Assembly (NCBI RefSeq): GCF_000380965.1
Contig: NZ_KB905559.1
Location: 45,801-109,800, forward strand
DNA length: 64,000 nt
Direction of reading: 5' to 3'
Source: Paenibacillus ginsengihumi DSM 21568
GTDB taxonomy: Bacteria; Bacillota; Bacilli; Paenibacillales; NBRC-103111
Shown here: positions 1-64,000 of the stretch, one piece after another
Position numbering within the stretch: the stretch's first letter is position 1
How the letters are laid out: each line of letters starts with the position of its first letter
Translations under genes and position numbers: made by a program
Notes under the pieces: generated by a model
What the model was told of the DNA's origin: nothing
Database searches by the model: none
The model's input: only the letters and a program-made list of their open reading frames with translations

Positions 1-152
1 TCGAGCCCCGCCCGCTTCAGCGTCCGATCGTCCGTGCGGAAGCCGAGCGGACGCACCAGATGCAGCCAGGTGCCCGTCGCCGCGCAGGTTCGCGATATAT
101 TGCCGGTATTGGCCGGAATTTCGGGCTCCACCAGTACGATATGAAATGCCAT
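1..152 (-). CDS. trmL: tRNA (cytidine(34)-2'-O)-methyltransferase, N-terminal part
   Basis: Only the first 50 codons are inside the window; the gene runs off the left edge. The protein begins [20 protein letters not shown] and continues with RTCAATG, which is the N-terminal signature of the TrmL/YibK branch of SPOUT methyltransferases (EPEIPxNTGNIxRTC). These enzymes 2'-O-methylate the wobble base of tRNA-Leu using S-adenosylmethionine in the cytoplasm. The start at 152 is preceded by an AGGTGAT ribosome site. It is divergent from the response regulator at 321. The call rests on the N-terminal motif only; the knotted SAM-binding C-terminus is not visible. Confidence 0.85.
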
Positions 153-226
153 AGTTGTCGATATCACCTCGCTTGCCGGACCGCTCTTCAATTATACTAC
201 ACTTTCGCCTGCTTTCTCCGGGAAAT

Positions 227-255
227 TTAACATTCGTTTTACTTGTTCTTAATAT
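227..255 (+). promoter_or_regulatory. candidate sigma-A promoter of the orphan response regulator
   Basis: TTAACA at 227-232, a 17-bp spacer and TAATAT at 250-255. It lies in the divergent gap between trmL and the regulator, about 65 bp before the ATG. Spacing is ideal and the hexamers are near-consensus; function is inferred. Confidence 0.45.
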
Positions 256-320
256 GCGGATGATGTTGCTGCCGGATAATGAAAGCATAGCGCGTACACT
301 GACCAAAGGAGACCTCGGGC

Positions 321-1037
321 ATGCTGAAGAAAAAAATTCTTGTGGTGGACGACGAGCCTTCCATTTCCATGCTGATCGAGTTCAATCTGAAGTTAGTCGG
401 CTTCGAAGTCCAATGCGTCGAGGACGGCGAAGCCGTATTCCAAGCTATCCAGCAGTTCCGGCCTGACCTGATCGTGCTCGACCTGATGCTGCCGAAGATG
501 GACGGCATTCAGGTGTGCCGCAAACTGCGCTCGCAGAGCAACCTGGTGCCGATCATTATGCTTACAGCGATGCAGGATTTATCGGATAAAATCGCCGGTC
601 TCGATAACGGCGCCGACGATTATATGACCAAGCCGTTCAGCCCGCAGGAGCTGATCTCGCGCATTCAAGCTATCCTCCGGCGCATTCAGACGCTGCCTTC
701 CGCTGAGGAAAGCGCGCCGATCACCATCGGCCACATCACCATTCTGCCCGATCAGCGCGAAGTGACTCTGAAGGGGCGGACCATTGAGCTGACGCCGAAG
801 GAATTCGACCTGCTGCTGTTTTTATGCCGGCACCGCGGCAAAGTGCTGAGCCGCCAGCAGCTGCTGCATGGCGTGTGGGATTATCATTTTCTCGGGGACA
901 CCCGCATCGTCGACGTCCATATCAGCCATCTGCGCGACAAGATCGAGACGAATGCCCGCACTCCCGAATATATCGTAACCATTCGCAACGTCGGCTACAA
1001 GCTTACCGGGCCTGCATCGAAGGAATCGCTCGCTTGA
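321..1037 (+). CDS. OmpR/PhoB-family response regulator, orphan
   Basis: This 238-aa protein has an N-terminal receiver domain and a C-terminal winged-helix DNA-binding domain of the OmpR/PhoB class. The receiver shows the acidic pair D10-D11, the phospho-acceptor D54 in VLDLMLPKMDG, T82 and K104 in MTKPF. The winged helix starts near residue 135 and carries ELTPKEFDLLLFL and the recognition region RIVDVHISHLRDKI. The ATG at 321 follows a GGAGACC ribosome site. No histidine kinase lies beside it, so its partner must be encoded elsewhere or it acts alone; the neighbours trmL and serC give no clue to its target genes. The length is normal for the family. Confidence 0.93.
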   Translation: MLKKKILVVDDEPSISMLIEFNLKLVGFEVQCVEDGEAVFQAIQQFRPDLIVLDLMLPKMDGIQVCRKLRSQSNLVPIIMLTAMQDLSDKIAGLDNGADDYMTKPFSPQELISRIQAILRRIQTLPSAEESAPITIGHITILPDQREVTLKGRTIELTPKEFDLLLFLCRHRGKVLSRQQLLHGVWDYHFLGDTRIVDVHISHLRDKIETNARTPEYIVTIRNVGYKLTGPASKESLA

Positions 1038-1072
1038 CGAACCCGGGCTGCTCCCCTGCAGCGCCCGCATTT

Positions 1073-1120
1073 CATGAAACGAAGAAGCCTCCGGCCGCAC
1101 ATGCACGCGAGCCGAAGGCT
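1073..1120 (-). terminator. intrinsic terminator downstream of the 49-aa ORF
   Basis: Read leftward, AGCCTTCGGC (1111-1120) pairs with GCCGGAGGCT (1086-1095), with one G-U pair, followed by a TTCTTCGTTTC tail. On the + strand the same stem has an A-C mismatch, so it suits the leftward genes better, although it could also limit read-through from the response regulator. Confidence 0.6.
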
Positions 1121-1133
1121 CCTTCCTTCGCTT

Positions 1134-1283
1134 TCATCCATACAACCGCTTGTCATGATAGACGGCTTTATTCCAGTACTTCTGCTTCATTCGCTCGTCG
1201 AGGCAGCTATCGTGCAGTTCAAAATAGTAGTTTCGCCAGAATCTATGCCAGGCGTATCTCATCGTTGAAAGGATCGACTTCAT
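1134..1283 (-). CDS. small conserved-looking protein, 49 aa, unknown function
   Basis: A 49-codon reading frame starts at ATG 1283 behind a strong GGGAGGTT ribosome site with 4-5 bp spacing and ends at 1134, just before an intrinsic terminator. The product begins MKSILSTMRYAWHRFWRNYY and is rich in aromatic and basic residues (HRFWRNYYFELHD, KYWNKAVYHDK), with no membrane segment or signal peptide. The ribosome site, compact fit between serC and a terminator and non-random composition argue for a real gene. It follows serC on the same strand after 55 bp and may share its transcript. I do not recognise a family. Confidence 0.6.
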   Translation of the reverse strand: MKSILSTMRYAWHRFWRNYYFELHDSCLDERMKQKYWNKAVYHDKRLYG

Positions 1284-1338
1284 ACAACCTCCCACGGATT
1301 CCTGCCGGTCAGGCCGCCTCTAGTCGGAAGCCTTACCC

Positions 1339-2427
1339 TCAGCTGTTCCGCCTGCGGAAATCGTCCATGAAATCGGCGAGCGCCTTGCAAGCCTCGTAAG
1401 GCACCGCGTTATACGTCGAAGCGCGAAGGCCGCCGACGCTGCGATGGCCCTTGAGGCCGACGAAGCCTTGCTGCTCGGATTCCTTCACAAACTTCTTCTC
1501 CAGTTCCTCGTCCTGCATGCGGAACGTAACGTTCATGATGGAGCGGCTGTCCGGTTCCACAACGCCGCGGTAGAAGCCGCCGCTCTTATCGATGGCGTCG
1601 TACAGGAGCGCCGTCTTCTCCTTATTGCGCTTCTCCATCGCTTCCGCCCCGCCGTTCTCCTTGATCCAATGGAGCACAAGGTTGACCATATACACCGAGT
1701 AGGCCGGCGGAGTGTTATACAGCGAATTGTTCTTCGCGTGCGTGCTGTAGCTTAGCATGGTCGGGATGTTCTTCGGAATGTCTGCCAGCATGTCTTCGCG
1801 AATAATGACGACGGTCACGCCGGACGGCCCGAGATTTTTCTGCGCTCCCGCATAAATCATGGCAAACCGGGAAACGTCGATCGGCCGGCACAAAATATCG
1901 CTCGACAAGTCGCCGATCAGCGGCACGCTGCCGGTATTCGGGTACTGGCGATATTGCGCCCCTCCGATCGTCTCGTTCGACGTAATATGCACATATGCGC
2001 TGTTGGCCGGCAGCTGCATGTCCGACAAATCGGGGATGCGGGTAAACTTGTCCGCCTCGGAACTGGCCGCGATCGCCGTCTCTCCGAACAGCTTCGCTTC
2101 CTTGATCGCCTTCTCCGCCCAAGATCCCGTATGCACGTATTGGGCGACCGTTCCCGGCTTCAGGAAGTTCATCGGGATCATGGCGAATTGCGTGCTCGCC
2201 CCGCCCTGCAGGAACAGGACTTTGTAGCCGTCCGGAATGCCCATCAGCTCTTTCATCAGCGCCTGGGTTTCTTCATTCAACTGCTCGTACTGCGAGCTTC
2301 GGTGGGAAATTTCCATAATGGACATCCCGATTCCGCGATAATCGACGAATTCCTCCTGGGCCTTCTGCAGCACTTCCAAGGGCAAGGCTGCCGGACCCGC
2401 GTTAAAGTTGTATGCGCGCTTCGTCAC
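1339..2427 (-). CDS. serC: phosphoserine aminotransferase
   Basis: SerC converts 3-phosphohydroxypyruvate and glutamate to O-phospho-L-serine in serine biosynthesis, with pyridoxal phosphate as cofactor. The 362-aa protein has the normal length and shows the family start YNFNAGPAALPLEVLQKAQ, the ISHRS segment and the PLP-lysine region MIYAGAQKNLGPSG near residue 197. Substrate-binding motifs such as HITSNETIGG and RSIMNVTFR are present. The ATG follows AAGGTGG. No other serine-pathway gene is adjacent; only the 49-aa ORF follows on the same strand. Confidence 0.97.
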   Translation of the reverse strand: MTKRAYNFNAGPAALPLEVLQKAQEEFVDYRGIGMSIMEISHRSSQYEQLNEETQALMKELMGIPDGYKVLFLQGGASTQFAMIPMNFLKPGTVAQYVHTGSWAEKAIKEAKLFGETAIAASSEADKFTRIPDLSDMQLPANSAYVHITSNETIGGAQYRQYPNTGSVPLIGDLSSDILCRPIDVSRFAMIYAGAQKNLGPSGVTVVIIREDMLADIPKNIPTMLSYSTHAKNNSLYNTPPAYSVYMVNLVLHWIKENGGAEAMEKRNKEKTALLYDAIDKSGGFYRGVVEPDSRSIMNVTFRMQDEELEKKFVKESEQQGFVGLKGHRSVGGLRASTYNAVPYEACKALADFMDDFRRRNS

Positions 2428-2463
2428 GTGATTTCCACCTTCGCTTTTGGTTATGATATGGCT

Positions 2464-2492
2464 ATGATAGCAAGTTTGACGCTACTCCACAA
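2464..2492 (-). promoter_or_regulatory. candidate sigma-A promoter of serC
   Basis: Read leftward: TTGTGG (2487-2492), a 17-bp spacer and TATCAT (2464-2469), about 37 bp before the serC start codon. The hexamers are moderate, so this is a candidate only. Confidence 0.35.
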
Positions 2493-2563
2493 GTAGCCCT
2501 TATGAACATTTACGCACAAGCCTGTGATTCGTTTTTTTCCATTCCCTTCTAGCTGACAATACG

Positions 2564-2572
2564 TGTTATAAT
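2564..2572 (+). promoter_or_regulatory. extended -10 promoter of the membrane-protein gene
   Basis: TGTTATAAT is a perfect TGn-TATAAT extended -10 element, 80 bp before the ATG at 2652. No good -35 hexamer is present, as is common for extended -10 promoters. Confidence 0.5.
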
Positions 2573-2651
2573 ACGATGGGAAGAAAAGATAAGCGCCGAT
2601 GACTGGCGATTCCTTCGCCTTCGCCCGTCGCCTTCGGTTAAAGGGGTTTAT

Positions 2652-3311
2652 ATGCACTATTCGGTCTGGGAAGCGGCAAAGTTCGGATTTTTGGGTCTCC
2701 TTGAATTTTTTTCTACCTTTGCGCTGATGATTTGGGCGTTTCGGTTTCGGTTGCGCGATTTTTGGGGGCAAATGATATGTATCGGGGTGCTAATGGCCAG
2801 CATCTCCTGGATCATCCGGCATATCTGCGATTTTTCGGGGGCGGCGCCTCTCGTGCTGATGGCCAGCATGACCGTCTCGCTGTCGCTTATGACGGGGATT
2901 CGCCTTTTCTGGAGCATGTTGATGTGTTCTTTGGCCTGTCTCGGATTTATGGCCATTCAAATCCTGGTCATCTTCGTGCCCGACCTGCTGGGCTGGTACG
3001 AGCTAGAGTCGGTCGATCCGTTCGGCTGGACGGCTCATCTGCTGCAGGCGCTCACCGCCGCCATCTATTTTGGCCTTGCCTGTCTGATCAAGCATTATCG
3101 GCTCGGAGTAACGTACGTTTCGCGGAATGAACGCGGCTCGGTTGCGATGAAGGGGAACAATCTGTCCATTTTCATATTGATCATCGTTACTTTTATATTG
3201 GCCGCACTCATTTATCAGATCAGCCAGTACCCCTTCATCGTGCTGCTCATGATCGTGAATCTGGTTCTGCTCATTTATTTGATTTATATCCAAGAAAAAC
3301 AATCGCTGTAG
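2652..3311 (+). CDS. polytopic membrane protein of unknown function
   Basis: This 219-aa protein is almost entirely hydrophobic, with about seven predicted membrane helices (roughly residues 8-30, 37-58, 62-82, 84-110, 128-146, 170-188 and 193-212). A short hydrophilic linker lies around 146-168 (KHYRLGVTYVSRNERGS) and a charged tail QEKQSL ends the protein. The ATG follows AAAGGGG. The layout resembles the membrane half of accessory-gene-regulator type sensor proteins, but no kinase domain follows, so I give no function. It is one of the few rightward genes in this half of the window. Confidence 0.8.
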   Translation: MHYSVWEAAKFGFLGLLEFFSTFALMIWAFRFRLRDFWGQMICIGVLMASISWIIRHICDFSGAAPLVLMASMTVSLSLMTGIRLFWSMLMCSLACLGFMAIQILVIFVPDLLGWYELESVDPFGWTAHLLQALTAAIYFGLACLIKHYRLGVTYVSRNERGSVAMKGNNLSIFILIIVTFILAALIYQISQYPFIVLLMIVNLVLLIYLIYIQEKQSL

Positions 3312-3363
3312 CCAGGCAGCGCCGTGCTGGCGGAACGCGGAAAATCTCCACGCGCGAGCCGGG

Positions 3364-3498
3364 TCAAGGCCGATGCCAAATCCGCTTGCGAGGCAAGCTC
3401 CATAACTTGACCCAAAGGCCGCGATCGTCGTCGCGGTACAATCGAATGCCGATCAGCTTTAGCGGCGTCCAAATTTCGCTGAAATGGATATAGGGCAT
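3364..3498 (-). CDS. small protein, 44 aa, behind an XRE-type operator
   Basis: A 44-codon frame starts at ATG 3498 behind AGGAGG with 10-bp spacing. The product begins MPYIHFSEIWTPLKLIGIRL and ends KLWSLPRKRIWHRP; it is basic and aromatic. The alternative ATG six codons upstream in another frame abuts the ribosome site and cannot be used. The gene has its own promoter candidate and a perfect GATAC-N5-GTATC operator between promoter and ribosome site, the same operator found at the EPS promoter. I do not recognise a family; a small regulatory protein is one possibility given the context. Confidence 0.55.
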   Translation of the reverse strand: MPYIHFSEIWTPLKLIGIRLYRDDDRGLWVKLWSLPRKRIWHRP

Positions 3499-3520
3499 GG
3501 GTCCGCATCCTCCTCGAAAC

Positions 3521-3535
3521 GATACGTAATGTATC
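3521..3535. promoter_or_regulatory. XRE-type operator GATACGTAATGTATC
   Basis: A perfect GATAC-N5-GTATC inverted repeat flanked by C and G. It sits about 10-25 bp downstream of the inferred transcription start of the 44-aa gene, a position suited to repression. The same palindrome occurs at 24340, 24811 and 29989. Confidence 0.65.
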
Positions 3536-3551
3536 GTCGCTTCTCGGCTAT

Positions 3552-3580
3552 ATTTTATCACGAACCTGCCTATCCATGAA
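3552..3580 (-). promoter_or_regulatory. candidate promoter of the 44-aa gene
   Basis: Read leftward: TTCATG (3575-3580), 17-bp spacer, and TGA-TAAAAT, an extended -10 (TAAAAT at 3552-3557). The operator at 3521-3535 lies just downstream. Confidence 0.45.
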
Positions 3581-3660
3581 CTTAAAAAAAGTTAATACTT
3601 GCCCCAGGCGGAAGGAACAGGGCACAGGCGGGGGAGAAGAAGGAGTCCGTTTCGGCCTTG

Positions 3661-3969
3661 CTATTTGTGCAGCGCGATACAGCTGCGCGCCTCCTCGACG
3701 CTGTACCCGGCGTTGCGAACCTCCCGGGCGAATTGAATCCATTCCCGCTCCAGCGCGTCCGTTTCGTCAGAAGCCTCGTCTCTGATGAGCGCCTCAATCT
3801 CCACTCCGAGCACCGTCGCTACCTTGATCAGAATCTCGATAGAAGGGTTGCGCTGGATATTTCGTTCGATCGAGCTCAAATACGATTTGGCGACGCCGGC
3901 CCGAAAGGCCAGCTCGTTCAGCGATAGCCTTCTTTGCTTGCGATATTGTTGAATGCGCTTACCAATCAT
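3661..3969 (-). CDS. sinR: SinR-like master regulator of biofilm genes
   Basis: The 102-aa protein matches the whole layout of Bacillus SinR. An N-terminal XRE helix-turn-helix (MIGKRIQQYRKQRRLSLNEL, then AGVAKSYLSSIERNIQ) is followed by a C-terminal dimerisation segment (EREWIQFAREVRNAGYSVEEA) of the kind that SinR shares with SinI. In Bacillus, SinR represses eps and tapA operons and is titrated by SinI. Here it lies 32 bp behind the last gene of the EPS locus, on the same strand, and may be transcribed with it. Its ribosome site is GGAG/AAGGTGATAA. No SinI-like ORF is visible beside it. A GTTCTTT heptamer matching the Bacillus SinR box lies upstream of the EPS promoter at 24446-24452. Confidence 0.82.
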   Translation of the reverse strand: MIGKRIQQYRKQRRLSLNELAFRAGVAKSYLSSIERNIQRNPSIEILIKVATVLGVEIEALIRDEASDETDALEREWIQFAREVRNAGYSVEEARSCIALHK

Positions 3970-4001
3970 GAATTTATCACCTTCACTCCTTTAAAGTCGC
4001 A

Positions 4002-4826
4002 TCATGAACCAGGTGCCATGATTTGCTCCAGCCGTGCGAGCGCTTTCGCCTGGGCTTCGTGTCTGGCCTTCTCGTATTGGCTGCGCCACGCGGCGGTCAG
4101 CGTATCTTCCAGCCCTGCCTGCTTCAATTCCTCTTGCGCTGCGGCGGCGATCTGCTCCCAGCCGCTGCGGCATTCCGCCTCCGCCTGCGCCAGCCGATCG
4201 GCATATTTGTTGTACATGGTCCTGATGTCCTCCGCATCCGAGGAAGCGAGCACCGCCCAGTCCCCGGCAATCTGCTCGGCAAGCTGCGCGGCCTTCGCTT
4301 CGCAGCTTGCCTGCAACGCACGCAGCTGCGGCTCATAGTTGGCCTTGACGCGCTGCGTGGTGCCGATAGCTTCCGCATCGGCCGCTTCCGCATCGGCCGC
4401 TTCCGCATCGGCCGCTTCCGGGTCGGCCGCCTGCCCCGATTCGCCATCCGCGGGAGGCTCATCGCCCGCTTCTGCCTGCGCTTCCTGCCGCTGCGCCGGC
4501 TGCTCATTCCCCGGCTCGGAGGGCGCCTTGCCCTCCGGCCCATGGCCCGGCTTCACCGCCGCTGCCGCACGGTCTTCCGCCAGGAATTGCGCTTTCCCGC
4601 TATTCTCTATTTCTTGTTCCGCGAATCCGGCCCCACTATCCTTTTCGACAGCTGGTGCTGGCGTCTTCTCCGGTTCGCCGGAACTGCTTGCGCGAGCAGG
4701 CCGCCCGTCCGTTCCGGACATGCTCCATGCCAAGAGCCCGATGGCCAGCAGAGCGAGGATGACGGCTCCTGCAGCCCAGAGGCGGGCTTTCGCCTGCGGC
4801 CTGCGCCGCTGCCGGTTCTTGATCAT
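4002..4826 (-). CDS. membrane-anchored protein with low-complexity linker and helical C-terminus
   Basis: I chose the ATG at 4826 (MIKNRQRRRPQAKARLW), which overlaps the stop of the upstream ORF as ATGA and follows a G-rich ribosome site; this gives about 274 aa. A positively charged N-terminus precedes one membrane helix near residues 17-36. A long Glu/Ala/Pro/Gly-rich linker follows, with four repeats of a five-residue EAADA unit encoded by a 15-bp tandem repeat. The C-terminal 115 residues are charged, probably helical and coiled (QLRALQASCEAKAAQLAEQI). The layout fits an extracytoplasmic cell-wall-spanning protein. Function is unknown; it is co-oriented with the EPS genes and precedes sinR. 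Confidence 0.7.
   Translation of the reverse strand: MIKNRQRRRPQAKARLWAAGAVILALLAIGLLAWSMSGTDGRPARASSSGEPEKTPAPAVEKDSGAGFAEQEIENSGKAQFLAEDRAAAAVKPGHGPEGKAPSEPGNEQPAQRQEAQAEAGDEPPADGESGQAADPEAADAEAADAEAADAEAIGTTQRVKANYEPQLRALQASCEAKAAQLAEQIAGDWAVLASSDAEDIRTMYNKYADRLAQAEAECRSGWEQIAAAAQEELKQAGLEDTLTAAWRSQYEKARHEAQAKALARLEQIMAPGS
4370..4435 (-). repeat. 15-bp tandem repeat inside a coding region
   Basis: Four near-identical copies of GCCGCTTCCGCATCG (+ strand), the last diverged, encode the Ala/Glu/Asp repeat in the linker of the anchored protein. Such in-frame repeats can change copy number without breaking the frame. Confidence 0.7.
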
Positions 4827-5014
4827 GCCGGAACCCCCCGCTTGCTTCTCCGGCGCGCAATGGCGCTGCAAAGAATAATCCCCGCCGCCGCCCCCGTGGC
4901 GTCAAGCAATACATCGAGCGCCAGCGGCGTGCGGCCCGCGGTAAACGATTGGTGAATCTCGTCCAAGCCTGCAGACGATTCGTGTCGCTCCCTTTCCGTG
5001 CTTATCCCTTCCAT
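4823..5014 (-). CDS. VanZ-like C-terminal fragment
   Basis: The 63-aa product contains LDEIHQSFTAGRTPLALDVL followed by LDATGAAAGI, which matches the conserved last third of VanZ-family membrane proteins (DE-x-x-Q-x-F-x-x-GR, then DVLxDxxGA). Normal VanZ-like proteins have about 150-170 residues with four helices; here only the motif and the final helix remain. The first 18 residues (MEGISTERERHESSAG...) do not look like VanZ. It starts right after the preceding gene (4-bp gap) and overlaps the next start, so it is translationally embedded. It is either a remnant fused to a new start or a mini-protein; I favour remnant. Confidence 0.5.
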   Translation of the reverse strand: MEGISTERERHESSAGLDEIHQSFTAGRTPLALDVLLDATGAAAGIILCSAIARRRSKRGVPA

Positions 5015-5017
5015 GGC

Positions 5018-5719
5018 CTACTTCCCTTGCCCGGCTGTGTCCAGCATCTTCAGGCTGTCCTGATACGACTTGCCCTGGCTCAAGCCGTATTTGGCGGCAA
5101 TCGAGATCATCTGGTTATACTCGTCCTCCGTCAGCTTCTCCAGAAAGATTTTCTTCGCTTCCTTCTTCTCCGCGACGCTCATCCCTCCGCTCGCCATCTT
5201 CATGAACAGGCTTACCTCGTCCTTGGTAAATTTCTTCATCAGCGTCGTCATCACGAACATTTTCTCCTGCATGGTGACCTGCTCTTTGACCGCTTCCGCT
5301 TTCTCCGGAGTAATGTTCGGGGTATACCCCGTGTCCTTCTCATGCGGCTGATGCCCATCGTCCTGCGGCTTGTCTCCGCCGGCGCCGCCGGATGCCGGGT
5401 CCGGCGCCTGACCGCTGCCCTGCTGCGCTCCGGCAGAAGGCTCCGCCGATCCGGCCGTTGAACCGGTCTGAGCGGCTCCGGCCGCCGGGGGCGCTTCGTC
5501 CCCCGCCTTCGGAGCGGCAGGTGGAGGCGTCGTCTTGCCGGGCGCAGCGGCCCCGCCTCCCGGCTTCGCCTGATCCGCGCCGCTATCCGCCGCCTCCTTC
5601 AATGCCGAGGAAGCCAGCTCTTCAAAAATCCGATTCGTGACCGCGTCCATCGCGAAATAGCCGCCGACGAGCAGAATCGCTATGGAAAGGGCAGCAATGA
5701 TGGCGATCCGTTTGAACAT
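5018..5719 (-). CDS. secreted or anchored protein with Pro/Ala/Gly-rich linker
   Basis: The 233-aa product starts with a hydrophobic helix (FKRIAIIAALSIAILLVGGY, residues 2-21), either an uncleaved signal anchor or a signal peptide. Residues about 45-130 are rich in Ala, Gly, Pro, Gln and Ser and look disordered. The C-terminal 100 residues are charged and helical (EQVTMQEKMFVMTTLMKKF, EKKEAKKIFLEKLTEDEYNQ). The ATG follows AAGGAAGGGA, which lies inside the stop region of the upstream small gene. Similar to its neighbour at 4002 in architecture. No recognised domain; the position suggests an envelope role tied to EPS or its regulation. Confidence 0.7.
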   Translation of the reverse strand: MFKRIAIIAALSIAILLVGGYFAMDAVTNRIFEELASSALKEAADSGADQAKPGGGAAAPGKTTPPPAAPKAGDEAPPAAGAAQTGSTAGSAEPSAGAQQGSGQAPDPASGGAGGDKPQDDGHQPHEKDTGYTPNITPEKAEAVKEQVTMQEKMFVMTTLMKKFTKDEVSLFMKMASGGMSVAEKKEAKKIFLEKLTEDEYNQMISIAAKYGLSQGKSYQDSLKMLDTAGQGK

Positions 5720-5722
5720 AGG

Positions 5723-5893
5723 TTATCCCTTCCTTCCTTGTACTCCCCTTTCGACGGATAGTTCTTTCTTTCTCATCTGAATGATCGTCAATAACAGCGG
5801 CTCCATGCCGTTCAATTGCTCCAGCGTCGCTTCCTGCTTAATATATCGGATCGTTTTCTTGAACGATCTGGGATATTCATCGAACTTCTTCAT
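5723..5893 (-). CDS. small protein, 56 aa, EPS-operon tail
   Basis: ATG 5893 follows GGGGAAA and the frame ends at TAA 5723, 3 bp before the next start codon, so the two are tightly coupled. The product begins MKKFDEYPRSFKKTIRYIKQ and continues EATLEQLNGMEPLLLTIIQM; it is basic, helical and soluble. Its start overlaps the end of the upstream 53-aa gene by 17 bp. No known family is recognised. Overlaps on both sides and good ribosome sites argue that it is a real gene. Confidence 0.65.
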   Translation of the reverse strand: MKKFDEYPRSFKKTIRYIKQEATLEQLNGMEPLLLTIIQMRKKELSVERGVQGRKG

Positions 5894-6038
5894 ACAGTTT
5901 CCCCTCTTGAACGGCCAGGTGCTTCATTAAGATCGTCTTCAACTCCTGAACGTAATCATGCACGGATGCTGCATCGTTCCTATTCTCCGCAGAATCGACA
6001 AATTGCTGCAGATCTTGCAAGAGAACCTGTATGTTCAT
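5877..6038 (-). CDS. small protein, 53 aa, EPS-operon tail
   Basis: I chose ATG 6038 (MNIQVLLQDLQQFVDSAENR), which has a GGAG ribosome site; a longer upstream frame lacks one. The product is acidic and fully helical in appearance (VHDYVQELKTILMKHLAVQE), with no membrane segment. It starts 32 bp after galU and overlaps the next small gene. The pair 53 aa and 56 aa, with opposite net charge and overlapping genes, could encode partners; that is inference only. No family recognised. Confidence 0.65.
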   Translation of the reverse strand: MNIQVLLQDLQQFVDSAENRNDAASVHDYVQELKTILMKHLAVQEGKLYEEVR

Positions 6039-6069
6039 TGTCCGTTGACCACTCCATTTGCGGGAAATA

Positions 6070-6963
6070 TTAACGGCCTTGCACAAGGAGCTCCTTTTCA
6101 AACAATCTCTGCAGGTAGTTCATCACATCGCTTCGCAGATCGTCCCGTTGCAGGGCAAAGTCGACCGTCGCTTTAATAAAGCCGAATTTATCTCCTACAT
6201 CGTAACGCGTACCTTCAAAATTGTAGGAAAGCACCGCCTGAGTTTCGTTCAATTTTTTAATAGCATCGGTCAACTGGATCTCCCCGCCGGCGCCCGGCTC
6301 CTGCTTCTCCAACAGCTCGAAGATTTCCGGGCGAAGCACGTATCGCCCCATGATGGCATAGTTGGAAGGCGCCATTGACTGCTCCGGCTTCTCGACGAGC
6401 GACTGGACATGAACCAGATTCGGCTCAATCTCCTGTCCTTTAGGCTCGATAATGCCGTACTTGTTCACTTCCGCGTCCGGGACCCATTGAACGCCGACGA
6501 CAGAGGAATGATATTTATGAAACACATCGAGCAATTGCTTCAAGCAAGGCTTCCCGGATTGTACGATATCGTCTCCTAATAAAACAGCGAACGGCTCATT
6601 GCCGACAAACGACCTGGCGCATAAGACGGCATGTCCCAGGCCGCGCGGTTCCTTCTGCCGGATGTAGTGAATGTTCGCCATATCGGAGATGGCCCGAATT
6701 TCCTCCAATTCGGCCAGCTTCCCCTTTTTCTCCAATGTTTCCTCAAGCTCGAATGACTTGTCAAAATGATCCTCAATCGCCCGCTTGCCCCGGCCGCTGA
6801 TGATAATAATATCTTCAATGCCGGAAGCGATCGCCTCCTCAATGATGTATTGAATGGTAGGCTTATCCACGATCGGCAGCATCTCCTTCGGCTGCGCTTT
6901 CGTTGCAGGCAAGAAACGGGTGCCTAATCCCGCTGCTGGTATAATCGCTTTTCTGACCTTCAA
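6070..6963 (-). CDS. galU: UTP-glucose-1-phosphate uridylyltransferase
   Basis: GalU makes UDP-glucose from UTP and glucose-1-phosphate, feeding EPS, teichoic acid and glycolipid synthesis. The 297-aa protein has the nucleotide-binding start [20 protein letters not shown], the [10 protein letters not shown] segment, [10 protein letters not shown] and LVEKP, all typical of bacterial GalU. The start appears to be TTG at 6963, because GGAGG lies 8 bp before it. The gene follows wecB after 34 bp in the EPS locus. Confidence 0.96.
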
Positions 6964-6997
6964 TCCTATCGCCTCCTGCCGCTGCGGATTTGCATCC

Positions 6998-8161
6998 TCA
7001 TTGTTGAAAAATAGGCTCTGTCACCGTGAACGGGGCCGGCCTTGCGGCGCGAAATCCGTAAAAGTACAAAATCGCTTCCGCAATGCGCCTCGACGCTTGG
7101 CCGTCTCCATACGGATTCGCCGCCTGGGCCATTCGGGCATACACCCGACCATCCGTCAGCAGCTCATCCGCCATGCCGAAGATCGTTTCCTCGTCCGTTC
7201 CGGCCAGCTTTAACGTTCCGGCCGTCACTCCCTCGGGCCGCTCGGTCGTATCGCGCAGCACCAGAACCGGCTTCCCCAGCGATGGCGCTTCCTCCTGCAC
7301 GCCGCCCGAATCGGTCATAATCAGATAAGAGCGAGACATGAAGTTATGGAAATCAACGACATCCAGCGGCTCGATGAGGCGGATGCGGGGATGCTCCCCC
7401 AGCACTTCCCGCGCCGCTTCTCTCACCGCGGGGTTCATATGAACAGGGTACACAACGGCTGTGTCCTCGTGCTTCTGCACGAGCCGCAAAATAGCCCTGA
7501 ACATGCTGCGCATCGGTTCGCCGAGATTTTCCCGCCGATGGGCCGTGAGCAGGATGAGACGATGGCCCGCCAGTTCCTGAAGCACCGGGTGAGAATAATC
7601 GCCTCGAATCGTCGTTTTCTGGGAATCAATGACCGTATTGCCCGTGACAAATATACGCTCGCCCGGTTTATTCTCCCGCAGCAAATTGCCGGCCGCCACC
7701 TCGGTCGGCGCAAAGTGCAGATCGGCTATGACACCGGTTAGCGACCGGTTCATCTCTTCGGGAAATGGCGAGTATTTGTTGTTCGTGCGCAGCCCGGCCT
7801 CGACATGGCCGACGGCAATCTGGTTATACAATGCCGCCAGGCTGGCGACAAAGGTCGTTGTCGTATCGCCATGCACCAGAATCATATCCGGCCTCGCTTC
7901 CTTCAGCACACGATCCAGACCTTCCAACGTTCTGGAGGTGATATCCACCAGCGTCTGGCGGTCTTTCATAATATTCAGATCGTACTTTGGCTGAATATCG
8001 AAAATACGCAAAACTTGATCCAGCATTTGCCGATGCTGGGCGGTGACGCATACCGTCGTGTCCAATTCGCGATATTTCCTAAGCTCATGAACTAACGGCG
8101 CCATCTTGATCGCTTCAGGCCGCGTGCCGAAAATGGTCATTATTTTTTTCCGCTTTGTCAT
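6998..8161 (-). CDS. wecB: UDP-N-acetylglucosamine 2-epimerase (non-hydrolysing)
   Basis: The enzyme interconverts UDP-GlcNAc and UDP-ManNAc. The 387-aa protein (ATG 8161 behind AGGTGTGATG) has the start [20 protein letters not shown], the HGDTTTT motif, GHVEAGLRT and the UDP-binding [20 protein letters not shown]. The longer upstream start would overlap wecC without a ribosome site. With wecC just upstream it provides UDP-ManNAcA, a likely acidic sugar of this polysaccharide; it could also serve a teichuronic-type polymer. Confidence 0.96.
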
Positions 8162-8202
8162 TTCATCACACCTAAACGAGATATTGTTGGCGTACGTGCA
8201 GA

Positions 8203-9492
8203 TCACACCTGCGCTGCCGCCACTTCAAAGACCGCTTCTTCGGCAAGCGCCGTGCTGCTGCCGTCGCCCAGCAGAAAATACTCGAACCCGCTTTGCGTCA
8301 CCGCGTGTTTATCGAACAGGTTTCTGGTGTCGAGAATTTTTTTCGTTTTCATGATTTTGGCCAGCACATCGAAATTAAGATTTTTGAACTGTTTATGGTT
8401 GACGCCAAGCACGATCAAATCGGCATCGTTGGAGACCTCGTACACATTGCTGTCGTATTTCTCAATATACGGATCGACCACTTCCACCTGATAGTTTTCC
8501 TCCAGCATCTCGATCAATTCCACGACAGGGCTTTCTCTCATGTCGTCTACATCCGGCTTATACGTGCAGCCGAGAACGACAACCTTCGCCCGATCCGGCA
8601 CGAGGCCGGCAACCTTCTGAGCCACGTAAGCCGGCATCCCGTCGTTCGTCTTTCTGGAAAGCTCGATAATGCGGGCCAATTCCGGCGTCGCTTCAACGAT
8701 AAACCAAGGATCGACCGCAAGGCAGTGGCCGCCTACGCCAGGTCCCGGCTGATGAAGGTTGACGCGGGGATGCTTGTTGGCGTATTTCACGACATCCCAT
8801 ACATTGACACCGAGCTTGTCGCAAATTTTGGCCAGCTCGTTAGCGAGCGCGATGTTGACATCCCTGTAGGTGTTTTCCATCAGCTTGCACAGCTCGGCGG
8901 TTGTGGCGTCCGTCAGATGCATCTCGCCCTGAACGAAGGCGCTGTAGAGTTCCTTCGCTTTGATCGCCGACTCCTCGGTAATGCCGCCAATAATTTTGTT
9001 GTTATGCTCCAGCTCGTAAATGATTTTGCCGGGCAGCACGCGTTCGGGGCAGTGCGCCACATAAAAATCGCGGCCTGCCTTCAGCCCGCTTTTTTCCAAT
9101 ACCGGAATCAATACGTCTTCTGTGCATCGCGGAGATACCGTCGACTCCAAAATAACGAGGTTTCCCGGCTTAAGCACGGGATAGATGCTTTCCGCCGCTT
9201 TCACCACGTAGGACAAGTCCGCTTTCTTCTCCCGCGTGATCGGCGTAGGAACGGCAATGATGAAATTGTCCGATGGCTCGACGATCGTGCTTGCGCTGAA
9301 CATGCCGCTTAGGACGGACTGTTTGACGATCTCCTCGAGGTACGGCTCTTCGATATGAATTTTTCCTTCGTTGATGATATCGCAAATCTCCTGGACGACA
9401 TCCACGCCTTTCACTTTCACGCCATGGGACGCAAACATCGCAGCCGTCGGCAAACCGATATAACCTAATCCGATAATCGATACTTGTTTCAT
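8203..9492 (-). CDS. wecC: UDP-N-acetyl-D-mannosamine dehydrogenase
   Basis: The 429-aa protein belongs to the UDP-sugar 6-dehydrogenase family. It carries the Rossmann start SIIGLGYIGLPTAAMFASHG, a central helix with VNLHQPGPGVGGHCLAVDPW that includes the catalytic Cys, and the C-terminal domain VLGCTYKPDVDDMRESP. It oxidises UDP-ManNAc to UDP-ManNAcA with two NAD+. The WecC assignment (rather than UDP-glucose dehydrogenase) follows from the adjoining 2-epimerase. A terminator-like hairpin at 9541-9571 separates it from the upstream wzx gene. Confidence 0.93.
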   Translation of the reverse strand: MKQVSIIGLGYIGLPTAAMFASHGVKVKGVDVVQEICDIINEGKIHIEEPYLEEIVKQSVLSGMFSASTIVEPSDNFIIAVPTPITREKKADLSYVVKAAESIYPVLKPGNLVILESTVSPRCTEDVLIPVLEKSGLKAGRDFYVAHCPERVLPGKIIYELEHNNKIIGGITEESAIKAKELYSAFVQGEMHLTDATTAELCKLMENTYRDVNIALANELAKICDKLGVNVWDVVKYANKHPRVNLHQPGPGVGGHCLAVDPWFIVEATPELARIIELSRKTNDGMPAYVAQKVAGLVPDRAKVVVLGCTYKPDVDDMRESPVVELIEMLEENYQVEVVDPYIEKYDSNVYEVSNDADLIVLGVNHKQFKNLNFDVLAKIMKTKKILDTRNLFDKHAVTQSGFEYFLLGDGSSTALAEEAVFEVAAAQV

Positions 9493-9540
9493 ATTTCCAG
9501 CCTCCCTAAGTATTGGATGACAAAATGCAAAAAAATGTAG

Positions 9541-9571
9541 ATAAAAAATAGCCCTGTAAAATACAGAGCCA
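9541..9571 (-). terminator. intrinsic terminator inside the EPS locus
   Basis: Read leftward, GGCTCTGT (9563-9570) pairs with ACAGGGCT (9550-9557) around ATTTT, followed by ATTTTTTATC. It lies between wzx and wecC and would reduce transcription of wecC, wecB and galU from the main EPS promoter, or mark an operon boundary. Confidence 0.6.
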
Positions 9572-9601
9572 TTCCTAAACCGCTGCGCTGGAGCAAGCTG
9601 T

Positions 9602-10888
9602 CTATTCGGTGGTTCGCGCTGTCTCCGGATTTACATGCTTGCTGGATTGGTAAACCAGATAAAGCACAACCAAATAATTGATCGAGTACAAAATACTGAT
9701 GGTCAAGAGAAACGCCGTTATCGACCAGCCGAAGGAAAGCGCCAAAATATAGGCAGCGACCGATTCGATGAGAAAACCGATTTGCAGGAAAATATCGTAT
9801 TTTTGCTTTCCGGCGACAACAAATGAGACTGTCAAGGAAGTGACGATAAATTTGGCAGCAAACATGGGAGTAAGCAGCGAAATATAATACCCCGCTTTTT
9901 CCCAGCCGGGACCGAACAGCACTCCGATCACCTTCGGGGACAAGACGGCCACCAGGAAGAACATCGGGATCGAAGCCGCCGTCAGCAGAAGCAATGTTTT
10001 TCGGAACGCATGGACGAACTTCCCGGTTCGCTGCCGTTCCTCCGTCGCCCTGGACAAATAAACCTTGGCCACGTTCATGCTGATCAGCTGGATCGGCATG
10101 CCCAGCAGCCGATACGAAATATAATAATAGCCCACTTCCGCCAACCCGTATAAATTGCCGATAAATATATTCAATACGGAATAGGAGAAGGCGTTAATTA
10201 AAGAAGCGGGCGTTGAAAACAAGGCCTGGTTTTTATACTTTTTCAAGGCAGCTATGACGTCCATACGAGTGACTTGCAAAAAATCCTTGAGGTTGGCAAA
10301 CGCATGCTTCGCCTGGCGGGTGATGCCCATCAGAGTGGACAGCAATTGGGCGAGAAGAAGCCCGGCCATCCCCATCTTCAGCAGGCCAAATCCGATTTGC
10401 CCGGCCGCTTGCAGCAGCGAACGCATAAATGTGACGGAAGCGATGATTTTGAATTGTTGATGCCGGTTGTTGTAGCTGCTTAAAATATTGATGATTCCGT
10501 TGAACCAGAGCAGCGGCAGCGCCATGAAGCACCATAGGCCGATGGCGCTGTACGACGTAACCCCCATGGCCAAGACGGCCGCAAGCCCTGTCCCGACAAG
10601 CGCGATTACGCTCAACTGGATCCCCAGACTGCCCACAGTCAGGGCGCTTGCTTCTTTATCGTTGTCAGCGACCACGATGCCCATATCGTATTTGGCGTTG
10701 ATGACAGGGGTGAACATGCTGACCAAGGTCACAACCAGCGTGTAGGCGCCGAACTGCTCGGCCGTATAAATGCGGGTAATGATCGGCGATGTAAAAAATA
10801 AGATGAGCTGCGCGAAAATGGTTCCCAGGCTGAGCGTAAAAATGTTTTTCAGGAATGTGTTATTTTTAACTTTGCGAACAAGAGTCAT
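9602..10888 (-). CDS. Wzx-type polysaccharide flippase
   Basis: The 428-aa membrane protein has about 12-14 hydrophobic helices and the start NTFLKNIFTLSLGTIFAQLI typical of MOP-superfamily polysaccharide exporters (Wzx/RfbX group), followed by SPIITRIYTAEQFGAY. It would flip undecaprenyl-diphosphate-linked repeat units to the outer face of the membrane. It lies 18 bp after the Wzy-like polymerase in the operon, the expected pairing for a Wzy-dependent pathway. The C-terminal tail is short and charged. Confidence 0.88.
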   Translation of the reverse strand: MTLVRKVKNNTFLKNIFTLSLGTIFAQLILFFTSPIITRIYTAEQFGAYTLVVTLVSMFTPVINAKYDMGIVVADNDKEASALTVGSLGIQLSVIALVGTGLAAVLAMGVTSYSAIGLWCFMALPLLWFNGIINILSSYNNRHQQFKIIASVTFMRSLLQAAGQIGFGLLKMGMAGLLLAQLLSTLMGITRQAKHAFANLKDFLQVTRMDVIAALKKYKNQALFSTPASLINAFSYSVLNIFIGNLYGLAEVGYYYISYRLLGMPIQLISMNVAKVYLSRATEERQRTGKFVHAFRKTLLLLTAASIPMFFLVAVLSPKVIGVLFGPGWEKAGYYISLLTPMFAAKFIVTSLTVSFVVAGKQKYDIFLQIGFLIESVAAYILALSFGWSITAFLLTISILYSINYLVVLYLVYQSSKHVNPETARTTE

Positions 10889-10905
10889 ATTGGATATCAG
10901 CTCTC

Positions 10906-12261
10906 CTATCCGTCCGTTCTGCCAATTATTCGATATCGCTGAATTCCAATAAGCACAAGCAGCAGCAAGATGACGTCATATCTTACCCTAAAAATCGATT
11001 CCAGATCTGCATACATCACGATCATCCCCATGTAAATGGCCACCCGAATGATGATGGGCATCAACACGTAATTATGGTTGTAAGAAGCGATCAATCGGTC
11101 AATTTGTCCGAGAATGAAACCGAACAGTACGATGGTGAATAACACCCCTGCTATCCCTAATTGGTAATATCCCAATGTCAATATATCGCTCGGAATTCCC
11201 CCCAAGATCATCGTATTGTTTTGCATGACCGTATTATACACATACAGCGGCTCCGACTCGCGGATGCCGATTTTGCTCAGCACAAACGCCGGAGAAAGGC
11301 TGATGATCCACAAGAAAAAGTCCTGCATGTAACGAAAAGAGTAGTTGTCGTTGGAAAGCACGAACAGCATGTTGGAAAAAGGAAACGAAAACTGCTGCAT
11401 CAAGCTGGCCAATCCCAAATCCTCAAAGCTGATCGGTCTTCCGTACGATAAATAGGCAAAAATGGGATCCAGAACGATAATGCTGATGATCCCGATGACT
11501 ACGATGACGCTCCATAATACCATTTCTTTGTTCGAACGTTTTTTTTCCTTATGCTTCGTCATCAAAAAGCCGATGATCACGGTTGCCAGCAAAATAACGA
11601 TGTGCGTTCTGCCGCCATTAAGAAAAACAATGTACAGCGTAATCGCAAACGTAAACAGGGCCATCGTTCGATAGACGACGGTCGGCTTATATCGGGCCAT
11701 CATATAAAACAAATAAAATGAAAAGATGATGAATGGCTTGAACATTCTCAGGAAAACAATCGGGTTATTGGCGCCGTCCTTAACGTCCGAGCGTTTGAAG
11801 CCTCGGACCAGCTCGATATTGTTTAATGCGTTCAGAATGCCGCCCTGCAAATAAACCTCCGCAAAGACGCCGACCATGCCAATAAAAAAAGTAAGGAACG
11901 CGATTTTTTCATATTTGGCCAGCGGCAGTTCCTCGGAGGGCTCACGGTGCTTCCCTATTTTTGTTTTAACGCCTACGCCATATCCTGCAAGCAATGCGAT
12001 ATAGCCTGCAAAAGCCAAGAAGGTTACCAGAAAGATGACGTTTGTTCCGTAGGCAACGGCAATTTTTTCGGGAACGCTGCTGCGGTTGATAATGAAATAG
12101 ATGGGCACGACCCCATAGATCAGAGCATAAAAGTAGCTCCCGATCGAGAACGCTTTGATGCCCTTAATTTTTTTGTTTACCTTCATTACCGCAAATTGAA
12201 CCATGGCAATTAATCCGACACAGAAAGAAATGGCCAATAAGTCCTGGCTGTACATGTTCAT
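10906..12261 (-). CDS. Wzy-type O-antigen/EPS polymerase
   Basis: The 451-aa protein has at least ten membrane helices. A large extracytoplasmic loop (about residues 285-345, around SYGRPISFEDLGLAS and YVYNTVMQNNTMILGGIPSD) separates the C-terminal helices, as in O-antigen polymerases. An Arg-rich cytoplasmic motif NGGRTHIVILL is typical of this weakly conserved family. Function is assigned from topology and from its place between glycosyltransferase genes and wzx. It would polymerise repeat units on the outer face of the membrane. Confidence 0.8.
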   Translation of the reverse strand: MNMYSQDLLAISFCVGLIAMVQFAVMKVNKKIKGIKAFSIGSYFYALIYGVVPIYFIINRSSVPEKIAVAYGTNVIFLVTFLAFAGYIALLAGYGVGVKTKIGKHREPSEELPLAKYEKIAFLTFFIGMVGVFAEVYLQGGILNALNNIELVRGFKRSDVKDGANNPIVFLRMFKPFIIFSFYLFYMMARYKPTVVYRTMALFTFAITLYIVFLNGGRTHIVILLATVIIGFLMTKHKEKKRSNKEMVLWSVIVVIGIISIIVLDPIFAYLSYGRPISFEDLGLASLMQQFSFPFSNMLFVLSNDNYSFRYMQDFFLWIISLSPAFVLSKIGIRESEPLYVYNTVMQNNTMILGGIPSDILTLGYYQLGIAGVLFTIVLFGFILGQIDRLIASYNHNYVLMPIIIRVAIYMGMIVMYADLESIFRVRYDVILLLLVLIGIQRYRIIGRTDG

Positions 12262-12293
12262 TAGGTTTGTTCACCTTTTATCTTATTCAGCGA

Positions 12294-12385
12294 TAGACGC
12301 CTATGACGAGCGAATCCTTCGTCATCGGTCGTCACCTGCGGTGTTAAAAACTCGCCGGCAAGTTACCGTCAAATTTTCAAGATAG
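12294..12385 (-). repeat. dispersed palindromic element B, copy 1
   Basis: This reverse-oriented copy contains GACGAGCGAATCCTTCGTCA and GTCACCTGCGG, ending TTTTCAAGATA. Other copies lie at 33541-33631, 39589-39682, 53472-53570, 55638-55712 and a decayed one near 29000-29032. The last codons and stop of the glycosyltransferase at 12369 lie inside it. Confidence 0.75.
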
Positions 12386-13559
12386 ATGATATTAATTGTT
12401 CACCGATTGACTTTGCGTTCAATTCCTTGACCGGCGCCGTTTTTTTGTCGAATCCCGATTGTTCCAACCGGATTAACGCTTCCTTAATATCTTGTTCGTT
12501 GTTTTCACAAAAGACGCAGCGATCAAATCGCTCGAAAAATTGCCTCGTTTCCTCTTGATGCCCGTCCAAAATGAACAGTATGGGCTTGTTCGTTCCCATA
12601 TACTGATAAATTTTGCCCGGTATTTGTCTTCCCCGGCGGTTGCTCAGGTGAACGAGCACATCGACTTCGCTTTCGAGCTTCTTGACGGTTTCGAACGTTT
12701 GTCGTCCGAGAATGTCGATGTTGTCCGTCGATTCCAGCTTTTCGTCGGAATTCCCGCACACCACGAATTTGAGATTCGTTTGTTTGACAGCGTTATATAA
12801 CGGCTTTAAGTTTCTGATATGGGAATGGTAGTCGCCAAAATATCCGATTTTCGTTATTTTCCCGCTGTTTGGATATATATTTTCGTTCAGATAGGGGGGC
12901 AGCAAGGTGCCCATCTTTCCCGCGTATTCCGGAAAAATCGCGGCTTGTTCATTGCAGGTAAGCGGCGAAACATAGAACACGAAATCGGCGTAAGACAAGA
13001 GCTTTTTCTCTTCTTTTTTAATCAAGTAATTCATGCCGAACGTTTTATTGGTAATATCGGCGAACATGGGATCGCCCCAAATTTGGATATATTTATTATA
13101 TTTTACTTTATTTTGTTTGATGAGCTCCCAGGCCAGCAGGTGAGAGGACTTCGGGTCCGAAACGGAAATGACGGCGTCAAAAGGATGCTCATCCAAGCCG
13201 TACACCTTTCGCACCTGATGAATGCTGCCTTTTAAGGAGTCGTAAATGTTAAATTTGAAATACACCTCCCTCGCCTTCATTTTCAGCTTTTTTTTCATGG
13301 CGGACAGCAGCGATGGATGGCTGCTCTGGTTCTGTTTGTTGGAAAATGCCGAGTACATCACACCGGACGGTATAGTAACCTTTCTAACGCCTTTCAAATC
13401 TAATGAAGCGTCGTAATTCGATGCGTTTTGCTGCGCCTCGGTCGTTAACAAAGTAACTTCCGCCCCGGCGGACAGCAAACCGTGAATCGTTGCTCGCTTT
13501 CTGATGGAGGACGATACATTGGCTTCAAGCGGGCGCGATGTAACAAACAGGATTTTCAT
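12369..13559 (-). CDS. glycosyltransferase, GT4-like (EPS)
   Basis: The 396-aa protein starts MKILFVTSRPLEANVSSSIR and has the two-domain GT-B layout: an N-terminal Rossmann half (TIHGLLSAGAEVTLLTTEAQ) and a C-terminal half with KIGYFGDYHSHIRNLKPLY, VCGN and LVHLSNRRGRQIPGKIYQYM. The donor and acceptor sugars cannot be told. It follows the next glycosyltransferase after 2 bp. Its C-terminus (SSILKI) and stop codon are supplied by repeat element B, so the original 3' end may have been altered by that insertion. Base use is more AT-rich than in the housekeeping genes, as in many EPS loci. Confidence 0.85.
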   Translation of the reverse strand: MKILFVTSRPLEANVSSSIRKRATIHGLLSAGAEVTLLTTEAQQNASNYDASLDLKGVRKVTIPSGVMYSAFSNKQNQSSHPSLLSAMKKKLKMKAREVYFKFNIYDSLKGSIHQVRKVYGLDEHPFDAVISVSDPKSSHLLAWELIKQNKVKYNKYIQIWGDPMFADITNKTFGMNYLIKKEEKKLLSYADFVFYVSPLTCNEQAAIFPEYAGKMGTLLPPYLNENIYPNSGKITKIGYFGDYHSHIRNLKPLYNAVKQTNLKFVVCGNSDEKLESTDNIDILGRQTFETVKKLESEVDVLVHLSNRRGRQIPGKIYQYMGTNKPILFILDGHQEETRQFFERFDRCVFCENNEQDIKEALIRLEQSGFDKKTAPVKELNAKSIGEQLISSILKI

Positions 13560-13561
13560 CT

Positions 13562-14734
13562 TCAGTAACTACCACCTAGTTTTTGGTTTTCTTGACTGAT
13601 TCCCCGGTCGCGATACGAAATTTCGCTATATAGATTCCCCAGTCTTTGCTTCATGATGTTCCAGCTGTATTGCTGCTCGTATAACTGTCTGGCTCGCGCT
13701 CCCATTTCCAGCCGCACCGCTTCATTGTCAAACAGATACTTGATCGCCAGTTCGAATTGCTCTTGATCATAATCAATCGTAAGGCCAATCTCCTCGCTTT
13801 CCACAATGCGGTCGATTCCGGTATTTTTGCAGACGATGATCGGCTTTTCGCACATCATCGCCTCGTACAGCTTGTTTGGCGAGGAATATTTGTGGTTCGC
13901 CACCTGAGGCGAATAGCATGCAAATAAAGCGTCGCTATGGCACGTCAGCTCCAGCACTTGCTTGTACGGAATTTTGCCCAAATAGGCGATGTTGTCATGC
14001 TTGTCGGCCGCCTCCTTGCACAGCGCTTCCAGGCTTCCGTATCCCCCAATGATCAGCTGCCATTCCGGATGCCTTGCGAAGATCTCCAGCGCTTCCTTGA
14101 TCATTCTCCGGTTTTGCAGTATCCCAACATACAATAAGGTCGGCTTCGGATGCTCCCGCCGGGGAATCTCATCGACCATGTCAAAAGGCGTATTATGAAT
14201 GTACTCGACCCTTTTGGGCCGGCTGCCCTTCACCTGCTCGATCCGGGCTTCATTCACCAAAATCAACGCTTCGGCTTGACGGATGGCGAAAAAGTCCATT
14301 TTCTTAATGATCGGCTTCAGCTGCCTGGGCACGTAAAAGGCATCGATATAAAAATCGCAAATGTCGTACACGTACTTTTTCCCAAACAGCATTTTCATCA
14401 GCAGCGCCGGCAATACGGTGTCAAAATCGTAAGCATGGATCAAGTCATACTCCTTGCGATGAACGAACAGCCATTTCAGCAAGGCGAGCTGAAAAAGGAG
14501 CAGCGGGATTAAATTTTTCAAGCCCTGGTTAAAGTCAGCCTTAATGCCGAAGCGATAAATATCCATTTCGCCGGCGGGAAGCGACAGCTTCTCCAATCGC
14601 ATTCCGCTTTTTGAAGCACGCCGGTCCCAGGCCAGCGCGACAGGCGTATGGCCGTGCTCCATCGCTGCATTCATTTGTTTTTCGGCGCGCGGATAAGGAT
14701 TGATCGGATTCGACCTCATGTATACGATTCTCAT
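13562..14734 (-). CDS. glycosyltransferase family 4 protein (EPS)
   Basis: The 390-aa protein begins MRIVYMRSNPINPYPRAEKQ, an opening seen in EPS GT4 enzymes. It has EYDLIHAYDFDTVLPALLMK in the N-terminal half and the nucleotide-sugar half with TLLYVGIL, LIIGGYGSLEALC, AYLGKIPYKQVLEL and SSPNKLYEAMMCEKPIIV. The Glu in the EAMMCEKP segment is the usual GT4 donor-binding acid. It starts 4 bp inside the end of the upstream gene (ATGA-type coupling). Sugar specificity is unknown. Confidence 0.9.
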   Translation of the reverse strand: MRIVYMRSNPINPYPRAEKQMNAAMEHGHTPVALAWDRRASKSGMRLEKLSLPAGEMDIYRFGIKADFNQGLKNLIPLLLFQLALLKWLFVHRKEYDLIHAYDFDTVLPALLMKMLFGKKYVYDICDFYIDAFYVPRQLKPIIKKMDFFAIRQAEALILVNEARIEQVKGSRPKRVEYIHNTPFDMVDEIPRREHPKPTLLYVGILQNRRMIKEALEIFARHPEWQLIIGGYGSLEALCKEAADKHDNIAYLGKIPYKQVLELTCHSDALFACYSPQVANHKYSSPNKLYEAMMCEKPIIVCKNTGIDRIVESEEIGLTIDYDQEQFELAIKYLFDNEAVRLEMGARARQLYEQQYSWNIMKQRLGNLYSEISYRDRGISQENQKLGGSY

Positions 14735-15888
14735 AGCAACCTCTCTTGCACAGAAAATGAATCATAATGACTCTGCATTTCCTTCAAATAGATGTGCAGC
14801 ATCTTATCCTTGATGACCTGGATATCAAAATCTTTGATCTTCTCGAGGTTGATCCGAGACATCTTCTCGCGCAGCTCGGCGCTTTCGCATAAAGCGTCCA
14901 ATGCCGAGGCCATCTGGCCGATATCTGTCGGATGGGCCAGAAAGCCTCCTTGCGAAGGCTCGACCAAATCGGTGTTTCCCCGAATATGGGACACAATGAC
15001 CGGAAGTCCCGCCGACATAGCTTCCATTAAAGCGCGGGGCAAACCTTCTTGAAATGTCGGAAACAAGAACATATCGCTCGCCTTGAGCAGCTCGGGCATA
15101 TCGGTGCGAAAGCCTAAAAAATGCACCCGGTCCGCAATGCCAAGCTGCTGCGCCAAGCTTTTGAGCTCTTCTTCCAACGGGCCTTTCCCGCATATCATGC
15201 AGTGCATCTGCTTATTGGCCGCCTGCGCGATCGCTCTTATACCGCTCTCGTAATTTTTCCGTTTGATCAGATCGCCAATCATGATCACAAGCGGGGCATT
15301 CGCGGGAATCCCCAAGGACTGCTTCACATCTTCTTTGCTGATTTGTACCGAAGCGTATTTGCGGGTGTCGACGCCTACCCCGGGAACATAAAACACTTTA
15401 TCGCTGTTGTTCCTTAACCTGAACTGCTTCGCTGCCGCAAAGTCCTCGTGATTGATCGTGATCAGCCCGTCGGTCCATTTCGCCAACATTTTTTCCACCG
15501 ATTTGTAGATCAGGTGATGCAGCAGCGGAGCTCCCTTATAAAAATGAAATCCGTGGGCCATGTAAATCACCGGCTTCGTCCCCGTCAGCCGCCCCGCGAT
15601 TCGCCCCAGCAGTCCGCCTACCGGTGTGTTGCAATGGACGAGATCGTAGCTTTCTTCCTTCATAAGCCGGCATAACTGTTTCAGGGCGGTGATGTTTCTC
15701 AAATCAAGCGGGTTGCGAATAAAATCGATATGCTTCATGATCAGTTGATCGTTGCTATGATTCTTTATGTATTCGTTGAAATTCGCCGCAACATGCACTT
15801 CATGCCCTTGCGATAGAAGGGTGTCGAAAAGGACCAAATTGCCTTCATTCATTCGCCTCATAATGTTGGACACATACAATATTTTCAT
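14731..15888 (-). CDS. glycosyltransferase family 4 protein, EpsD/EpsF-like
   Basis: The 385-aa protein begins MKILYVSNIMRRMNEGNLVL, and has YDLVHCNTPVGGLLGRIAGR, MAHGFHFYKGAPL and the donor site PTFQEGLPRALMEAMSAGLP. GFHF after MAH and the Glu-x7-Glu type segment QEGLPRALMEAM are typical of GT4 enzymes in Bacillales eps operons. It is the first of three consecutive glycosyltransferases after the initiating sugar transferase, so it may add the second sugar to the lipid-linked unit; the order of action is inference. Confidence 0.92.
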   Translation of the reverse strand: MKILYVSNIMRRMNEGNLVLFDTLLSQGHEVHVAANFNEYIKNHSNDQLIMKHIDFIRNPLDLRNITALKQLCRLMKEESYDLVHCNTPVGGLLGRIAGRLTGTKPVIYMAHGFHFYKGAPLLHHLIYKSVEKMLAKWTDGLITINHEDFAAAKQFRLRNNSDKVFYVPGVGVDTRKYASVQISKEDVKQSLGIPANAPLVIMIGDLIKRKNYESGIRAIAQAANKQMHCMICGKGPLEEELKSLAQQLGIADRVHFLGFRTDMPELLKASDMFLFPTFQEGLPRALMEAMSAGLPVIVSHIRGNTDLVEPSQGGFLAHPTDIGQMASALDALCESAELREKMSRINLEKIKDFDIQVIKDKMLHIYLKEMQSHYDSFSVQERLL

Positions 15889-15893
15889 GTCAG

Positions 15894-16520
15894 CTACTCC
15901 TTATTGCGCACGGCTTGCTGACCGGCGGGAGACGAGTTATTGTAGATGCTTTTTCTTTGCAGCACGACAAGGATAGTGGCTACAAATATTTTGACATCCA
16001 GCCAAAAGGTCAGGTTCTTGACATAATAAACGTCGTTTTTCCTGCGCTCCTCTAATGACAGGTTATTGCGGTAAAAAGCCTGGTTATATCCCGTGATGCC
16101 GGGCCTGACCTCCCACTTCTGAAGCTCCTCCGGGGTGTACAGGTGAAGATTGTCCTGCAATCCGGGACGCGGGCCGATCAGGCTCATATCCCCTTTTAAC
16201 ACATTGATGAATTGGGCCAGCTCGTCAAGGCTGGTCTCTCGCAAAAATTTCCCGATTTTCGTCAAGCGGGGGTCATTCTTGGCATTAAACGTGCTGCCGT
16301 CGGCATTCCGGATATCGGGCGCGTTCACGATCATGGTGCGAAATTTGTACATTTTAAACACTTTCCCGTCTTTCCCGACTCTCGGGCCCAAATAGAAGAC
16401 AGGTCCAGGATCGAACAGCTTGATCGCTATCGCAATAAGCAACAGCAATGGCGAAAGGATAATGAGAGCTACGGCCGCTGCCACGACATCGAGCCATCTT
16501 TTGATATATTTTTTATACAT
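15894..16520 (-). CDS. initiating phosphosugar transferase (PglC/EpsL-like)
   Basis: The 208-aa protein starts MYKKYIKRWLDVVAAAVALI, one membrane-embedded hairpin helix followed by the catalytic domain of bacterial sugar transferases. The domain shows FYLGPRVGKDGKVFKMYKFR, TKIGKFLRETSLDELAQFIN (with the catalytic Asp-Glu pair) and GDMSLIGPRP. The short single-domain form matches monotopic phosphoglycosyl transferases such as PglC and EpsL, which transfer a phospho-amino-sugar to undecaprenyl phosphate. ATG 16520 is preferred over 16529 because AGGG lies 10 bp before it. Confidence 0.93.
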   Translation of the reverse strand: MYKKYIKRWLDVVAAAVALIILSPLLLLIAIAIKLFDPGPVFYLGPRVGKDGKVFKMYKFRTMIVNAPDIRNADGSTFNAKNDPRLTKIGKFLRETSLDELAQFINVLKGDMSLIGPRPGLQDNLHLYTPEELQKWEVRPGITGYNQAFYRNNLSLEERRKNDVYYVKNLTFWLDVKIFVATILVVLQRKSIYNNSSPAGQQAVRNKE

Positions 16521-16531
16521 GATGATCATCC

Positions 16532-17428
16532 CTAATGGTCATTTGCTAATATCATGCGTTTGATCTCTGCCAAGCTTTCCGTTATATTGTACTGCGGCGA
16601 CCAGCCGAGCACGTCCCGGGCTTTGCTGATATCCATGTGGTAGGTCATCGCATCTTCCTTAGCCTGCTCCTCGAAGACGAGATTGCCTTGATTATGGAAG
16701 GCGTCATTGACCGCTTCCGCAAGCGCGACATAAGAGATAGGCTGCTTCATGCCGATATTGAAGGCGCCTGTGACATCAGCTTGTTGCACCGCCTTGCGAA
16801 TCGCATGAACAGCGTCTTTGACATAGAGGTACTGTCGCGATCCCGTCCCACGGCCGAAAATACGAATGGCTTCATGACGGGACGCCCGGTTCACAAAAAT
16901 CCCGAACGCCCGGCTCACATGCTCTCCAACGCCGATAATCGGCGGCATTCTTAACGTCTTGATCGCCATCCCGTACCTGGCGTTATAATATTCCGCCAGC
17001 ATCTCCACCGCCGCCTTGGAGTAGCCGTACAGCGTGCCCGGCTTCATGGGCTGGTCTTCTTTCCAGGGGAGCCGGTCAAAATCGGAATACACCGTGATCG
17101 ATGAGATGATGACGATATTGCGGATCTGATTGCGGCGGCATGCCTCGAGCAAATTGGACGTCATCGTAACATTCGGCAAATACGTCTCCAAACGGTCCGG
17201 CCCTGTGCGGACAGCCGCCATATGGATGAGCGCATCGGCGCCTTCCGTCAGGGGCAGCAAACTGTCCAGCGAGTAGTCGGTATATCGATAGCTGTACTCC
17301 GTGGCGCCAACCGCATATTTGTCGATGCCCTTTCGCTGGCCCAGCACCGCATACTTGTCTTTGTCCGTGTTCATGGCAAGCAACCACTGCCCTATAAACC
17401 CTGTCGCACCCGTGATGACAATGTTCAT
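16532..17428 (-). CDS. NAD-dependent sugar epimerase/dehydratase
   Basis: The 298-aa extended short-chain dehydrogenase begins MNIVITGATGFIGQWLLA with the GxxGxxG NAD motif, and has IISSITVYSD and the catalytic YGYSKAAVEM (YxxxK). A C-terminal substrate region includes GSRQYLYVKDAVHAI. It could be a 4-epimerase or 4-reductase acting on a nucleotide sugar or on the lipid-linked sugar. It lies between the ATP-grasp gene and the initiating transferase. The ATG follows GGAG. Confidence 0.88.
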   Translation of the reverse strand: MNIVITGATGFIGQWLLAMNTDKDKYAVLGQRKGIDKYAVGATEYSYRYTDYSLDSLLPLTEGADALIHMAAVRTGPDRLETYLPNVTMTSNLLEACRRNQIRNIVIISSITVYSDFDRLPWKEDQPMKPGTLYGYSKAAVEMLAEYYNARYGMAIKTLRMPPIIGVGEHVSRAFGIFVNRASRHEAIRIFGRGTGSRQYLYVKDAVHAIRKAVQQADVTGAFNIGMKQPISYVALAEAVNDAFHNQGNLVFEEQAKEDAMTYHMDISKARDVLGWSPQYNITESLAEIKRMILANDH

Positions 17429-17438
17429 TCGAGGCTCC

Positions 17439-18554
17439 TTAGTTGGCGGCTATGAAATAGCCGATTTTTTCATACTGGTTGTTGACCGGCCGTACCTTGG
17501 CGCCATTCTCATAGTACCAATGCTGGCACAAGTGCTCCGGAACGAGAAATTTCTCCTTCTGCACAACGGCATTCGGCAATTCGCAAAAAAATTCAAGCTT
17601 GAATGAGCCTTTGCCGTGAAAGACGGGCGTGACCGGCGATTTCAAGCGGCCGGTCAAATGCTCCAAGGTCAGCTTGAGCAGATTAAACGAAGTGTAGTAG
17701 CTTAGCAGCTTCCACATATGGCAGCCGTCCAGACGCGGGGTCGTCTCGATGATCTTAGGCTCATCGCCCTTCAATTTCATCTGAAAATATAACGGGCCGT
17801 TCTTGATGGACAGCTTCTCGGCTGTGCGGCTTACCAGGCTGAACAGCTGATCCAGCATTCCTTCATGGACTGCTCTGGAGGGAACGACATGCTCGCGCAC
17901 CAGCCCTCCTTCAAACTGCGTCCAGCAATTTCGGTCGGAAGGAATCAGGAAGACGAGCTGCCCATCGATAAAATAAGCGTTGACGGAAATTTCCGGTCCG
18001 TCGATATATTCTTCGATAATCACTTTCCCCGTCCGGGAATAGCTTTTGGACATCGCGAACGTTTCCCGAAATTCATCCTCGTTTTTGATCAGCCGAACTC
18101 CGCGCTGCCCTTGCGAATCGACGGGCTTCATAATGAAAGGATATTCGAGGCGGACCGGCTCATCCGGCTGCTCGAGAATTTGAAATTGAATGTTGCCTGC
18201 AAACGAATTTCCCAGAAAACTTCTTAGCTCATCCTTCCTGTTGCAGATGGTCGCAACTTCGGAGCTGACGAAGTGCGGCAGCCCCAGCTGTTCGCTCACC
18301 CAGGAAGCAACCGGCATCGCCATATCGGAGCCTACCGAATACACCACATCGATCTGATGCTTCTCGACAAATCGAACCACCTGTTCCTTATCGAGAAAAT
18401 TGATCGGCTCGAAATGATCGGCGTATTGGCTGGCCGGGCCATCGTTCGCTTGGGCAATGGCGTAGACCTTGAGGCCCATCTCCTTGCAGGCAAGCACGGC
18501 ATCGCCCTGTACGGCCGCTACTCCCAGTATTAATATTTTCTGTTTCTCAGCCAT
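17439..18554 (-). CDS. ATP-grasp ligase of the EPS amino-sugar branch
   Basis: ATG 18554 (MAEKQKILILGVAAVQGDAV) follows GGAGAGGG. The 371-aa protein has the three-part ATP-grasp fold: an N-terminal PurK/CarB-like domain, the ATP-binding region YPFIMKPVDSQGQRGVRLIK and KVIIEEYIDGPEISVNAYFI, and the metal-binding QMKLKGDEPKIIETTPRLDG. Such enzymes join a carboxylate to an amine using ATP. Placed between an aminotransferase/acyltransferase pair and the sugar epimerase, it may attach an amino acid or other acyl group to an amino sugar; this is inference. Confidence 0.85.
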   Translation of the reverse strand: MAEKQKILILGVAAVQGDAVLACKEMGLKVYAIAQANDGPASQYADHFEPINFLDKEQVVRFVEKHQIDVVYSVGSDMAMPVASWVSEQLGLPHFVSSEVATICNRKDELRSFLGNSFAGNIQFQILEQPDEPVRLEYPFIMKPVDSQGQRGVRLIKNEDEFRETFAMSKSYSRTGKVIIEEYIDGPEISVNAYFIDGQLVFLIPSDRNCWTQFEGGLVREHVVPSRAVHEGMLDQLFSLVSRTAEKLSIKNGPLYFQMKLKGDEPKIIETTPRLDGCHMWKLLSYYTSFNLLKLTLEHLTGRLKSPVTPVFHGKGSFKLEFFCELPNAVVQKEKFLVPEHLCQHWYYENGAKVRPVNNQYEKIGYFIAAN

Positions 18555-18556
18555 CG

Positions 18557-19324
18557 CTACCCTCTCCAATGTGCACATATTTCTTTTAGCTTCTGTATCG
18601 TGTTATGGTCCGGCGATGATGCAAACAAGCTGTAATGCTCAGCCAACAGCTGATCGGGAAAGTCCCACCACTTCAGCTCCAATAACGATTCGATCAGCTG
18701 ATCGTCAAAACGGTACTTGACGACTTTAGCCGGCACGCCTGCCACGATCGCGTAAGGAGGCACATCCTTCGTCACGACCGCGTTGGCGCCGATGACAGCG
18801 CCGTCGCCGACCGTAACCCCTCTGAGCAAGGTCACATTCGCGCCAATCCAAACATCGCTGCCGATGATGCACGGCTGCCGGAAGCGGTCGTAGCTCGCTT
18901 CGTCGTCCGGTCTGATGTCATCGACGCTGCTGTACAGAAAGGAGTGGTTCGTAAGCCGGGTGTAATCATGCTCGGCCGGGCCAATCGTCACGCCCCACGA
19001 TATGGAAGTGAACTTTCCGATATTCGTATGCATGATCACCGTGTCCTGCCCGGTATACGAATGCTCTCCCATCTCCGTATGATAGATATGGCAAAACCGC
19101 CCTACCCTCGAATAGTTTTTGAGCCGCGAATGATCGATCTTGGCTCCTTCGGCAGCAATCCCTTTATAGCCGATATGGCTGTTTCGGACCCATGCCTGCT
19201 TGTATATTCGCGCTTCGTCTTCAATGGTGGAGGAATGTACTCTTGACTGTACGTCGAAGAAGCAGCGATTTCCCGTATCGGAATCGATAATCTCGGGAGC
19301 GAGCCCCGGCTCGATCGTCTTCAA
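18557..19324 (-). CDS. hexapeptide-repeat acyltransferase (CatB/LbetaH type)
   Basis: The protein carries left-handed beta-helix hexapeptide repeats ([60 protein letters not shown]) and the acetyl-CoA motif [17 protein letters not shown] of xenobiotic/virginiamycin-type acetyltransferases. I prefer the TTG at 19324 because GGGAG lies about 11 bp before it. An ATG at 19354 directly after the previous stop has no ribosome site but would add 10 residues. It probably acetylates the amino sugar made by the adjacent aminotransferase, as PglD does, or O-acetylates the EPS. Confidence 0.85.
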
Positions 19325-19354
19325 CTTTATGAACACTCCCTTCTGATGTACCAT

Positions 19355-20536
19355 TTATTTGCCGAATTTGTGAACGATATCTTGCACCGACGAAATGACG
19401 TAGTCGACATCATCATCTGTCATAGACGGGTAAAGCGGCAAGGAAACGATATTTTCAAACCAGGCTTCCGCGTTCGGAAAATCCCCCTTTTTATAACCGA
19501 ATTTTTTGCTGTAGGCCGTCATGAGGTGAACCGGAATAAAATGAACGCTGGTGCCTACATTGCGCTCCTTTAGCTCCTCGATCAGCTGATCCCTGTCTAT
19601 ACGCAGCTCTGCCGGATTCACGCGCAATACATACAGATGCCAGCTATGGGTTGTCGTGCCTTCGGAAACGGTCGGCACCTTCACTGCCGCAAGCTCGCTG
19701 AAAGCGCGGTTATACCGGTCGGCAATCTGGGCGCGTCGCTGCTGCATCTCTTCGAGCCGGTCTAGCTGAATCAAGCCGAGGGAGGCCTGGATATCAAACA
19801 TATTGTATTTATAGCCCGGCTCTTCGATATCGTATTTCCACGATCCGCCCTTGGCATAACGATTCCAGGCATTGCGGCTCATGCCATGGGTAATCAGCAC
19901 TCTGGCCCGGTTGGCGATTTCTTCATTATTGGTCACCAGCATGCCGCCTTCGCCGGTGCTGAGATTCTTGGTGGCATAGAAGCTGTAAGAGACGGCGCCC
20001 TTAGGATTGTCGCCGATCATCCGCCCTTTATATCGCGTATAAATCGCGTGTGCGGCATCTTCCGATACGAATAAACCGTGTTTGTCCGCTATCTCATAAA
20101 TGGCATCCAGGTCGCACGAGTGCCCGGAATAATGTACGGGAATGATCGCTTTCGTCCGCGGAGTCACCTTCTTCGCGATTTCATCCGGATCGATGCAGCC
20201 TGTCTCCGGATCGATGTCGGCAAAAACCGGCACCGCTCCGACATGAATAATGGTATTGGCCGATGCCGCAAATGTCATCGGGGTGGTGATCACCTCGTCG
20301 CCCGGGCCGATATTCGCGGATAACAGCGCAATATGCAGGGCAGCGGTGCAAGAATTCATGGCCACGGCATGCTCGGCCCCTACATACTCGGCGAATTTCT
20401 TTTCAAACTCGATCGTTCGCGGGCCTTTGGCTAACCATCCGGATTTCAGCGACTGGACGACTTCATTCACTTCCTCATCCGTAATGTCAGGCAAGCAATA
20501 GGGCAAGAAGGCTTCTCTTATTTCGGTTGTTAACAT
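19355..20536 (-). CDS. DegT/DnrJ/EryC1/StrS-family sugar aminotransferase
   Basis: The 393-aa PLP enzyme has IAKKVTPRTKAIIPVHYSGH, the lysine-bearing YSFYATKNLSTGEGGMLV (PLP Lys near residue 187) and the C-terminal SVHFIPVHLMTAYSKKFGYK segment typical of sugar 4-aminotransferases. It would aminate the UDP-4-keto-6-deoxy sugar made by the membrane dehydratase upstream. ATG 20536 follows AGGAGAGG. Between this gene and the dehydratase lies a structured RNA region with a terminator at 20575-20630, so its expression and that of all following EPS genes must pass that point. Confidence 0.94.
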   Translation of the reverse strand: MLTTEIREAFLPYCLPDITDEEVNEVVQSLKSGWLAKGPRTIEFEKKFAEYVGAEHAVAMNSCTAALHIALLSANIGPGDEVITTPMTFAASANTIIHVGAVPVFADIDPETGCIDPDEIAKKVTPRTKAIIPVHYSGHSCDLDAIYEIADKHGLFVSEDAAHAIYTRYKGRMIGDNPKGAVSYSFYATKNLSTGEGGMLVTNNEEIANRARVLITHGMSRNAWNRYAKGGSWKYDIEEPGYKYNMFDIQASLGLIQLDRLEEMQQRRAQIADRYNRAFSELAAVKVPTVSEGTTTHSWHLYVLRVNPAELRIDRDQLIEELKERNVGTSVHFIPVHLMTAYSKKFGYKKGDFPNAEAWFENIVSLPLYPSMTDDDVDYVISSVQDIVHKFGK

Positions 20537-20574
20537 CGTTATCCTCTCCTAAGTTTAGCCATGAGTTCATTTCA

Positions 20575-20630
20575 AATTTTAAAAAGAAGAAACTATCCAT
20601 ACCTGTCCATACACATAGTTTCTCCTTCTT
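20575..20630 (-). terminator. strong intrinsic terminator within the EPS operon
   Basis: Read leftward, AAGAAGGAGAAACTAT (20615-20630) pairs with ATAGTTTCTTCTTTTT over about 15 bp with two G-U pairs, enclosing a loop of about 18 nt, and the 3' arm itself supplies the U-rich tail. It ends about 40 bp before the aminotransferase start codon. Confidence 0.8.
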
Positions 20631-20978
20631 AATCTTCGAAACGAAGATCGGCAGCGGCCGTCCCCTTCGGTAGCGAGCCTTCGCAGGCGGACAAGGACTT
20701 CGCCGAATCCTCAGGATATCTCGGGCATTTAACCCATCCTCACATCACACCCTTGACGATGAACGTCTAAGCCTGCAGCGCAGACCACAGCATGACCGAG
20801 TGCCTACAGTGATAAAGGTGCAGTAGACATTACCTGAAGGCCGAACGGAGTTGCCTGCTCCCTCGCCTTCGCTTGTGTCGTGAATGATGCGATTGGGGCA
20901 GCCGTTTATCGCACTAAGCTACGGCATGCCGTTCACAAAAATGCAATAATTCTTATGCATTTAATCAACATTATAATT
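20631..20978 (-). ncRNA. structured RNA region before the operon-internal terminator (EAR-like by position)
   Basis: About 350 nt between the dehydratase stop and the terminator hold no ORF but several clear helices on the transcribed strand. These include GAAGGC...GCCTTC enclosing GGAG...CTCC, TGCGAT...ATCGCA inside GTGAA...TTCAC, GACG-TTCAT-CGTC, ATCC-TGA-GGAT and GGG-TTAAAT-GCCC. In Bacillus an antiterminating RNA (EAR) sits early in the eps operon. Here the position is comparable, one gene later. I cannot match the EAR consensus from memory, so it may be EAR, a riboswitch or a new element. Confidence 0.55.
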
Positions 20979-22829
20979 TTAGACGGTCACTAATTCCTTC
21001 TGATCCTGCTTATTGCTGCTTTGAAACGTAGGAACGATATGCTTCAGCAGAGCGCGGATCGGCTCCTGGCCTTGTGTGAGCACCTTCTCCAGCTTCTTCA
21101 TCTCGAAGTCGAGCTCGGTCCGGTCCATGATGACCGGATGGCCGATGAAGATCCGGTTATGCTTCGTCGAGCCCAGGCCTTCCTCGCTTGTCAGCAGTTC
21201 TTCGTACAATTTCTCACCGGGACGCATGCCCGTGAACTGAATCTGAATGTCGACGTTCGGCTCGAAGCCGGACAAGCGGATAAGGTCCGTGGCCAAGTCG
21301 ACGATTTTCACCGGTTCGCCCATATCGAGGACGAACACTTCCCCGCCTTCCGCGAAGGCGCCTGCCTGAATCACCAATTGCACGGCTTCCGGTATCGTCA
21401 TGAAGTAGCGAATCATCTCCGGATGTGTCACCGTAACCGGGCCGCCCATCGCGATCTGCTGCTTGAAGTGCGGAATGACGCTGCCCCGGCTGCCCAGCAC
21501 GTTGCCGAAGCGGACGGCGGCGAATTTGGTCTCGCTCTGGTTGTTCAGCGCCTGCACGTACATTTCGGCGATCCGCTTCGTAGTGCCCATGACGCTCGTC
21601 GGGTTGACGGCTTTGTCCGTCGATATCATGACGAACCGCTCCGTCCCGTATTTGTCTGCGCAATCGGCGACGTTTTTCGTTCCGAAGACGTTATTTTTGA
21701 CCGCTTCTGCGGGATTGCGCTCCATCAGAGGCACATGCTTATGGGCGGCCGCATGGAAGACAACATCCGGGCGATAGGTTTTGAAGACGTCGTCCATGCG
21801 CTCCCTGTCCTGCACGTCGGCAATGATCGTTTCCAGGACGGCGCCGGGGAACGTTCTCCGCAGCTCCATCTCGATCGCGTAGATGCTGTTCTCGCCGTGA
21901 CCCAGAAGCAGCAGCCGGGAAGGGCGGAACGGCAGCACCTGACGGCACAGCTCGGAGCCGATCGAGCCGCCGGCGCCGGTAACGAGCACCGTCTTGTTTT
22001 CTACATAATTAGCAATTCCTTCCAGATCGACCTTGATCGGGTCCCGGCCGAGCAAATCCTCCACATCGACGTCGCGAATTTCCTTGACGGCGATTTTGCC
22101 GTCAATAAGATCTCCGAGCTTCGGAATCAGCTTCAGCTTGGCGCCTGTGCTTTTGCAAATGTCGATCACCCCGGCGATATCCTTGCGGCTGAGCGAAGGC
22201 ATCGCGATGATGATGTCGTGAATCCCTTTTTCCTTCACAATCTGCGGCACCATCTCCCTCCCCCCGACGACCGTGATGCCCATGATCTGCTTACGGTGCT
22301 TCGTCTTGTCGTCGTCGATGAAGGCAACGGGATACATTTGGGCCCCTTTGTTGTACTTCAATTCCTTGGCGATCATCGTCCCGCAGTCTCCGGCCCCGAT
22401 AATCAGCGCCTTGCGCTTGTTGGTCGGGATTCGGTACATCCGGTCGCGATAAACGCGCCACACGAACCGAACTCCGCCCATCAACAGAAGGATGGTCTCA
22501 TACGCTCTCAGCACGATCGACAGCGGAACGCTCCGGCCTGTCAGCAGCCCGGCAACCGCCGTAGCCGCAAGGCAAGTGATGAAGACAGCCGCCAATATCG
22601 CCACCAGCTCGCCAATGCTGGCATACTGCCATACCCTCTGATACAGCTTGAAATAACCGGCCGTCAGCAGGCATACGGCGATCGAACATAAGCCGTAGAT
22701 CATGCATTGCTTGTAGTAAAGCGGAGGCACATTGCCGCCAAAGCGCAACAGGTAGGAGGAATAAATGCTTATCCATACGATCAGCACATCAATCGCAACC
22801 AGTATTGCCGTTCTTTGTTTACTGCTCAT
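20979..22829 (-). CDS. membrane UDP-sugar 4,6-dehydratase (CapD/EpsC/PglF type)
   Basis: The 616-aa protein has four to five N-terminal membrane helices (residues about 8-125), then a first nucleotide-binding fold (ALIIGAGDCGTMIAKELKYN) and a second, catalytic SDR domain (VLVTGAGGSIGSELCRQVLP). The active-site segment ISTDKAVNPTSVMGTTKRIA has Met where classical SDRs have Tyr, as in CapD/FlaA1-type dehydratases. It would convert UDP-GlcNAc to a 4-keto-6-deoxy sugar for the aminotransferase. It is the third gene of the EPS transcript. Confidence 0.95.
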   Translation of the reverse strand: MSSKQRTAILVAIDVLIVWISIYSSYLLRFGGNVPPLYYKQCMIYGLCSIAVCLLTAGYFKLYQRVWQYASIGELVAILAAVFITCLAATAVAGLLTGRSVPLSIVLRAYETILLLMGGVRFVWRVYRDRMYRIPTNKRKALIIGAGDCGTMIAKELKYNKGAQMYPVAFIDDDKTKHRKQIMGITVVGGREMVPQIVKEKGIHDIIIAMPSLSRKDIAGVIDICKSTGAKLKLIPKLGDLIDGKIAVKEIRDVDVEDLLGRDPIKVDLEGIANYVENKTVLVTGAGGSIGSELCRQVLPFRPSRLLLLGHGENSIYAIEMELRRTFPGAVLETIIADVQDRERMDDVFKTYRPDVVFHAAAHKHVPLMERNPAEAVKNNVFGTKNVADCADKYGTERFVMISTDKAVNPTSVMGTTKRIAEMYVQALNNQSETKFAAVRFGNVLGSRGSVIPHFKQQIAMGGPVTVTHPEMIRYFMTIPEAVQLVIQAGAFAEGGEVFVLDMGEPVKIVDLATDLIRLSGFEPNVDIQIQFTGMRPGEKLYEELLTSEEGLGSTKHNRIFIGHPVIMDRTELDFEMKKLEKVLTQGQEPIRALLKHIVPTFQSSNKQDQKELVTV

Positions 22830-22861
22830 GTCAATCCCCCACTCTAATGCTAACTTTCGGG

Positions 22862-23560
22862 CTATTTCTGTTTCGGTCCATATCCGTAATAGTAATAATA
22901 GGGCGATTCGCTCTTCTTCCGATCCTTGTTATTCAGCACGACGCCGAGCATTCGCGCATTCACCTGCTCCAGCCGGTCCAAAGCCTTGCGGGCCGTATCG
23001 CGCTTCACCTTGCCGCAATTCAGCACGAATACGACGCCGTCCACCTTCGTCGCCAAAATCTGCGAATCGGTTACGGCAAGCGTCGGCGGAGAATCGATCA
23101 GAATCATCTCAAAGCGCGTCTTCAGCTCCTCGATCAGCTGCTCCATCCGTTTGGAGTTCAGCATCTCGGCCGGATTCGGCGGGATCGGCCCGGACGGAAG
23201 CAGATACAGATGGTCGATATGCGTATCGTTCAGGCACTGCTGCAGATCCATCTGTCCAGCCAACAGGTTGGACAGCCCGCTCCGGTTCGATTTGAGAAAA
23301 TAATGGTGCAAGGTCGGCTTTCGCATATCGGCGTCGATCAGTATCGTGCTCTTTCCTTCCTGGGCGAAGGTGACCGCCAGATTGGAGATCGTCGTCGATT
23401 TTCCTTCCGAAGGCTCCGGCGAAGTTACGACAATGCTGCGAATCTGGCTGTCGATCGACGAAAACTGAATGTTCGTGCGAAGCGTCCGGTATGCCTCTGA
23501 CACGAAGGAACGCGGGTTCTCCTCGGTAATCAGCCGGTAATTATTGACCGATGCTCGCAT
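22862..23560 (-). CDS. bacterial tyrosine kinase (CpsD/EpsB family)
   Basis: The protein carries the BY-kinase motifs: Walker A TSPEPSEGKSTTISNLAVTF, Walker A' STILIDADMRKPTLHHYF and Walker B FEMILIDSPPTLAVTDSQIL. It ends in a tyrosine cluster SPYYYYYGYGPKQK, the autophosphorylation tail of the family. I chose ATG 23560 (MRASVNNYRL, 232 aa) because AGGTAGGTG is 9 bp before it; a GTG at 23572 is possible. The gene overlaps the end of the modulator gene, as usual for split Wzc systems in Firmicutes, and controls EPS polymerisation and export with the phosphatase at 28048. Confidence 0.95.
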   Translation of the reverse strand: MRASVNNYRLITEENPRSFVSEAYRTLRTNIQFSSIDSQIRSIVVTSPEPSEGKSTTISNLAVTFAQEGKSTILIDADMRKPTLHHYFLKSNRSGLSNLLAGQMDLQQCLNDTHIDHLYLLPSGPIPPNPAEMLNSKRMEQLIEELKTRFEMILIDSPPTLAVTDSQILATKVDGVVFVLNCGKVKRDTARKALDRLEQVNARMLGVVLNNKDRKKSESPYYYYYGYGPKQK

Positions 23561-24296
23561 ATCTCGTTTCACCTACCTGTGCATTGGGATTATCGGTTCT
23601 CGTCTTCTTGAACTCGTCTTTGTTCATCTTATGAATCGTCACAAGCACCGGCAGCTGAAGCAGCTCTTGCACGTCCGCTTCGCTTTTCACGGTATCGTCC
23701 AAATATTCCAGCAGGAAGGCCAGGCCAATGCCCGCCAGCAGAGCTACGACGAAAGCGATCGCCAGGTTGGTTTCCTTCTTCGGCTTCACCGGAACCGGCT
23801 TCTCCAGCAGCTTCGCTTCGCTCAGAATCATAATATTGTCGACCTTCATGAAGGTCGGAGTAATCTCCTTGAATACTTGCGCCACCGCATTGACGATGCT
23901 GACAGCCCTCGCTTGAGAATGATCTTCCGTGCTGATGGTGATGACCTGGGTATCGTTCACCGAGCTGACATTGATCTTCCGGATAAGCTGTTCGGCCGTC
24001 AACTCAAGTTCAGGATACTTCTCCGCCACCTTATCCATGATTGCCGGGCTCTTGATGATTTCCTTGTATGTATTGATCATGAGGATTTGAGAACGAATCG
24101 CATCGCTGGAGAAATAATTCAAATCCTTGACCGGCGTTGCTCCGTTCACAATAAGCTTCGTGCTGGCCGAATAGACGGGTTGAATGTAAAAGTAACTGAC
24201 CGCTCCGGTAACGATGCAGGATACCAATACAATCGTTACAATCATCCATAATCTTTTCTTGATAATGGCCAAATACTCTTTCAGTTCCAATTCCAT
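23541..24296 (-). CDS. chain-length modulator, Wzz/CpsC/EpsA type
   Basis: The 251-aa protein has an N-terminal helix (MIVTIVLVSCIVTGAVSYFY), an extracytoplasmic Wzz domain, a Pro-rich stretch EKPVPVKPKKETNLA and a second helix (AIAFVVALLAGIGLAFLLEY). The cytoplasmic tail activates the adjoining kinase in such systems. It is the first gene of the EPS transcript; the ATG follows GAGGGGAAC about 50 nt after the inferred transcription start. Confidence 0.94.
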   Translation of the reverse strand: MELELKEYLAIIKKRLWMIVTIVLVSCIVTGAVSYFYIQPVYSASTKLIVNGATPVKDLNYFSSDAIRSQILMINTYKEIIKSPAIMDKVAEKYPELELTAEQLIRKINVSSVNDTQVITISTEDHSQARAVSIVNAVAQVFKEITPTFMKVDNIMILSEAKLLEKPVPVKPKKETNLAIAFVVALLAGIGLAFLLEYLDDTVKSEADVQELLQLPVLVTIHKMNKDEFKKTRTDNPNAQVGETRYASIGQ

Positions 24297-24339
24297 AAGT
24301 TCCCCTCACTTTTCGCGCTTTCCATGATTGTGCTCGAAC

Positions 24340-24354
24340 GATACAATACGTATC
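24340..24354. promoter_or_regulatory. XRE-type operator at the EPS promoter
   Basis: GATACAATACGTATC is a perfect GATAC-N5-GTATC palindrome. On the leftward strand it overlaps the last three bases of the -10 element and covers the transcription start of the EPS operon, a classic repression position. Confidence 0.7.
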
Positions 24355-24360
24355 ATAACA
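24352..24360 (-). promoter_or_regulatory. extended -10 promoter of the EPS operon
   Basis: Read leftward, TGT-TATGAT is a TGn extended -10 with five of six consensus bases. It lies 56 bp before the modulator start codon. No clear -35 hexamer is present. Confidence 0.55.
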
Positions 24361-24445
24361 CGGGCGACTATGGAAATTTAGCCGACTGCAGTCCCATTTT
24401 TTTCCGCTTGTCCCTGGCCGGATACCAAGTGCACACTCCATTCTC

Positions 24446-24452
24446 GTTCTTT
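24446..24452 (+). promoter_or_regulatory. possible SinR box GTTCTTT
   Basis: GTTCTTT matches the heptamer GTTCTYT described for Bacillus SinR and lies about 90 bp upstream of the EPS -10 element. A single heptamer can occur by chance; the presence of a SinR homologue in the same locus raises its interest. Confidence 0.35.
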
Positions 24453-24561
24453 TTAGCGAACATCCGACTTCAAGGCCTTGTGGCACCAAATGTATCATCC
24501 AAGCGGCGATCAATCGTTATGATACGGCATGCGCTGGTCCAGCGAATCGTTCATGGATGCC

Positions 24562-24726
24562 TTATTTCATGAAGTACATTTGTTTAGGAGCGGGATACGG
24601 GGAGGAACCTTGAATCAGCAAAGCGATTCCACTGTGCGTCCAGCGATCTTCGCGAATACCCAGTTCGTTTAAAATCTTGCGGACATCCAGCGGTTTGTTC
24701 CCTTGATTCGGATCATGGCCGTTCAT
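24562..24726 (-). CDS. small protein, 54 aa, under an operator-embedded promoter
   Basis: ATG 24726 follows AGGAGAAGGAG with 8-bp spacing; a second ATG one codon earlier is possible. The product begins MNGHDPNQGNKPLDVRKILN and continues ELGIREDRWTHSGIALLIQG, a soluble mixed-charge protein. Its promoter (24804-24832) has consensus TTGACA and an XRE operator filling the spacer exactly. It lies immediately upstream of the EPS operon on the same strand. The size and setting recall SinI/SlrA-type antirepressors, but the sequence does not show their signature. Function unknown. Confidence 0.65.
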   Translation of the reverse strand: MNGHDPNQGNKPLDVRKILNELGIREDRWTHSGIALLIQGSSPYPAPKQMYFMK

Positions 24727-24803
24727 CATTAACGCTCCTTCTCCTAAATAAATTTTTAGAAACATCCAATTGCGAACCATCATGCAACGGCGGCTCACAT
24801 ATC

Positions 24804-24832
24804 ACTTTATGATACATTATGTATCTTGTCAA
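24804..24832 (-). promoter_or_regulatory. promoter with XRE operator in the spacer
   Basis: Read leftward: TTGACA (24827-24832), 17-bp spacer containing GATACATAATGTATC (24811-24825), and TAAAGT (24804-24809). The operator occupies the spacer with one base free on each side, so a bound repressor would exclude RNA polymerase. Confidence 0.75.
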
Positions 24833-25029
24833 ACGCTGATTATATCGATTTATGTAATAATATGTCGAATATAGAAAAAATGAATCATATTTCTCAAATA
24901 AAAATTTTCAAAACTTTGAAGCGCTTACACCAATTTTTGGATGCCGCAACTCCGCCTGCGACTCTATGACTACATTTAGGACCCTATATTCGCGTATGTA
25001 CGAACAAGGCCGCGCAGACCCTTTTTTTT

Positions 25030-25062
25030 CATACAAAAGCACCCTTGACGGGTGCTTTTGCG
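25030..25062 (-). terminator. intrinsic terminator of the SGNH-like gene
   Basis: AAAAGCACCC and GGGTGCTTTT form a perfect 10-bp stem with a TTGAC/GTCAA loop directly after the stop codon at 25064, ending in TTTTG. Confidence 0.85.
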
Positions 25063-25063
25063 C

Positions 25064-25894
25064 CTATTTTGCAAGCTCAAATCTTGATTTGACGATGTCG
25101 AAAACGATCTGATGTCCTTCTGCGGCAAGCTGCCCATCGCCTTCGATGAGCTGCGCAAGGTCAGGCTGGCGGCGGAGCTCGGAATATAAATCGACATAAT
25201 CCCAACCTTGGGCGGATACATATACTCCCGTGCTGTAGGCATAATCGTTCAACGTCAGTCCCAAATTATTTTTGGTCTCGCTGACTTCTTTGGGCGGCGA
25301 AGACAGGAGCAGCAGCTTTGCGTCAGGGACTTCCGTTTGAATTTTGTACACGGCATCGGTGATGCTCTTCACGGCGCTTTGGAGCGGAACGGATTGCATA
25401 TGCTCGTCCGCGATCATCGTATCCAGAATGAAAAGGTCCGGTTGCTGGCCAGTCGCCTCCTGCATTTTGTTTTCGTCCCATAAAGCCTGCAGCCCCGGAG
25501 CGACCGCGCGGTACTCCGACCACTTCACGCCGTCGTATCCGATAGCGCTTCTCAGATGCTGCTTCATGAAGGTGCTCCAATGCGTTCCGGCCTCGCCATT
25601 GTCAGCCACCGGCGCCGCTGCCGAGCCGAGCGCCGCCACCTTGACCTCCCCCTTCAGCGCATGCGCATAGCGGATATCGTCCATGATTGAGCGCGGAGAA
25701 CCGTCCGGCTTCCAGCGCTCGATTTCTTCCTGATGCCGCTTCCGCTTAAGCTCCTCGTACTGCTGCTGCCATCGCACCGACTCAGCTCCTTCTCGGGCAA
25801 TGGCTGCGTCGTATCTTTGGTTCCCGAAATAAACAATCGCTATAAAAATGCCAAGCAGCAGCGCCAGCGTCAACGTTTTGAGCCAATTCGGCAA
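25064..25894 (-). CDS. membrane-anchored SGNH/GDSL-hydrolase-like protein
   Basis: The start is TTG 25894, 9 bp after AAGGAG. The 276-aa protein has an N-terminal anchor helix (LKTLTLALLLGIFIAIVYFG) and an extracellular domain that looks like an SGNH hydrolase: an opening VKVAALGSAAAP where the GDS block would be, a central PDLFILDTMIADEH (block III-like), LLLLSSPP, and a block-V-like EGDGQLAAEGH with the catalytic His. The GDS block is poorly conserved (GSAAA), so activity is uncertain. Neighbouring EPS genes suggest it may add or remove O-acetyl groups on the polymer. Confidence 0.65.
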   Translation of the reverse strand: MPNWLKTLTLALLLGIFIAIVYFGNQRYDAAIAREGAESVRWQQQYEELKRKRHQEEIERWKPDGSPRSIMDDIRYAHALKGEVKVAALGSAAAPVADNGEAGTHWSTFMKQHLRSAIGYDGVKWSEYRAVAPGLQALWDENKMQEATGQQPDLFILDTMIADEHMQSVPLQSAVKSITDAVYKIQTEVPDAKLLLLSSPPKEVSETKNNLGLTLNDYAYSTGVYVSAQGWDYVDLYSELRRQPDLAQLIEGDGQLAAEGHQIVFDIVKSRFELAK

Positions 25895-25915
25895 TGGTAA
25901 CAGCTCCTTCTTCTG

Positions 25916-25946
25916 TAGAAAAAGGAGAGGCTCCAGCCCCTCCTCT
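25916..25946 (-). terminator. intrinsic terminator after the SLH-protein gene
   Basis: Read leftward, GGAGGGGC pairs with GCCTCTCC around TGGA, followed by TTTTTCTAC. The + strand also ends in a T run, so it may work both ways. Confidence 0.7.
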
Positions 25947-25989
25947 TTTTTTTCTTCTATTATATAGTCGCAATAGTCACAGGTATCGG

Positions 25990-28023
25990 TTATTCGTTGA
26001 TAAATTTCAGATGCGTCAGCATCCGCTTCAAAATTACGGCAGCCTGGGCCCGGCTTGCCTGCTGCTTCGGCTCGAACGACTTGCCGTCCACCGTGCCGAC
26101 GATCCCGAGGCTTGCCAATTGAACTACATCATCCGCCGCCCACGCGCTGATCGCATGCTGATCGCTGAATACGGCGCCGTCTCTCTGCACGGACGTCAAT
26201 CTGCCGGCTTCGGCGAAGCGGATCGCCCGCGCGATCAGAACGGCGAGCTGCTCGCGGTCCAGCGTCACTTCCGGGCGGAAGGTGCCGTCCTCGTAGCCTT
26301 CGATCAAACCGGCCTTGAAGGCGGCCTCGACGAAGCTGCTGTGCCAGTCGCTTGCCGTCACGTCCTTGAAGCGGGATTGATAAGCATCCGGCTTCAAGCC
26401 AAGCGAGCGGACAAGCAGCGCCGCAAATTGGGCGCGGGTCAGCTTTTCGTCGGGAGCGAATTCGTTCTCCGACATGCCCATGACAATCAGCTTGGAGGCC
26501 ATCGTCTCGATATCGCTTTGTGCCCAGTGGCCATCGATGTCTAGGAATGTACGATGCGATTCGATGATGCCGTAGATGCTGTCGTGCGGAGACTTCAGCC
26601 TGGCCGTCGAATTGCCGTCCCCGTTCTCGAAGAGCGTCGGGATAAAGTAGATGGCGCTTGAATCGGGATCATACCATACGCCAGTGCCATATGTTGGATT
26701 GACCGGCTTGTCGATCGTAAGCTCGCGCTCCACATAAATGCCGTTGTAGCCGGTAATTTTCACATCGCCGACGGCAATCGAAAATTCGTGAGGCGTCGTA
26801 ATCAGATCGATGCCGAGCTTTCTTGCCGTCTCGGCCACCTTCGTTTCCGTTGCCGCTTCCGAGCGCTGCACGGTGACAACGATCGGGCCGGCCGAGCCTG
26901 ACGACAGGCTGCTGAGCAGCGATACCGGCAGCTTATATTTGGCGGAGCCAAGCTCGATCGCGATGAACGCTTTGGACGAGCCCGCCCCGGCAAAAGCGGC
27001 TACCGGCAGTTCCACCCGGACCACGTCGCCGCTTCCGGCGATCGTGATCGTATCGGTGGTCGCATTTCCGCTGTCAATCGCTTCGATGGCCGCTTTCAAA
27101 GCAGCGGCATCAACCGTGATCGTGCTGCCGGATTTGACAAGCGCGCTATCGCTCAGCTTGCCCTCGAACGTCGAGCCGGAAGGAGCGGGAGCTGAGCCGC
27201 CGCCTCTCCTTCCGCCGCCGGAGCGCCCTTGACCGAGACCTTCCGTGCGAATGATGAGAGACGCCGTCGACAAAATCGCCTTGAAATCAGGATCGACCTT
27301 CCGGATGAACCGCTTCGCCGTTTCGATCAGGTCAGCGCTGGTCACACCTAAATTTTTCAGCACTTTGCTGAAGCGGATGGAGGGATCGTCCAACATTTTG
27401 CCGATCTCTTCCTCTACGATTTTTTCAGCCTCGGCGCGGTTGTTAAGCAGGCGGGCCAGCTCGGCTGCCGTCATATTGCGGAAGCGCTGCTCAAGATTGA
27501 TTTTCGTTTTCCTTGCCAGCATGGTGACATCCTTGAGATCGACCTCTCCCAAGCCTTTGTCGAGCCCGCCCAGCTTGATCAGCTGATCCGTAATGCGGCG
27601 GGTCTGCCCGTCTTGAATGACTTCCACTGCCGTGCTGCCGTCCGGACTATAATCGATGCCGGCCTGCAAAACGAGATACAACATATTTTCCGCCGTCAAA
27701 TCCGGATACTGATCCTTATTGTCCGCAGCATCGAGCTTCGCTTTGACCCGATTCCAGATCGGGGCCACCAGTTCGGCATTGCCGGACAAGTCCGACTTCA
27801 GCGCCCGGAATCGTTCGCGTGCCGCTTTGATGTTCGCTTCTTCTTCGGCGGTCATGGCATTGCGCAGCTGCTTCGCTTTTTCCAATAGCTGCTTGTCAAG
27901 CTCCGCAGCCCAGGCTTGATTCGCAAGCGGAATGCCTGCAGGCAGCGCCATGGACAAGCTGCTGAGCAGCAGACTTGCGCTAATCGAGGCGGCCATCAGT
28001 TTTTTGCTTTTGTTCTTCATCAT
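25990..28023 (-). CDS. secreted S-layer-homology (SLH) domain protein
   Basis: The 677-aa protein has a signal peptide (KKLMAASISASLLLSSLSMA with a cleavage site near ANQAWAAEL). An N-terminal helical region of about 250 residues, a Gly/Arg-rich hinge (QGRSGGGRRGGGSAPAPSGS) and a beta-rich middle region follow. Three C-terminal SLH repeats start at FLDIDGHWAQSDIE, RFKDVTASDWHSSFVEAAF and VFSDQHAISAWAADDVVQL, each with the LTRAQ/LDREQ/ASRAQ anchor motif. SLH domains bind pyruvylated secondary wall polymer, so the protein is held at the cell surface. It lies 24 bp after the phosphatase gene and probably shares its transcript. Confidence 0.92.
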   Translation of the reverse strand: MMKNKSKKLMAASISASLLLSSLSMALPAGIPLANQAWAAELDKQLLEKAKQLRNAMTAEEEANIKAARERFRALKSDLSGNAELVAPIWNRVKAKLDAADNKDQYPDLTAENMLYLVLQAGIDYSPDGSTAVEVIQDGQTRRITDQLIKLGGLDKGLGEVDLKDVTMLARKTKINLEQRFRNMTAAELARLLNNRAEAEKIVEEEIGKMLDDPSIRFSKVLKNLGVTSADLIETAKRFIRKVDPDFKAILSTASLIIRTEGLGQGRSGGGRRGGGSAPAPSGSTFEGKLSDSALVKSGSTITVDAAALKAAIEAIDSGNATTDTITIAGSGDVVRVELPVAAFAGAGSSKAFIAIELGSAKYKLPVSLLSSLSSGSAGPIVVTVQRSEAATETKVAETARKLGIDLITTPHEFSIAVGDVKITGYNGIYVERELTIDKPVNPTYGTGVWYDPDSSAIYFIPTLFENGDGNSTARLKSPHDSIYGIIESHRTFLDIDGHWAQSDIETMASKLIVMGMSENEFAPDEKLTRAQFAALLVRSLGLKPDAYQSRFKDVTASDWHSSFVEAAFKAGLIEGYEDGTFRPEVTLDREQLAVLIARAIRFAEAGRLTSVQRDGAVFSDQHAISAWAADDVVQLASLGIVGTVDGKSFEPKQQASRAQAAVILKRMLTHLKFINE

Positions 28024-28047
28024 GCATCAACTCCATTATAATGAATT

Positions 28048-28824
28048 TTAATGATGCCAAAACTGGTACCAACGCTTGCTCTGCCTAGGGGAATCTCTAG
28101 GCACAATGCTGGTGCCCGACACAAGCCGGTTCGCATTGTCTGCATAATATTCCGCATAAGAGGACCCCAGTTGATCCTCGAGCACCCGATAAGCTTCGGC
28201 CAATGCCGATATACAGCGGGCCGAATTGTGCGCATCCGAACCGAGCAGATGCACGATTCCTTGCCGACACAGCGATAACGCCAGTCTCCGAATCGTCCGC
28301 CCGTGCATGCCGATGACAGAACCGGCGGTCAATTGCAGCAGCGCCCCATGCTCGACAAGCTGTCTGGCGCGGTCCGGCTCGGCAATAATCTCCGCATTTC
28401 TTTCCGGATGAGCGATAACAGGATGCAGATTTTTGATCCGCAGCTCATACAATAAATCATAGATGCTATCCGGTATATGCGAATGAGGCATCTCCAGCAA
28501 TATATATTCAGATTGATTGAGACAGAGCAGCTGCCCCTGGTCCCATTCATCGAGCAAGCCGGCATGTATGCGAATTTCTTGTCCAGGCAGCAGCCGAAGC
28601 GGCATATTGCGCCCGGCCAGCTCCTCCTGCAGCGCCGAAAGCGATTCCCGGACGGCGAAGGCCGGATTGTCGTAAGCCCCGTTCGCATGATGCGGGGTGA
28701 CGATAATCGTTTCGATGCCGTTCTTTATGGCGATCTCAGCCATTTGGAGCGCCTGCTCCAACGTCTGTGATCCGTCGTCCAGACCTGGAAGTATATGGCA
28801 ATGGGTGTCGATCAGCTTTATCAT
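28048..28824 (-). CDS. PHP-type tyrosine-protein phosphatase (YwqE/CpsB family)
   Basis: ATG 28824 (MIKLIDTHCHILPGLDDGSQ) follows GGGGAATGAG and gives 258 aa, the usual family length. The metal ligands of the PHP fold are visible: HCH in DTHCHILPGLDDG, VTPHH, EIRIH, HPERN and GSDAHN. These Mn-dependent enzymes dephosphorylate the tyrosine tail of BY-kinases such as the one at 22862 and so tune EPS synthesis. The gene lies upstream of the EPS operon in a separate transcript, with an XRE operator over its promoter. Confidence 0.93.
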   Translation of the reverse strand: MIKLIDTHCHILPGLDDGSQTLEQALQMAEIAIKNGIETIIVTPHHANGAYDNPAFAVRESLSALQEELAGRNMPLRLLPGQEIRIHAGLLDEWDQGQLLCLNQSEYILLEMPHSHIPDSIYDLLYELRIKNLHPVIAHPERNAEIIAEPDRARQLVEHGALLQLTAGSVIGMHGRTIRRLALSLCRQGIVHLLGSDAHNSARCISALAEAYRVLEDQLGSSYAEYYADNANRLVSGTSIVPRDSPRQSKRWYQFWHH

Positions 28825-28999
28825 ATTCTCATTCCCCGCTATGCTTGTAAATCGATGCCGGAAGTTCCTCATCGCACCGGACCGCGGCGGCCGGCCGAAC
28901 GGACTCGGCCGATCCCGGTTTTGCAGACTTCTGCCTTGACCAGCGGCCAGGATGGATAAATGTCTTCGGCATTTGCCATCCTATATATTATGGAAGAGA

Positions 29000-29032
29000 G
29001 ACGCCTCTAACGAGCATTTCCTCTCGTCATCG
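29000..29032 (-). repeat. decayed copy of element B
   Basis: GACGCCTCTAACGAGCATTT and CCTCTCGTCATCG match the conserved half of element B at about four positions in five. Only this half is recognisable. Confidence 0.4.
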
Positions 29033-29130
29033 CTTGCCATGACGATAAGTAATCATTGAGGCGTTCGACTCATTCATTCTTTCATCGACAAAATCATACA
29101 ATACTCTTCCCATCATCTGTATTTTGGGGT

Positions 29131-29160
29131 ACAATAGTCTCTGTTGATACATTTTGTAAA
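29131..29160 (-). promoter_or_regulatory. promoter and operator upstream of the tyrosine phosphatase gene
   Basis: Read leftward: TTTACA (29155-29160), 18-bp spacer, TATTGT (29131-29136). The operator-like GATACATTTTGTAAA (29146-29160) covers the -35 element. The leader to the phosphatase start is about 300 nt. Confidence 0.45.
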
Positions 29161-29195
29161 ATATCCGTGACATTATTACTATAAGTTGATAAAAT

Positions 29196-29210
29196 GTTAC
29201 ATTATGTAAC
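29196..29210. promoter_or_regulatory. XRE-type operator variant GTTACATTATGTAAC
   Basis: A GTTAC-N5-GTAAC palindrome with the same ATTAT centre as the site at 24811, between the divergent phosphatase and XRE genes. Confidence 0.6.
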
Positions 29211-29250
29211 CATTATTATACTAATCATCGTTATGAACCAAAGCATAAAG

Positions 29251-29259
29251 TGTTATAAT
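29251..29259 (+). promoter_or_regulatory. extended -10 promoter of the XRE regulator
   Basis: TGT-TATAAT is a perfect extended -10, 62 bp before the ATG at 29322. Operators lie about 40-110 bp upstream, which fits autoregulation. Confidence 0.6.
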
Positions 29260-29321
29260 GATGATATTATCGCAAGACTTAAGTCTTCAGACGCATTCGC
29301 ACGTTATTTGGGGGTATCTGT

Positions 29322-29693
29322 ATGAAATATGGGGAGCGCATCGCCCGGCTCAGAGAAAAGCACTCCATGACCCAAGAGGATTTAGCCAACAGACTAGGCA
29401 TAACCCGCGCCTCTTTGTCTCACTACGAGAACAACAGACGTGAACCGGATTACGATACGACGGTAAAAATCGCCAATCTGTTCAACGTATCCATCGATTA
29501 CTTGATGGGCCGTACAGAGGACCCGTACAAGGTTCTTGACGATGATGTCCGGCAGTTCGTTGACAGCCTGGAGCTGTCCGACGAAACGATCCTGGAGAAA
29601 TTCACCCTTACCATCGACGGCAAAAAGCTAACTCCTGACGAAGCCAAGCGATTCATCGCTTTCGTCCGGGCAGAACGCTCCATGCACGAATAG
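29322..29693 (+). CDS. XRE-family transcriptional regulator, likely local EPS regulator
   Basis: The 123-aa protein has an N-terminal Cro/CI helix-turn-helix (GERIARLREKHSMTQEDLAN, then LGITRASLSHYENNRREPD) with the common IDYLMGRTED end. A C-terminal acidic dimerisation region follows (DDDVRQFVDSLELSDETILE, LTPDEAKRFIAFVRAERSM). The ATG follows GGGGGT. The nearby palindromes GATACATTWTGTAWC resemble operators I recall for the PBSX repressor Xre of Bacillus, which has the same type of helix-turn-helix, so this protein is the best candidate to bind the sites listed here. That link is inference. Confidence 0.85.
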   Translation: MKYGERIARLREKHSMTQEDLANRLGITRASLSHYENNRREPDYDTTVKIANLFNVSIDYLMGRTEDPYKVLDDDVRQFVDSLELSDETILEKFTLTIDGKKLTPDEAKRFIAFVRAERSMHE

Positions 29694-29715
29694 ATCAGCG
29701 ACATGGTCAAATATT

Positions 29716-29744
29716 ACTTTATGATACATTTTGTAACGTGTCAA
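29716..29744 (-). promoter_or_regulatory. convergent promoter with embedded XRE operator at the 3' end of the XRE gene
   Basis: Read leftward: TTGACA (29739-29744), 17-bp spacer holding GTTACAAAATGTATC (29723-29737), TAAAGT (29716-29721). The geometry equals that at 24804-24832. Transcription from it would run antisense through the XRE gene. Confidence 0.65.
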
Positions 29745-30195
29745 CCATCTAAATGCCTGTTTTTGCTCAGCTCATTCCGTTCGCTTCATCCCTGATTCTA
29801 CGATCCGTTTGACCAACCGCGCCCTCGCACGCCGGCCTGCCCCGCTGTATCAAGCCTGTCCTTCAAGGAAAGTAGCCGCAGATCAAGGAGATGCGGCTGC
29901 CCTGGACAGATCGCTCCGGCGACCGATGACCCCGCACGCATGAGCGCTTCCCCTTCCGTGACCGCTCCGGTACCTTCGCCTTCATAATGATACGAATTGT
30001 ATCATCCGCATTCACAAAAGCCTAACGCTACCCCCCTGCCCCATAGGCCGCCGACGTGCTCTTTTCCCTGCGAAAACTGCCGTGCTCTTCTCTCCGCAAA
30101 AGACCGCCAAGGAAATGACACGAGCGCCTGCTCATCATTTTGCCGCACACGCCCCGGAAACCCAGATTCCATGCTGCGGCGCTAATGTCCCGAGC
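29745..30195. other. intergenic region without recognisable gene
   Basis: The only feature seen is the perfect operator GATACGAATTGTATC at 29989-30003, extended to ATGATAC...GTATCAT. No coding frame here has a ribosome site or protein-like composition. Confidence 0.5.
29989..30003. promoter_or_regulatory. XRE-type operator GATACGAATTGTATC
   Basis: A perfect GATAC-N5-GTATC palindrome extended by AT/AT on both sides. No gene start is close, so it may be an auxiliary site or belong to a lost promoter. Confidence 0.5.
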
Positions 30196-30227
30196 AATAC
30201 AACAAGCCTCTGCGCGAGGGCAGAGGC
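30196..30227 (-). terminator. intrinsic terminator of glnA
   Basis: GCCTCTGC (30206-30213) and GCAGAGGC (30220-30227) form an 8-bp stem; the leftward tail is TTGTTGTATTGC. It lies about 110 bp after the glnA stop, beyond the duplicated 3' segments. Confidence 0.75.
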
Positions 30228-30267
30228 TGTCGTCATTGCAGCAATGAATAAGTTCAGATATAAGATG

Positions 30268-30373
30268 AGCAGTCGAAGTACAGCTGTATTCGCGCGGAAA
30301 GTAGCAGTCGAAGTACAGGCTGTATTCGTGCAGAGATTAGCAATCGAAATACAGACTGTATTCGTGCGGATGA
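30268..30373 (-). repeat. three tandem copies of the glnA 3' end
   Basis: Units start at 30268, 30303 and 30339 (35-36 bp each). The last, 30339-30373, contains the true final codons of glnA (HEYSLYFDC); the other two follow the stop codon and would encode nearly the same peptide. Confidence 0.8.
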
Positions 30374-31761
30374 ATGCGAATCGATACGGCCTTCGCTTCT
30401 TCGCGCTTGAATGCAATGTAGTTGTTGATGAAGTCTTGAGAGAACACGCCGCCTTCGAGCAGAAACTCATGGTCAGCTTCCAATGCGGTGAGCGCCTCAT
30501 CCAGCGAGCCCGGTACGCTGCGGATTTCCGCTTTCTCGGCGTCGGACAGCTCGTAAATGTTCTTGTCGAACGGACCATAGCCCAGAGCGCGCGGGTCGAT
30601 CTTCTTCTTGATGCCGTCCAGACCGGCCATCAGCATTGCCGCGAACGCCAGGTACGGGTTCGCCGTGGAGTCCGGCGTACGGAACTCGATGCGACAGCCT
30701 TTCGGCGTAACAGCTGCTACCGGAATACGAACGGCCGCGGAACGGTTGCCCTTGGAGAATACCAGGTTGACCGGAGCTTCGTAACCCGGTACGAGACGCT
30801 TGAACGAGTTCGTGCTCGGGTTCGTCAGGGCGATCAGCGCCGGAGCGTGATACAGAATGCCGCCGATGTAGTTCAAAGCCGTTTCGCTCAGGTTCGCATA
30901 ACCGTTCTTGTCATAGAACAGCGGAGTGTCGCCGTCGAAGATCGATTGGTGAACGTGCATGCCGCTGCCGTTGTCGCCGAAGAGCGGCTTCGGCATGAAG
31001 GTTGCGACTTTGCCGTACTGTCTTGCTACGTTGTGAACGATATATTTGTATTTGAGGAGGTTGTCAGCCGTTTTCGTCAGCGTGTCGAAACGGAAGTTGA
31101 TCTCGCCTTGACCTGCCGTCGCTACCTCGTGATGGTGACGCTCGATGCGAAGACCGGCTTCCATCATCAGTCTGCACATTTCGCTGCGGATGTCCTGCTG
31201 GGAATCCATCGGAGCGACCGGCACGTAACCGCCTTTGACCGGAATCTTGAAGCCCAGATTGCCGCCCTCTTCCTTGCGGCCGCTGTTCCATGCCGCTTCT
31301 TCGGAGTCGACCTCGAAGTAGGATTTGTTCATGCCCGTTTCAAAACGCACATCGTCAAAAATAAAGAACTCGGATTCCGGAGCGAAGAATGCCGCCGTAC
31401 CGACACCGGACTTCTGCAGGAACTCTTCCGCTTTTTGCGCGATGCTGCGCGGATCGCGGTCGTAGCGCTCGCCATCCGGAGTGAAAATGTTGCTCATAAT
31501 AACGAGCGTCGGGTGAGCGGTGAACGGGTCCACATATGCCGTCTCGGTGTCGGGCATCATGACCATATCAGATTCCTCGATGCCGCGGAAGCCGGGAATG
31601 GAAGAGCCGTCGAAGGCTACGCCGTTGACGAAGGTGTCTTCGTCCACTTCACTGGCCGGAAGGCTGATGTGTTGAGCTTTGCCGGACAAGCCGACAAACC
31701 GAAAATCTACCCATTCGATGCCTTTTTCTTTGATCAAGTTGAGCACATTTTGAACTGACAT
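30337..31761 (-). CDS. glnA: glutamine synthetase, type I-beta
   Basis: GlnA makes glutamine from glutamate, ammonia and ATP. ATG 31761 follows GGAGG and gives 474 aa. It is longer than the 444-aa Bacillus enzyme and contains the beta-subtype insertion (around ESEFFIFDDVRFETGMNKSY and EEAAWNSGRKEEGGNLGF). Active-site motifs DGSSIPGF, HHHEVATAGQGEINFRFDTL, GDNGSGMHVHQS and NRSAAVRIP are present. The loop GPFDKNIYELSDAE holds a Tyr at the place of the adenylylated Tyr in E. coli GlnA. Two GlnR/TnrA-type boxes precede its promoter. No glnR gene is adjacent. Confidence 0.95.
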   Translation of the reverse strand: MSVQNVLNLIKEKGIEWVDFRFVGLSGKAQHISLPASEVDEDTFVNGVAFDGSSIPGFRGIEESDMVMMPDTETAYVDPFTAHPTLVIMSNIFTPDGERYDRDPRSIAQKAEEFLQKSGVGTAAFFAPESEFFIFDDVRFETGMNKSYFEVDSEEAAWNSGRKEEGGNLGFKIPVKGGYVPVAPMDSQQDIRSEMCRLMMEAGLRIERHHHEVATAGQGEINFRFDTLTKTADNLLKYKYIVHNVARQYGKVATFMPKPLFGDNGSGMHVHQSIFDGDTPLFYDKNGYANLSETALNYIGGILYHAPALIALTNPSTNSFKRLVPGYEAPVNLVFSKGNRSAAVRIPVAAVTPKGCRIEFRTPDSTANPYLAFAAMLMAGLDGIKKKIDPRALGYGPFDKNIYELSDAEKAEIRSVPGSLDEALTALEADHEFLLEGGVFSQDFINNYIAFKREEAKAVSIRIHPHEYSLYFDC

Positions 31762-31842
31762 GGACACGCAAACCTCCTGATTTCCGAACATTATTAGCTC
31801 TTATTTCAAGCATTGTTCAGCTTTGTTAATGATCTTGTCGTT

Positions 31843-31872
31843 ATTATAACCCTATTCGCCAATAATCGTCAA
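31843..31872 (-). promoter_or_regulatory. glnA promoter
   Basis: Read leftward: TTGACG (31867-31872), 18-bp spacer, TATAAT (31843-31848), about 80 bp before the start codon. Confidence 0.7.
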
Positions 31873-31878
31873 TACTTA

Positions 31879-31917
31879 TGTGAGGTATTTTTTATCCATA
31901 TGTTAGGTATTATGACA
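31879..31917. promoter_or_regulatory. GlnR/TnrA boxes upstream of glnA
   Basis: TGTTAGGTATTATGACA (31901-31917) matches TGTNA-N7-TNACA perfectly. A second, half-degenerate copy TGTGAGGTATTTTTTAT (31879-31895) lies 7 bp upstream of the -35 hexamer. Paired GlnR sites of this kind control nitrogen genes in Bacillales. Confidence 0.75.
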
Positions 31918-31944
31918 TACAAAGCCGGATTGTTCACATTTCGG

Positions 31945-31992
31945 ACATACAAAAGGCTTGATTTTCCAAGATTCCTTGAAAAACCAAGCCTT
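31945..31992 (-). terminator. intrinsic terminator of the DAHP synthase gene
   Basis: AAGGCTTG (31953-31960) pairs with CAAGCCTT (31985-31992), extended by a TTTTC/GAAAA segment; the leftward tail is TTTTGT. Confidence 0.75.
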
Positions 31993-32050
31993 CCAGCGCT
32001 ATTAATATTCGGATGTCAACATGTATATGTCGGCAACATGACGGTCATCG

Positions 32051-33094
32051 CTATACGGTAACGAAGCTTTTGTGCGTATTGAACGTTTTGCCGCAGAGCG
32101 GGGCGAGCTTCTCGAGATCGAGCATTAGCCTAGCGAATTGTTCGGGAAACAGCGATTGCACGCCGTCGCCGGTCATCGAATTGTCCGGATCCGTATGCAT
32201 TTCCACGATCAGCCCGTTCGCCCCGGCGGCTACGGACGCTTTGCTCATCGGCTCGACAAGCTCGCGACGTCCCGTGCCGTGACTCGGATCGGCGATGACC
32301 GGCAGATGGCTGAGCGACTGCAGCGCCGGAATCGCCGCCAAATCGAGCGTATTTCTCGTGTAAGGTTCGAATGTTCGTATTCCGCGCTCGCACAGCATGA
32401 CGTTCGGATTGCCGCCCGCCAAAATATATTCCGCCGCATTGAGGAATTCGTCGTATGTGGCGCTGAACCCCCGCTTGAGCAGCACCGGCTTCTGAATCGT
32501 TCCCAGCTTGCGCAGCAGGTCGAAGTTTTGCATGTTCCGGGTGCCGACCTGCAATATATCGGCATATTCCGCGCATACGTCCACGTACTCCGGCGTCATG
32601 ACCTCCGTAACGGTCAGCAGTCCGTGCTTGCGGCCGGCCTCTGCCATCATCTCAAGCCCTTCCACGCCGATGCCCTGGAAGCTGTACGGCCCCGTGCGCG
32701 GCTTGAAAGCGCCGCCGCGCAGCACCTGAGCTCCGGACGCCTTGACGATCGCGGCGATTTCGTCAATCTGCTTGGACGTCTCTACTGCACAAGGACCGCC
32801 CATAATGACGAGCTGATCGCCGCCGATCTCCACGTCGCCCAGCTTAATAACCGTATTGTCCGGATGAAAATCGCGGCTGGCCAGCTTGTAAGACTTGGAA
32901 ATCTTGACGACCTGCTCGACGCCCGACAGCTGTCTGAGCTGCTCGGTCAGCTTCGGATCGGCTTTGCCGATAATGCCGACGACCGTGCGGTCCACCCCGC
33001 GCGACACATGAACGCTGACGTCATGCTTCTCAATATAATGGATAATCTCCTGAATGCGCTCCTCAGGCGTCTTGTTGGATATAATCACGATCAT
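32051..33094 (-). CDS. aroF: 3-deoxy-7-phosphoheptulonate synthase (DAHP synthase, type I-beta)
   Basis: The enzyme condenses phosphoenolpyruvate and erythrose-4-phosphate, the first step of aromatic amino acid synthesis. The 347-aa protein has an N-terminal ferredoxin-like regulatory domain (about residues 1-70, [20 protein letters not shown]) and a TIM-barrel catalytic domain with [46 protein letters not shown] and [11 protein letters not shown]. This layout is that of the Thermotoga-type enzymes that are feedback-inhibited through the N-terminal domain. Confidence 0.96.
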
Positions 33095-33190
33095 GACCAG
33101 TTCACGCTCCCCATCCCATCATGGTTTCACTCATCTTGCACTTGCACACTTCGACGCTTATACGCTTTTAAGCTTTTAATCGTTAAAGCA

Positions 33191-33219
33191 AATATACATC
33201 AGAAGTTGACATCCGTCAA
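33191..33219 (-). promoter_or_regulatory. promoter of the DAHP synthase gene
   Basis: Read leftward: TTGACG (33214-33219), 17-bp spacer, TATATT (33191-33196), about 100 bp before the start codon. Confidence 0.6.
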
Positions 33220-33241
33220 CCCTTATTTAATTATTGGCGAG

Positions 33242-33540
33242 CGTTTATATTGAAAATAGCCGCGGGCCCGCGCCCCATTTTCATCTTCTGATGGTGTCGC
33301 GCAAGCCGCATGGGGGTCTATGTTGAAAATAGCGCCCCAGGGATCGCGGCCCATTTTCATCTTCTGGTGGTGCTGCGCCAGCGGCATGGGCGTCTATCTT
33401 GAAAATAGCGCGGGGCCCGCGGCCCATTTTCACCATCTGATGGTGCCGCGCCGGCGGCATGGGCGTCTATCTTGAAAATAGCGCCGGGCCCGCGCCCCAT
33501 TTTCATCTTCTGATGGTGCTGCGCGAGCGGCATGGGCGTC
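33242..33540. repeat. tandem repeat family A, four units
   Basis: Units of 73-76 bp start at about 33242, 33316, 33392 and 33465. Each reads TCTAT-C/G-TTGAAAATAG, a GC-rich GCGCCGGGCCCGCG segment, CCCATTTTCATCTTCTGATG and GTGCTGCGC-x-AGCGGCATGGG. The same unit occurs at 39682-39775 and 55265-55635. Confidence 0.85.
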
Positions 33541-33631
33541 TATGTTGAAAATGCTGCGGTATCCATGAGCCGAACTTTCAACACCGCAGGCGACGGCCGA
33601 TGACGAAGGAAGCACTCGCTATAGTCGTCCT
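33541..33631 (+). repeat. dispersed palindromic element B, copy 2
   Basis: Begins TATGTTGAAAATGCTGCGGT and contains ACCGCAGGCGACGGCCGATG followed by ACGAAGGAAG. It abuts the end of the family A array. Confidence 0.65.
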
Positions 33632-33732
33632 TCCCGAAAATGCGGCGGCAGCCGCAGGCGCCTAAGCGGCGACCCTGAGCGGCGAGGCTCCGCCCCCCTC
33701 TGCTGCGAGAATGCAGAGCCGTCCTCCCTGCC

Positions 33733-34677
33733 TTACGCTTTGCTTTTGGCGACAGGGATAAGCCGATTCATATTGACCGTCCTGCGAATTTCCCATGTGG
33801 CGGGATCGTTCGGATCGTACTGCTCCAAATAAGCGATGACTTCCTTCGTAATCGGCGTCGGCGTCGAGGCGCCGGACGTGACGGCGACGCGGCGGACCGG
33901 CTCCAGCCATTCCCGCTTCAACTCGGTAATGTCGGCGATGCGGTACGCCTTGACGCCGGCGATCTCCTCCGCCACTTGAGCGAGCCGGTTGGAATTGTTG
34001 CTGCGCGGGTCCCCTACGACGAGCACCAGGTCCGCATCCTTCGCCTGCTCCGCCACCGCTTCCTGCCGGACCTGCGTCGCCAGACATATCTCGTTATGAA
34101 CCTCCGCCTGCGGAAAACGCTCCAGCAGCCGATTCATAATATGCTTGATGTCCCACTGGCTCATCGTCGTCTGGTTCGTGATCAAAATTTTGGCGTCCGC
34201 CAGCTGAAGCCCGTCGATCTCCTCCAGCTTTTCGATCAAATGCACGCGGTCCGGCGCGATGCCGACGGCGCCTTCCGGCTCGGGGTGGCCTTTTTTGCCA
34301 ATATAGATGACCTCGTACCCTTCAGCCGTCTTCTCGCGAATCAGATCGTGCGTCTTGGTCACATCGGGGCATGTCGCATCGACGACCGTCAGCCCCTTGT
34401 CCCGCGCCCGCTTGCGGACCTCCGGGGAGACACCGTGCGCCGTGAAAATGACCGTTCCGCTCTCGACTTGCTCCAGAATCTCCAGCCGGTTCGGGCCGTC
34501 CAGCGTAATAATGCCTTCTTTCTCAAAAAAGTCGGTGACATGCGCATTATGAACAATCATGCCGAGGATATAGACAGGACGGGGCAGATCGAGATTTTTG
34601 GCCGTCTGCATGGCCAGCGCCATCGCATCGACGACGCCGTAGCAATAGCCCCGGGGCGATATTTTGATAACATCCAT
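33733..34677 (-). CDS. ispH: 4-hydroxy-3-methylbut-2-enyl diphosphate reductase
   Basis: IspH (LytB) is the last enzyme of the methylerythritol phosphate route to isoprenoids and binds a [4Fe-4S] cluster. The 314-aa protein has the three cluster cysteines in [10 protein letters not shown] (near residue 12), [13 protein letters not shown] (near 97) and [12 protein letters not shown] (near 200). It also has the substrate motifs [13 protein letters not shown] and SGASTPTP. The length is typical. It follows the histidine kinase gene on the same strand after about 160 bp and has its own promoter candidate. Confidence 0.97.
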
Positions 34678-34727
34678 TACGGCACCTGCTTTACACGATA
34701 ATTGGCGATCCGGTGTTGCTACGATCT

Positions 34728-34733
34728 ATTATA
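34728..34733 (-). promoter_or_regulatory. -10 element upstream of ispH
   Basis: A perfect TATAAT (leftward) 51 bp before the ispH start; the -35 region is not clear. Confidence 0.4.
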
Positions 34734-34839
34734 CCTGAATCGGCCGCCCGATGGAACGACCCGAACAGACCGACCGGTCCGAACTCTCCATTCAATCCGG
34801 ACGATCCGAAGATCCGAACGACCCGGGCGCTCCTGCCGA

Positions 34840-36375
34840 TCACGCCTCGTCCGGCTCTTCCGCCGCCTCGCTCCATGTCGCCGGATCGACGGCCGGGAAC
34901 CAGATGACGAACGTGCTGCCCTCGCCCTTGCGCGTCATCACCTCGATCGAGCCGTCATGCTCGTCGATAATCCACCTGGCGATCGACAGCCCGAGTCCGG
35001 TGCCGGACCGCTTGCCGCGCGACGGATCGGCCCGGTAAAATCTTTCGAATATATGCGGCACTTCCTCTTTGTCCATGCCGATGCCGGTATCCTCGATGCG
35101 GATGCCGACTTGGCCGTCCTTGGCTACAGCGTCCAGACGCACATGGCCTCGGTCGGTATACTTGAAAGCATTTTCGATAAAAATGAACAGCAGCTGCTGC
35201 AAATAATCTTTATTGCCCAAGACAAACTTGCCGTCCAGTTCGGCCAGCGAGCCGTGCAGCCATTCCGCTTTGCGGGGCAGCAGCTGCGCCCTGCGCACGA
35301 CCTCCTCGACGACGGGCCTCAGCTCAAGCAGCGACTTCGTCATCTGAAAGCCGGCGTCCGCCCGCGCAAGCGACAGCAGATCGTTGACGAGCCGCGACAT
35401 GCGCTCCGCCTCCCCGGCGATATCCTGCATCGCTTCCAGCGAAACCTGCAGCTTCTGCGAATCGCCATCCGCCGCATCTCCGGCGCCCGAGCTGCCGGGG
35501 GCGGAAGCTGTCATCACCGCCTGCCGCCACATTTTTTCCAGCAGATCGACATTGCCGCGGATCGTCGTCAGCGGCGTCCGCAGCTCGTGCGAAGCGTCCG
35601 ATACGAACCGGCGCTGCGCCCGATAAGCCTCCTCCAGTTCGGCATAGGCGCCTTGAATGCGCTCCAGCATATTGTTGATCGTCGAGGTCAGCCGCCCGAT
35701 CTCGTCGTGCGGCCCGTAATATTCGATGCGCCGGTCGAGATCCGCCCCGCGCTGAATCTGATTCGTCGCGGCGATCACCTGATCGATCGGGCGAAGCGCT
35801 TTGCGGGCCAGGAACCAGCCGACGCTGGCTGCCAGAAATACGCTGAGCAGCGCGGCGATCGTCAAAATCAATCGCAGCAAGGCGAAGGTGCTCTCCGTCG
35901 CATCGATATAATAGGCCGCCTGCATGACACCGCCGACCTGCAGACCGCCGCCCCGCAGCACGAGAATCGGCGAATTGTAGATCAGAAATTTCCGGTTGTC
36001 GATGTCCACTTTTTTGACGATCGGCTTCTTCAGAAGCGTCTGCAGTTCCCCCGCTGTCGGCTCCGGGAAGACGATGCCCGTATCCTTCAGATTGCTGGAC
36101 TGCCCCTTCCGGCCGGTCCTCACGTCGATCACCTGATAATAGGTCAGGCTCCCGCGGCTGTTGACAAGCTTGATGTCGACATTAATATCGTTCAAAAAAA
36201 TCGTCAGCTCCGGCTTCATCCGGCTCTTGAGATCTTCCGCCGAGGCTTTCAGCTCATCTTCCAGCGAGCTGTATGATGTGTAGTGCAGAAACGTATAGAG
36301 ACCTAAACAAAATACAAGCAGCGTCGCCGACAAAATGGCCGTGTACCAAGCCGTCAGCTTCAGCCGGATCGACAT
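34840..36375 (-). CDS. two-component sensor histidine kinase next to htrA
   Basis: The 511-aa protein has two membrane helices (about residues 10-30 and 168-190) enclosing an extracytoplasmic sensor domain, a HAMP segment (RPIDQVIAATNQIQRGADLD), a HisKA domain with the phospho-His in RRFVSDASHELRTPLTTIRG, and an ATPase domain with FIENAFKYTDRG, RIEDTGIGMDKEEVPHIFER and GTGLGLSIARWI. It starts 1 bp after the end of the response regulator gene. With HtrA next door it resembles CssRS of Bacillus and MprAB of mycobacteria, which sense envelope or secretion stress. Confidence 0.94.
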   Translation of the reverse strand: MSIRLKLTAWYTAILSATLLVFCLGLYTFLHYTSYSSLEDELKASAEDLKSRMKPELTIFLNDINVDIKLVNSRGSLTYYQVIDVRTGRKGQSSNLKDTGIVFPEPTAGELQTLLKKPIVKKVDIDNRKFLIYNSPILVLRGGGLQVGGVMQAAYYIDATESTFALLRLILTIAALLSVFLAASVGWFLARKALRPIDQVIAATNQIQRGADLDRRIEYYGPHDEIGRLTSTINNMLERIQGAYAELEEAYRAQRRFVSDASHELRTPLTTIRGNVDLLEKMWRQAVMTASAPGSSGAGDAADGDSQKLQVSLEAMQDIAGEAERMSRLVNDLLSLARADAGFQMTKSLLELRPVVEEVVRRAQLLPRKAEWLHGSLAELDGKFVLGNKDYLQQLLFIFIENAFKYTDRGHVRLDAVAKDGQVGIRIEDTGIGMDKEEVPHIFERFYRADPSRGKRSGTGLGLSIARWIIDEHDGSIEVMTRKGEGSTFVIWFPAVDPATWSEAAEEPDEA

Positions 36376-36376
36376 G

Positions 36377-37069
36377 TCAATCGTCCCCTCTAAGCACGTA
36401 GCCGGCGCCGCGAACCGTCTGAATAATCCGCTTATGGCCGTGCTCCTCCGTCTTCTGGCGCAGCAGCGCGATATATACCTCCAGCACGTTCGACTCGCCG
36501 CTGTAATCGTACCCCCATATTTTCTCCATGATCACGTCGCGGGACAGCACCCTTCGCGGATTTTGCATGAACAGCGACAGCAGTTCGAATTCCTTGGCCG
36601 TCAGCTCGATCCGCTTGCCGCCGCGGAATACTTCGCGCGTGTCCAGATCGAGGAACACATCCAAATACTGCAGCTTGTTCGTCGGCTGCTCGGCTTTGTC
36701 GGCCGCGCGCCGGCGCAGCAGCACGCGCACGCGGGCCAGCAGCTCCTCCAGCGCGAACGGCTTGACCAAATAATCGTCCGCGCCGAGATCCAGACCCTTC
36801 ACCCGGTCCGATACGTCATCCTTGGCCGTCAGCATCAGCACAGGCACATTGGAGCCGCCTTCGCGGATGCGGCGAATCACTTCCCAGCCGTCCAGCTGGG
36901 GCATCATCACGTCCAGAATGACCGTATCCGGATCATGCTCCAAAATCTGCTTCAGCCCGTCCATGCCATGAGTCGCCGTAAAGACAGTGTAGCCTTCGAA
37001 GGCGAGCGTCCTTCGCAGCATGGAGGTGATTTTCTCATCGTCGTCAATGACCAAAATTTTCTCTCGCAC
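36377..37069 (-). CDS. OmpR-family response regulator, partner of the kinase at 34840
   Basis: The 230-aa protein has receiver motifs IDDDEKI, phospho-Asp in TVILDVMMPQLDGWEVI (near residue 52), MLTAKD and DDYLVKPFAL. Its winged helix contains IELTAKEFELLSLFMQNPRR and SNVLEVYIALLRQKTE. It sits between htrA and the kinase gene, all leftward. Possible target sites are three CTTAAA repeats spaced 10-11 bp upstream of htrA. Confidence 0.95.
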   Translation of the reverse strand: MREKILVIDDDEKITSMLRRTLAFEGYTVFTATHGMDGLKQILEHDPDTVILDVMMPQLDGWEVIRRIREGGSNVPVLMLTAKDDVSDRVKGLDLGADDYLVKPFALEELLARVRVLLRRRAADKAEQPTNKLQYLDVFLDLDTREVFRGGKRIELTAKEFELLSLFMQNPRRVLSRDVIMEKIWGYDYSGESNVLEVYIALLRQKTEEHGHKRIIQTVRGAGYVLRGDD

Positions 37070-37193
37070 AGTTCCTTCCCCCTCGCAATCATAAAATCCG
37101 TCCGGCGAACAGGTTTGCGGCCAAGTCTGACGCGCTGCCGCATCCCCAATCCCTCGTGCTTTGATCGTATCAAAAAATGGCGCTGCGGTACAA

Positions 37194-37231
37194 AAAAGAA
37201 GCAGAGCCGCAACTTTCGCGCTCTGCTTCCG
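37194..37231 (-). terminator. intrinsic terminator of htrA
   Basis: GAAGCAGAGC and GCTCTGCTTC form a 10-bp stem around GCGAAAGTTGCG; the leftward tail is TTTTTTG. It separates htrA from the two-component genes. Confidence 0.85.
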
Positions 37232-37240
37232 TCTCCGCCG

Positions 37241-38851
37241 TTATTCCTGATTGGCGTTGCGGTCTCCGATGGTGACGTCGAACTCCATCTTCTTGCCGTC
37301 GCGCATCACGCCGAGCTTGGCGGTATCGCCGACCTTCAGCTTCTTCACTGCCTCGGACAGCTCCGTAGCGTTCTTCACCTTCTGACCGTTGATTTCGACC
37401 ACGACGTCGTACGGACGAAGTCCCGCCTGGAATGCCGGGCTGCGGCGCTCCACCTCGACGATGATGGTGCCCTCCGTGCTGTCCAGCTTCAGATCGTTCA
37501 GCCAATCTTTGCTGACGTTATCCAATCGCACGCCGATATAAGGAACCGGTTCCTTCGGAATCTCCACATTGTTCTTGAGATTTTCCAATACCGCGTTGAA
37601 CGTCGTCTCCGGAATGGCGAAGCCGATTCCTTGCGCCTGGGCGCTGACGGCCGTGTTGATGCCGATGACCTCGCCCTTCAGGTTCAGCAGCGGGCCGCCC
37701 GAATTGCCGGGGTTGATCGAAGCGTCGGTCTGCAGCAGATGCTTATATTCGCGCGTACCGTTCTGATCGGGAATCGAGATCGGACGCTCCTTGGCGCTCA
37801 GGACGCCGACGGTTACCGTATGGTCGAAGCCGTACGGGTTGCCGATCGCCACGACCCAGTCGCCGACCTGCAATTCATCCGAGCTGCCGATCGGGATCGT
37901 CGGGAAGTCCTTGTCCCCGCTGATTTTCAGCGCGGCCAGGTCGAGATCGTAGCTATTGCCGAGCAGCTCCGCCTTGAACGGCTCATCGTAGCCTTGCACA
38001 GTCACGTAGATTTCCTCCGCTCCGTCGACCACGTGCTCGTTCGTCAGGATGTAGCCCGATTTCTCGAAAATAAACCCGGTGCCCATCCCCCCTGGCTGCA
38101 GCTCCGGCTCGCTGTTGTTCGGCTGACGGTAGTATTGGTCGCCGAAGAAGTAGCGAAAGAACGGATCGTCGAACATCGAGCCGCTTCTGCTCGAGCTGCG
38201 GCTTTTGACCTTCGTCTCGATCTTGACGACGGCCGGGCTCGCCTGCTGGAAAATTTCCGCGATGTTGTTCGGGCGGGCCAAATCCAGGTTCGACGGCACG
38301 ACGCCGCCGCCCGAGCTGCTCGCCGCCACCGGCGTTCCTCCTCCGGAGGAGGAATTGTTCGTCATGACGCCCTGCGAGCCGGTGAACAAATTCGTCCGGT
38401 CGGCCGCGAACATAAGTGCGGCGACGACGACGGCACCGGCCAGAAATGCCGCGAACGTGCTCTTAAAACGCGACGTTTTCCGGGGCTTGTTGAACTGCCA
38501 GCCTCCGGCCGGTTCGTTCGGCGACAAGCTTCCCGCTTGCTGGCCGAAGGAGAAGGGACGAAGCGGCTTCGGCGGCGTCACCTCTACCTGCGCGGGCCCG
38601 CTGCTGTCCGTAACCGTCGCCGCGGAGGCCGCTTCTTCGCGGTTCATCCCCGATTTGAACGGGCCGTAAGAGTAGTAATGAGGCTCGCTTTGCGGCTCGG
38701 CGGCGTGCTTATCGTCTTCGCGATACGAATCCTGCGCCATATCCCGTTCCCGGGCATCTCCGGAATGATCGTCGCTGCGGCGGCCAGCCCCGCTGTCGTC
38801 CCCGGGACGCCGGGCAAAGCCGAAGCCTTCTTTATCATGGTTGTTCTCCAT
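37241..38851 (-). CDS. htrA: HtrA-like membrane-anchored serine protease
   Basis: ATG 38851 (MENNHDKEGFGFARR) follows GGAGG at 9 bp and gives 536 aa; longer frames lack a ribosome site. A cytoplasmic, charged N-terminal region of about 145 residues is followed by one membrane helix (FAAFLAGAVVVAALMFAAD). The trypsin-like domain has His in ILTNEHVVDG, Asp in YDLDLAALKI and Ser in NPGNSGGPLLNL, and one C-terminal PDZ domain (IIVEVERRSPAFQAGLRPYD). It degrades or refolds misfolded exported proteins. Confidence 0.94.
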   Translation of the reverse strand: MENNHDKEGFGFARRPGDDSGAGRRSDDHSGDARERDMAQDSYREDDKHAAEPQSEPHYYSYGPFKSGMNREEAASAATVTDSSGPAQVEVTPPKPLRPFSFGQQAGSLSPNEPAGGWQFNKPRKTSRFKSTFAAFLAGAVVVAALMFAADRTNLFTGSQGVMTNNSSSGGGTPVAASSSGGGVVPSNLDLARPNNIAEIFQQASPAVVKIETKVKSRSSSRSGSMFDDPFFRYFFGDQYYRQPNNSEPELQPGGMGTGFIFEKSGYILTNEHVVDGAEEIYVTVQGYDEPFKAELLGNSYDLDLAALKISGDKDFPTIPIGSSDELQVGDWVVAIGNPYGFDHTVTVGVLSAKERPISIPDQNGTREYKHLLQTDASINPGNSGGPLLNLKGEVIGINTAVSAQAQGIGFAIPETTFNAVLENLKNNVEIPKEPVPYIGVRLDNVSKDWLNDLKLDSTEGTIIVEVERRSPAFQAGLRPYDVVVEINGQKVKNATELSEAVKKLKVGDTAKLGVMRDGKKMEFDVTIGDRNANQE

Positions 38852-38942
38852 ATCGATATACCTCCATTCTGACAAGGCATTGCGGTTCAAGAGTGCTTCA
38901 AGCATATTCGGATTGTTTATGCTTACATGATGCACCCGTTAC

Positions 38943-38969
38943 CTTAAAACAACCTTAAAGAAACTTAAA
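38943..38969. promoter_or_regulatory. three CTTAAA direct repeats upstream of htrA
   Basis: CTTAAA at 38943, 38954 and 38964, spaced 11 and 10 bp, one helical turn apart. This is the pattern of tandem half-sites for OmpR-family regulators. Confidence 0.5.
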
Positions 38970-39161
38970 ATGGAGGTAAAACCTTGACAGATCCTGCGTT
39001 TTTGGCGGTTATGCCCGGCTGTTCGCCATGTTGGCCAAGGGTTCGGAACGTCCCCACGTCTGCCCGGGAGAGCACTTGCGCCGATATGAGCGCTTATACC
39101 GGCGCCTCGCACACGCCGCTGCAGCCGCCAGGTACAATAGCCGGGGACGCCGCCGCGGCGC

Positions 39162-39575
39162 TTATTGCAGCCAGCTCTCCTCCAGCTGGCGCAGCAGCTT
39201 CTCCGCCTTCTCAATCCAGCTCCGCTCGACGGGCGCATCCTTGTCCACCGGCTCCTGGAACTGGTCGACCAGAGCGCCGAACGTATTTGCATGCGCTTCC
39301 GCATCAAGCCCGTCGTTATACAAATGTTTTAGCACGAAAGGCGTGCCGATCTTGACGATAGCATCCGTCGCATCCGTATCCCCGTCCAGAACGCCGCGCG
39401 TCACCGTGAGCGGAATGCGCAGCCAGACCGTGCGCGCTTCATCCAGATGCCGGTCGAAATACCCGTGATTGTAATCCCAGTTGCCGCCAAGCACAAAACC
39501 ATGCTCGTGAATATAGCCGCGCAGCTGGTCGAATGCTTCCTCGCGTCCGATAATCGCCGAATTTAACGGTACCAT
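39162..39575 (-). CDS. YugN-like family protein
   Basis: The 137-aa soluble protein begins MVPLNSAIIGREEAFDQLRG and contains HGFVLGGNWDYNHGYFDRHL, TVWLRIPLTVTRGVLDGD and VLKHLYNDGLD. The length and the GGNWDYNHGYFD segment resemble the YugN family of Bacillales, whose biochemical role is not known to me. Its ribosome site (AGGAGGTCATTTT) lies at the border of repeat element B, so the repeat may affect its promoter. Confidence 0.75.
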   Translation of the reverse strand: MVPLNSAIIGREEAFDQLRGYIHEHGFVLGGNWDYNHGYFDRHLDEARTVWLRIPLTVTRGVLDGDTDATDAIVKIGTPFVLKHLYNDGLDAEAHANTFGALVDQFQEPVDKDAPVERSWIEKAEKLLRQLEESWLQ

Positions 39576-39588
39576 AAAATGACCTCCT

Positions 39589-39682
39589 ATCTTGAAAATT
39601 TGGCGGTATACGCCGACAAAATTTCAATACCGCAGGTGACGACCGATGACGAAAGGAATCGCTCGTCATAGGCGTCTATCTT
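39589..39682 (+). repeat. dispersed palindromic element B, copy 3
   Basis: The best-preserved copy. TCTTGAAAATTTGGCGGTAT, then ACGCCGACAAAATTTCAATA, then CCGCAGGTGACGACCGATG, ACGAAAGGAATCGCTCGTCA and TAGGCGTC. It has internal inverted repeats TTGAAAATTT/AAATTTCAA and GGCGGTATACGCC. Confidence 0.8.
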
Positions 39683-39775
39683 GAAAATAGCCCTTGGCCC
39701 GCGGCCCAATTTTCACCATCTGATGGTGCTGCGCCAGCGGCATGGGCGTCTATCTTGAAAATAGCGCCGGGCCCC
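39682..39775. repeat. repeat family A, partial unit pair
   Basis: About 1.3 units of the family A sequence, including CACCATCTGATGGTGCTGCG. Another fragment is at 40003-40060. Confidence 0.7.
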
Positions 39776-39776
39776 A

Positions 39777-40002
39777 CAACCCTTCCCCAGGCACATGGGC
39801 AGCAAATCCTGCAAAAAATGCAACATTTTCCGCCCCCTTTGCACAAGAGAAAGGGGAAAGTTGCATTTCGTGCAACAATTTGGGGACAATTGGCTTCAAA
39901 CCCCGGAAACATCGCCCGAAAAGTTGCACAAAATACAACATTGAGCCGCAAATAGGGGGTATCCTCCTGTTTTTGTTGTACAAAATACAACATTTGCGCC
40001 CG
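39777..40002. repeat. dispersed repeat family C, copy 1
   Basis: About 225 bp with three short hairpins (GTTGCA-x-TGCAAC and GTTGTACAAAATACAAC types) and the segment AATCCTGCAAAAAATGCAAC followed by ATTTTCCG. Copies are at 55055-55264 and, truncated by the group II intron, at 63643-63724. Frames shift between copies, so it is not coding. Confidence 0.75.
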
Positions 40003-40094
40003 CAGCCCGTTTCCATCATCGGATGGTGCCGCGCAAGCCGTATGGGTCCGCCAGCCAAAATTTTGAGCACACCCAAGGCGGCGGCCGATGTCCG

Positions 40095-40122
40095 AAAAAA
40101 CACGGGCCGGCGGGCGGCCCGT
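40095..40122 (-). terminator. intrinsic terminator of the 45-aa gene
   Basis: CACGGGCC and GGCCCGTG form an 8-bp stem; the leftward tail is TTTTTTCGG. It follows the 45-aa gene stop after 17 bp. Confidence 0.8.
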
Positions 40123-40138
40123 GTCGCATCGTCACGCA

Positions 40139-40276
40139 TTATTTTTGATTCTCATTGGCGCTTTCGCGCGGGTTGTTTTGCGCCGCATGCTTGACGTTTT
40201 TGGCCAGCACCTCTTCGGCGAATTCGCTGTTGTTCGTCTGATGATTGGACTTCTTTCTATGGTTAGCCACGGACAT
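40139..40276 (-). CDS. small hydrophilic protein, 45 aa, possibly spore-related
   Basis: The frame starts at ATG 40276 next to AGGGGGGTG; a GTG two codons later (MANHRKKSN...) has better spacing of about 8 bp. The product is hydrophilic, rich in Asn, Lys and Gln (NHRKKSNHQTNNSEFAEEVL, then AKNVKHAAQNN). The NSEFAEE segment is faintly like the TEFASET repeats of gamma-type small acid-soluble spore proteins, but this is too short to assign. A strong terminator follows, supporting a real gene. Confidence 0.6.
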   Translation of the reverse strand: MSVANHRKKSNHQTNNSEFAEEVLAKNVKHAAQNNPRESANENQK

Positions 40277-40354
40277 CACCCCCCTGCTGCCGTTATTGTG
40301 GGACGGCGTATGCCCGTTTATGTGTTGGAAACTTTTTTGCTTCGTGCGTTCAGG

Positions 40355-41059
40355 TTATTGCTTTGTCTTTTCCATGCTGTCCTTCAGCTCGTTCCACATC
40401 GCTTCGGTAATTTTGCCGTCGCCTGTTTTCACGACGAAGACGGTCAGCGTTTTCTTTCCCCATTCCTTGTATATCTGGTCCTTCGTTTCGAAATAAAGAT
40501 CGATGGTGTGACCTTTGACCGCGCTGCCCGTATCCGCCACGACTCCATAGCCGTAACCGGGAATATAGAGCACTGTTCCGATCGGGAATACCTTCGGGTC
40601 GGCGGCGATCGTGGACAGCGAATGCTCGTCGCGAATGACCTTCAGTCCCGAGTAAGTAACCCCGTATTCGGGATGGCCCGGGCTTTTGCCCGTCGATTCC
40701 TTGCCCGCGTAATAGCCCGTTGCCGTAACCTCCACCGCCTTGTACTTGGTCAAGTCGTGGTTTTCCAGATTCGGCACCAGCTTATAGCTCGCTTTTCTTG
40801 CCTTCGCTGCCACGCTGCCCGACCCGGCGCCCGCCTGCTTCGCCAGCGACGGATTCGCGCCCGCCGCCACCGCGGCTTCATCCGCACCGGCAGCCGTTCC
40901 GGCAGCCTCCGCCGCGTCCGCGGACCATGAGGCCGGCTTGCCCGCCGCCTGCTCCACTTCCGCAAGCGGCTTTCGTCCTTGCTGAGTCCACCACAGCGCG
41001 GCTGCAATCAATGCGATCAGACCGATCCATTTCGCATAGCTTGCGGTTTTCATAAACAT
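40355..41059 (-). CDS. 3D-domain cell-wall protein (YuiC/YocH-like)
   Basis: The 234-aa protein has an N-terminal helix ([18 protein letters not shown]), an Ala-rich linker and a C-terminal 3D domain, named for its three conserved aspartates. The domain shows [34 protein letters not shown] and [19 protein letters not shown]. 3D domains adopt a double-psi barrel and act as lytic transglycosylases on peptidoglycan in some cases (YuiC) or are attached to RlpA/MltA-type proteins. The start may be ATG 41059 or a codon nearby; GGGGAGG lies 14 bp before it. Confidence 0.88.
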
Positions 41060-41232
41060 GAGTATGGTTTTAACCTCCCCTTAATCTATGAGGTTTTCCA
41101 AATACTCACGGAAATATACCGGCCGCTTGCGCATCCAATCAAGCACAACGGCAGCCCGCTGCCCGCTGCATGGCGCGGACGGCAGACTGCCGCTATGAAA
41201 GCATGGCGCTTATGGCAAAAGCTGTCCAAGCA

Positions 41233-43170
41233 TTACACTTGCTTGGTGCGAATCTCTTCTGCGATCAGGGCGATGGCGTCGGCAACGCTCTGCGCGCCGA
41301 GATCGCCCTGTCCCCGCTTGCGCACCGAGACGGTGCCCGCCGCCTGCTCGTTCTCGCCGACGACGAGCATGTACGGGATTTTCTCCAGCTGCGCCTCGCG
41401 GATTTTGTAGCCCAGCTTCTCGTTACGCAGGTCGGCTTCGACGCGGATGCCCGCCGCCAGCAGCTTCTCCTCCACTTCCTTGGCGTAGCTCTCGAAGTTT
41501 TGCGACACCGGCAGCACCTTCGCCTGAACCGGGCTGAGCCAGGTCGGCAGCGCGCCGGCGAAGTTCTCCAGCAGGAAGGCGGTCATGCGCTCCATGGTGG
41601 AGATGATGCCGCGGTGAATGACGACCGGACGGTGCTTCTGTCCGTCCTCGCCGACATATTCGAGCTGGAAGCGCTCCGGCAGCAGGAAGTCGAGCTGCGC
41701 TGTGGACAGCGTCTCCTCCTTCTTCAGCGCCGTCTTGATCTGCACGTCGAGCTTCGGCCCGTAGAAGGCCGCCTCGCCCTCCGCTTCGAAATACGGCAGC
41801 TCCAATTCCTCGACGACTTCCTTCAGCATGCGCTGCGACATTTCCCACATCTCGTCGTTCGGGAAATATTTCTCCGTGTCCTTCGGGTCGCGGTAGGACA
41901 GGCGGAAGCGGTATTCCTTGATGCCGAAATCTTCATAGACTTGACGGATCAGGCGAATGACCCGGGCGAATTCTTCCTTGATCTGATCGGGACGGCAGAA
42001 GATGTGCGCGTCGTTCAGCGTCATCGCCCGGACGCGGTGCAGCCCGGTCAGCGCGCCGGACATTTCGTAGCGGTGCATCGTGCCGAGCTCAGCGATCCGG
42101 ATCGGCAAGTCGCGGTAGCTGCGCATATCGCTCTTGTACACCATCATATGGTGCGGACAGTTCATCGGACGCAGCACCAGCTCCTCGTTGTCCATCGTCA
42201 TCGGCGGGAACATATCCTCCTGATAGTGGTCCCAGTGCCCGCTGATTTTGTACAAATCGACATTGGCCAGCACCGGCGTATACACGTGCTGATACCCGAG
42301 CTTCTCCTCCAGGTCGACGATATAACGCTCCATCGTGCGGCGCAGCTTCGCCCCGTAAGGCAGCCAAAGCGGCAGCCCTTGCCCGACTTCGCGGGAGAAC
42401 GTAAAGAATTTGAGGTCTTTGCCCAGTCTGCGGTGATCGCGCTTTTTGGCTTCCTCCAGCAGGCGCAGATGCTCCTCCAGCTCCGATTTCTTGGGGAACG
42501 CCGTGCCGTAGATGCGCTGCAGCATCTTGTTCTTGGCATCGCCGCGCCAGTACGCGCCGGCCACGCTGAGCAGCTTGAACGCCTTGATCCGTCCGGTGGA
42601 CGGCAAATGTGGACCGCGGCACAGGTCGAAAAACTCGCCCTGATCGTAAATCGTAATCACCGAATCGTCCGGCAAGTCGTTAATGAGCTCCAGCTTCAGC
42701 GGATCGTCCAGCTCGCCGAATATGCGCAGCGCTTCCTCGCGGCTGACGACGCGGCGGCGGATCGCCAGGTTTTCCTGTACGATCTTCTCCATCTCTTTCT
42801 CGATCTTGCCAAGATCTTCAGGCGTAACCGGCGTATCGAGATCGATATCGTAATAAAAGCCGTCCTCGATGACCGGGCCGATGCCGAGCTTGACCTTCTT
42901 CTCGCCATAAATGCGCTTCAGCGCCTGCGCCATCAGGTGCGCCGTGCTGTGCCGCAGCACCTCCAGCCCGTCCGCGCTGTCCAGCGTCACAATCTCCAGC
43001 TGCGCATCGGCTTCGAGCGGCGTATACAGGTCGACCAGCTTGCCGTTCACCTTGCCGACGACCGCATTTTTTCTGAGGCCTTGGCTGATAGAGCCGGCGA
43101 CCTCCTCAACCGTCGTGCCGCGCTCGTATTCTCTTACGGCTCCGTCGGGAAAAGTAACTTTGATAGACAT
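41233..43170 (-). CDS. thrS: threonyl-tRNA synthetase
   Basis: ATG 43170 ([18 protein letters not shown]) has GGAGGG at 9 bp; the ATG two codons earlier is too close. The 645-aa enzyme has an N-terminal TGS domain, an editing domain with [11 protein letters not shown], and the class II catalytic core with [29 protein letters not shown] and [19 protein letters not shown]-terminal anticodon domain ([20 protein letters not shown]) completes it. Expression is controlled by the T-box leader just upstream. Confidence 0.98.
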
Positions 43171-43193
43171 GAACATTCACCCTCCTGCTTCAA

Positions 43194-43490
43194 ATAAAAA
43201 AGCGCCTCATCCCATAGGGACGATGGCGCTTGATCGTGGTTCCACCCTAATTCGATCCGCTGGCTGATGCTTAACCGACACCAAGCCGGACAAGCCGAAA
43301 CCTGCGGATCCTCTGACATTCGTTAACGGGAATGACCCGGCAGGATATACTGACCGGCAGGCCGATCGGCCCTGCTTGCGGCGTTCCATCCGGCGGCTAC
43401 GAAGGGGTAAACCGGGATCGTGCTGAAGGGGATTGCAGCCTTGTCCCCTCTCTCTGTACAGTCCGCATCCGGCGGCTCGTGTCTTCGATC
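43194..43490 (-). promoter_or_regulatory. T-box riboswitch leader of thrS
   Basis: The leftward RNA contains the T-box core AGGGTGGAACCACG (43235-43248) followed by a GC-rich terminator (AAGCGCC...GGCGCTT, 43200-43231) with a TTTTTT tail. The antiterminator would use the T-box bases to pair with the upstream arm. About 240 nt of structured stem I region precede it. Uncharged tRNA-Thr is the expected ligand; I did not resolve the specifier codon. Confidence 0.92.
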
Positions 43491-43496
43491 ATTGCC

Positions 43497-44426
43497 TTAA
43501 CCTTTATTATATTCGGCGGCGTGCGTCCGGTCAAGATTGTGACACAGCCGGCAGTATTCGCACAGCTCGACCCGGTTTTCGAAAATTTGCCCGATCGTCT
43601 TGATCACCTGCAGCTCCGGCTCGCGCGTATGGATGTAAATTTGCCCCGGCGACACCGTAATCAGCGTGCTGACGATCATATCCTCGAAATTCATGTCCTT
43701 CTCCAGCATTTCCACCGTCACCGTCGATTCCGCATCGTCCGTATCGATCGGCTTCATCCGTTCGTCCAGCAGCATAAATTCGCTGCCGCCTTTATGAATC
43801 AGATGAACGAACGGCACCTTCGCTTCCTGGATATAGACAAAATATTGGAGCAGCGTAATAAATTCCTGATATTGCCGATCCATGACAAATTCATCCACAG
43901 CAAATTCCGCGACATCGCGCAGCTCCTCCGTCAGCGTGCGCAGCCGGAAGCGGACGAAACCTTCCCAATTAAGCAGCGTGTGCTCCCTCAAGTAATCCGC
44001 GATTTCGCCGGACAATTTGCTCTTTCTGCGGCTGCGGGCACATAGCGCCCGCTCCGCGTCCCCGCCGGCAGCAGTCCCGTCCAGCATGGCCCGGCAATAC
44101 TTCATAATGCCTCCGATATCCTCTTCCTGCTCGTACTGGAAGTCGCGGCGAATGATGCTGGCAAGCAGCGCCTCCTCTTCATGCCGCATCATGATTTCGG
44201 CCAGCGCGCCGGCCGCTTCCGAGCACAGCGCGTCCAGGTCGTCGGACAAGCGGAACTGCGGCAAAATGCCGTCCACCTCGACGGCTCTCCGGCCGGCCGT
44301 TCCGGTCAACTTGATTGCCACGCTATCCCTTTTATGTAGAAAAAAGCCGGTGTTGCGCAGCGCCTCCTGCAGCTGCTCGGCAAGCTCGTCCGGCCGGTTC
44401 GCGCATAAGATCGAGAACAGCTTCAC
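43497..44426 (-). CDS. ytxC: putative sporulation protein YtxC
   Basis: The 309-aa protein matches the YtxC family by context and by its C-terminal region with MDRQYQEFITLLQYFVYIQE, VHLIHKGGSEFMLLDE and the helical YFV region. In Bacillus, ytxC precedes thrS, exactly as here. I chose GTG 44426 (start VKLFSILCANRPDEL) because GGAG is 10 bp before it; a longer GTG frame overlaps that ribosome site. The family is linked to sporulation; the molecular role is unclear to me. Confidence 0.85.
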   Translation of the reverse strand: MKLFSILCANRPDELAEQLQEALRNTGFFLHKRDSVAIKLTGTAGRRAVEVDGILPQFRLSDDLDALCSEAAGALAEIMMRHEEEALLASIIRRDFQYEQEEDIGGIMKYCRAMLDGTAAGGDAERALCARSRRKSKLSGEIADYLREHTLLNWEGFVRFRLRTLTEELRDVAEFAVDEFVMDRQYQEFITLLQYFVYIQEAKVPFVHLIHKGGSEFMLLDERMKPIDTDDAESTVTVEMLEKDMNFEDMIVSTLITVSPGQIYIHTREPELQVIKTIGQIFENRVELCEYCRLCHNLDRTHAAEYNKG

Positions 44427-44690
44427 CTTAAAACCACTCCTTTCCACCCGTACCGGGCCAAAGCGAATTTACGCCCTTTCGCGCATGTCCGATTTTTCCA
44501 AGGCATGCTGCTTCGGTTATCGTCCAGCGCGGGGACGAGCGGCATTCGCTACGTAGAAAGTATATGGTTCGCCAATGGCAGATATACGGCTTATTGTCCG
44601 GCCAGAGCGTAGCAAATAAATGAAAAAGCCCGGACGATCCCAAGGCACGGTCCCAGGCCGGACCTTGCAGGACATTCCGAGCTTTGCCGA

Positions 44691-45830
44691 TTAGTTCTGC
44701 ATAATAAAATCTTTCTCGACCGCTGACGAGTCGTTATCGAACATGCGCAAAATTTCATAGCGCGTATTGCGCTGCGCCGGGATTTTGCCCGCTTCGCGAA
44801 TGATCTGCAGCGTCGACGAAATGTTCACCTTATGCGTCGTGCCCGCCGCCGACACGACATTCTCCTCGATCATCGTCGAACCGAAATCGTTGCAGCCGTA
44901 CTGCAGCGACAGCTTGCCGACCTCCGGCCCCATCGTGACCCAGGACGATTGGAAGTTCGGGATGTTGTCGAGCATGATGCGGCTGATCGCGACATTTTTC
45001 AAGTAGTCCTCCGGACCGAGCTTCTCCGCTTTCAGGTTCGTGTTGTCCGGTTGGAACGTCCAGGAGATGAAAGCAAGGAAGCCCGGCGAGTTCCAGCCGC
45101 TGGCGATGCATTCGTCCTGGGCGTCGCGCACTCTCAGCAGATGAAGCGCCCGCTCCTCGATCGACTCGCCGAAGCCGATAACCATCGTCGCCGTCGTGCT
45201 CATGCCGACGCGCTGCGCGGTCTGCATCACATCCATCCAGTCGCGCCACGAGCCTTTCAGCCGGCTGATTTTGCGGCGCGTCCGGTCATCGAGAATCTCG
45301 CCGCCGCCGCCCGGCAAGGAATCGAGCCCGGCCTCCTTCAGCTCGCGCACGACCTGCTCCAGCGTCAGGCCGCCTGATACCTCTTTCATCTTCAAAATTT
45401 CCGCCGGAGAGAAGGAATGCATCGTAATGCTCGGGAAGCGCTTCTTGATCTCCCGCAGCAGATTCGTATAATAGCTGAACGGCAAATTCGGGTTCGTGCC
45501 GCCCTGCATCAAAATTTCCGTTCCGCCGACGTCGATCGTCTCCTGAATTTTCTGAAAGATCGCCTCGTCCGGCAGCACATAGCCCTCCTTCGAGCCCGGG
45601 GGCCGATAAAAGGCGCAAAACCGGCAATACACGTCGCAAATATTCGTATAGTTGATATTTCGTCCGATAACGAACGTCGTCACCGGCTCCGGATGAAAAC
45701 GAAGCATAATTTGGTTGGCCGCATGCCCCATCTTTTCGATTTCGTTCGAAGCGTACAGCTCCATGCATTCTTCCGCCGTAATTCGGGTGCCGGCTACCGC
45801 TTTATCCAAAATCTGATCGATCGCGCTCAT
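44691..45830 (-). CDS. mqnC: cyclic dehypoxanthinyl futalosine synthase (menaquinone pathway)
   Basis: MqnC is a radical-SAM enzyme that cyclises dehypoxanthinyl futalosine in the futalosine route to menaquinone. ATG 45830 (MSAIDQILDKAVAGTRI) follows GGAGTG and gives 379 aa. The 4Fe-4S motif CDVYCRFC (CxxxCxxC) lies near residue 64, with QGGTNPNLPFSYYTNLLREI and GGGGEILDDRTRRKIS. No other mqn gene is adjacent, so the pathway is scattered. Its presence suggests that this organism uses futalosine rather than the classical men pathway. Confidence 0.93.
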   Translation of the reverse strand: MSAIDQILDKAVAGTRITAEECMELYASNEIEKMGHAANQIMLRFHPEPVTTFVIGRNINYTNICDVYCRFCAFYRPPGSKEGYVLPDEAIFQKIQETIDVGGTEILMQGGTNPNLPFSYYTNLLREIKKRFPSITMHSFSPAEILKMKEVSGGLTLEQVVRELKEAGLDSLPGGGGEILDDRTRRKISRLKGSWRDWMDVMQTAQRVGMSTTATMVIGFGESIEERALHLLRVRDAQDECIASGWNSPGFLAFISWTFQPDNTNLKAEKLGPEDYLKNVAISRIMLDNIPNFQSSWVTMGPEVGKLSLQYGCNDFGSTMIEENVVSAAGTTHKVNISSTLQIIREAGKIPAQRNTRYEILRMFDNDSSAVEKDFIMQN

Positions 45831-45952
45831 CGACGCCACACTCCTTTTCAAACAACACTCTACCATAATAGGGATGCCTTTGCTATAGAAAAAGACCGCC
45901 ATAAGGGACCTCTCCCCTCTGGCAGTCTTCTTCGCGCCGGCAAAGACGTCGG

Positions 45953-47134
45953 TTAGACCCCTTCGATCTCGGCCTGAGCAGCGGCGATCGCCCGATCCAG
46001 ATCGGCGATCAGGTCCTCCGCATGCTCGATGCCGACCGAATAGCGGAGCAGCCGGTCGTCGACGCCGACCTGGCGGCGAATCTCCTCCGGGATGTCCGCA
46101 TGCGTCTGCACCGCCGGGTACGTCATCAGCGACTCGACGCCGCCGAGACTTTCGGCGAAGGCGATCAGCCGAATATGGCGCAAAATCGGCTCGATATAGC
46201 GGGCATCCTTCATCCGGAACGAGAAAATGCCGGTGTTGCCGGACGATTGCATATTTTGAATCTCATGGCCCGGATGCGTCGGCAGAGCCGGGTAATAGAC
46301 CGCTTCGACCGCGGGATGCGCCAGCAGATGCTCGGCGATCTTGGTCGCATTGTATTGATGGCGCTCCATGCGAATGGCCAGCGTCTTCATTCCCCTCATC
46401 AGCAGCCAGCTGTCCTGCGGATTCAGAACGGCGCCGATGGAATTGTGCAGGAACGCCATCTGCTCCGACAGCTCCTTGCCCTTCGTCACGATCAGCCCGG
46501 CCAGCACGTCGTTATGTCCGCCCAAATATTTGGTCGCGCTGTGAATGACGATATCGGCGCCAAGCTCGATCGGCCGCTGGAAGAACGGCGTCAGCAGCGT
46601 ATTGTCGACGATCGACAGCATGCCCTTGCGCCTCGCCCAGCCGCACACCTTCTTAAGGTCGGTAATCATCATCAGCGGGTTCGTCGGCGTCTCGATCAGG
46701 ATCGCCTTCGTGTTCGGCTTCGCCTGCGCCTCCAGGGCGTCAAGATCGTTCGTGTCCACATACGTGGCGGTGACGCCGAAGCGGGACATGATGCGCTCGA
46801 GCAGGCGATATGTACCGCCATACAGGTCGAGCGAGACGAGCAGGTGATCGCCCTGGCCGAACAGGGCGAAGATCGTCTGCAGCGCGGCCATGCCGGAGCT
46901 GCAGGCGAAGCCGGCGTCGCCGCTCTCCAGCTCGGCGATGGCGTCTTCCAGCACCTTGCGCGTCGGGTTTTTCGTGCGGGAATAATCGAAGCCGGTGCTC
47001 TGGCCGAGCTTGGGGTGACGGAAGGCCGTCGCCTGATAAATCGGGTAGCTGACCGCCCCGGTGACCGGCTCCTCGAGGGAGCCGATCTGGGCCAGGCGGC
47101 TTTCTATTCTCCAATGGCGCTTGTCTAAAGTCAT
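45953..47134 (-). CDS. metI: cystathionine gamma-synthase / O-acylhomoserine thiolyase
   Basis: The 393-aa PLP enzyme shows [60 protein letters not shown] and the PLP-lysine segment [12 protein letters not shown], followed by SLGGVESL. It uses the acyl-homoserine made by MetA together with cysteine or sulfide. It overlaps the end of metA by 4 bp, so the two are one operon under the SAM-I riboswitch. Assignment to MetI rather than MetC rests on this context and on similarity to the Bacillus enzyme. Confidence 0.93.
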
Positions 47135-48066
47135 ATGCGGACACTCTCCTTGCTGTTGCTGTACAGATCATAAGGCGTTTCCTGGTACACATAGTAGTTC
47201 AGCCAATTGGAGAACAGCAGATTGGCATGCGCCCTCCAGGTGTTGCGCGGCGTCTTGGACGGATCGTCGCCGGGAAAATAATTTTTCGGAATGTCGATAT
47301 CCATCCCTTTGGCAATGTCCCGATCGTATTCATATTTCAAGGTGCAAGCGTCGTATTCCGAATGGCCGGTCACGAAAATTTGCCTGCCGTCCCGGGTCGC
47401 TACGATATAGACGCCCGCCTCCTCCGATTCGGACAAAATGTCCAGCTCCGGGTGCTTCTCGATATCTTCCCGCCGCACCTCCGTATGCCTCGACTGCGGA
47501 GCGAGGAACTGCTCGTCGAAGCCGCGCAGCAGCTTGACTTTGGGCTTCTCCACCGTATGCGGATAGACGCCGAACAGCTTCTTCTCAAGCGGATGCTTCG
47601 GCACTTTGAAGTGGTGGTACAGCCCGGCCTGAGCGGCCCAACAGATGTGCAGCGTCGAGGTGACGTTCGTGCGGCTCCAGTCCATCAGCTGCGTCAGCTC
47701 ATCCCAATAGTTCACCTGCTCGAATTCGAGCGTCTCCACCGGCGCGCCGGTAATGATCAGGCCGTCGAATTTCTCTTCCTTCACATCGTCGAACGTTTTG
47801 TAAAACTGCTCGAGGTGTTCGGCGGACGTATTTTTGGATCTATGGGTTTTCGGATGCAGCAGCACGAACTCGACCTGCAGCGGGGTGTTGCCGATCAGCC
47901 GAAGCAGCTGAGTTTCCGTCGTTTCTTTCGTGGGCATCAAATTCATGATCGCAATCCGCAGGGGCCGAATATCCTGGTGAAAAGCGACCGTCTCATCCAT
48001 CACAAAAATGTTCTCGTCGATGAGGATTTCCTTGGCAGGCAAGTGATCCGGTATTTTGATGGGCAT
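47131..48066 (-). CDS. metA: homoserine O-acyltransferase (MetA family)
   Basis: ATG 48066 ([20 protein letters not shown]) follows AGGAG and gives 311 aa. Family motifs are visible: [37 protein letters not shown], the nucleophile Cys in [16 protein letters not shown] and the catalytic His in FVTGHSEYD. Many Firmicute MetA proteins use acetyl-CoA rather than succinyl-CoA; the residue that decides this (Glu near position 111, GAPVE) fits acetyl transfer. First gene of the metA-metI operon. Confidence 0.95.
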
Positions 48067-48130
48067 CTGATTCACTCCTTTGGGATCGGTGATGATTCGT
48101 CGTTTCTCGCACCTGCCGCGGAAAAGCCAT

Positions 48131-48338
48131 AACAAAAGGGCCTTTCCGCTTGCACGAGAAAGGCCCTTGTATCGCTACAATCTCCTCTCTCATCTCTCAG
48201 AAGCCGCCGCAAAGCCGCTTCCGCAAGAATTAGCACCGTGCAATAGAGCCTGCCGCAGGGTATCGTCCAGGCGATAAGTCTATTGTCGGTTGCCGGGTAT
48301 CATCGGGCCAGTCCCTCCACCTACTCTTGATAAGAGTG
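48131..48338 (-). promoter_or_regulatory. SAM-I (S-box) riboswitch of metA-metI
   Basis: The leftward RNA starts CTCTTATCAAGAGTAGGTGG and continues AGGGACTGGCCCGATGATAC and CCGGCAACC, the conserved S-box core. It ends in a terminator AAGGGCCTTTC...GAAAGGCCCTTTTG (48135-48168). SAM binding would favour the terminator and shut off methionine synthesis. Confidence 0.96.
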
Positions 48339-48408
48339 CGAAACCGAATCTATTCTGTTGGATATGATAATACTGTATACGAAAAGCACATACGCGTCAA
48401 GAGCATTG

Positions 48409-48553
48409 AGCCGGCAGCATCCGGCAACATCTCGCAGCATTCCGGCGGCATCCGGCAACATCTCGCAGCATTCCGGCGGCATCCGGCGGCATCCGGCAAC
48501 ATCTCAGCATTCCGGCGGCATCGGGCGGCATCCGGCAACATCTCGCAGCATAT
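48409..48553. repeat. 31-bp-type tandem repeat upstream of the S-box
   Basis: Four imperfect units of CGGCATCCGGCAACATCTCG plus CAGCATTC lie directly upstream of the metA promoter region. Unit length varies through gain and loss of CGGCATC triplets. It has no ORF with a ribosome site and no constant spacer. Confidence 0.8.
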
Positions 48554-48612
48554 GGAATCTCCGGCAGTGCAATGATCCGGCATCAACCTTACTTTCGCCC
48601 AAAGTTTTCACC

Positions 48613-48641
48613 TTGAAGTGTGGAAAATGAAGGTATATACT
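48613..48641 (+). promoter_or_regulatory. sigma-A promoter of corA
   Basis: TTGAAG (48613-48618), 17-bp spacer and TATACT (48636-48641). The leader to the corA start is about 320 nt. Confidence 0.65.
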
Positions 48642-48647
48642 GAAACA

Positions 48648-48968
48648 AGCGCGGCAATGCGCGCTGACATTTTCTCGCAAAGGGGTGCATCCATCGAATG
48701 GACGGAGACCCGAGGAGTAGCAGTCGCTCCCGAGTTCACGACACACGGCACGGCGGTTTGACGTTCAGACAACAAATGAATAGTTCGTGTGGAACCCGGC
48801 CGGATCCCGCTGCATTCGATCGAGCCGCCTGAAGCGCGCAAGCCATGAATGCGAGCCTTTGCCCGGCTGTTTTTGCCGTTCGTTTTGGCAGCTGCTCGCA
48901 TGCCCTGGAGCGCCTCTGCCTGCCGCCTTGCCGGCCGCGTTCCACCGACATCAGGGAGGGTGGAAACC
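48648..48968 (+). ncRNA. long structured leader of corA, candidate cis-regulatory RNA
   Basis: GCAAAGG (48677-48683) can pair with CCTTTGC (48856-48862) to close a domain of about 185 nt with internal hairpins (for example GGAG-TAGCAGTC-GCTCC, and GTTC..CACAC with GTGTG-GAAC). The sequence GCGAGC just before CCTTTGC can instead pair with GCTCGC (48893-48898). Such exclusive pairings are typical of riboswitches. I cannot match it to the M-box or the yybP-ykoY class with confidence. Confidence 0.45.
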
Positions 48969-49904
48969 GTGAAGGCACGTTTGGTTGAAAACGGAGTTTT
49001 TACATTGGTGGAGGATATTGCCGCAACGCTGAATCCGCCTGAACGGGGCTTTTATTGGATCGACGCGGGCATTGACGATTTGACGGTGCTGCAGCCGCTG
49101 TTCCAGCTGCACGAGCTGGCGGTGGAGGACTGCATGAACGAAGAGGAGCAGCGCCCCAAGATCGAATTGTACGACAACAACTATTTTATCGTGGTGAACA
49201 GCATCCGTTTCGACGATGAGGAAATTTTTCTGAGGTCATTGAACATTTTTCTCGGCAAGCATTACATCATTACCGTTACCCGGCAAAAAATCAACGAGCT
49301 CCGCACCTTGAAGCCGATTTTGTGGCAGGAAGAGGTGACGGCGCCCGACGAGTTTTTGTACCACCTGGTCGACCTGGTCGTGGACAACTACACGAACGTC
49401 GGCGACCGGATCGAGGCGAAGATCGAGAAGCTTGAGGAAGACATCCTCATGCATACGAAGAAATCACATCTGAACGAGATCATCGGGCTCCGAAGCGAAA
49501 TTTTGTGGCTCAAGAAGGTGCTGATCCCCCAGAAGGAGGTCATCTCGCTGCTGAGCCGCAAGGATCTGAAGCTCATCAGCGAGCCGCTGCGCAAATATTT
49601 CGGCGACATCTACGAGAACGCCGTCAAAATTTCGGAGACGTTCGATACGTTTCGCGATTTGATGGGCAACCTGCGGGAAGCGTACCAATCCAGCATCGCC
49701 AGCCGCGCCAACGAAATCATGCGCATCTTTACCGCGCTGACGACGATCTTCATGCCGCTGACGTTCATTACCGGCATCTACGGGATGAACTTCGATTACA
49801 TTCCGGGGCTGCACTTCAGATACGGCGGCGTTATCACCGTTATTTTCATGATCATCGTCGGCATCTCCATGTTCGTGCTGTTTCGCAAAAAAGATTGGCT
49901 TTGA
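48969..49904 (+). CDS. corA: CorA-family magnesium/divalent cation transporter
   Basis: The start is GTG 48969, behind GGGAGGGTGG; upstream ATG frames lack a ribosome site. The 311-aa protein has a large cytoplasmic domain with ERGFYWIDAGIDDLTVLQPL and HELAVEDCMNEEEQRPKIEL, a long helix (IEAKIEKLEEDILM), and two C-terminal membrane helices with the signature ITGIYGMNFDYIPGL (GMN) and a basic tail FRKKDWL. It forms pentameric Mg2+ channels in the membrane. A long structured leader precedes it. Confidence 0.95.
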   Translation: MKARLVENGVFTLVEDIAATLNPPERGFYWIDAGIDDLTVLQPLFQLHELAVEDCMNEEEQRPKIELYDNNYFIVVNSIRFDDEEIFLRSLNIFLGKHYIITVTRQKINELRTLKPILWQEEVTAPDEFLYHLVDLVVDNYTNVGDRIEAKIEKLEEDILMHTKKSHLNEIIGLRSEILWLKKVLIPQKEVISLLSRKDLKLISEPLRKYFGDIYENAVKISETFDTFRDLMGNLREAYQSSIASRANEIMRIFTALTTIFMPLTFITGIYGMNFDYIPGLHFRYGGVITVIFMIIVGISMFVLFRKKDWL

Positions 49905-49982
49905 CCGGAAGTCCGCTTAATAACGCTTATATCACTTATATCGTCGATATCGCTGCGGCGAATGACGCCGTTTGTCGTCCGA

Positions 49983-50016
49983 CTGGCGAAGGCCCTCCCG
50001 AGGGACCTTCGCCATT
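49983..50016 (+). terminator. intrinsic terminator between corA and the HRDC gene
   Basis: GGCGAAGG...CCTTCGCC with an inner CCCTC/GAGGG and a CCGA loop, followed by ATTTTG. It can serve both convergent genes. Confidence 0.8.
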
Positions 50017-50031
50017 TTGCTGCTGCGGCTC

Positions 50032-51048
50032 TCAGCTCGCCTCCTCGACCCGCTCGCTTGCGGCGGCGTCCCGGCGATATTTGATCCTTAGCAAGCGGAG
50101 CCATTCGTAGATGCGCTCCGTCTCCTTGGCGCTTAGCTCCTTGTCGCCGAACACCGCCAGCAGCACGGGCTTCAAATACTTGTCTCCCAGCTTGGCGAAA
50201 GCCTCCCGGGCCGCCTCCCGCTCCTGCGCGGGGACTTCCTCCAGCATTCGGTCGGCGAACGGCAGCATATCGTAACCTTCCTTGTCCAGCTCCTCGACCC
50301 ACAGCACCAGATCGCGCCGCTGCAGCTTCGTTTCGTTCAGGATCGCTTCCAGTCCGTCGCCGCGGCCGATCGACTCGAGCAGCCTGCGCTTTGTTTCCCG
50401 CTTGTCCGCTTCCGCCTTGCGCCTGCGCCGCTTTTCCTCCAGATACCATGTTACGAAAGCGTTCTCGTCGACGGATGGCTCGACCCAATCGAGCGGGAAC
50501 GAGGTGGTGCGCTCGTAGCGGCGAACGATGTCCGTAATCGCGGCAGCGTACAACGCCGCCCGATGCTTGCCGAAGCCCGGCAGTTGCAGCAGCTCCTCTT
50601 CCGTATGCGGCTTGTAGGCGCTGATCATCTTCAGCATCCGGTTGGAGGCGATGATGAACGGCGACTTGCCGTCCCGCGCCGCCTGCTTGAAGCGCCACTG
50701 CCTAAGCTCCTCGTACAGCGGCTCGTCCGCCTGCATCTCTCCGTAATACTGCAGCATGCCGGAGTGCAGCGCGCGCTCGTCCAGCAGCTCGATGCCTCCT
50801 GCGCCCATCTCGATCAAGGGCCTGAAGCCTTCGCTCTGCTTCGCCGCGATGCGTTCGCGGAATACTGCCAGCAGCTCGTCCCAATGAATGCCTTCGAACC
50901 AGCATTCCTGTACAGGCCGCCCGTCCTCCTTCGTCTCGCTCCAGATGACCGACCACTGGCCCTGATGCTCCCCGATGGACACTTGCCCGGTGCGGACTCT
51001 CCCCTCTTCCGTCGTCTTCTCCAGGCTGTTCAAGAACATCAAATTCAT
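50032..51048 (-). CDS. HRDC-domain protein
   Basis: The 338-aa protein contains an HRDC domain in the middle (YEELRQWRFKQAARDGKSPF, IIASNRMLKMISAYKPHTEE, ELLQLPGFGKHRAALYAAAI), the nucleic-acid-binding module at the C-terminus of RecQ helicases and RNase D. The N-terminal 110 residues have the WSVIWSETKEDGRPVQECWF beta-rich segment, and the C-terminal part is charged and helical (WYLEEKRRRRKAEADKRETK). No helicase or nuclease motifs are present. Proteins of this architecture are common in Paenibacillaceae; function unknown to me. A short attenuator-like hairpin lies in its leader. Confidence 0.85.
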   Translation of the reverse strand: MNLMFLNSLEKTTEEGRVRTGQVSIGEHQGQWSVIWSETKEDGRPVQECWFEGIHWDELLAVFRERIAAKQSEGFRPLIEMGAGGIELLDERALHSGMLQYYGEMQADEPLYEELRQWRFKQAARDGKSPFIIASNRMLKMISAYKPHTEEELLQLPGFGKHRAALYAAAITDIVRRYERTTSFPLDWVEPSVDENAFVTWYLEEKRRRRKAEADKRETKRRLLESIGRGDGLEAILNETKLQRRDLVLWVEELDKEGYDMLPFADRMLEEVPAQEREAAREAFAKLGDKYLKPVLLAVFGDKELSAKETERIYEWLRLLRIKYRRDAAASERVEEAS

Positions 51049-51098
51049 GCCTTTCCCTCCCGCAAATATTGGTGATCACATGCTTTCTTTCAAACGCA

Positions 51099-51141
51099 AA
51101 AAAGCACCTCCCTGCCCCGAAAGGCAAAAGAGGTGCTTCCT
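51099..51141 (-). terminator. attenuator-like terminator in the HRDC-gene leader
   Basis: Read leftward, AAGCACCTC (51131-51139) pairs with GAGGTGCTT (51099-51107) around an inner TGCC/GGCA stem, followed by TTTTTTG. It starts about 25 nt after the inferred transcription start and lies before the HRDC ribosome site. Confidence 0.75.
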
Positions 51142-51168
51142 CAAGTACGCTGCATTTGAAATTAATCC

Positions 51169-51198
51169 CATTATAGCATAAGATGCCCTGGCTGGCAA
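51169..51198 (-). promoter_or_regulatory. promoter of the HRDC gene
   Basis: Read leftward: TTGCCA (51193-51198), 18-bp spacer ending TGC, and TATAAT (51169-51174), an extended -10 with a good -35. Confidence 0.65.
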
Positions 51199-51372
51199 CA
51201 GGTCAAGCCATCCGTCGGACAATCTTGAATCGCCCGGCGACCTTGCATGGTCATGGTCGGATATCGTTCCCGCTTTTGGGGAGAATGATAAAAGCCCCCG
51301 CTTTTTAGAATGATGGAGGCCCTTTCGTATAAGGGCATCCCGCGAAATATCCCGAAGGAGGGAACAGCCGAC

Positions 51373-51669
51373 ATGCCGGAAGACGTAAACCGCGACGGCT
51401 TCATCGACGAGGACCGTCACCATTATACCGATGTCAAAACCGTTGAGTCCCAGCGCAACGACTTGACTGCCGAAGAATTTCCGGAGGGGCCGTACGGCAT
51501 GGACCTGCTTGCGGAATCGCTCGGCAAAAGCTCGCCCTGGCGAAAGGACCAGCGGGCGCACCATCAATTCACCTACGAAAACCGCGATCTGCACGCCGGC
51601 ATCTCGCGGGAATATCCCGGCGCCCATCCGACGCACGACGCCTCCGGGGACGACCGGGTCGACGAATAA
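51373..51669 (+). CDS. small acidic protein, 98 aa, unknown
   Basis: ATG 51373 follows GGAGGG. The product is very hydrophilic and acidic, with no hydrophobic core: MPEDVNRDGFIDEDRHHYTD, then VESQRNDLTAEEFPEGPYGM and HDASGDDRVDE. It may be disordered. Similar short acidic proteins occur in spore formers, but I do not recognise a named family. The leader contains a GCCCTT/AAGGGC hairpin. It is divergent from the HRDC gene and convergent with ilvD. Confidence 0.7.
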   Translation: MPEDVNRDGFIDEDRHHYTDVKTVESQRNDLTAEEFPEGPYGMDLLAESLGKSSPWRKDQRAHHQFTYENRDLHAGISREYPGAHPTHDASGDDRVDE

Positions 51670-51705
51670 GACAGCGGCGCAAGCGCCAGTCGTTCGGCGA
51701 GATCA

Positions 51706-51747
51706 ACAAAACAGCCCCGACCGGCCGAGAGCCGGGGGGCTGTCATC
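51706..51747 (-). terminator. intrinsic terminator of ilvD
   Basis: CAGCCCC/GGGGCTG and CCGGC/GCCGG arms form a long hairpin around a CGAGA loop; the leftward tail is TTTTGTT. It may also stop the convergent 98-aa gene. Confidence 0.75.
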
Positions 51748-51756
51748 GCTGCTTGC

Positions 51757-53445
51757 TTAAATTTTGAGCACGCCGCCAGAGCTGGCGTTCGTGACGAGCT
51801 TGGAGTAGCGGGCCAGGTAGCCGGTCTTCACCTTCGGCTCGAAGCCTTTCCAGTTCGCCTTGCGGCGGGCCATCTCTTCATCGCTGATATGGAGCTCGAT
51901 CTTGCGATTGTTCAGATCGAGCTCGATGATGTCGCCGTCCTCGACGAAGGCGATCGGTCCGCCCTCGGCCGCTTCCGGCGAGATGTGGCCGATGCTGATG
52001 CCGCGGGACGCGCCCGAGAAGCGGCCGTCGGTGATCAGGCCGACCTTCGCGCCGAGGCCCATGCCGACGATCTGCGATGTCGGCGCCAGCATCTCCGGCA
52101 TTCCCGGGCCGCCCTTCGGCCCTTCGTAGCGGATGACGACGACGTGGCCTTCCTTCACCTTGCCGCTTGCGATGCCGCTGAGCGCTTCTTCCTGCGAGTC
52201 GAAGCAGATGGCCGGCCCCTTATGATAGCCGCCGACGGACTTGTCCACCGCGCCGACCTTGATAATGGAGCCGCCCGGCGCCAGGTTGCCGAACAATACG
52301 GCCAGGCCGCCCTGCTCGGAATGCGGGTTATCGAGCGGACGGATAACGTCCTTGTTCACAATTTCGCAGCCGGCGACGTTCTCGCGCAGCGTCTTGCCGC
52401 TGACGGTGATCGCCTCTCCGTAAATGGCGCCCGGCTTCTTGAGCAGCTCGTTGATGATCGCGCTCACGCCGCCGGCGTTGTGCACGTCCTCGATATGATA
52501 GTCGGAGGCCGGAGCGATCTTGGCCAGGTGCGGTACCCGCTTCGCCACTTCGTTGATGCGCTCGATCGGATAATCGATGCCCGCTTCGTGTGCGATCGCC
52601 AGCGTATGCAGCACCGTATTGGTCGAGCCGCCCATCGCCATGTCGAGCGCGAATGCGTTGTCGATGGCCTCGGGCGTCACGATATCGCGCGGCTTGATAT
52701 CTTTCTCGATCAGCTCCATCAGCTGCTTCGCGGAGCGCTTGACGAATTCCTTGCGCTCCGGCGATACAGCGAGAATCGTGCCGTTGCCGGGCAGCGCCAG
52801 GCCGAGTCCTTCGGCCAGGCAGTTCATGGAGTTGGCCGTAAACATACCGGAACAGGATCCGCATGTCGGGCAGCCGTACTGCTCCAGCTCCTGCAGCCCT
52901 TTGTCGTCGATTTTGCCGGCCTGGTATGCGCCGACGCCTTCGAAGACGGAGGACAGGGAGATCGAGCGGCCGTCGCTTGTCTTGCCGGCCTTCATCGGGC
53001 CGCCGCTGACGAAGATCGTCGGGATGTTGACACGCAGCGCGCCCATCATCATGCCCGGCGTAATTTTGTCGCAGTTCGGGATGCACACCATGCCGTCGAA
53101 CCAGTGTGCGGATACGACCGTTTCCAGAGAGTCGGCGATAATCTCCCGGCTCGGCAGCGAATAGCGCATGCCGATATGGCCCATCGCGATGCCGTCGTCC
53201 ACGCCGATCGTGTTGAATTCGAACGGCACGCCGCCCGCTTCGCGAATCGCTTCCTTGACGAGCTTGCCGAACTCCTGCAGGTGCACGTGACCTGGAATGA
53301 TATCGATGTAGGAGTTGCACACCGCGATAAACGGCTTGTCGAAATCTTCCTCCTTGACGCCTGCGGCGCGCAGCAAGCTGCGGTGCGGAGCGCGGTCGAA
53401 GCCTTTTTTGATCATGTCGCTTCTCATCTTGCGTTTATTGGACAT
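51757..53445 (-). CDS. ilvD: dihydroxy-acid dehydratase
   Basis: IlvD makes 2-oxo acids from dihydroxy acids in valine and isoleucine synthesis and carries an Fe-S cluster. ATG 53445 ([20 protein letters not shown]) follows GGAGG at 12 bp and gives 562 aa, the usual length. The cluster cysteines are in [33 protein letters not shown] and [20 protein letters not shown]. The C-terminal [20 protein letters not shown] is conserved. Element B lies just upstream of its ribosome site. Confidence 0.97.
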
Positions 53446-53471
53446 AGCTCTATGATGCCTCCGTTTCTTTC

Positions 53472-53570
53472 TATGTTGAAAATTGGACGAAGTCCTTCGG
53501 CAAATTTTCAATACCGAAGGTGACGGCCGATGACAGAAGGAATCGCTCGTCTCGTCATAGGCGTCCATCT
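53472..53570 (+). repeat. dispersed palindromic element B, copy 4
   Basis: Begins TATGTTGAAAATTGGACGAA, contains CAAATTTTCAATACCGAAGG and GACGGCCGATGACAGAAGGA, and ends CGTCATAGGCGTCC. It lies within 30 bp of the ilvD start codon, so the ilvD promoter must be inside or beyond it. Confidence 0.75.
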
Positions 53571-53692
53571 ATAAAAATACCAAAAATATCGCTTCTCTCG
53601 ATTGTAACACGTTTCCCCGAAATTGAAAACGTGAAACAGCTGGGCAACAGACGCCGCAGATGCGCGGTCATTAGCCGCCGAGACGAGCTTCT

Positions 53693-53721
53693 TTGCCGCG
53701 GGCAGCGTATTAAGGTATAAT
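53693..53721 (+). promoter_or_regulatory. promoter of the DUF3055-like gene
   Basis: TTGCCG (53693-53698), 17-bp spacer and TATAAT (53716-53721), 36 bp before the GTG start. Confidence 0.65.
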
Positions 53722-53757
53722 CATGGCATGATCTTACGTCGCAAAGGAGGACACGGC

Positions 53758-54060
53758 GTGTCCGCAACCAGGGAATTCGATTACTTATACGACAACAAGG
53801 AAGAGACGACGACACGGTTCGTCTGCTTCGTCGGCGAGACGCTGCGCCGATTCGATCTGGCGATCACCTCGACGAACCGCTTTTACGGCAAGAAGCTCGT
53901 CACAGACCTGCAGACAGGCCGCACTGCCGTCATCGGACCGGACGATTTGGCCGAGGAAGGCTACTTGGAGCACTTCTACAAGCTGACTGACGAAGAGGCC
54001 GCCGAGCTGCGCGCTTTTTTGGAGGAAATCGTCGGCCCTGTGAACTTCACCGATCTGTAG
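53758..54060 (+). CDS. small soluble protein, DUF3055-like
   Basis: The start is GTG 53758, 7 bp after AGGAGG; an upstream ATG frame would place the ribosome site inside the gene. The 100-aa product (SATREFDYLYDNKEETTTRF, FVGETLRRFDLAITSTNRFY, KLVTDLQTGRTAVIGPDDLA) is soluble. It resembles the DUF3055 family of Bacillales as I remember it. Function unknown. Confidence 0.7.
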   Translation: MSATREFDYLYDNKEETTTRFVCFVGETLRRFDLAITSTNRFYGKKLVTDLQTGRTAVIGPDDLAEEGYLEHFYKLTDEEAAELRAFLEEIVGPVNFTDL

Positions 54061-54332
54061 GCTCGTGTCGCATAACAAGCTTATTGTAAGAAAAACATCT
54101 ATCGAAGTCCATTCAAGGGTGAGCGACCGCGGTTCAGCGGTTGTTTTTCTTGATACAGACAATGATGCTAAGAAAACCGCTCCATGACTTGGGGGCATAG
54201 CCACAAACGGTTTCACGTTTTGGCAGGGACCGGTTTATGACTCGATCCGCAAGACATAGCCAAGGCAGCATAAACCGAGGGCTACAAGTGAGCCAAGCGG
54301 ATCGCCTGGAACCATCCCGATCACAATCTCCT

Positions 54333-54527
54333 CCCTAACGCAAGTGACAAACGCTATTTTGCTGAAATGCAGCCTTTGAAAAATCTAACGCAACTGGGTA
54401 GCGCTATTTGGTCAAAAACGCTGAATTTGGTGGCCGAAAACGCGAAATAAGGCTGCTCACTTGCGTTACAATTCCAAATCGAGCGTTTCGAGTGAAATAA
54501 GCTCTCTGACTTGCGTTAGCTCAGGGT
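54333..54527. repeat. repeat family D (ACTTGCGTTA type), inverted arrangement
   Basis: CTAACGCAAGTGACAAACGC opens and GACTTGCGTTAG closes the block. Internal copies are CTAACGCAACTGGGTAGCGC and CTCACTTGCGTTAC, with CGCTATTT-type cores. It looks like degenerate inverted copies of one unit. No coding frame. Confidence 0.6.
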
Positions 54528-55054
54528 CTGCCCGGCAAAACGTGAGCCCAAGGCATGCCTAAGGAGGCTATCGAAGCGAGCGATCCGCCTTGGCCGCGAT
54601 CCGGAAGCGAGCAAGCCATTGCCGGCAGCTCGGGTCCGCCGATCGCAAGTGCCGGCGACGATCGGTTGCAGCGAACATAAAGCAAGCACACCGCCTTGGC
54701 ATCGACCCAGAAGCGATCCAAAAGCGAGCCGCAGGTCATGGCATTCTTCCACAGCCTCCTTCGCAGACCAGCAGCTTGAGGCTATTCTTCCATGGCCTCC
54801 TTCACAAGCCGGTTGCTGCAAGACATTCTTCCGTTCTCCCCGTCCCCGAAAATGCTGCGCCTTTCATGATCCCGCTCAGCCTCAGCTGCTTTTCGTATTT
54901 GGCCGCAAGCCACGCCCCAGTCCATGATGCTCCAGGACAGATTCGTGTCATCGCGCCCGAGAAGTCCTATGGCCCGAGCTCCGCGGTAGCGCGGCTCCTT
55001 CCCGGGGCACATGGAGCGATCCGTTCCCTGATCAGCAGGTTGTACGCCCCTCCC
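54528..55054. other. degenerate intergenic sequence
   Basis: No supported gene. Contains imperfect repeats of AAGCGAGC and GATCCGCCTTGG, and two near-copies of ATTCTTCCAC/TGGCCTCCTTC at about 54741 and 54785. Short frames here have no ribosome sites and change phase between the repeats. Confidence 0.5.
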
Positions 55055-55264
55055 CGGGCACATGAGGCAACAAATCCTGCAAAAAATGCAACATTTTCCG
55101 GAACTTTCGGGTAAAAGGAGGGGGAATGTTGTATTTTGTGCAACAATTTGAGCGCGATTGGCTTCAAACCCGGGAACATCGCCTGAAATGTTGCACGTTC
55201 TACAACTTTGAGCCGCTTATGCGGTTTATCCCCCCGTTTTTGTTGTACAAAATACAACATTTGC
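55055..55264. repeat. dispersed repeat family C, copy 2
   Basis: Starts CCGGGCACATGAGGCAACAA and carries ATCCTGCAAAAAATGCAACA and TTGTTGTACAAAATACAAC, colinear with 39777-40002. Followed directly by family A units, as at the first locus but in the opposite relative order. Confidence 0.75.
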
Positions 55265-55635
55265 TATCTTGAAAATAGCCCCTCGCGGCTCATTTTCATC
55301 TTCTGATGGTGCCGCGCAAGTCGGCATGGGGGTCTATCTTGAAAATAGCCGGCGGTGCGCGGCACATTTTCACCATCTGATGGTGCTGCGAAGCCGCATG
55401 GGGGGCTATCTTGAAAATAGCCGGCGGTGCGCGGCTCATTTTCATCTTCTGATGGTGCTGCGCCAGCGGCATGGGGGGCTATCTTGAAAATAGCGCCCAG
55501 GGGTGCGCGGCACATTTTCATCTTCTGATGGTGCTGCGCCAGCGGCATGGGGGTCTATCTTGAAAATAGCCCCCAGGGCCCGCGGCCCATTTTCATCTTC
55601 TGCTGGTGCTGCGCAAGCCGCATGGGCGCCCGGCC
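55265..55635. repeat. tandem repeat family A, five units
   Basis: Units of about 72-78 bp, each TATCTTGAAAATAGC, a GC-rich block, ACATTTTCATCTTCTGATGG and TGCTGCGC-x-AGCGGCATGGG. It is the longest array of this family in the window. Confidence 0.85.
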
Positions 55636-55637
55636 AT

Positions 55638-55712
55638 CCCTCACGAGCCGAATTTTCAACGCCGCAGGTGGCGACCGATGACGACAGGAATCGCTCGTCA
55701 GCGGCGTCCGTT
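55638..55712 (+). repeat. dispersed palindromic element B, copy 5
   Basis: GAGCCGAATTTTCAACGCCG, CAGGTGGCGACCGATGACGA and CAGGAATCGCTCGTCA follow the family A array, the same pairing as at 33541. Confidence 0.7.
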
Positions 55713-55773
55713 GATGTCCTTTCAAGGATGAGCAATCGCGCTTTAGCGATCGTTTGGCGGATTGCCCGTCAGG

Positions 55774-56091
55774 TCAGCGCTTGATCAGGTCTTCTCGGAC
55801 CGGGGCGAACGAATCGAGCAGGGCGCTCGGTTCCAGCGCCCTGCAGCCGTGCTTCGCGCCGCTCGGGATGTAGATCGTCTCGCCGGCCGAGACGATCTTC
55901 GTCTCCCCGTCGACGGTGAATTCCATCCTGCCCTTCAGGCAGTAGGACAGCTGCTCATGCGGGTGGCTGTGAACGTATCCTTCCGCTCCCGCTTCGAAAT
56001 GAACCTCCATCATCATGATGCCGGCGCCCGGCTCGAAAATTTTGCGCCTTACGCCAGGCTCGGCATTCTCCCATATGTTGATATTGCTCAT
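55774..56091 (-). CDS. single-domain cupin protein
   Basis: ATG 56091 (MSNINIWENAEPGVRRKIFE) follows AAAGGGG and gives 105 aa. The cupin metal motifs are present: HSHPHEQLSYCLKGRMEF (G-x5-HxH-x3-4-E-x6-G) and IPSGAKHGCRAL. It is a small beta-barrel that probably binds a metal and a small ligand; the substrate is unknown. It lies 45 bp after the BASS transporter gene and may form an operon with it. Confidence 0.9.
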   Translation of the reverse strand: MSNINIWENAEPGVRRKIFEPGAGIMMMEVHFEAGAEGYVHSHPHEQLSYCLKGRMEFTVDGETKIVSAGETIYIPSGAKHGCRALEPSALLDSFAPVREDLIKR

Positions 56092-56136
56092 TGCCCGCAT
56101 CCCCTTTGCCCGTGATTCATAGCAACTCCAACTTCG

Positions 56137-57114
56137 TCAGGCCGACTTGCCTTGCGGCAGCGAGCCTTTCGCAGCCTTGAGCATTTTGCCGCTGAAGAAG
56201 ACGTATCCGAAGAACGAAGCCATCATTTGCTGGAACAGCATCCCGATAATCGTCGGCACAGCTACGGCCGGCGGAAAGAAGGAGGTGGCCAGCACCGCTC
56301 CCGCGCTGATGTTGCGCATGCCGCAGTTGAACATGAGACTGACGGCCGCGCCCCGGTCCATGCGGAAGAGACGGGCCGAGCCCCAGCCGATCACGTACCC
56401 GAGCGCCACGACGAAGACGCAGACGGCCCCAAGGAACAGGATTCCGCTGTCCCACTGCTTGAAATAAGGGGCGATCACCGCGCTGTTGATCATGACGACG
56501 AGGGCCAGCCCGATTTTCGAGAACGGAGCGAGCTTGGGGCCCCATTCGGACTTCGCCCTTCCCCCGGTCCACTGGTTGATGGCCATCCCGAGCAGCGAAG
56601 GGACGACGACCATCCATACAAGGCCTTGCAGCATGCCCCACGTGTCCATCTCCACCTTAGCTCCGATCAGCAGAGACAGCGTATAGGGGACCAAAAAAGG
56701 CGACAGGAACGTGTCGATCAGAATGATGGACAGCGTCAGCGCCGTATGCCCTTTGTAGATCGTCACCCACGTGAAGCTGACGATCCCTGTCGGAATCGTC
56801 AGCAGCAGAATAAGTCCGGTAATGGTCAGCGGATCGTCAGGGAACGCCAGATGCCCCATCGACCAGGCCAGCAAGGGCATAACGGCGTGAACGACGACGA
56901 GAAACAGCAAAATCGGCAGCGGATGGGTCATCACCCGCTGCAGATCGCGAAAATTCATGCCCAGACTGCCCGAAAAGGTCATAAAGGCGAAAATCCAGGG
57001 CACGGCAGCCGTGAACGGCGACAGCCAGACGGACAGCAGCAGTCCGATGGCCACGCTCGTCGGCGTGACGAGCGGCAACCATTTTTCCAAGAAGCGGTTG
57101 ATCGTTTGCAGCAT
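56137..57114 (-). CDS. bile acid:sodium symporter (BASS) family transporter
   Basis: The 325-aa membrane protein has about nine to ten helices. Conserved BASS features include FMTFSGSLGMNFRDLQRVM near the N-terminus and LMFNCGMRNISAGAVLATSF near the C-terminus, the crossover region that binds sodium. Bacterial members move organic anions such as pantoate, pyruvate or other carboxylates; the substrate here is unknown. It is followed by the cupin gene and preceded by a VOC-family gene on the same strand. Confidence 0.9.
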   Translation of the reverse strand: MLQTINRFLEKWLPLVTPTSVAIGLLLSVWLSPFTAAVPWIFAFMTFSGSLGMNFRDLQRVMTHPLPILLFLVVVHAVMPLLAWSMGHLAFPDDPLTITGLILLLTIPTGIVSFTWVTIYKGHTALTLSIILIDTFLSPFLVPYTLSLLIGAKVEMDTWGMLQGLVWMVVVPSLLGMAINQWTGGRAKSEWGPKLAPFSKIGLALVVMINSAVIAPYFKQWDSGILFLGAVCVFVVALGYVIGWGSARLFRMDRGAAVSLMFNCGMRNISAGAVLATSFFPPAVAVPTIIGMLFQQMMASFFGYVFFSGKMLKAAKGSLPQGKSA

Positions 57115-57120
57115 GGCGGC

Positions 57121-57483
57121 TTATCCTTTCAGCAGGAAGGAATGGCCGTCCTCGTCCTTGAACGTCGCGTAGGTGCCCCACTGCATTTTCTGCGGCTCGC
57201 CTTCGAATTCGACGCCACGCGCTTTCATGCTGTTATATGTCTCCTCCACATCGTCGCAATGAAAGACGATGGAAGGCGTAAGCTCCGCCCAATTTTTCAT
57301 CATGCTTTTCGGATAAATCACGAGAGCGCTTTCGGCTCCCGGAGGAGCAACCTCCAGCCAGCTGCCGCCAGGTCCCATCGGCGTTTCACGGACGACCCGG
57401 AAGCCGACTTTTTCCGTCCAGAACGTTTTCGCTTTTTGCTGATCCTCGACATAGATCGCGACGGTCGCGATTTTTTGAATCAT
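57121..57483 (-). CDS. VOC (glyoxalase/bleomycin resistance) family protein
   Basis: ATG 57483 (MIQKIATVAIYVEDQQKAKT) follows GGGAGG and gives 120 aa. It has the betaalphabetabetabeta modules of the vicinal oxygen chelate fold: FWTEKVGFRVVRETPMGPGG, SWLEVAPPGAESALVIY and TYATFKDEDGHSFLL, with the metal-ligand Glu replaced by Ser or Leu at the C-terminus. The reaction is unknown. It ends 6 bp before the BASS gene start and is likely co-transcribed. Confidence 0.88.
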   Translation of the reverse strand: MIQKIATVAIYVEDQQKAKTFWTEKVGFRVVRETPMGPGGSWLEVAPPGAESALVIYPKSMMKNWAELTPSIVFHCDDVEETYNSMKARGVEFEGEPQKMQWGTYATFKDEDGHSFLLKG

Positions 57484-57675
57484 CGTGTTATCCTCCCGGT
57501 GGAATGTTCGCAAGTTCGCAGAGTCTTTCTTATCATAACGCTTCATCGCCTATATGACAAACCCGCCAGCGGCTTGTGGGAGGCGGCCTGCAGCTTTAAA
57601 TCGCCAGCAATCTCCCGGCCTGGCCGGAAATCGTCGGCTTGTTGCTGGGCCAAATCCCGACTGGCGGGTTAGCAA

Positions 57676-58089
57676 TTAATCCATGCCTAAAAATCGCTCC
57701 CGGATGTCCGGAGTCGGCATCATGCAGGAGCTTTCCTTGCCGAACCAGCGATAGCGCCGCCGCGCGAAGGAGCGGTATACCAGATCCCTGACTGGCCGGG
57801 GAATGACGATCGCCAGGTAAGCCGCCTTCCATAGGCCGTCCAGCCGCCTTGCGATGCGCAGCACCGCGGTCGATTCGGTATACGCCCTACCCTGCTCGAT
57901 CAGCACGATCGAGTCAGTGCCCGCCGCTTCGGGGAAGGCTGCCAGCAGGGCGCTGCCGGCGCCTGACTGCTGCGAGGCGAAGCGGAAATAGCCGCCGCGG
58001 TCGCGCTGGATGACAAACTGCACCGACCGGTTGCAAAACGTGCATACACCGTCGAACAATACGACTGCATGCTCCTCAGGCTTCGCCAT
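57676..58089 (-). CDS. DCC-family thiol-disulfide oxidoreductase-like protein (DUF393)
   Basis: ATG 58089 (MAKPEEHAVVLFDGVCTFCN) follows GGAGGG and gives 137 aa. The family motif FDGVCTFCNRSVQFVIQRD (D-x3-C-x2-C) is at residues 13-31, with FRFASQQS and DSIVLIEQGRAYTESTAVLR following. The C-terminus has RDLVYRSFARRRYRWFGKES. Members occur in many bacteria and are predicted redox proteins of unknown role. An inverted repeat AACCCGCCAG/CTGGCGGGTT lies downstream at 57561-57669. Confidence 0.9.
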   Translation of the reverse strand: MAKPEEHAVVLFDGVCTFCNRSVQFVIQRDRGGYFRFASQQSGAGSALLAAFPEAAGTDSIVLIEQGRAYTESTAVLRIARRLDGLWKAAYLAIVIPRPVRDLVYRSFARRRYRWFGKESSCMMPTPDIRERFLGMD

Positions 58090-58151
58090 AGCCCCTTTGT
58101 CCCTCCCATTGCTCCGACCTCGCCAATATATACCATGATATCCAATAACGG

Positions 58152-59378
58152 TTAACCACCGTTCGTTTTCGCCGCCTGCGGGGAGCCCGCGTTCGCTTTC
58201 GCTTTGGCTGCGGCCCGAATCGACAGCAGGAAGCACAGCAGCAGGACGACCGCGGCCGAAGCGTATGGAAAATGGATATTCATGTCAAACAGCACGCCGG
58301 CAGCCAGCGGGCCGAGAATGTTGCCCATGCTGGTGAACGCCGAGTTCAGACCGGCAACAAAGCCCTGCTGCTCGTTGGCCATCTTGGACATTTGCGTGCC
58401 GAGCGCGGGGCGCAGCAGATCAATCGACAGGAACAGGATGAATGTAACGACGAGCACCGACCAGTAGCTGCCCGCGATAAGCATCAGGAAGACGAAGACG
58501 CCGGCGGTGCCCAAGGAGCAGGAAATGACCCTTCGTTCGCCGAACCGCTCGAGAATCCAGCCGAAAATCGTAAGCTGCACCACTGCGCCGGCGATCGAGC
58601 CGACGGTGATGATAAAGGCGATGTCCTTCGTCGTAAAGCCGAACTTGTGGTCCACATACAGTCCGAATACGGTCTCGAAGTTCGCCAGCCCGAACGAGGC
58701 GACCAGCACGATGATCAGGCTGAGAAAATACGGCTCTTTATACGACAGCAGCAGCTGCGAAAGCAAGCCCGGCTGCTTCTCTGCTGTGCGCGCTTCGCCG
58801 GAAGCGGCCTCTTGAGCCTTCGTATCCGGCAGGACCAGAATCGTAATGACGGCAGCGATGGCGCCAGCCGCCGCCGCTGCATAGAACGGAGCGCGAACGC
58901 CGAATCCCGCCAAGTAGCCCCCAATCCCGGGGCCGATAATAAACCCTGTCGTGATGGCCGCATTAATGAATCCCATCCCTTGGGCGCGCTCTTCCTTGCT
59001 GGTAACGTCGGCGACATAGGCCATAATCGCAGGCATGACCAGCGCCGCTCCCATGCCTCCGAGCACGCGCGAGACGAACAGCCACAACGGCTGGCTGGCC
59101 GCTCCGAACAGCCACTCCGATACGGCAAAGAGGACGATGCCAGCCACGATATTTTTCTTCCGGCCAATCTTATCCGATAGTCTGCCGGCAAAAGGAGAGA
59201 ATAAGAGCTGCGACAACGAAAAAGCCGCGACCATGAACCCCAGAATGCTGCCGTTCAAATGAAGCTCTCTCAAATATGTCGGCATAACGGGAATAACAAG
59301 ACCGATTCCGGTAAAAACAAGCAAAATATTGCCCATCAGGAGGAGGATAGCCCCCCGGTTTCTTAACAAGAGCGACAT
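58152..59378 (-). CDS. MFS drug-efflux transporter (NorA/Bmr-like)
   Basis: The 408-aa protein has 12 predicted helices. The motif A region PFAGRLSDKIGRKKNIVAGI lies between helices 2 and 3, and the antiporter motif C GFIIGPGIGGYLAGFG in helix 5, which marks drug:proton antiporters. A cytoplasmic loop (TKAQEAASGEARTAEKQPGL) separates the halves. It lies 58 bp downstream of a TetR-type regulator on the same strand, so it is probably that regulator's target. Confidence 0.92.
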   Translation of the reverse strand: MSLLLRNRGAILLLMGNILLVFTGIGLVIPVMPTYLRELHLNGSILGFMVAAFSLSQLLFSPFAGRLSDKIGRKKNIVAGIVLFAVSEWLFGAASQPLWLFVSRVLGGMGAALVMPAIMAYVADVTSKEERAQGMGFINAAITTGFIIGPGIGGYLAGFGVRAPFYAAAAAGAIAAVITILVLPDTKAQEAASGEARTAEKQPGLLSQLLLSYKEPYFLSLIIVLVASFGLANFETVFGLYVDHKFGFTTKDIAFIITVGSIAGAVVQLTIFGWILERFGERRVISCSLGTAGVFVFLMLIAGSYWSVLVVTFILFLSIDLLRPALGTQMSKMANEQQGFVAGLNSAFTSMGNILGPLAAGVLFDMNIHFPYASAAVVLLLCFLLSIRAAAKAKANAGSPQAAKTNGG

Positions 59379-59436
59379 GATACGATATCCCTTCTATTCA
59401 AATTAAGCGATGCGGCTTCAGGAATCGGGTATCGCC

Positions 59437-60036
59437 TTACTCCCGCTGCGCGATCCCGTTCAGCATAACGTCGACGGCGGTGCGGTAGAGCGCGATCGCT
59501 TCGTCCATCCGGTACGTTCGCCTGGACAGCTGATTAAGTCCGAACAACAGGCTTTCCATAATGACGGCCAAATGCTCGACCGGATAGTCCGACGCGAATT
59601 CGCCCCGGTCGATCCCTTCCTGAATCAGCCGCTGGTTAAAACGCAGGTGCCGGGCCATCATTTCGGTAATGCGCCGCTCTACCTCGTTCGACTTCTCCTG
59701 ATTGAAAAACTCATCCGCCGCCTTGGTCAAAGGATGATTGAAATCGTCCAATACGAGCAAATCGGCGATCGCATGCAGCTTCTCGGTGGAGGACTGATAA
59801 CGCGCTTCCTGCTCCTTCCATTTTTGCTCCCACTCCAAATCCCACTCGTCGAGCAAATAAAGAAACAAGCTTTCTTTACTTTTAAAATGGTAGTAAATAT
59901 TGCCCTTGCTGCACTCCGTCGCCTCCACGATCTCCTCAATGGAGGTTGCTTTGTAGCCCTTCTGCGCGAAAAGCGCCCGGGCAGCAGCGGCAATTTTGCC
60001 TTTCGTCTGTTCGCTTTGCGCTTGCTTTTTGTTCAT
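59437..60036 (-). CDS. TetR-family regulator of the adjacent MFS pump
   Basis: The 199-aa protein has an N-terminal TetR helix-turn-helix (KIAAAARALFAQKGYKATSI, EEIVEATECSKGNIYYHFKS) and a helical ligand-binding C-terminal domain (SNEVERRITEMMARHLRFNQ). It is likely a drug-responsive repressor of itself and the MFS gene. A palindromic GAACGTTC with a further GTTC lies in its promoter region (60072-60083). Confidence 0.93.
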   Translation of the reverse strand: MNKKQAQSEQTKGKIAAAARALFAQKGYKATSIEEIVEATECSKGNIYYHFKSKESLFLYLLDEWDLEWEQKWKEQEARYQSSTEKLHAIADLLVLDDFNHPLTKAADEFFNQEKSNEVERRITEMMARHLRFNQRLIQEGIDRGEFASDYPVEHLAVIMESLLFGLNQLSRRTYRMDEAIALYRTAVDVMLNGIAQRE

Positions 60037-60068
60037 TTTGATGGGGAGACACCTTCTTTATTATTTAT

Positions 60069-60085
60069 ACTGAACGTTCGTTCTA
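60069..60085. promoter_or_regulatory. candidate TetR-type operator
   Basis: ACTGAACGTTCGTTCTA lies about 35 bp before the regulator start, with a TATAAA/TATAGA-rich context on the leftward strand. The AACGTTCGTT core matches common TetR-family operators with AACGAACGTT symmetry. Confidence 0.55.
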
Positions 60086-60139
60086 TAATATTATCAAACG
60101 GGATGCCGTAAAGCAAATACCTCTATTAATGCGCATAAT

Positions 60140-60190
60140 GCGCAAAAAAGGCCGATCCGGGCAGTCTGTCTGCCTCGCGATCCGCCTTCC
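60140..60190 (-). terminator. probable terminator of the COG0523 gene
   Basis: Read leftward, GGCAG-ACAGA-CTGCC lies inside a larger GATC...GATC pairing and is followed by GGCCTTTTTTG. The stem has interruptions, so confidence is moderate. The rest of 60190-60330 shows nothing else. Confidence 0.5.
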
Positions 60191-60330
60191 CTGCAGCCGG
60201 TGCGCTGGTGCGGGCGCAATGCCCGGGCAACTCATGGATGCTTCCAGCGCCTGGCCTAACGCTTCCGCAACCGCGCCAGTGAGCGGTCACGCTGCCGATG
60301 AACGCGCCGCTCTCTGGCCTGCCGCTTGCC

Positions 60331-61563
60331 CTATGTCCCCGCTCCCGCCATCATCTGCTCGAGCTGCTCCGAGGATATGTTCGGCAGCTCGTCGGCCATG
60401 CGGCTCCAATCCTCCCGCATCTCTTCGTCGGTCAGCAGGCATTGATCCAACCCTTTGGCAATCGCCGCCGCATCCATGCCGATGCCGATGAACACGAGGC
60501 GCGTGATGCGATCCCCGTACACGGGGTCCCAGCCTTGCGCCAATTCCGGCTCCTCGGCAAGCAACGCCTCCCGCTGCTCAAGAGGCAGAGACGCCGCCCA
60601 CCGTCCGGCCGGACCGAACTGGATCGAGGGGCCGGCCTGGCTCAAGCTTTGGGCCATGTCGTTCCTGGTGGCGAGCCACAGCGTCCCTTTGGCCCGGACG
60701 ATCTCTTCCGGCCAGTCCGTCATCCATGCGGTCAGCCGCTCGGTATGGAACGGCCTCTTTCTTTCGTATACGAAAGAGGATATGCCGTATTCATCGGTTT
60801 CCGGCGTATGGTGGCCCTGCTCCAGCTCCTTGATCCAGCCCGCCGAGGCGCTCGCCTCCGCGAAATCGAATCGGCCGGTATTCAGCAGTTCCCGCGGGTC
60901 CACCTGCCCGTACGTCGTGCGCACGATTGTAGCGCGCGGCTGCAGCTTGCGGAGCATCCGCTCCAGGGCGGCCAATTCCTCTTCTGCGACCAGATCGCAT
61001 TTGTTCAGCAGCAGCACATCGCAAAATTCGATCTGGCTGATCAGCAGATCGACTACATCCCGCGTATCGTCCTGTCCTACGGCCTGCCGACGGTCCAGCA
61101 GCGACTCGCCGCTCGAATAATCGTGCCAGAACCGGTACGCGTCCACCACCGTCACCATCGTATCGAGCCGGCACCACTGCGTAAGGTCGATGCCGTGCTC
61201 CTCGTCGATATAGGAGAACGTCTGGGCGACCGGAACCGGCTCCCCGATCCCGGTCGATTCGATCAAAATATAATCGAAGCGCCCGTCCTTCGCCAGCCGC
61301 TCCACTTCCCGCAGCAGGTCCTCGCGGAGCGTACAGCATATGCAGCCGTTGGACATCTCCACCAGCTTCTCCTCCGTCCGGGATAGCGCCCCGCCGTCCT
61401 TGATCAACCCCGCATCTACATTCACTTCGCCCAAATCGTTCACAATTACGGCAACCTTAAGGCCTTGCCTGTTGTGCAAAATATGGTTCAGCACCGTCGT
61501 TTTTCCCGAACCCAGATAGCCGCTGAGCACCGTTACGGGAATTTTAGCATCGCGATTGGTCAT
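60331..61563 (-). CDS. COG0523 metal-chaperone GTPase (ZigA/YciC type)
   Basis: The 410-aa G3E GTPase begins with TVLSGYLGSGKTTVLNHILH (Walker A), has the family's metal-binding MSNGCICCTLREDLL (CxCC), Glu-rich switch ILIESTGIGEPVPVAQTFSY, and LLNKCDLV (NKxD). The C-terminal CobW_C domain includes GTLWLATRN. Members deliver zinc to client proteins under zinc limitation. A near-perfect Zur box overlaps its promoter, which supports a role in zinc starvation. The ATG is close to the promoter (about 60 nt leader). Confidence 0.94.
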   Translation of the reverse strand: MTNRDAKIPVTVLSGYLGSGKTTVLNHILHNRQGLKVAVIVNDLGEVNVDAGLIKDGGALSRTEEKLVEMSNGCICCTLREDLLREVERLAKDGRFDYILIESTGIGEPVPVAQTFSYIDEEHGIDLTQWCRLDTMVTVVDAYRFWHDYSSGESLLDRRQAVGQDDTRDVVDLLISQIEFCDVLLLNKCDLVAEEELAALERMLRKLQPRATIVRTTYGQVDPRELLNTGRFDFAEASASAGWIKELEQGHHTPETDEYGISSFVYERKRPFHTERLTAWMTDWPEEIVRAKGTLWLATRNDMAQSLSQAGPSIQFGPAGRWAASLPLEQREALLAEEPELAQGWDPVYGDRITRLVFIGIGMDAAAIAKGLDQCLLTDEEMREDWSRMADELPNISSEQLEQMMAGAGT

Positions 61564-61617
61564 CGGATAAAACCCCTTTGTTTATTTTGTTGTAATTATT
61601 ACTATTTAAGCTTGGTC

Positions 61618-61638
61618 TAATCGTAACAATTACGATTA
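61618..61638. promoter_or_regulatory. Zur box
   Basis: AATCGTAACAATTACGATT (within TA...TA flanks) is a near-perfect palindrome matching the Bacillus Zur consensus TCGTAATNATTACGA. It overlaps the -10 of the leftward promoter and would block it when zinc is ample. Confidence 0.85.
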
Positions 61639-61663
61639 TACAACGTGATATTGTACAGCGCAA
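61635..61663 (-). promoter_or_regulatory. promoter of the COG0523 gene
   Basis: Read leftward: TTGCGC (61658-61663), 17-bp spacer, TATAAT (61635-61640), whose end lies in the Zur box. Confidence 0.7.
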
Positions 61664-61883
61664 GAAGTTCAGGGAATTTTATGGCCGGGCGCCTGGAGCA
61701 TGGGGGGACAAGAGAAACGCGGTCGGCCAGCGACCGAATCCGTTTCATAAGATTAATAAGGCGCATATCCCCTATGAAAACGGTTTATTCCCCCCGATCG
61801 ATCGGCTTTCCGCCTTGTTATGATCATGGTGCGGAATTGAGCTAATGATTGGTCCCTCTCCTTCTCTCATATATTTTTTGGAG
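61641..61883 (+). other. gene-free region ending in an orphan rightward terminator
   Basis: No convincing ORF. A hairpin GAAACG-x-GGTCGGCCAGCGACC-x-CGTTTC lies at about 61715-61747. A 23-codon frame starting ATGAAAACGG has no ribosome site. A small RNA transcribed rightward from the Zur region is possible. Confidence 0.35.
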
Positions 61884-61922
61884 CTATTCCCGGACTGAAC
61901 TGACGGGAATAGTCTTTTTTTT
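61884..61922 (+). terminator. orphan rightward intrinsic terminator
   Basis: CTATTCCCG (61884-61892) pairs with CGGGAATAG (61904-61912), followed by TCTTTTTTTTTT. No rightward gene precedes it for over 7 kb. Confidence 0.85.
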
Positions 61923-61931
61923 TTCGCTGCA

Positions 61932-61966
61932 CAAAAAAAACTGACGCCCCTGAACAGGACGCCAGC
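61932..61966 (-). terminator. intrinsic terminator of the TM2-protein genes
   Basis: Read leftward, CTGGCGTCCTG pairs with AGGGGCGTCAG (some G-U pairs), followed by TTTTTTTTG. Confidence 0.8.
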
Positions 61967-61974
61967 TTGCCTCT

Positions 61975-62406
61975 TTACATATCGTTGTCCGGGCGGCTTG
62001 CGCCCGCCAGATGCTTCATTTGCCGGTGCTGCTGAATTTCCCGCAAAATTTCCTGCTCAACCCGGGCATTGTATTCCCGCAGCATGCGGGGAAGAAGAAA
62101 CAAATCGACGATGACCCATATGAACAGTGTAAGCGCCGGCAGGATGAACAGAATGATCGAAATGGCGATCAGGGCTTCGGACTGCGCTGCCGAGCCAATG
62201 CTGAGCCCGAAATAAAACAGGCAGGCCAGCAGAAACAAAACCAGCTGCAGGATGCCTGTTCCCTTTTTGTTCAAGTAAAATCGATGAATCCCCAAATGTC
62301 CGCCCAGCAGCATCAAGTAAGCGAGCGCCGTCGATTTCTCGGAAGCCCTCATCTCCGAGCTGAATACCATCATTTCGTCTAATGTCAAATCTTGTTTGTT
62401 GAGCAT
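61975..62406 (-). CDS. TM2-domain membrane protein, 143 aa
   Basis: The TM2 signature is seen in LLGGHLGIHRFYLNKKGTGI (GxxGxHRFYLG-like) followed by two hydrophobic segments (LQLVLFLLACLFYFGLSIGS and AISIILFILPALTLFIWVIV) and the DLFLLPRMLREYN end. A short acidic N-terminus and a charged C-terminus flank the domain. TM2 proteins are small membrane proteins of unknown function. It is 27 bp downstream of a second TM2 gene. Confidence 0.9.
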   Translation of the reverse strand: MLNKQDLTLDEMMVFSSEMRASEKSTALAYLMLLGGHLGIHRFYLNKKGTGILQLVLFLLACLFYFGLSIGSAAQSEALIAISIILFILPALTLFIWVIVDLFLLPRMLREYNARVEQEILREIQQHRQMKHLAGASRPDNDM

Positions 62407-62433
62407 GCTGCGCTCCTTATATAGCTAAATAAA

Positions 62434-62772
62434 TTACATGGTGGCAGAGACGTTCTTCTGTCTCATGATTTGCTCCAGCACTTTCCCTTCAACATCGCGA
62501 TTGTGATCTTTGACCCACGTATGTACAAGAAACGCGTCAACCAGCCACCAGATAGCGGTGATCACCGCCCCGATGAGGGTCAGCGTCAAAATTAACTGTG
62601 CGATAGCCGACCCTTTCTTGCCCAAATAAAAGCGGTGTCCCCCCACTATTCCAAGGAAATACCAGAGCACATAGGCGACTACCATGTTTTTGCCCTGGTT
62701 TTTCACCTCTTGCTCCAAAAGCAGCAATTCCCGCGCATCGAGCTGGCTTTTTAGTGCCACATTGTAGCTCAT
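62434..62772 (-). CDS. TM2-domain membrane protein, 112 aa
   Basis: The domain reads YVLWYFLGIVGGHRFYLGKK followed by two helices and WWLVDAFLVHTWVKDHNRDV. AAGGAG lies 12 bp before ATG 62772 and 6 bp before a TTG at 62778; either may be used. It is paralogous in architecture to the downstream gene, which has longer helices, and the two probably arose by duplication and act together. Confidence 0.88.
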   Translation of the reverse strand: MSYNVALKSQLDARELLLLEQEVKNQGKNMVVAYVLWYFLGIVGGHRFYLGKKGSAIAQLILTLTLIGAVITAIWWLVDAFLVHTWVKDHNRDVEGKVLEQIMRQKNVSATM

Positions 62773-62957
62773 ACCCAAAACAGTCTCCTTTTGCCATAGT
62801 TTGTAACAATAACGTAATAATTATAATGAACTAAGACTAAAAAAACAACTACATTTTCCATTTTTTCTTGGGACTTTTGAATTAAATTTGCAAAATTTAT
62901 GATCTTTTTGGCGCATGTCCGATTGCTGCTTCTCCTTAAACCTTCTCAGACCGCAAT

Positions 62958-63243
62958 CTACTCCAAATACTTACTCGCCAGTTCTCGTTCAAATATATTG
63001 CCATCCCTGTCTTCAGCCGCTTATCCTATTTTTTTGGTAAAACGCTTCGTTACCCGAAGTCGATATCAAATGCAAGCAAGAAACATCGGCAAGCTTGTCC
63101 ATCAAATGCTCTACGATCCTCTGGCCAACACCTTGTTTTTGATATTCCCGATGCACAACGACATCATAAATTGCTGCGTTAAAGACACGAAAAACCTTGC
63201 CTTCGGCAAGGTCCTTTATCGTGCAAAATACTTTGTGCGGCAG
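62958..63243 (-). pseudogene. GNAT acetyltransferase remnant
   Basis: Read leftward, the sequence encodes YDVVVHREYQKQGVGQRIVE, HLMDKLADVSCLHLISTSGN and EAFYQK, the acetyl-CoA-binding half of a GNAT acetyltransferase (QGVGQRI is the Q-x-x-G-x-G/A loop). The frame then breaks in a run of seven A's, and the expected tail (AAEDRDGNIFERELASKYLE) continues in another frame. The 5' half is missing and replaced by tandem repeats at 63265 onward. It is a truncated, frameshifted pseudogene. Confidence 0.75.
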
Positions 63244-63264
63244 GTGCGGCGGGGATATTCAGCC

Positions 63265-63560
63265 TGCGGCCCCGAACTCCGCGCTGGCATGCGAATTCCG
63301 CGCCGGCATTCGGACCCCGCGCAGCATGCGAACTCCGCGTTGGCATTCGGACCCCGCGCAGCATTCGGACTCCGCGCTGGCATTCGGACCCCGCGCAGCA
63401 TTCGGACTCCGCGCTGGCATTCGGACCCCGCGCAGCATTCGGACTCCGCGCTGGCATTCGGACCCCGCGTTGGCATTCGAACTCCGCGCAGCATTCGGAC
63501 TCCGCGCTGGCATTCGGACCCCGCGTTGGCATTCGAACTCCGCGGTGCATTTGGACTCCG
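63265..63560. repeat. short-unit tandem repeat (about 18 bp)
   Basis: About 16 alternating copies of GCATTCGGACCCCGCGCA and GCATTCGGACTCCGCGCTG. Higher-order 36-bp periodicity is visible. All frames stay open, giving Arg/Cys/Ser-rich peptides, so long frames here are artefacts of the repeat. Confidence 0.85.
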
Positions 63561-63642
63561 CGTTAGCGCTGCCCCTTTCCGGGCCCACCCGGCACATGAA
63601 GCGACGAATGACTGGTTCGGCTTCCTACCTCCGTCGCGAGGC

Positions 63643-63724
63643 TCCTCCCCGGGCACATGTAGCGACGAATCCTGCAAAAAATGCAACATTTTCCGTCCTC
63701 TTCGCACCAAAGGAAAGGGAATGT
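63643..63724. repeat. dispersed repeat family C, copy 3, interrupted by an intron
   Basis: CCCGGGCACATGTAGCGACG, AATCCTGCAAAAAATGCAAC and ATTTTCCG match the start of the other two copies; similarity stops at GGGAATGT, exactly where intron sequence begins. Confidence 0.75.
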
Positions 63725-64000
63725 AGAGTGAAGGGCTGGGGGTACCAGCCCCTCCTCATCAAACCGTACGTGAAGTTTTCCCTCATACGGCTTTCCGACG
63801 TTCTTCACCTTGGACAGTACGTTTGCCCCAAATTGCGACGGTTTTCAGACCCGCCATCCGAAGTAATTCGAACACATTTACCTGACTGGCTCTCCTCTTC
63901 TTGTGTTTTCTGTTCCACCACAGACTTATTCTTCTGCGGATATGCCAGTCCACTTTGGTCAGGAATCGGTTTGCCATGGTCGGGTCTATGCTCGCGTAGT
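63725..64000 (-). mobile_element. group II intron, 3' part
   Basis: Read leftward, the end of the maturase frame runs into a 34-nt hairpin (63761-63794) with AAAGCCGTATGAGGG and CACGTACGGTTT, the form of catalytic domain V (AGC triad, GAAA-like loop, bulge). Domain VI follows (GAGGGGCTGGTACCCCCAGC) with the 3' splice site near 63725. The remaining intron lies beyond the window. It is inserted in repeat family C. Confidence 0.8.
63783..64000 (-). CDS. group II intron reverse transcriptase/maturase, C-terminal part
   Basis: The frame is open at the window edge and reads YASIDPTMANRFLTKVDWHI, then RRRISLWWNRKHKKRR and LLRMAGLKTVAIWGKRTVQG, the usual C-terminal (domain X to D) end of intron-encoded proteins. 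The stop codon at 63783 lies inside domain V. The internal ATG at 63977 is not the real start. The protein would help splicing and reverse transcription of the intron. Confidence 0.85.
   Translation of the reverse strand, partial: YASIDPTMANRFLTKVDWHIRRRISLWWNRKHKKRRASQVNVFELLRMAGLKTVAIWGKRTVQGEERRKAV

Follow-up and report, generated by a model that had tools for sequence, protein, structure and literature searches.

Related systems and the present locus

The closest described counterpart of the operator discussed here belongs to Xre of PBSX, a defective prophage of Bacillus subtilis, for which PMC4243335 quotes the consensus GATACATTTTGTATC. A sequence-only reading of our window (the whole stretch of DNA analysed, 64,000 nucleotides of Paenibacillus ginsengihumi DSM 21568, C12:45801-109800) had remarked that similar palindromes are known for Xre-type repressors, and this consensus bears it out: it is the same palindrome as in a matrix built from relatives of the locus, and the protein here is predicted to be a repressor too, a likeness that rests on the operator consensus as quoted. 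Whereas PBSX Xre guards a prophage, the XRE gene of the window is spread over an order and tied to exopolysaccharide (EPS, slime) genes. Control of phage or phage-like genes, as in a PBSX-type system, was not found, the sites in the window adjoining EPS, regulatory and small genes. As the operator is that of PBSX Xre, any novelty lies in the regulon and in an accompanying microprotein, not in the motif.

A second point of comparison is the Spo0A-SinI-SinR pathway of B. subtilis, whose logic the switch proposed below would follow with parts that have no detectable sequence similarity, and with the difference that the microprotein promoter here carries the repressor's presumed operator. A separate SinI/SinR-type pair is encoded on contig C18 of the same genome. 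Residues 67-123 of the XRE protein gave no PF08671 match up to E 10, against E 1.2e-13 for a true SinR (L066:13054-13365), and alignment of its C-terminus with five SinI-type entries by hhalign reached a probability of 1.09. PF08671 was also absent from the six microproteins searched (members from loci L031, L029, L055 and L049, and, at a maximum E of 0.05, smB and the L102 member). A resemblance of the microprotein to SinI, noticed by eye, was accordingly set aside as a sign of true homology, with no PF08671 and an hhalign probability of 0.35.

Other systems lie further off. ImmR of ICEBs1 is, by its entry title, the regulator of a mobile element, and phage transcription factor-smORF modules and the small antirepressor of the arbitrium system serve phage induction and not EPS. 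Of the two profile alignments listed, the nearly full-length one is to 9sf2, a 'Transcriptional regulator' of 129 aa (profile 2-120, E 1.8e-16), which spans nearly all of the XRE protein including its C-terminal part. No paper about the XRE protein itself appeared among the literature matches listed, as judged by titles and the beginnings of abstracts.

The regulator and its predicted targets

The regulator (P0001, 123 aa; 29322..29693, plus strand) belongs to the XRE (Cro/CI-type HTH) class, with Pfam matches to HTH_19 (PF12844, E 1.1e-19) and HTH_3 (PF01381, E 5.3e-18). Its AF2 model is confident (pLDDT 90.8) and a fold search returned ImmR, P22 C2 and SinR; the C-terminus gave no fold match in that search, at least a fifth of the rows spanning residues 1-71 only. 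A phage origin of the gene was considered and rejected: 442 phage records match the protein and 410 match the HTH part alone, every one of them below 60% identity.

The EPS genes occupy 6070..24296 on the minus strand and, to judge by strand and spacing, probably form one operon. Domain searches identified wzz as the first gene (23541-24296), followed by a tyrosine autokinase (22862-23572), a polysaccharide-synthesis epimerase (20979-22829), an aminotransferase (19355-20536), a repeat-unit polymerase (10906-12261), a nucleotide-sugar dehydrogenase (8203-9492), WecB (6998-8206) and GalU (6070-6963), with glycosyltransferase-like genes also within the operon; a sugar-phosphate transferase-like gene (15894-16529) and a flippase-like gene (9602-10888) match below the NCBIfam cut-off. 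Divergent from the XRE gene lies a CpsB/CapC-type tyrosine phosphatase (28048..28872, minus strand; PF19567, E 2.9e-56). Two microprotein genes complete the set, both on the minus strand and both without a Pfam match: smA (3364..3498, 44 aa, MPYIHFSEIWTPLKLIG...) and smB (24562..24729, 55 aa), the latter assigned by HMM to a family with the pattern LDIxxILxQLxI.

Palindromes in the window and in the genome

Rescanning the window placed GATAC-N5-GTATC without mismatch at 3521, 24340, 24811 and 29989, with near-palindromes at 29723 (one mismatch) and at 29146 and 29196 (two mismatches each). These are all seven sites of the sequence-only reading, at the positions it gave, and it was correct in expecting a fixed 10-base pattern to turn up about 0.06 times in 64 kb. 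The two-mismatch class, taken alone, is mostly chance, because 29 matches with up to two mismatches occur in the window against a mean of 17.4 (largest 25) in shuffled sequences. A 21-nt matrix was trained on 54 operators that stand ahead of XRE orthologues, the present genome being left out; it ranked precisely these sites first to seventh (24811, 24340, 29989, 29723, 3521, 29146, 29196), with scores from 28.8 to 19.2 bits and the eighth-best position at 16.3. The best scores in 30 Markov sequences averaged 11.3 and ran up to 21.8, higher than either of the two weakest sites (21.1 and 19.2); these are backed by position, since paired sites 36-53 nt apart, at about -58 to -171, also precede the XRE gene in relatives (L022, L029, L043, L047, L048, L049, L072 and L075). 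The pattern GWTACRNNNYGTAWC (8 sites against 2 for the control) was picked after the sites had been seen and carries no weight as independent evidence.

The placement of the sites supports the earlier suggestion that the XRE gene, the EPS operon and two tiny genes share a motif. Perfect operators lie 43 nt ahead of wzz (24340..24354), 22 nt ahead of smA between -10-like elements and AGGAGG at 3509-3514 (3521..3535), and within the 17-nt spacer of the smB promoter (24811..24825), whose core (24804..24832, minus strand) consists of TTGACA (24827-24832), the operator and TAAAGT (24804-24809). Some of the operators overlap promoter-like elements, and in the smB promoter the operator fills the space between TTGACA and TAAAGT. 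Of the degenerate pair, 29146..29160 ends 161 nt and 29196..29210 ends 111 nt short of the XRE start, as located by the mismatch scan and the matrix and by the like placement in relatives. Beyond the gene, the one-mismatch operator (29723..29737) sits inside a copy of the smB-type promoter (TTGACA 29739-29744, TAAAGT 29716-29721) that reads toward the XRE 3' end and back into the gene, with no microprotein gene behind it. A guess that a microprotein gene once lay behind this promoter and was lost is now discarded; its TTGACA/TAAAGT layout is not shared by the downstream sites of L059, L061, L024 and L026. The perfect operator at 29989..30003 has no convincing target gene, a search there finding short ORFs only. 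The phosphatase, also put forward as a target, fares less well here, the nearest site lying some 270-320 nt before its start, although in relatives 4 of 7 such genes have an operator within 200 nt.

Across the genome (5,675,308 bases) the exact palindrome occurs 10 times and the reversed control pattern once. The sites are real, clustered and conserved: 6 of the 10 fall in C12:42787-75803 (33,017 bp), and none of 200,000 random placements of 10 sites put five or more in 33 kb, which upholds the claim of clustering round the XRE gene. The interval first proposed contains real sites but is too narrow for the set, for two of the six lie just outside the window ahead of a GalE-like epimerase gene, and one more exact site lies on contig C38 upstream of a Wzy_C gene. 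With one mismatch allowed there are 117 matches against 45 for the control, and loose matches are therefore common elsewhere in the genome. It is worth noting that the simple gene caller of the site-to-gene survey starts some genes late, giving an XRE protein of 108 aa and missing the epimerase start.

Conservation across relatives

Comparison of relatives, which the sequence-only reading had called for, found the motif accompanying the XRE gene through the order. Orthologues at E<1e-40 occur in 44 of 60 genomes, the present one included; these 44 hold 558 sites against 108 for the control, and the 16 without an orthologue hold 66 against 32. Within one genus (g22), 11 genomes with the orthologue carry 1.83 sites per Mb and 40 without it 1.00 per Mb (p = 0.00017), the controls being alike. 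The palindrome still outnumbers its control where the orthologue is lacking (271 vs 135 in g22, 92 vs 23 in g28, 81 vs 32 in g39), which suggests that other proteins may use a similar palindrome. In two one-contig relatives, 11 of 15 sites (G002) and 6 of 15 (G011) lie within 54 kb and 42 kb, respectively, containing or adjoining the XRE gene.

Thirty loci holding the XRE gene (574,241 bases) were annotated with named genes and contain 139 sites, against 2 for the reversed control. Counting operators within 200 nt, these precede 20 of 31 full-length XRE genes, the other 11 having none, and 6 of 7 short, HTH-only ones, together with 15 of 17 PilZ-like, 6 of 9 wzz and 4 of 7 CpsB-type phosphatase genes; none precedes glnA (0/7) or the tyrosine kinase (0/9). 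All five sinI genes of these loci have an upstream operator. SinR/SlrR-like genes have one ahead in 12 loci, yet in the named loci in only 2 of 16. The earlier view of a regulator apart from the sin system is not general.

A microprotein family linked to the regulator

The family to which smB belongs is previously undescribed, and was revealed by HMM searches of genomes, since a large protein set returned near-identical entries only (two for smB, at 98-100%, and one 100% identical entry for smA). It has 45 distinct members of 42-90 aa, mostly below 70. The small ORF at 24562 is, as first noted, an operator-linked tiny gene, to which can be added that it belongs to a conserved family travelling with the XRE gene. 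An operator lies in the 300 nt upstream of 25 of the 45 genes (related loci not being independent), between -35 and -10 in 12 members, with TTGACA or TTGACT directly ahead in 12 of the 25. Genome-wide, 26 matches reach E<=1e-6; an XRE orthologue lies no more than 5 kb from 22 of them and no more than 35 kb from 25. Of 33 genomes with a microprotein match, 32 also have XRE. Ahead of the second microprotein gene of the present genome (L016:15959-16141) there is no operator and no Spo0A core. An smA-like ORF of 40 aa in G002 (L102:18691-18813) has an operator 20 nt upstream. Distances between XRE proteins and between microproteins are correlated (Mantel r 0.58, reached by 0 of 2000 permutations), which shared ancestry can explain; L073 and L074 are discordant, their XRE being nearer the A copies and their microprotein nearer the B copies.

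Upstream of smB, at 24863..24869 (minus strand), stands TTCGACA, the complement of the Spo0A-box core TGTCGAA (PMC3485338). The core precedes 20 of the 45 microprotein genes, smB included, again among loci that are not independent, as against 2 of 45 in antisense and 23 of 473 genes outside the family; TTCGACA also stands ahead of ispH in 6 of 6 loci and of glnA in 1 of 7. Where a microprotein gene lies next to an XRE-B paralogue, the Spo0A core is present and the GATAC operator missing. The genome encodes Spo0A.

A proposed switch and its alternatives

The predicted operator use and the co-conservation are well supported at the sequence level. The 123-aa XRE protein very probably binds the palindromes and is likely to act there as a repressor, covering the promoters of its own gene, the EPS operon and the two microprotein genes and blocking RNA polymerase. 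The best explanation of the whole, which we hold to be somewhat probable, is that XRE represses the EPS genes as well as itself, and that the microprotein, driven by Spo0A, is the antirepressor that relieves it. Starvation would raise Spo0A~P and a little smB would be made; smB, for which an antirepressor role is plausible if tentative, would pull XRE off the DNA and so lift repression from the EPS genes and from its own promoter alike. The release of its own promoter would amount to positive feedback and give slime production a switch-like character.

It is also conceivable, if unlikely, that XRE represses itself and the EPS genes in the ordinary way and that the microproteins are mere further outputs which do not act on it, for instance small peptides that belong to the matrix or membrane or modulate enzymes. 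Many of the targets are indeed non-regulatory genes, 12 of the 44 XRE genomes have no microprotein match, and the microproteins carry no recognised interaction domain, the predicted model of smB being weak (pLDDT 65.9). Mere outputs would not, however, lead one to expect strong family matches almost confined to the XRE neighbourhood, some of them in tail-to-tail orientation with XRE or a paralogue of it, or the Spo0A-type box that members without an operator often retain. It is common for a co-repressor or antitoxin to be controlled by its own regulator, and a microprotein under Spo0A and XRE control that strengthens XRE binding, in negative feedback, would account equally well for the co-occurrence and the Spo0A-core counts. 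We consider this improbable: a gene turned on alongside the EPS genes would shut them again, and in B. subtilis Spo0A~P favours matrix genes, according to PMC10134886.

Least probable, and by our estimate very much so, is that the palindromes belong to another factor, such as a prophage Xre, and lie near the XRE gene incidentally. The identity of the PBSX Xre palindrome (PMC4243335) and the site excess that persists in genomes without an orthologue would agree with it, but sites precede 20 of 31 full-length XRE genes, presence of the gene affects site density within a genus, and no phage record is 60% or more identical to the XRE protein.

Significance

Paenibacillus EPS is relevant to roots, soils and industry. 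If XRE and its microprotein act as an autorepressor and a Spo0A-driven antirepressor, one short motif would predict the EPS regulon throughout an order, and an undescribed microprotein family would gain a proposed role. SinI/SinR logic would, moreover, have arisen with different parts. More speculatively, the Paenibacillus order may possess a second Spo0A-microprotein-repressor switch for biofilm slime that evolved independently. In it Spo0A would start the microprotein, and the decision would lock itself through the repressor's operator in the promoter spacer; the repressor might, in some species, also sit on sinI, stacking two switches.

Operator sites in the genome

The sequence-only reading had placed seven copies of the palindrome GATAC-N5-GTATC in the window, at 3521, 24340, 24811, 29146, 29196, 29723 and 29989; all seven positions were confirmed, with four perfect copies, one carrying a single mismatch and two carrying two. 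A scan of the whole genome (5,675,308 bases in 144 contigs, the window being C12:45801-109800) bore out the proposed clustering: the exact pattern occurs ten times, against one occurrence of the same pattern read backwards, and six of the ten lie within C12:42787-75803, whilst none of 200,000 random placements of ten sites put at least five within 33 kb. Allowing one mismatch gave 117 matches against 45 for the backwards control, and loose matches alone are therefore no evidence. A 21-nt matrix built from 54 distinct operators in the 200 nt ahead of XRE orthologues in relatives (loci L021-L081, own genome excluded), themselves picked by matching the reader's pattern with no more than a single mismatch, ranked the seven sites first to seventh in the window, at 28.8, 28.2, 27.5, 24.3, 22.5, 21.1 and 19.2 bits with the next at 16.3; best scores in 30 Markov sequences averaged 11.3 and reached 21.8.

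Two of the six clustered sites lie upstream of the window and precede a GalE-like epimerase gene (longest frame L016:14758-15804 on the fetched locus; PF01370, E 1.4e-47); with its ATG at L016:15750, three sites fall upstream of the start, at L016:15788, at 15874 and, with one mismatch, at 15755. The exact site C38:30286 (L017:8287) precedes by 56 nt an 83-aa membrane-like ORF (L017:8358-8609), inside which an O-antigen-ligase-domain ORF (L017:8578-9699; PF04932, E 5e-10) begins. The site C121:288 scores 22.2 with the relatives' matrix but lies within a 162-aa ORF, and the exact sites on contigs C10 and C67 have cores that differ from the remainder.

The window also holds repeats: two 36-nt direct repeats, 83% alike, directly 3' of glnA (30268-30354), whose 16-nt part AGCAGTCGAAGTACAG recurs in three copies 35-36 nt apart, and near-identical repeats around GCATCGGCCGCTTCC at 4365-4425, within the gene at 4002-4871.

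Co-occurrence with the regulator

Across 60 genomes, own included, the operator co-occurs with the 123-aa regulator XRE (window 29322..29693, + strand; orthologues at E<1e-40): the 44 genomes with an orthologue carry 558 exact sites against 108 for the control and the 16 without carry 66 against 32, a difference in site excess per Mb with p = 1.4e-6, or 5.9e-5 with the window's own genus omitted. From 296 genomes of the order, 138 rows were compared, comprising genera g22, g26 and g28 plus the g39 rows lacking an orthologue. Within g22, the 11 genomes with an orthologue hold 119 sites against 28 (1.83 per Mb) and the 40 without hold 271 against 135 (1.00 per Mb), differing in site density (p = 0.00017) with no difference in control density (p = 0.70). 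All 54 genomes of g26 have the orthologue (662 sites against 141). None of the 14 in g28 does, with 92 sites against 23, and the 19 g39 genomes show 81 against 32; because an excess over control thus persists in genomes without an orthologue, the palindrome appears to be used by other regulators as well.

Genes behind the operator

In 30 named loci chosen for encoding XRE (28 Paenibacillus, one Cohnella, one Gordonibacillus; 574,241 bases), operators, taken as exact or with one mismatch given a purine and a pyrimidine at the inner positions, numbered 139 against 2 for the reversed pattern. Counting as targets those genes no more than 200 nt downstream, the operator precedes 20 of 31 full-length XRE genes, the other 11 including four copies of the paralogue XRE-B and the Gordonibacillus gene (L080, 45% identity), and 9 of 11 partial matches (HTH-only forms of 66-79 aa 6/7, 93-aa forms 3/3, an interrupted copy 0/1). 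The HTH-only genes, found in L058, L059, L060, L061, L063, L064 and L065, could be Cro-like competitors.

Further targets are PilZ-like genes (15/17), wzz (6/9), CpsB phosphatase (4/7), galE-like genes (4/11), sinI (5/5), SinR-like genes (2/16) and galU (1/9). No operator was found within 200 nt upstream of sugar-phosphate transferase (0/13), tyrosine kinase (0/9), glnA (0/7), DAHP synthase (0/6), ispH (0/6), g34840, response regulator and aminotransferase genes (0/5 each), or three genes met once or twice. SinR/SlrR-like genes start 43-82 nt past an operator in 12 loci, mostly outside the 30 named ones and some from the same genome or near-identical. The identity of sinI rests on PF08671 (E 8.2e-11 for L066:12825-13004), and that of PilZ on PF07238, at E 3.4e-7 in one protein and 2.2e-4, just under cut-off, in another, with no match in three further proteins tested. 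In the relatives G002, G011 and G017, operators also lie upstream of DUF3492/PelF-like glycosyltransferases, an SLH protein, a GalU-like nucleotidyltransferase, a YkuD transpeptidase and, judged by eye, a flippase; some, chiefly in G017, fall within predicted genes. The window's smA, a 44-aa ORF (3364-3498, - strand), begins 22 nt past its operator with AGGAGG in between, and a similar 40-aa ORF in G002 starts 20 nt past one; this arrangement was seen in no more than these two genomes.

Several other genes behind operators were observed. A tyrosine-recombinase gene occupies this position at L066:10588-11094 (Phage_integrase, E 7.3e-24, L066 alone tested) and in L067, L068, L070 and L081, and in four of these loci, as listed, a divergent gene for a secreted-looking protein with the C-terminus DIWKKWFCY has an operator upstream as well. 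Short peptides with an ...FET... stretch, RiPP-precursor-like by eye only, start 29-54 nt past an operator at L060:8562-8729, L123:1532-1651 (no Pfam match for these two) and near 5560 in L071. Similar 84-85-aa CxxC proteins with weak zinc-ribbon matches only start 21-22 nt past operators in G002 (L102:18862-19119) and G011 (L097:14284-14538).

A microprotein family and its promoter

The window's smB (24562-24729, - strand) begins 81 nt past its operator and resembles small ORFs behind operators in relatives. An iterated HMM recovered 45 distinct members at E<1e-6 from the fetched loci (42-90 aa, 43 under 70; consensus KIxLDIxxILxQLxI), including a second in the own genome, which lies upstream of the epimerase and slightly beyond the window (L016:15959-16141); Pfam gave no match over cut-off for six members. 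In the 60 genomes the model made 26 matches at E<=1e-6, 22 of them no farther than 5 kb and 25 no farther than 35 kb from an XRE orthologue, and 61 at E<=1e-3 (39 and 51 by the same limits), a nearness that holds by construction for training rows, which came from XRE loci. An orthologue is present in 32 of 33 genomes with a match, and 12 of 44 orthologue genomes gave none. Seven genomes not knowingly in training (G026, G028, G030, G032, G036, G044, G052) gave weaker matches (E 3.6e-7 to 2.2e-4) within 0.5 kb of XRE, that of G052 with an internal stop. The layouts vary between a convergent one with overlapping 3' ends (L048, L066, L067, L068, L070) and a divergent one about 0.9 kb upstream. XRE-B is arranged tail to tail with a microprotein gene of its own (L052:5755, L053:5399, L055:5689, L056:3973); upstream of these microproteins stands TTCGACAAAA, a Spo0A-like box, and the GATAC operator is absent.

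An operator lies within 300 nt upstream of 25 of the 45 members; in 12 of these 25 TTGACA (once TTGACT) immediately precedes it. Of those 12, 11 also have A-TAAAGT or A-TACAGT, a -10 by eye, behind the operator, so that it occupies the -35/-10 spacer, as at smB (24804-24832). The same TTGACA-operator-TAAAGT layout at 29716-29744 is directed into the 3' end of XRE, where a microprotein gene is absent.

TTCGACA, complementary to TGTCGAA, the core of the Spo0A box (PMC3485338), stands in gene sense upstream of 20 of the 45 members, smB among them (24863-24869), and in antisense upstream of 2. Shuffled upstream regions gave a mean of 0.8 and a maximum of 5 of 45 over 200 rounds, and other genes of at least 100 aa in the same loci gave 23/473 sense and 14/473 antisense. 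Among other genes of the named loci it precedes XRE in 2/42, PilZ-like genes in 0/17, wzz in 0/9, phosphatase in 0/7 and glnA in 1/7. It also lies within 300 nt upstream of ispH in 6/6 named loci (matching window 33733-34677), which may reflect a connection to Spo0A or a feature conserved by chance. Spo0A itself is encoded in the own genome.

A proposed switch

Among the papers listed from the open full-text literature, none is, going by its title and the opening of its abstract, about this regulator, regulon or microprotein in Paenibacillus; this negative covers the papers listed, mostly outside subscription journals, and is no proof. A paper on the P. polymyxa EPS cluster (PMC7911366) names B. 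subtilis SinR and lists a LytR gene, and 'xre', 'repress' and 'promoter' are absent from its main text. In N. meningitidis an XRE factor is reported to act on a capsule promoter, where it raised reporter expression (PMC12131743).

What the sequences establish is the sites, their clustering and conservation, the overlap with promoters and the co-occurrence; binding, repression, the input from Spo0A and contact between XRE and the microprotein are inferred. XRE most likely binds the operators as an autorepressor of EPS genes. The microprotein would be its antirepressor, contacting XRE, switched on by Spo0A~P and itself restrained by XRE. The logic resembles that of Spo0A-SinI-SinR-SlrR (PMC10134886), although no similarity of XRE or the microprotein to SinI or the SinR C-terminus was found, and the genome encodes a separate SinI/SinR-type pair on contig C18. 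Spo0A~P, microprotein and XRE would together form a self-locking switch resembling SinI/SinR.
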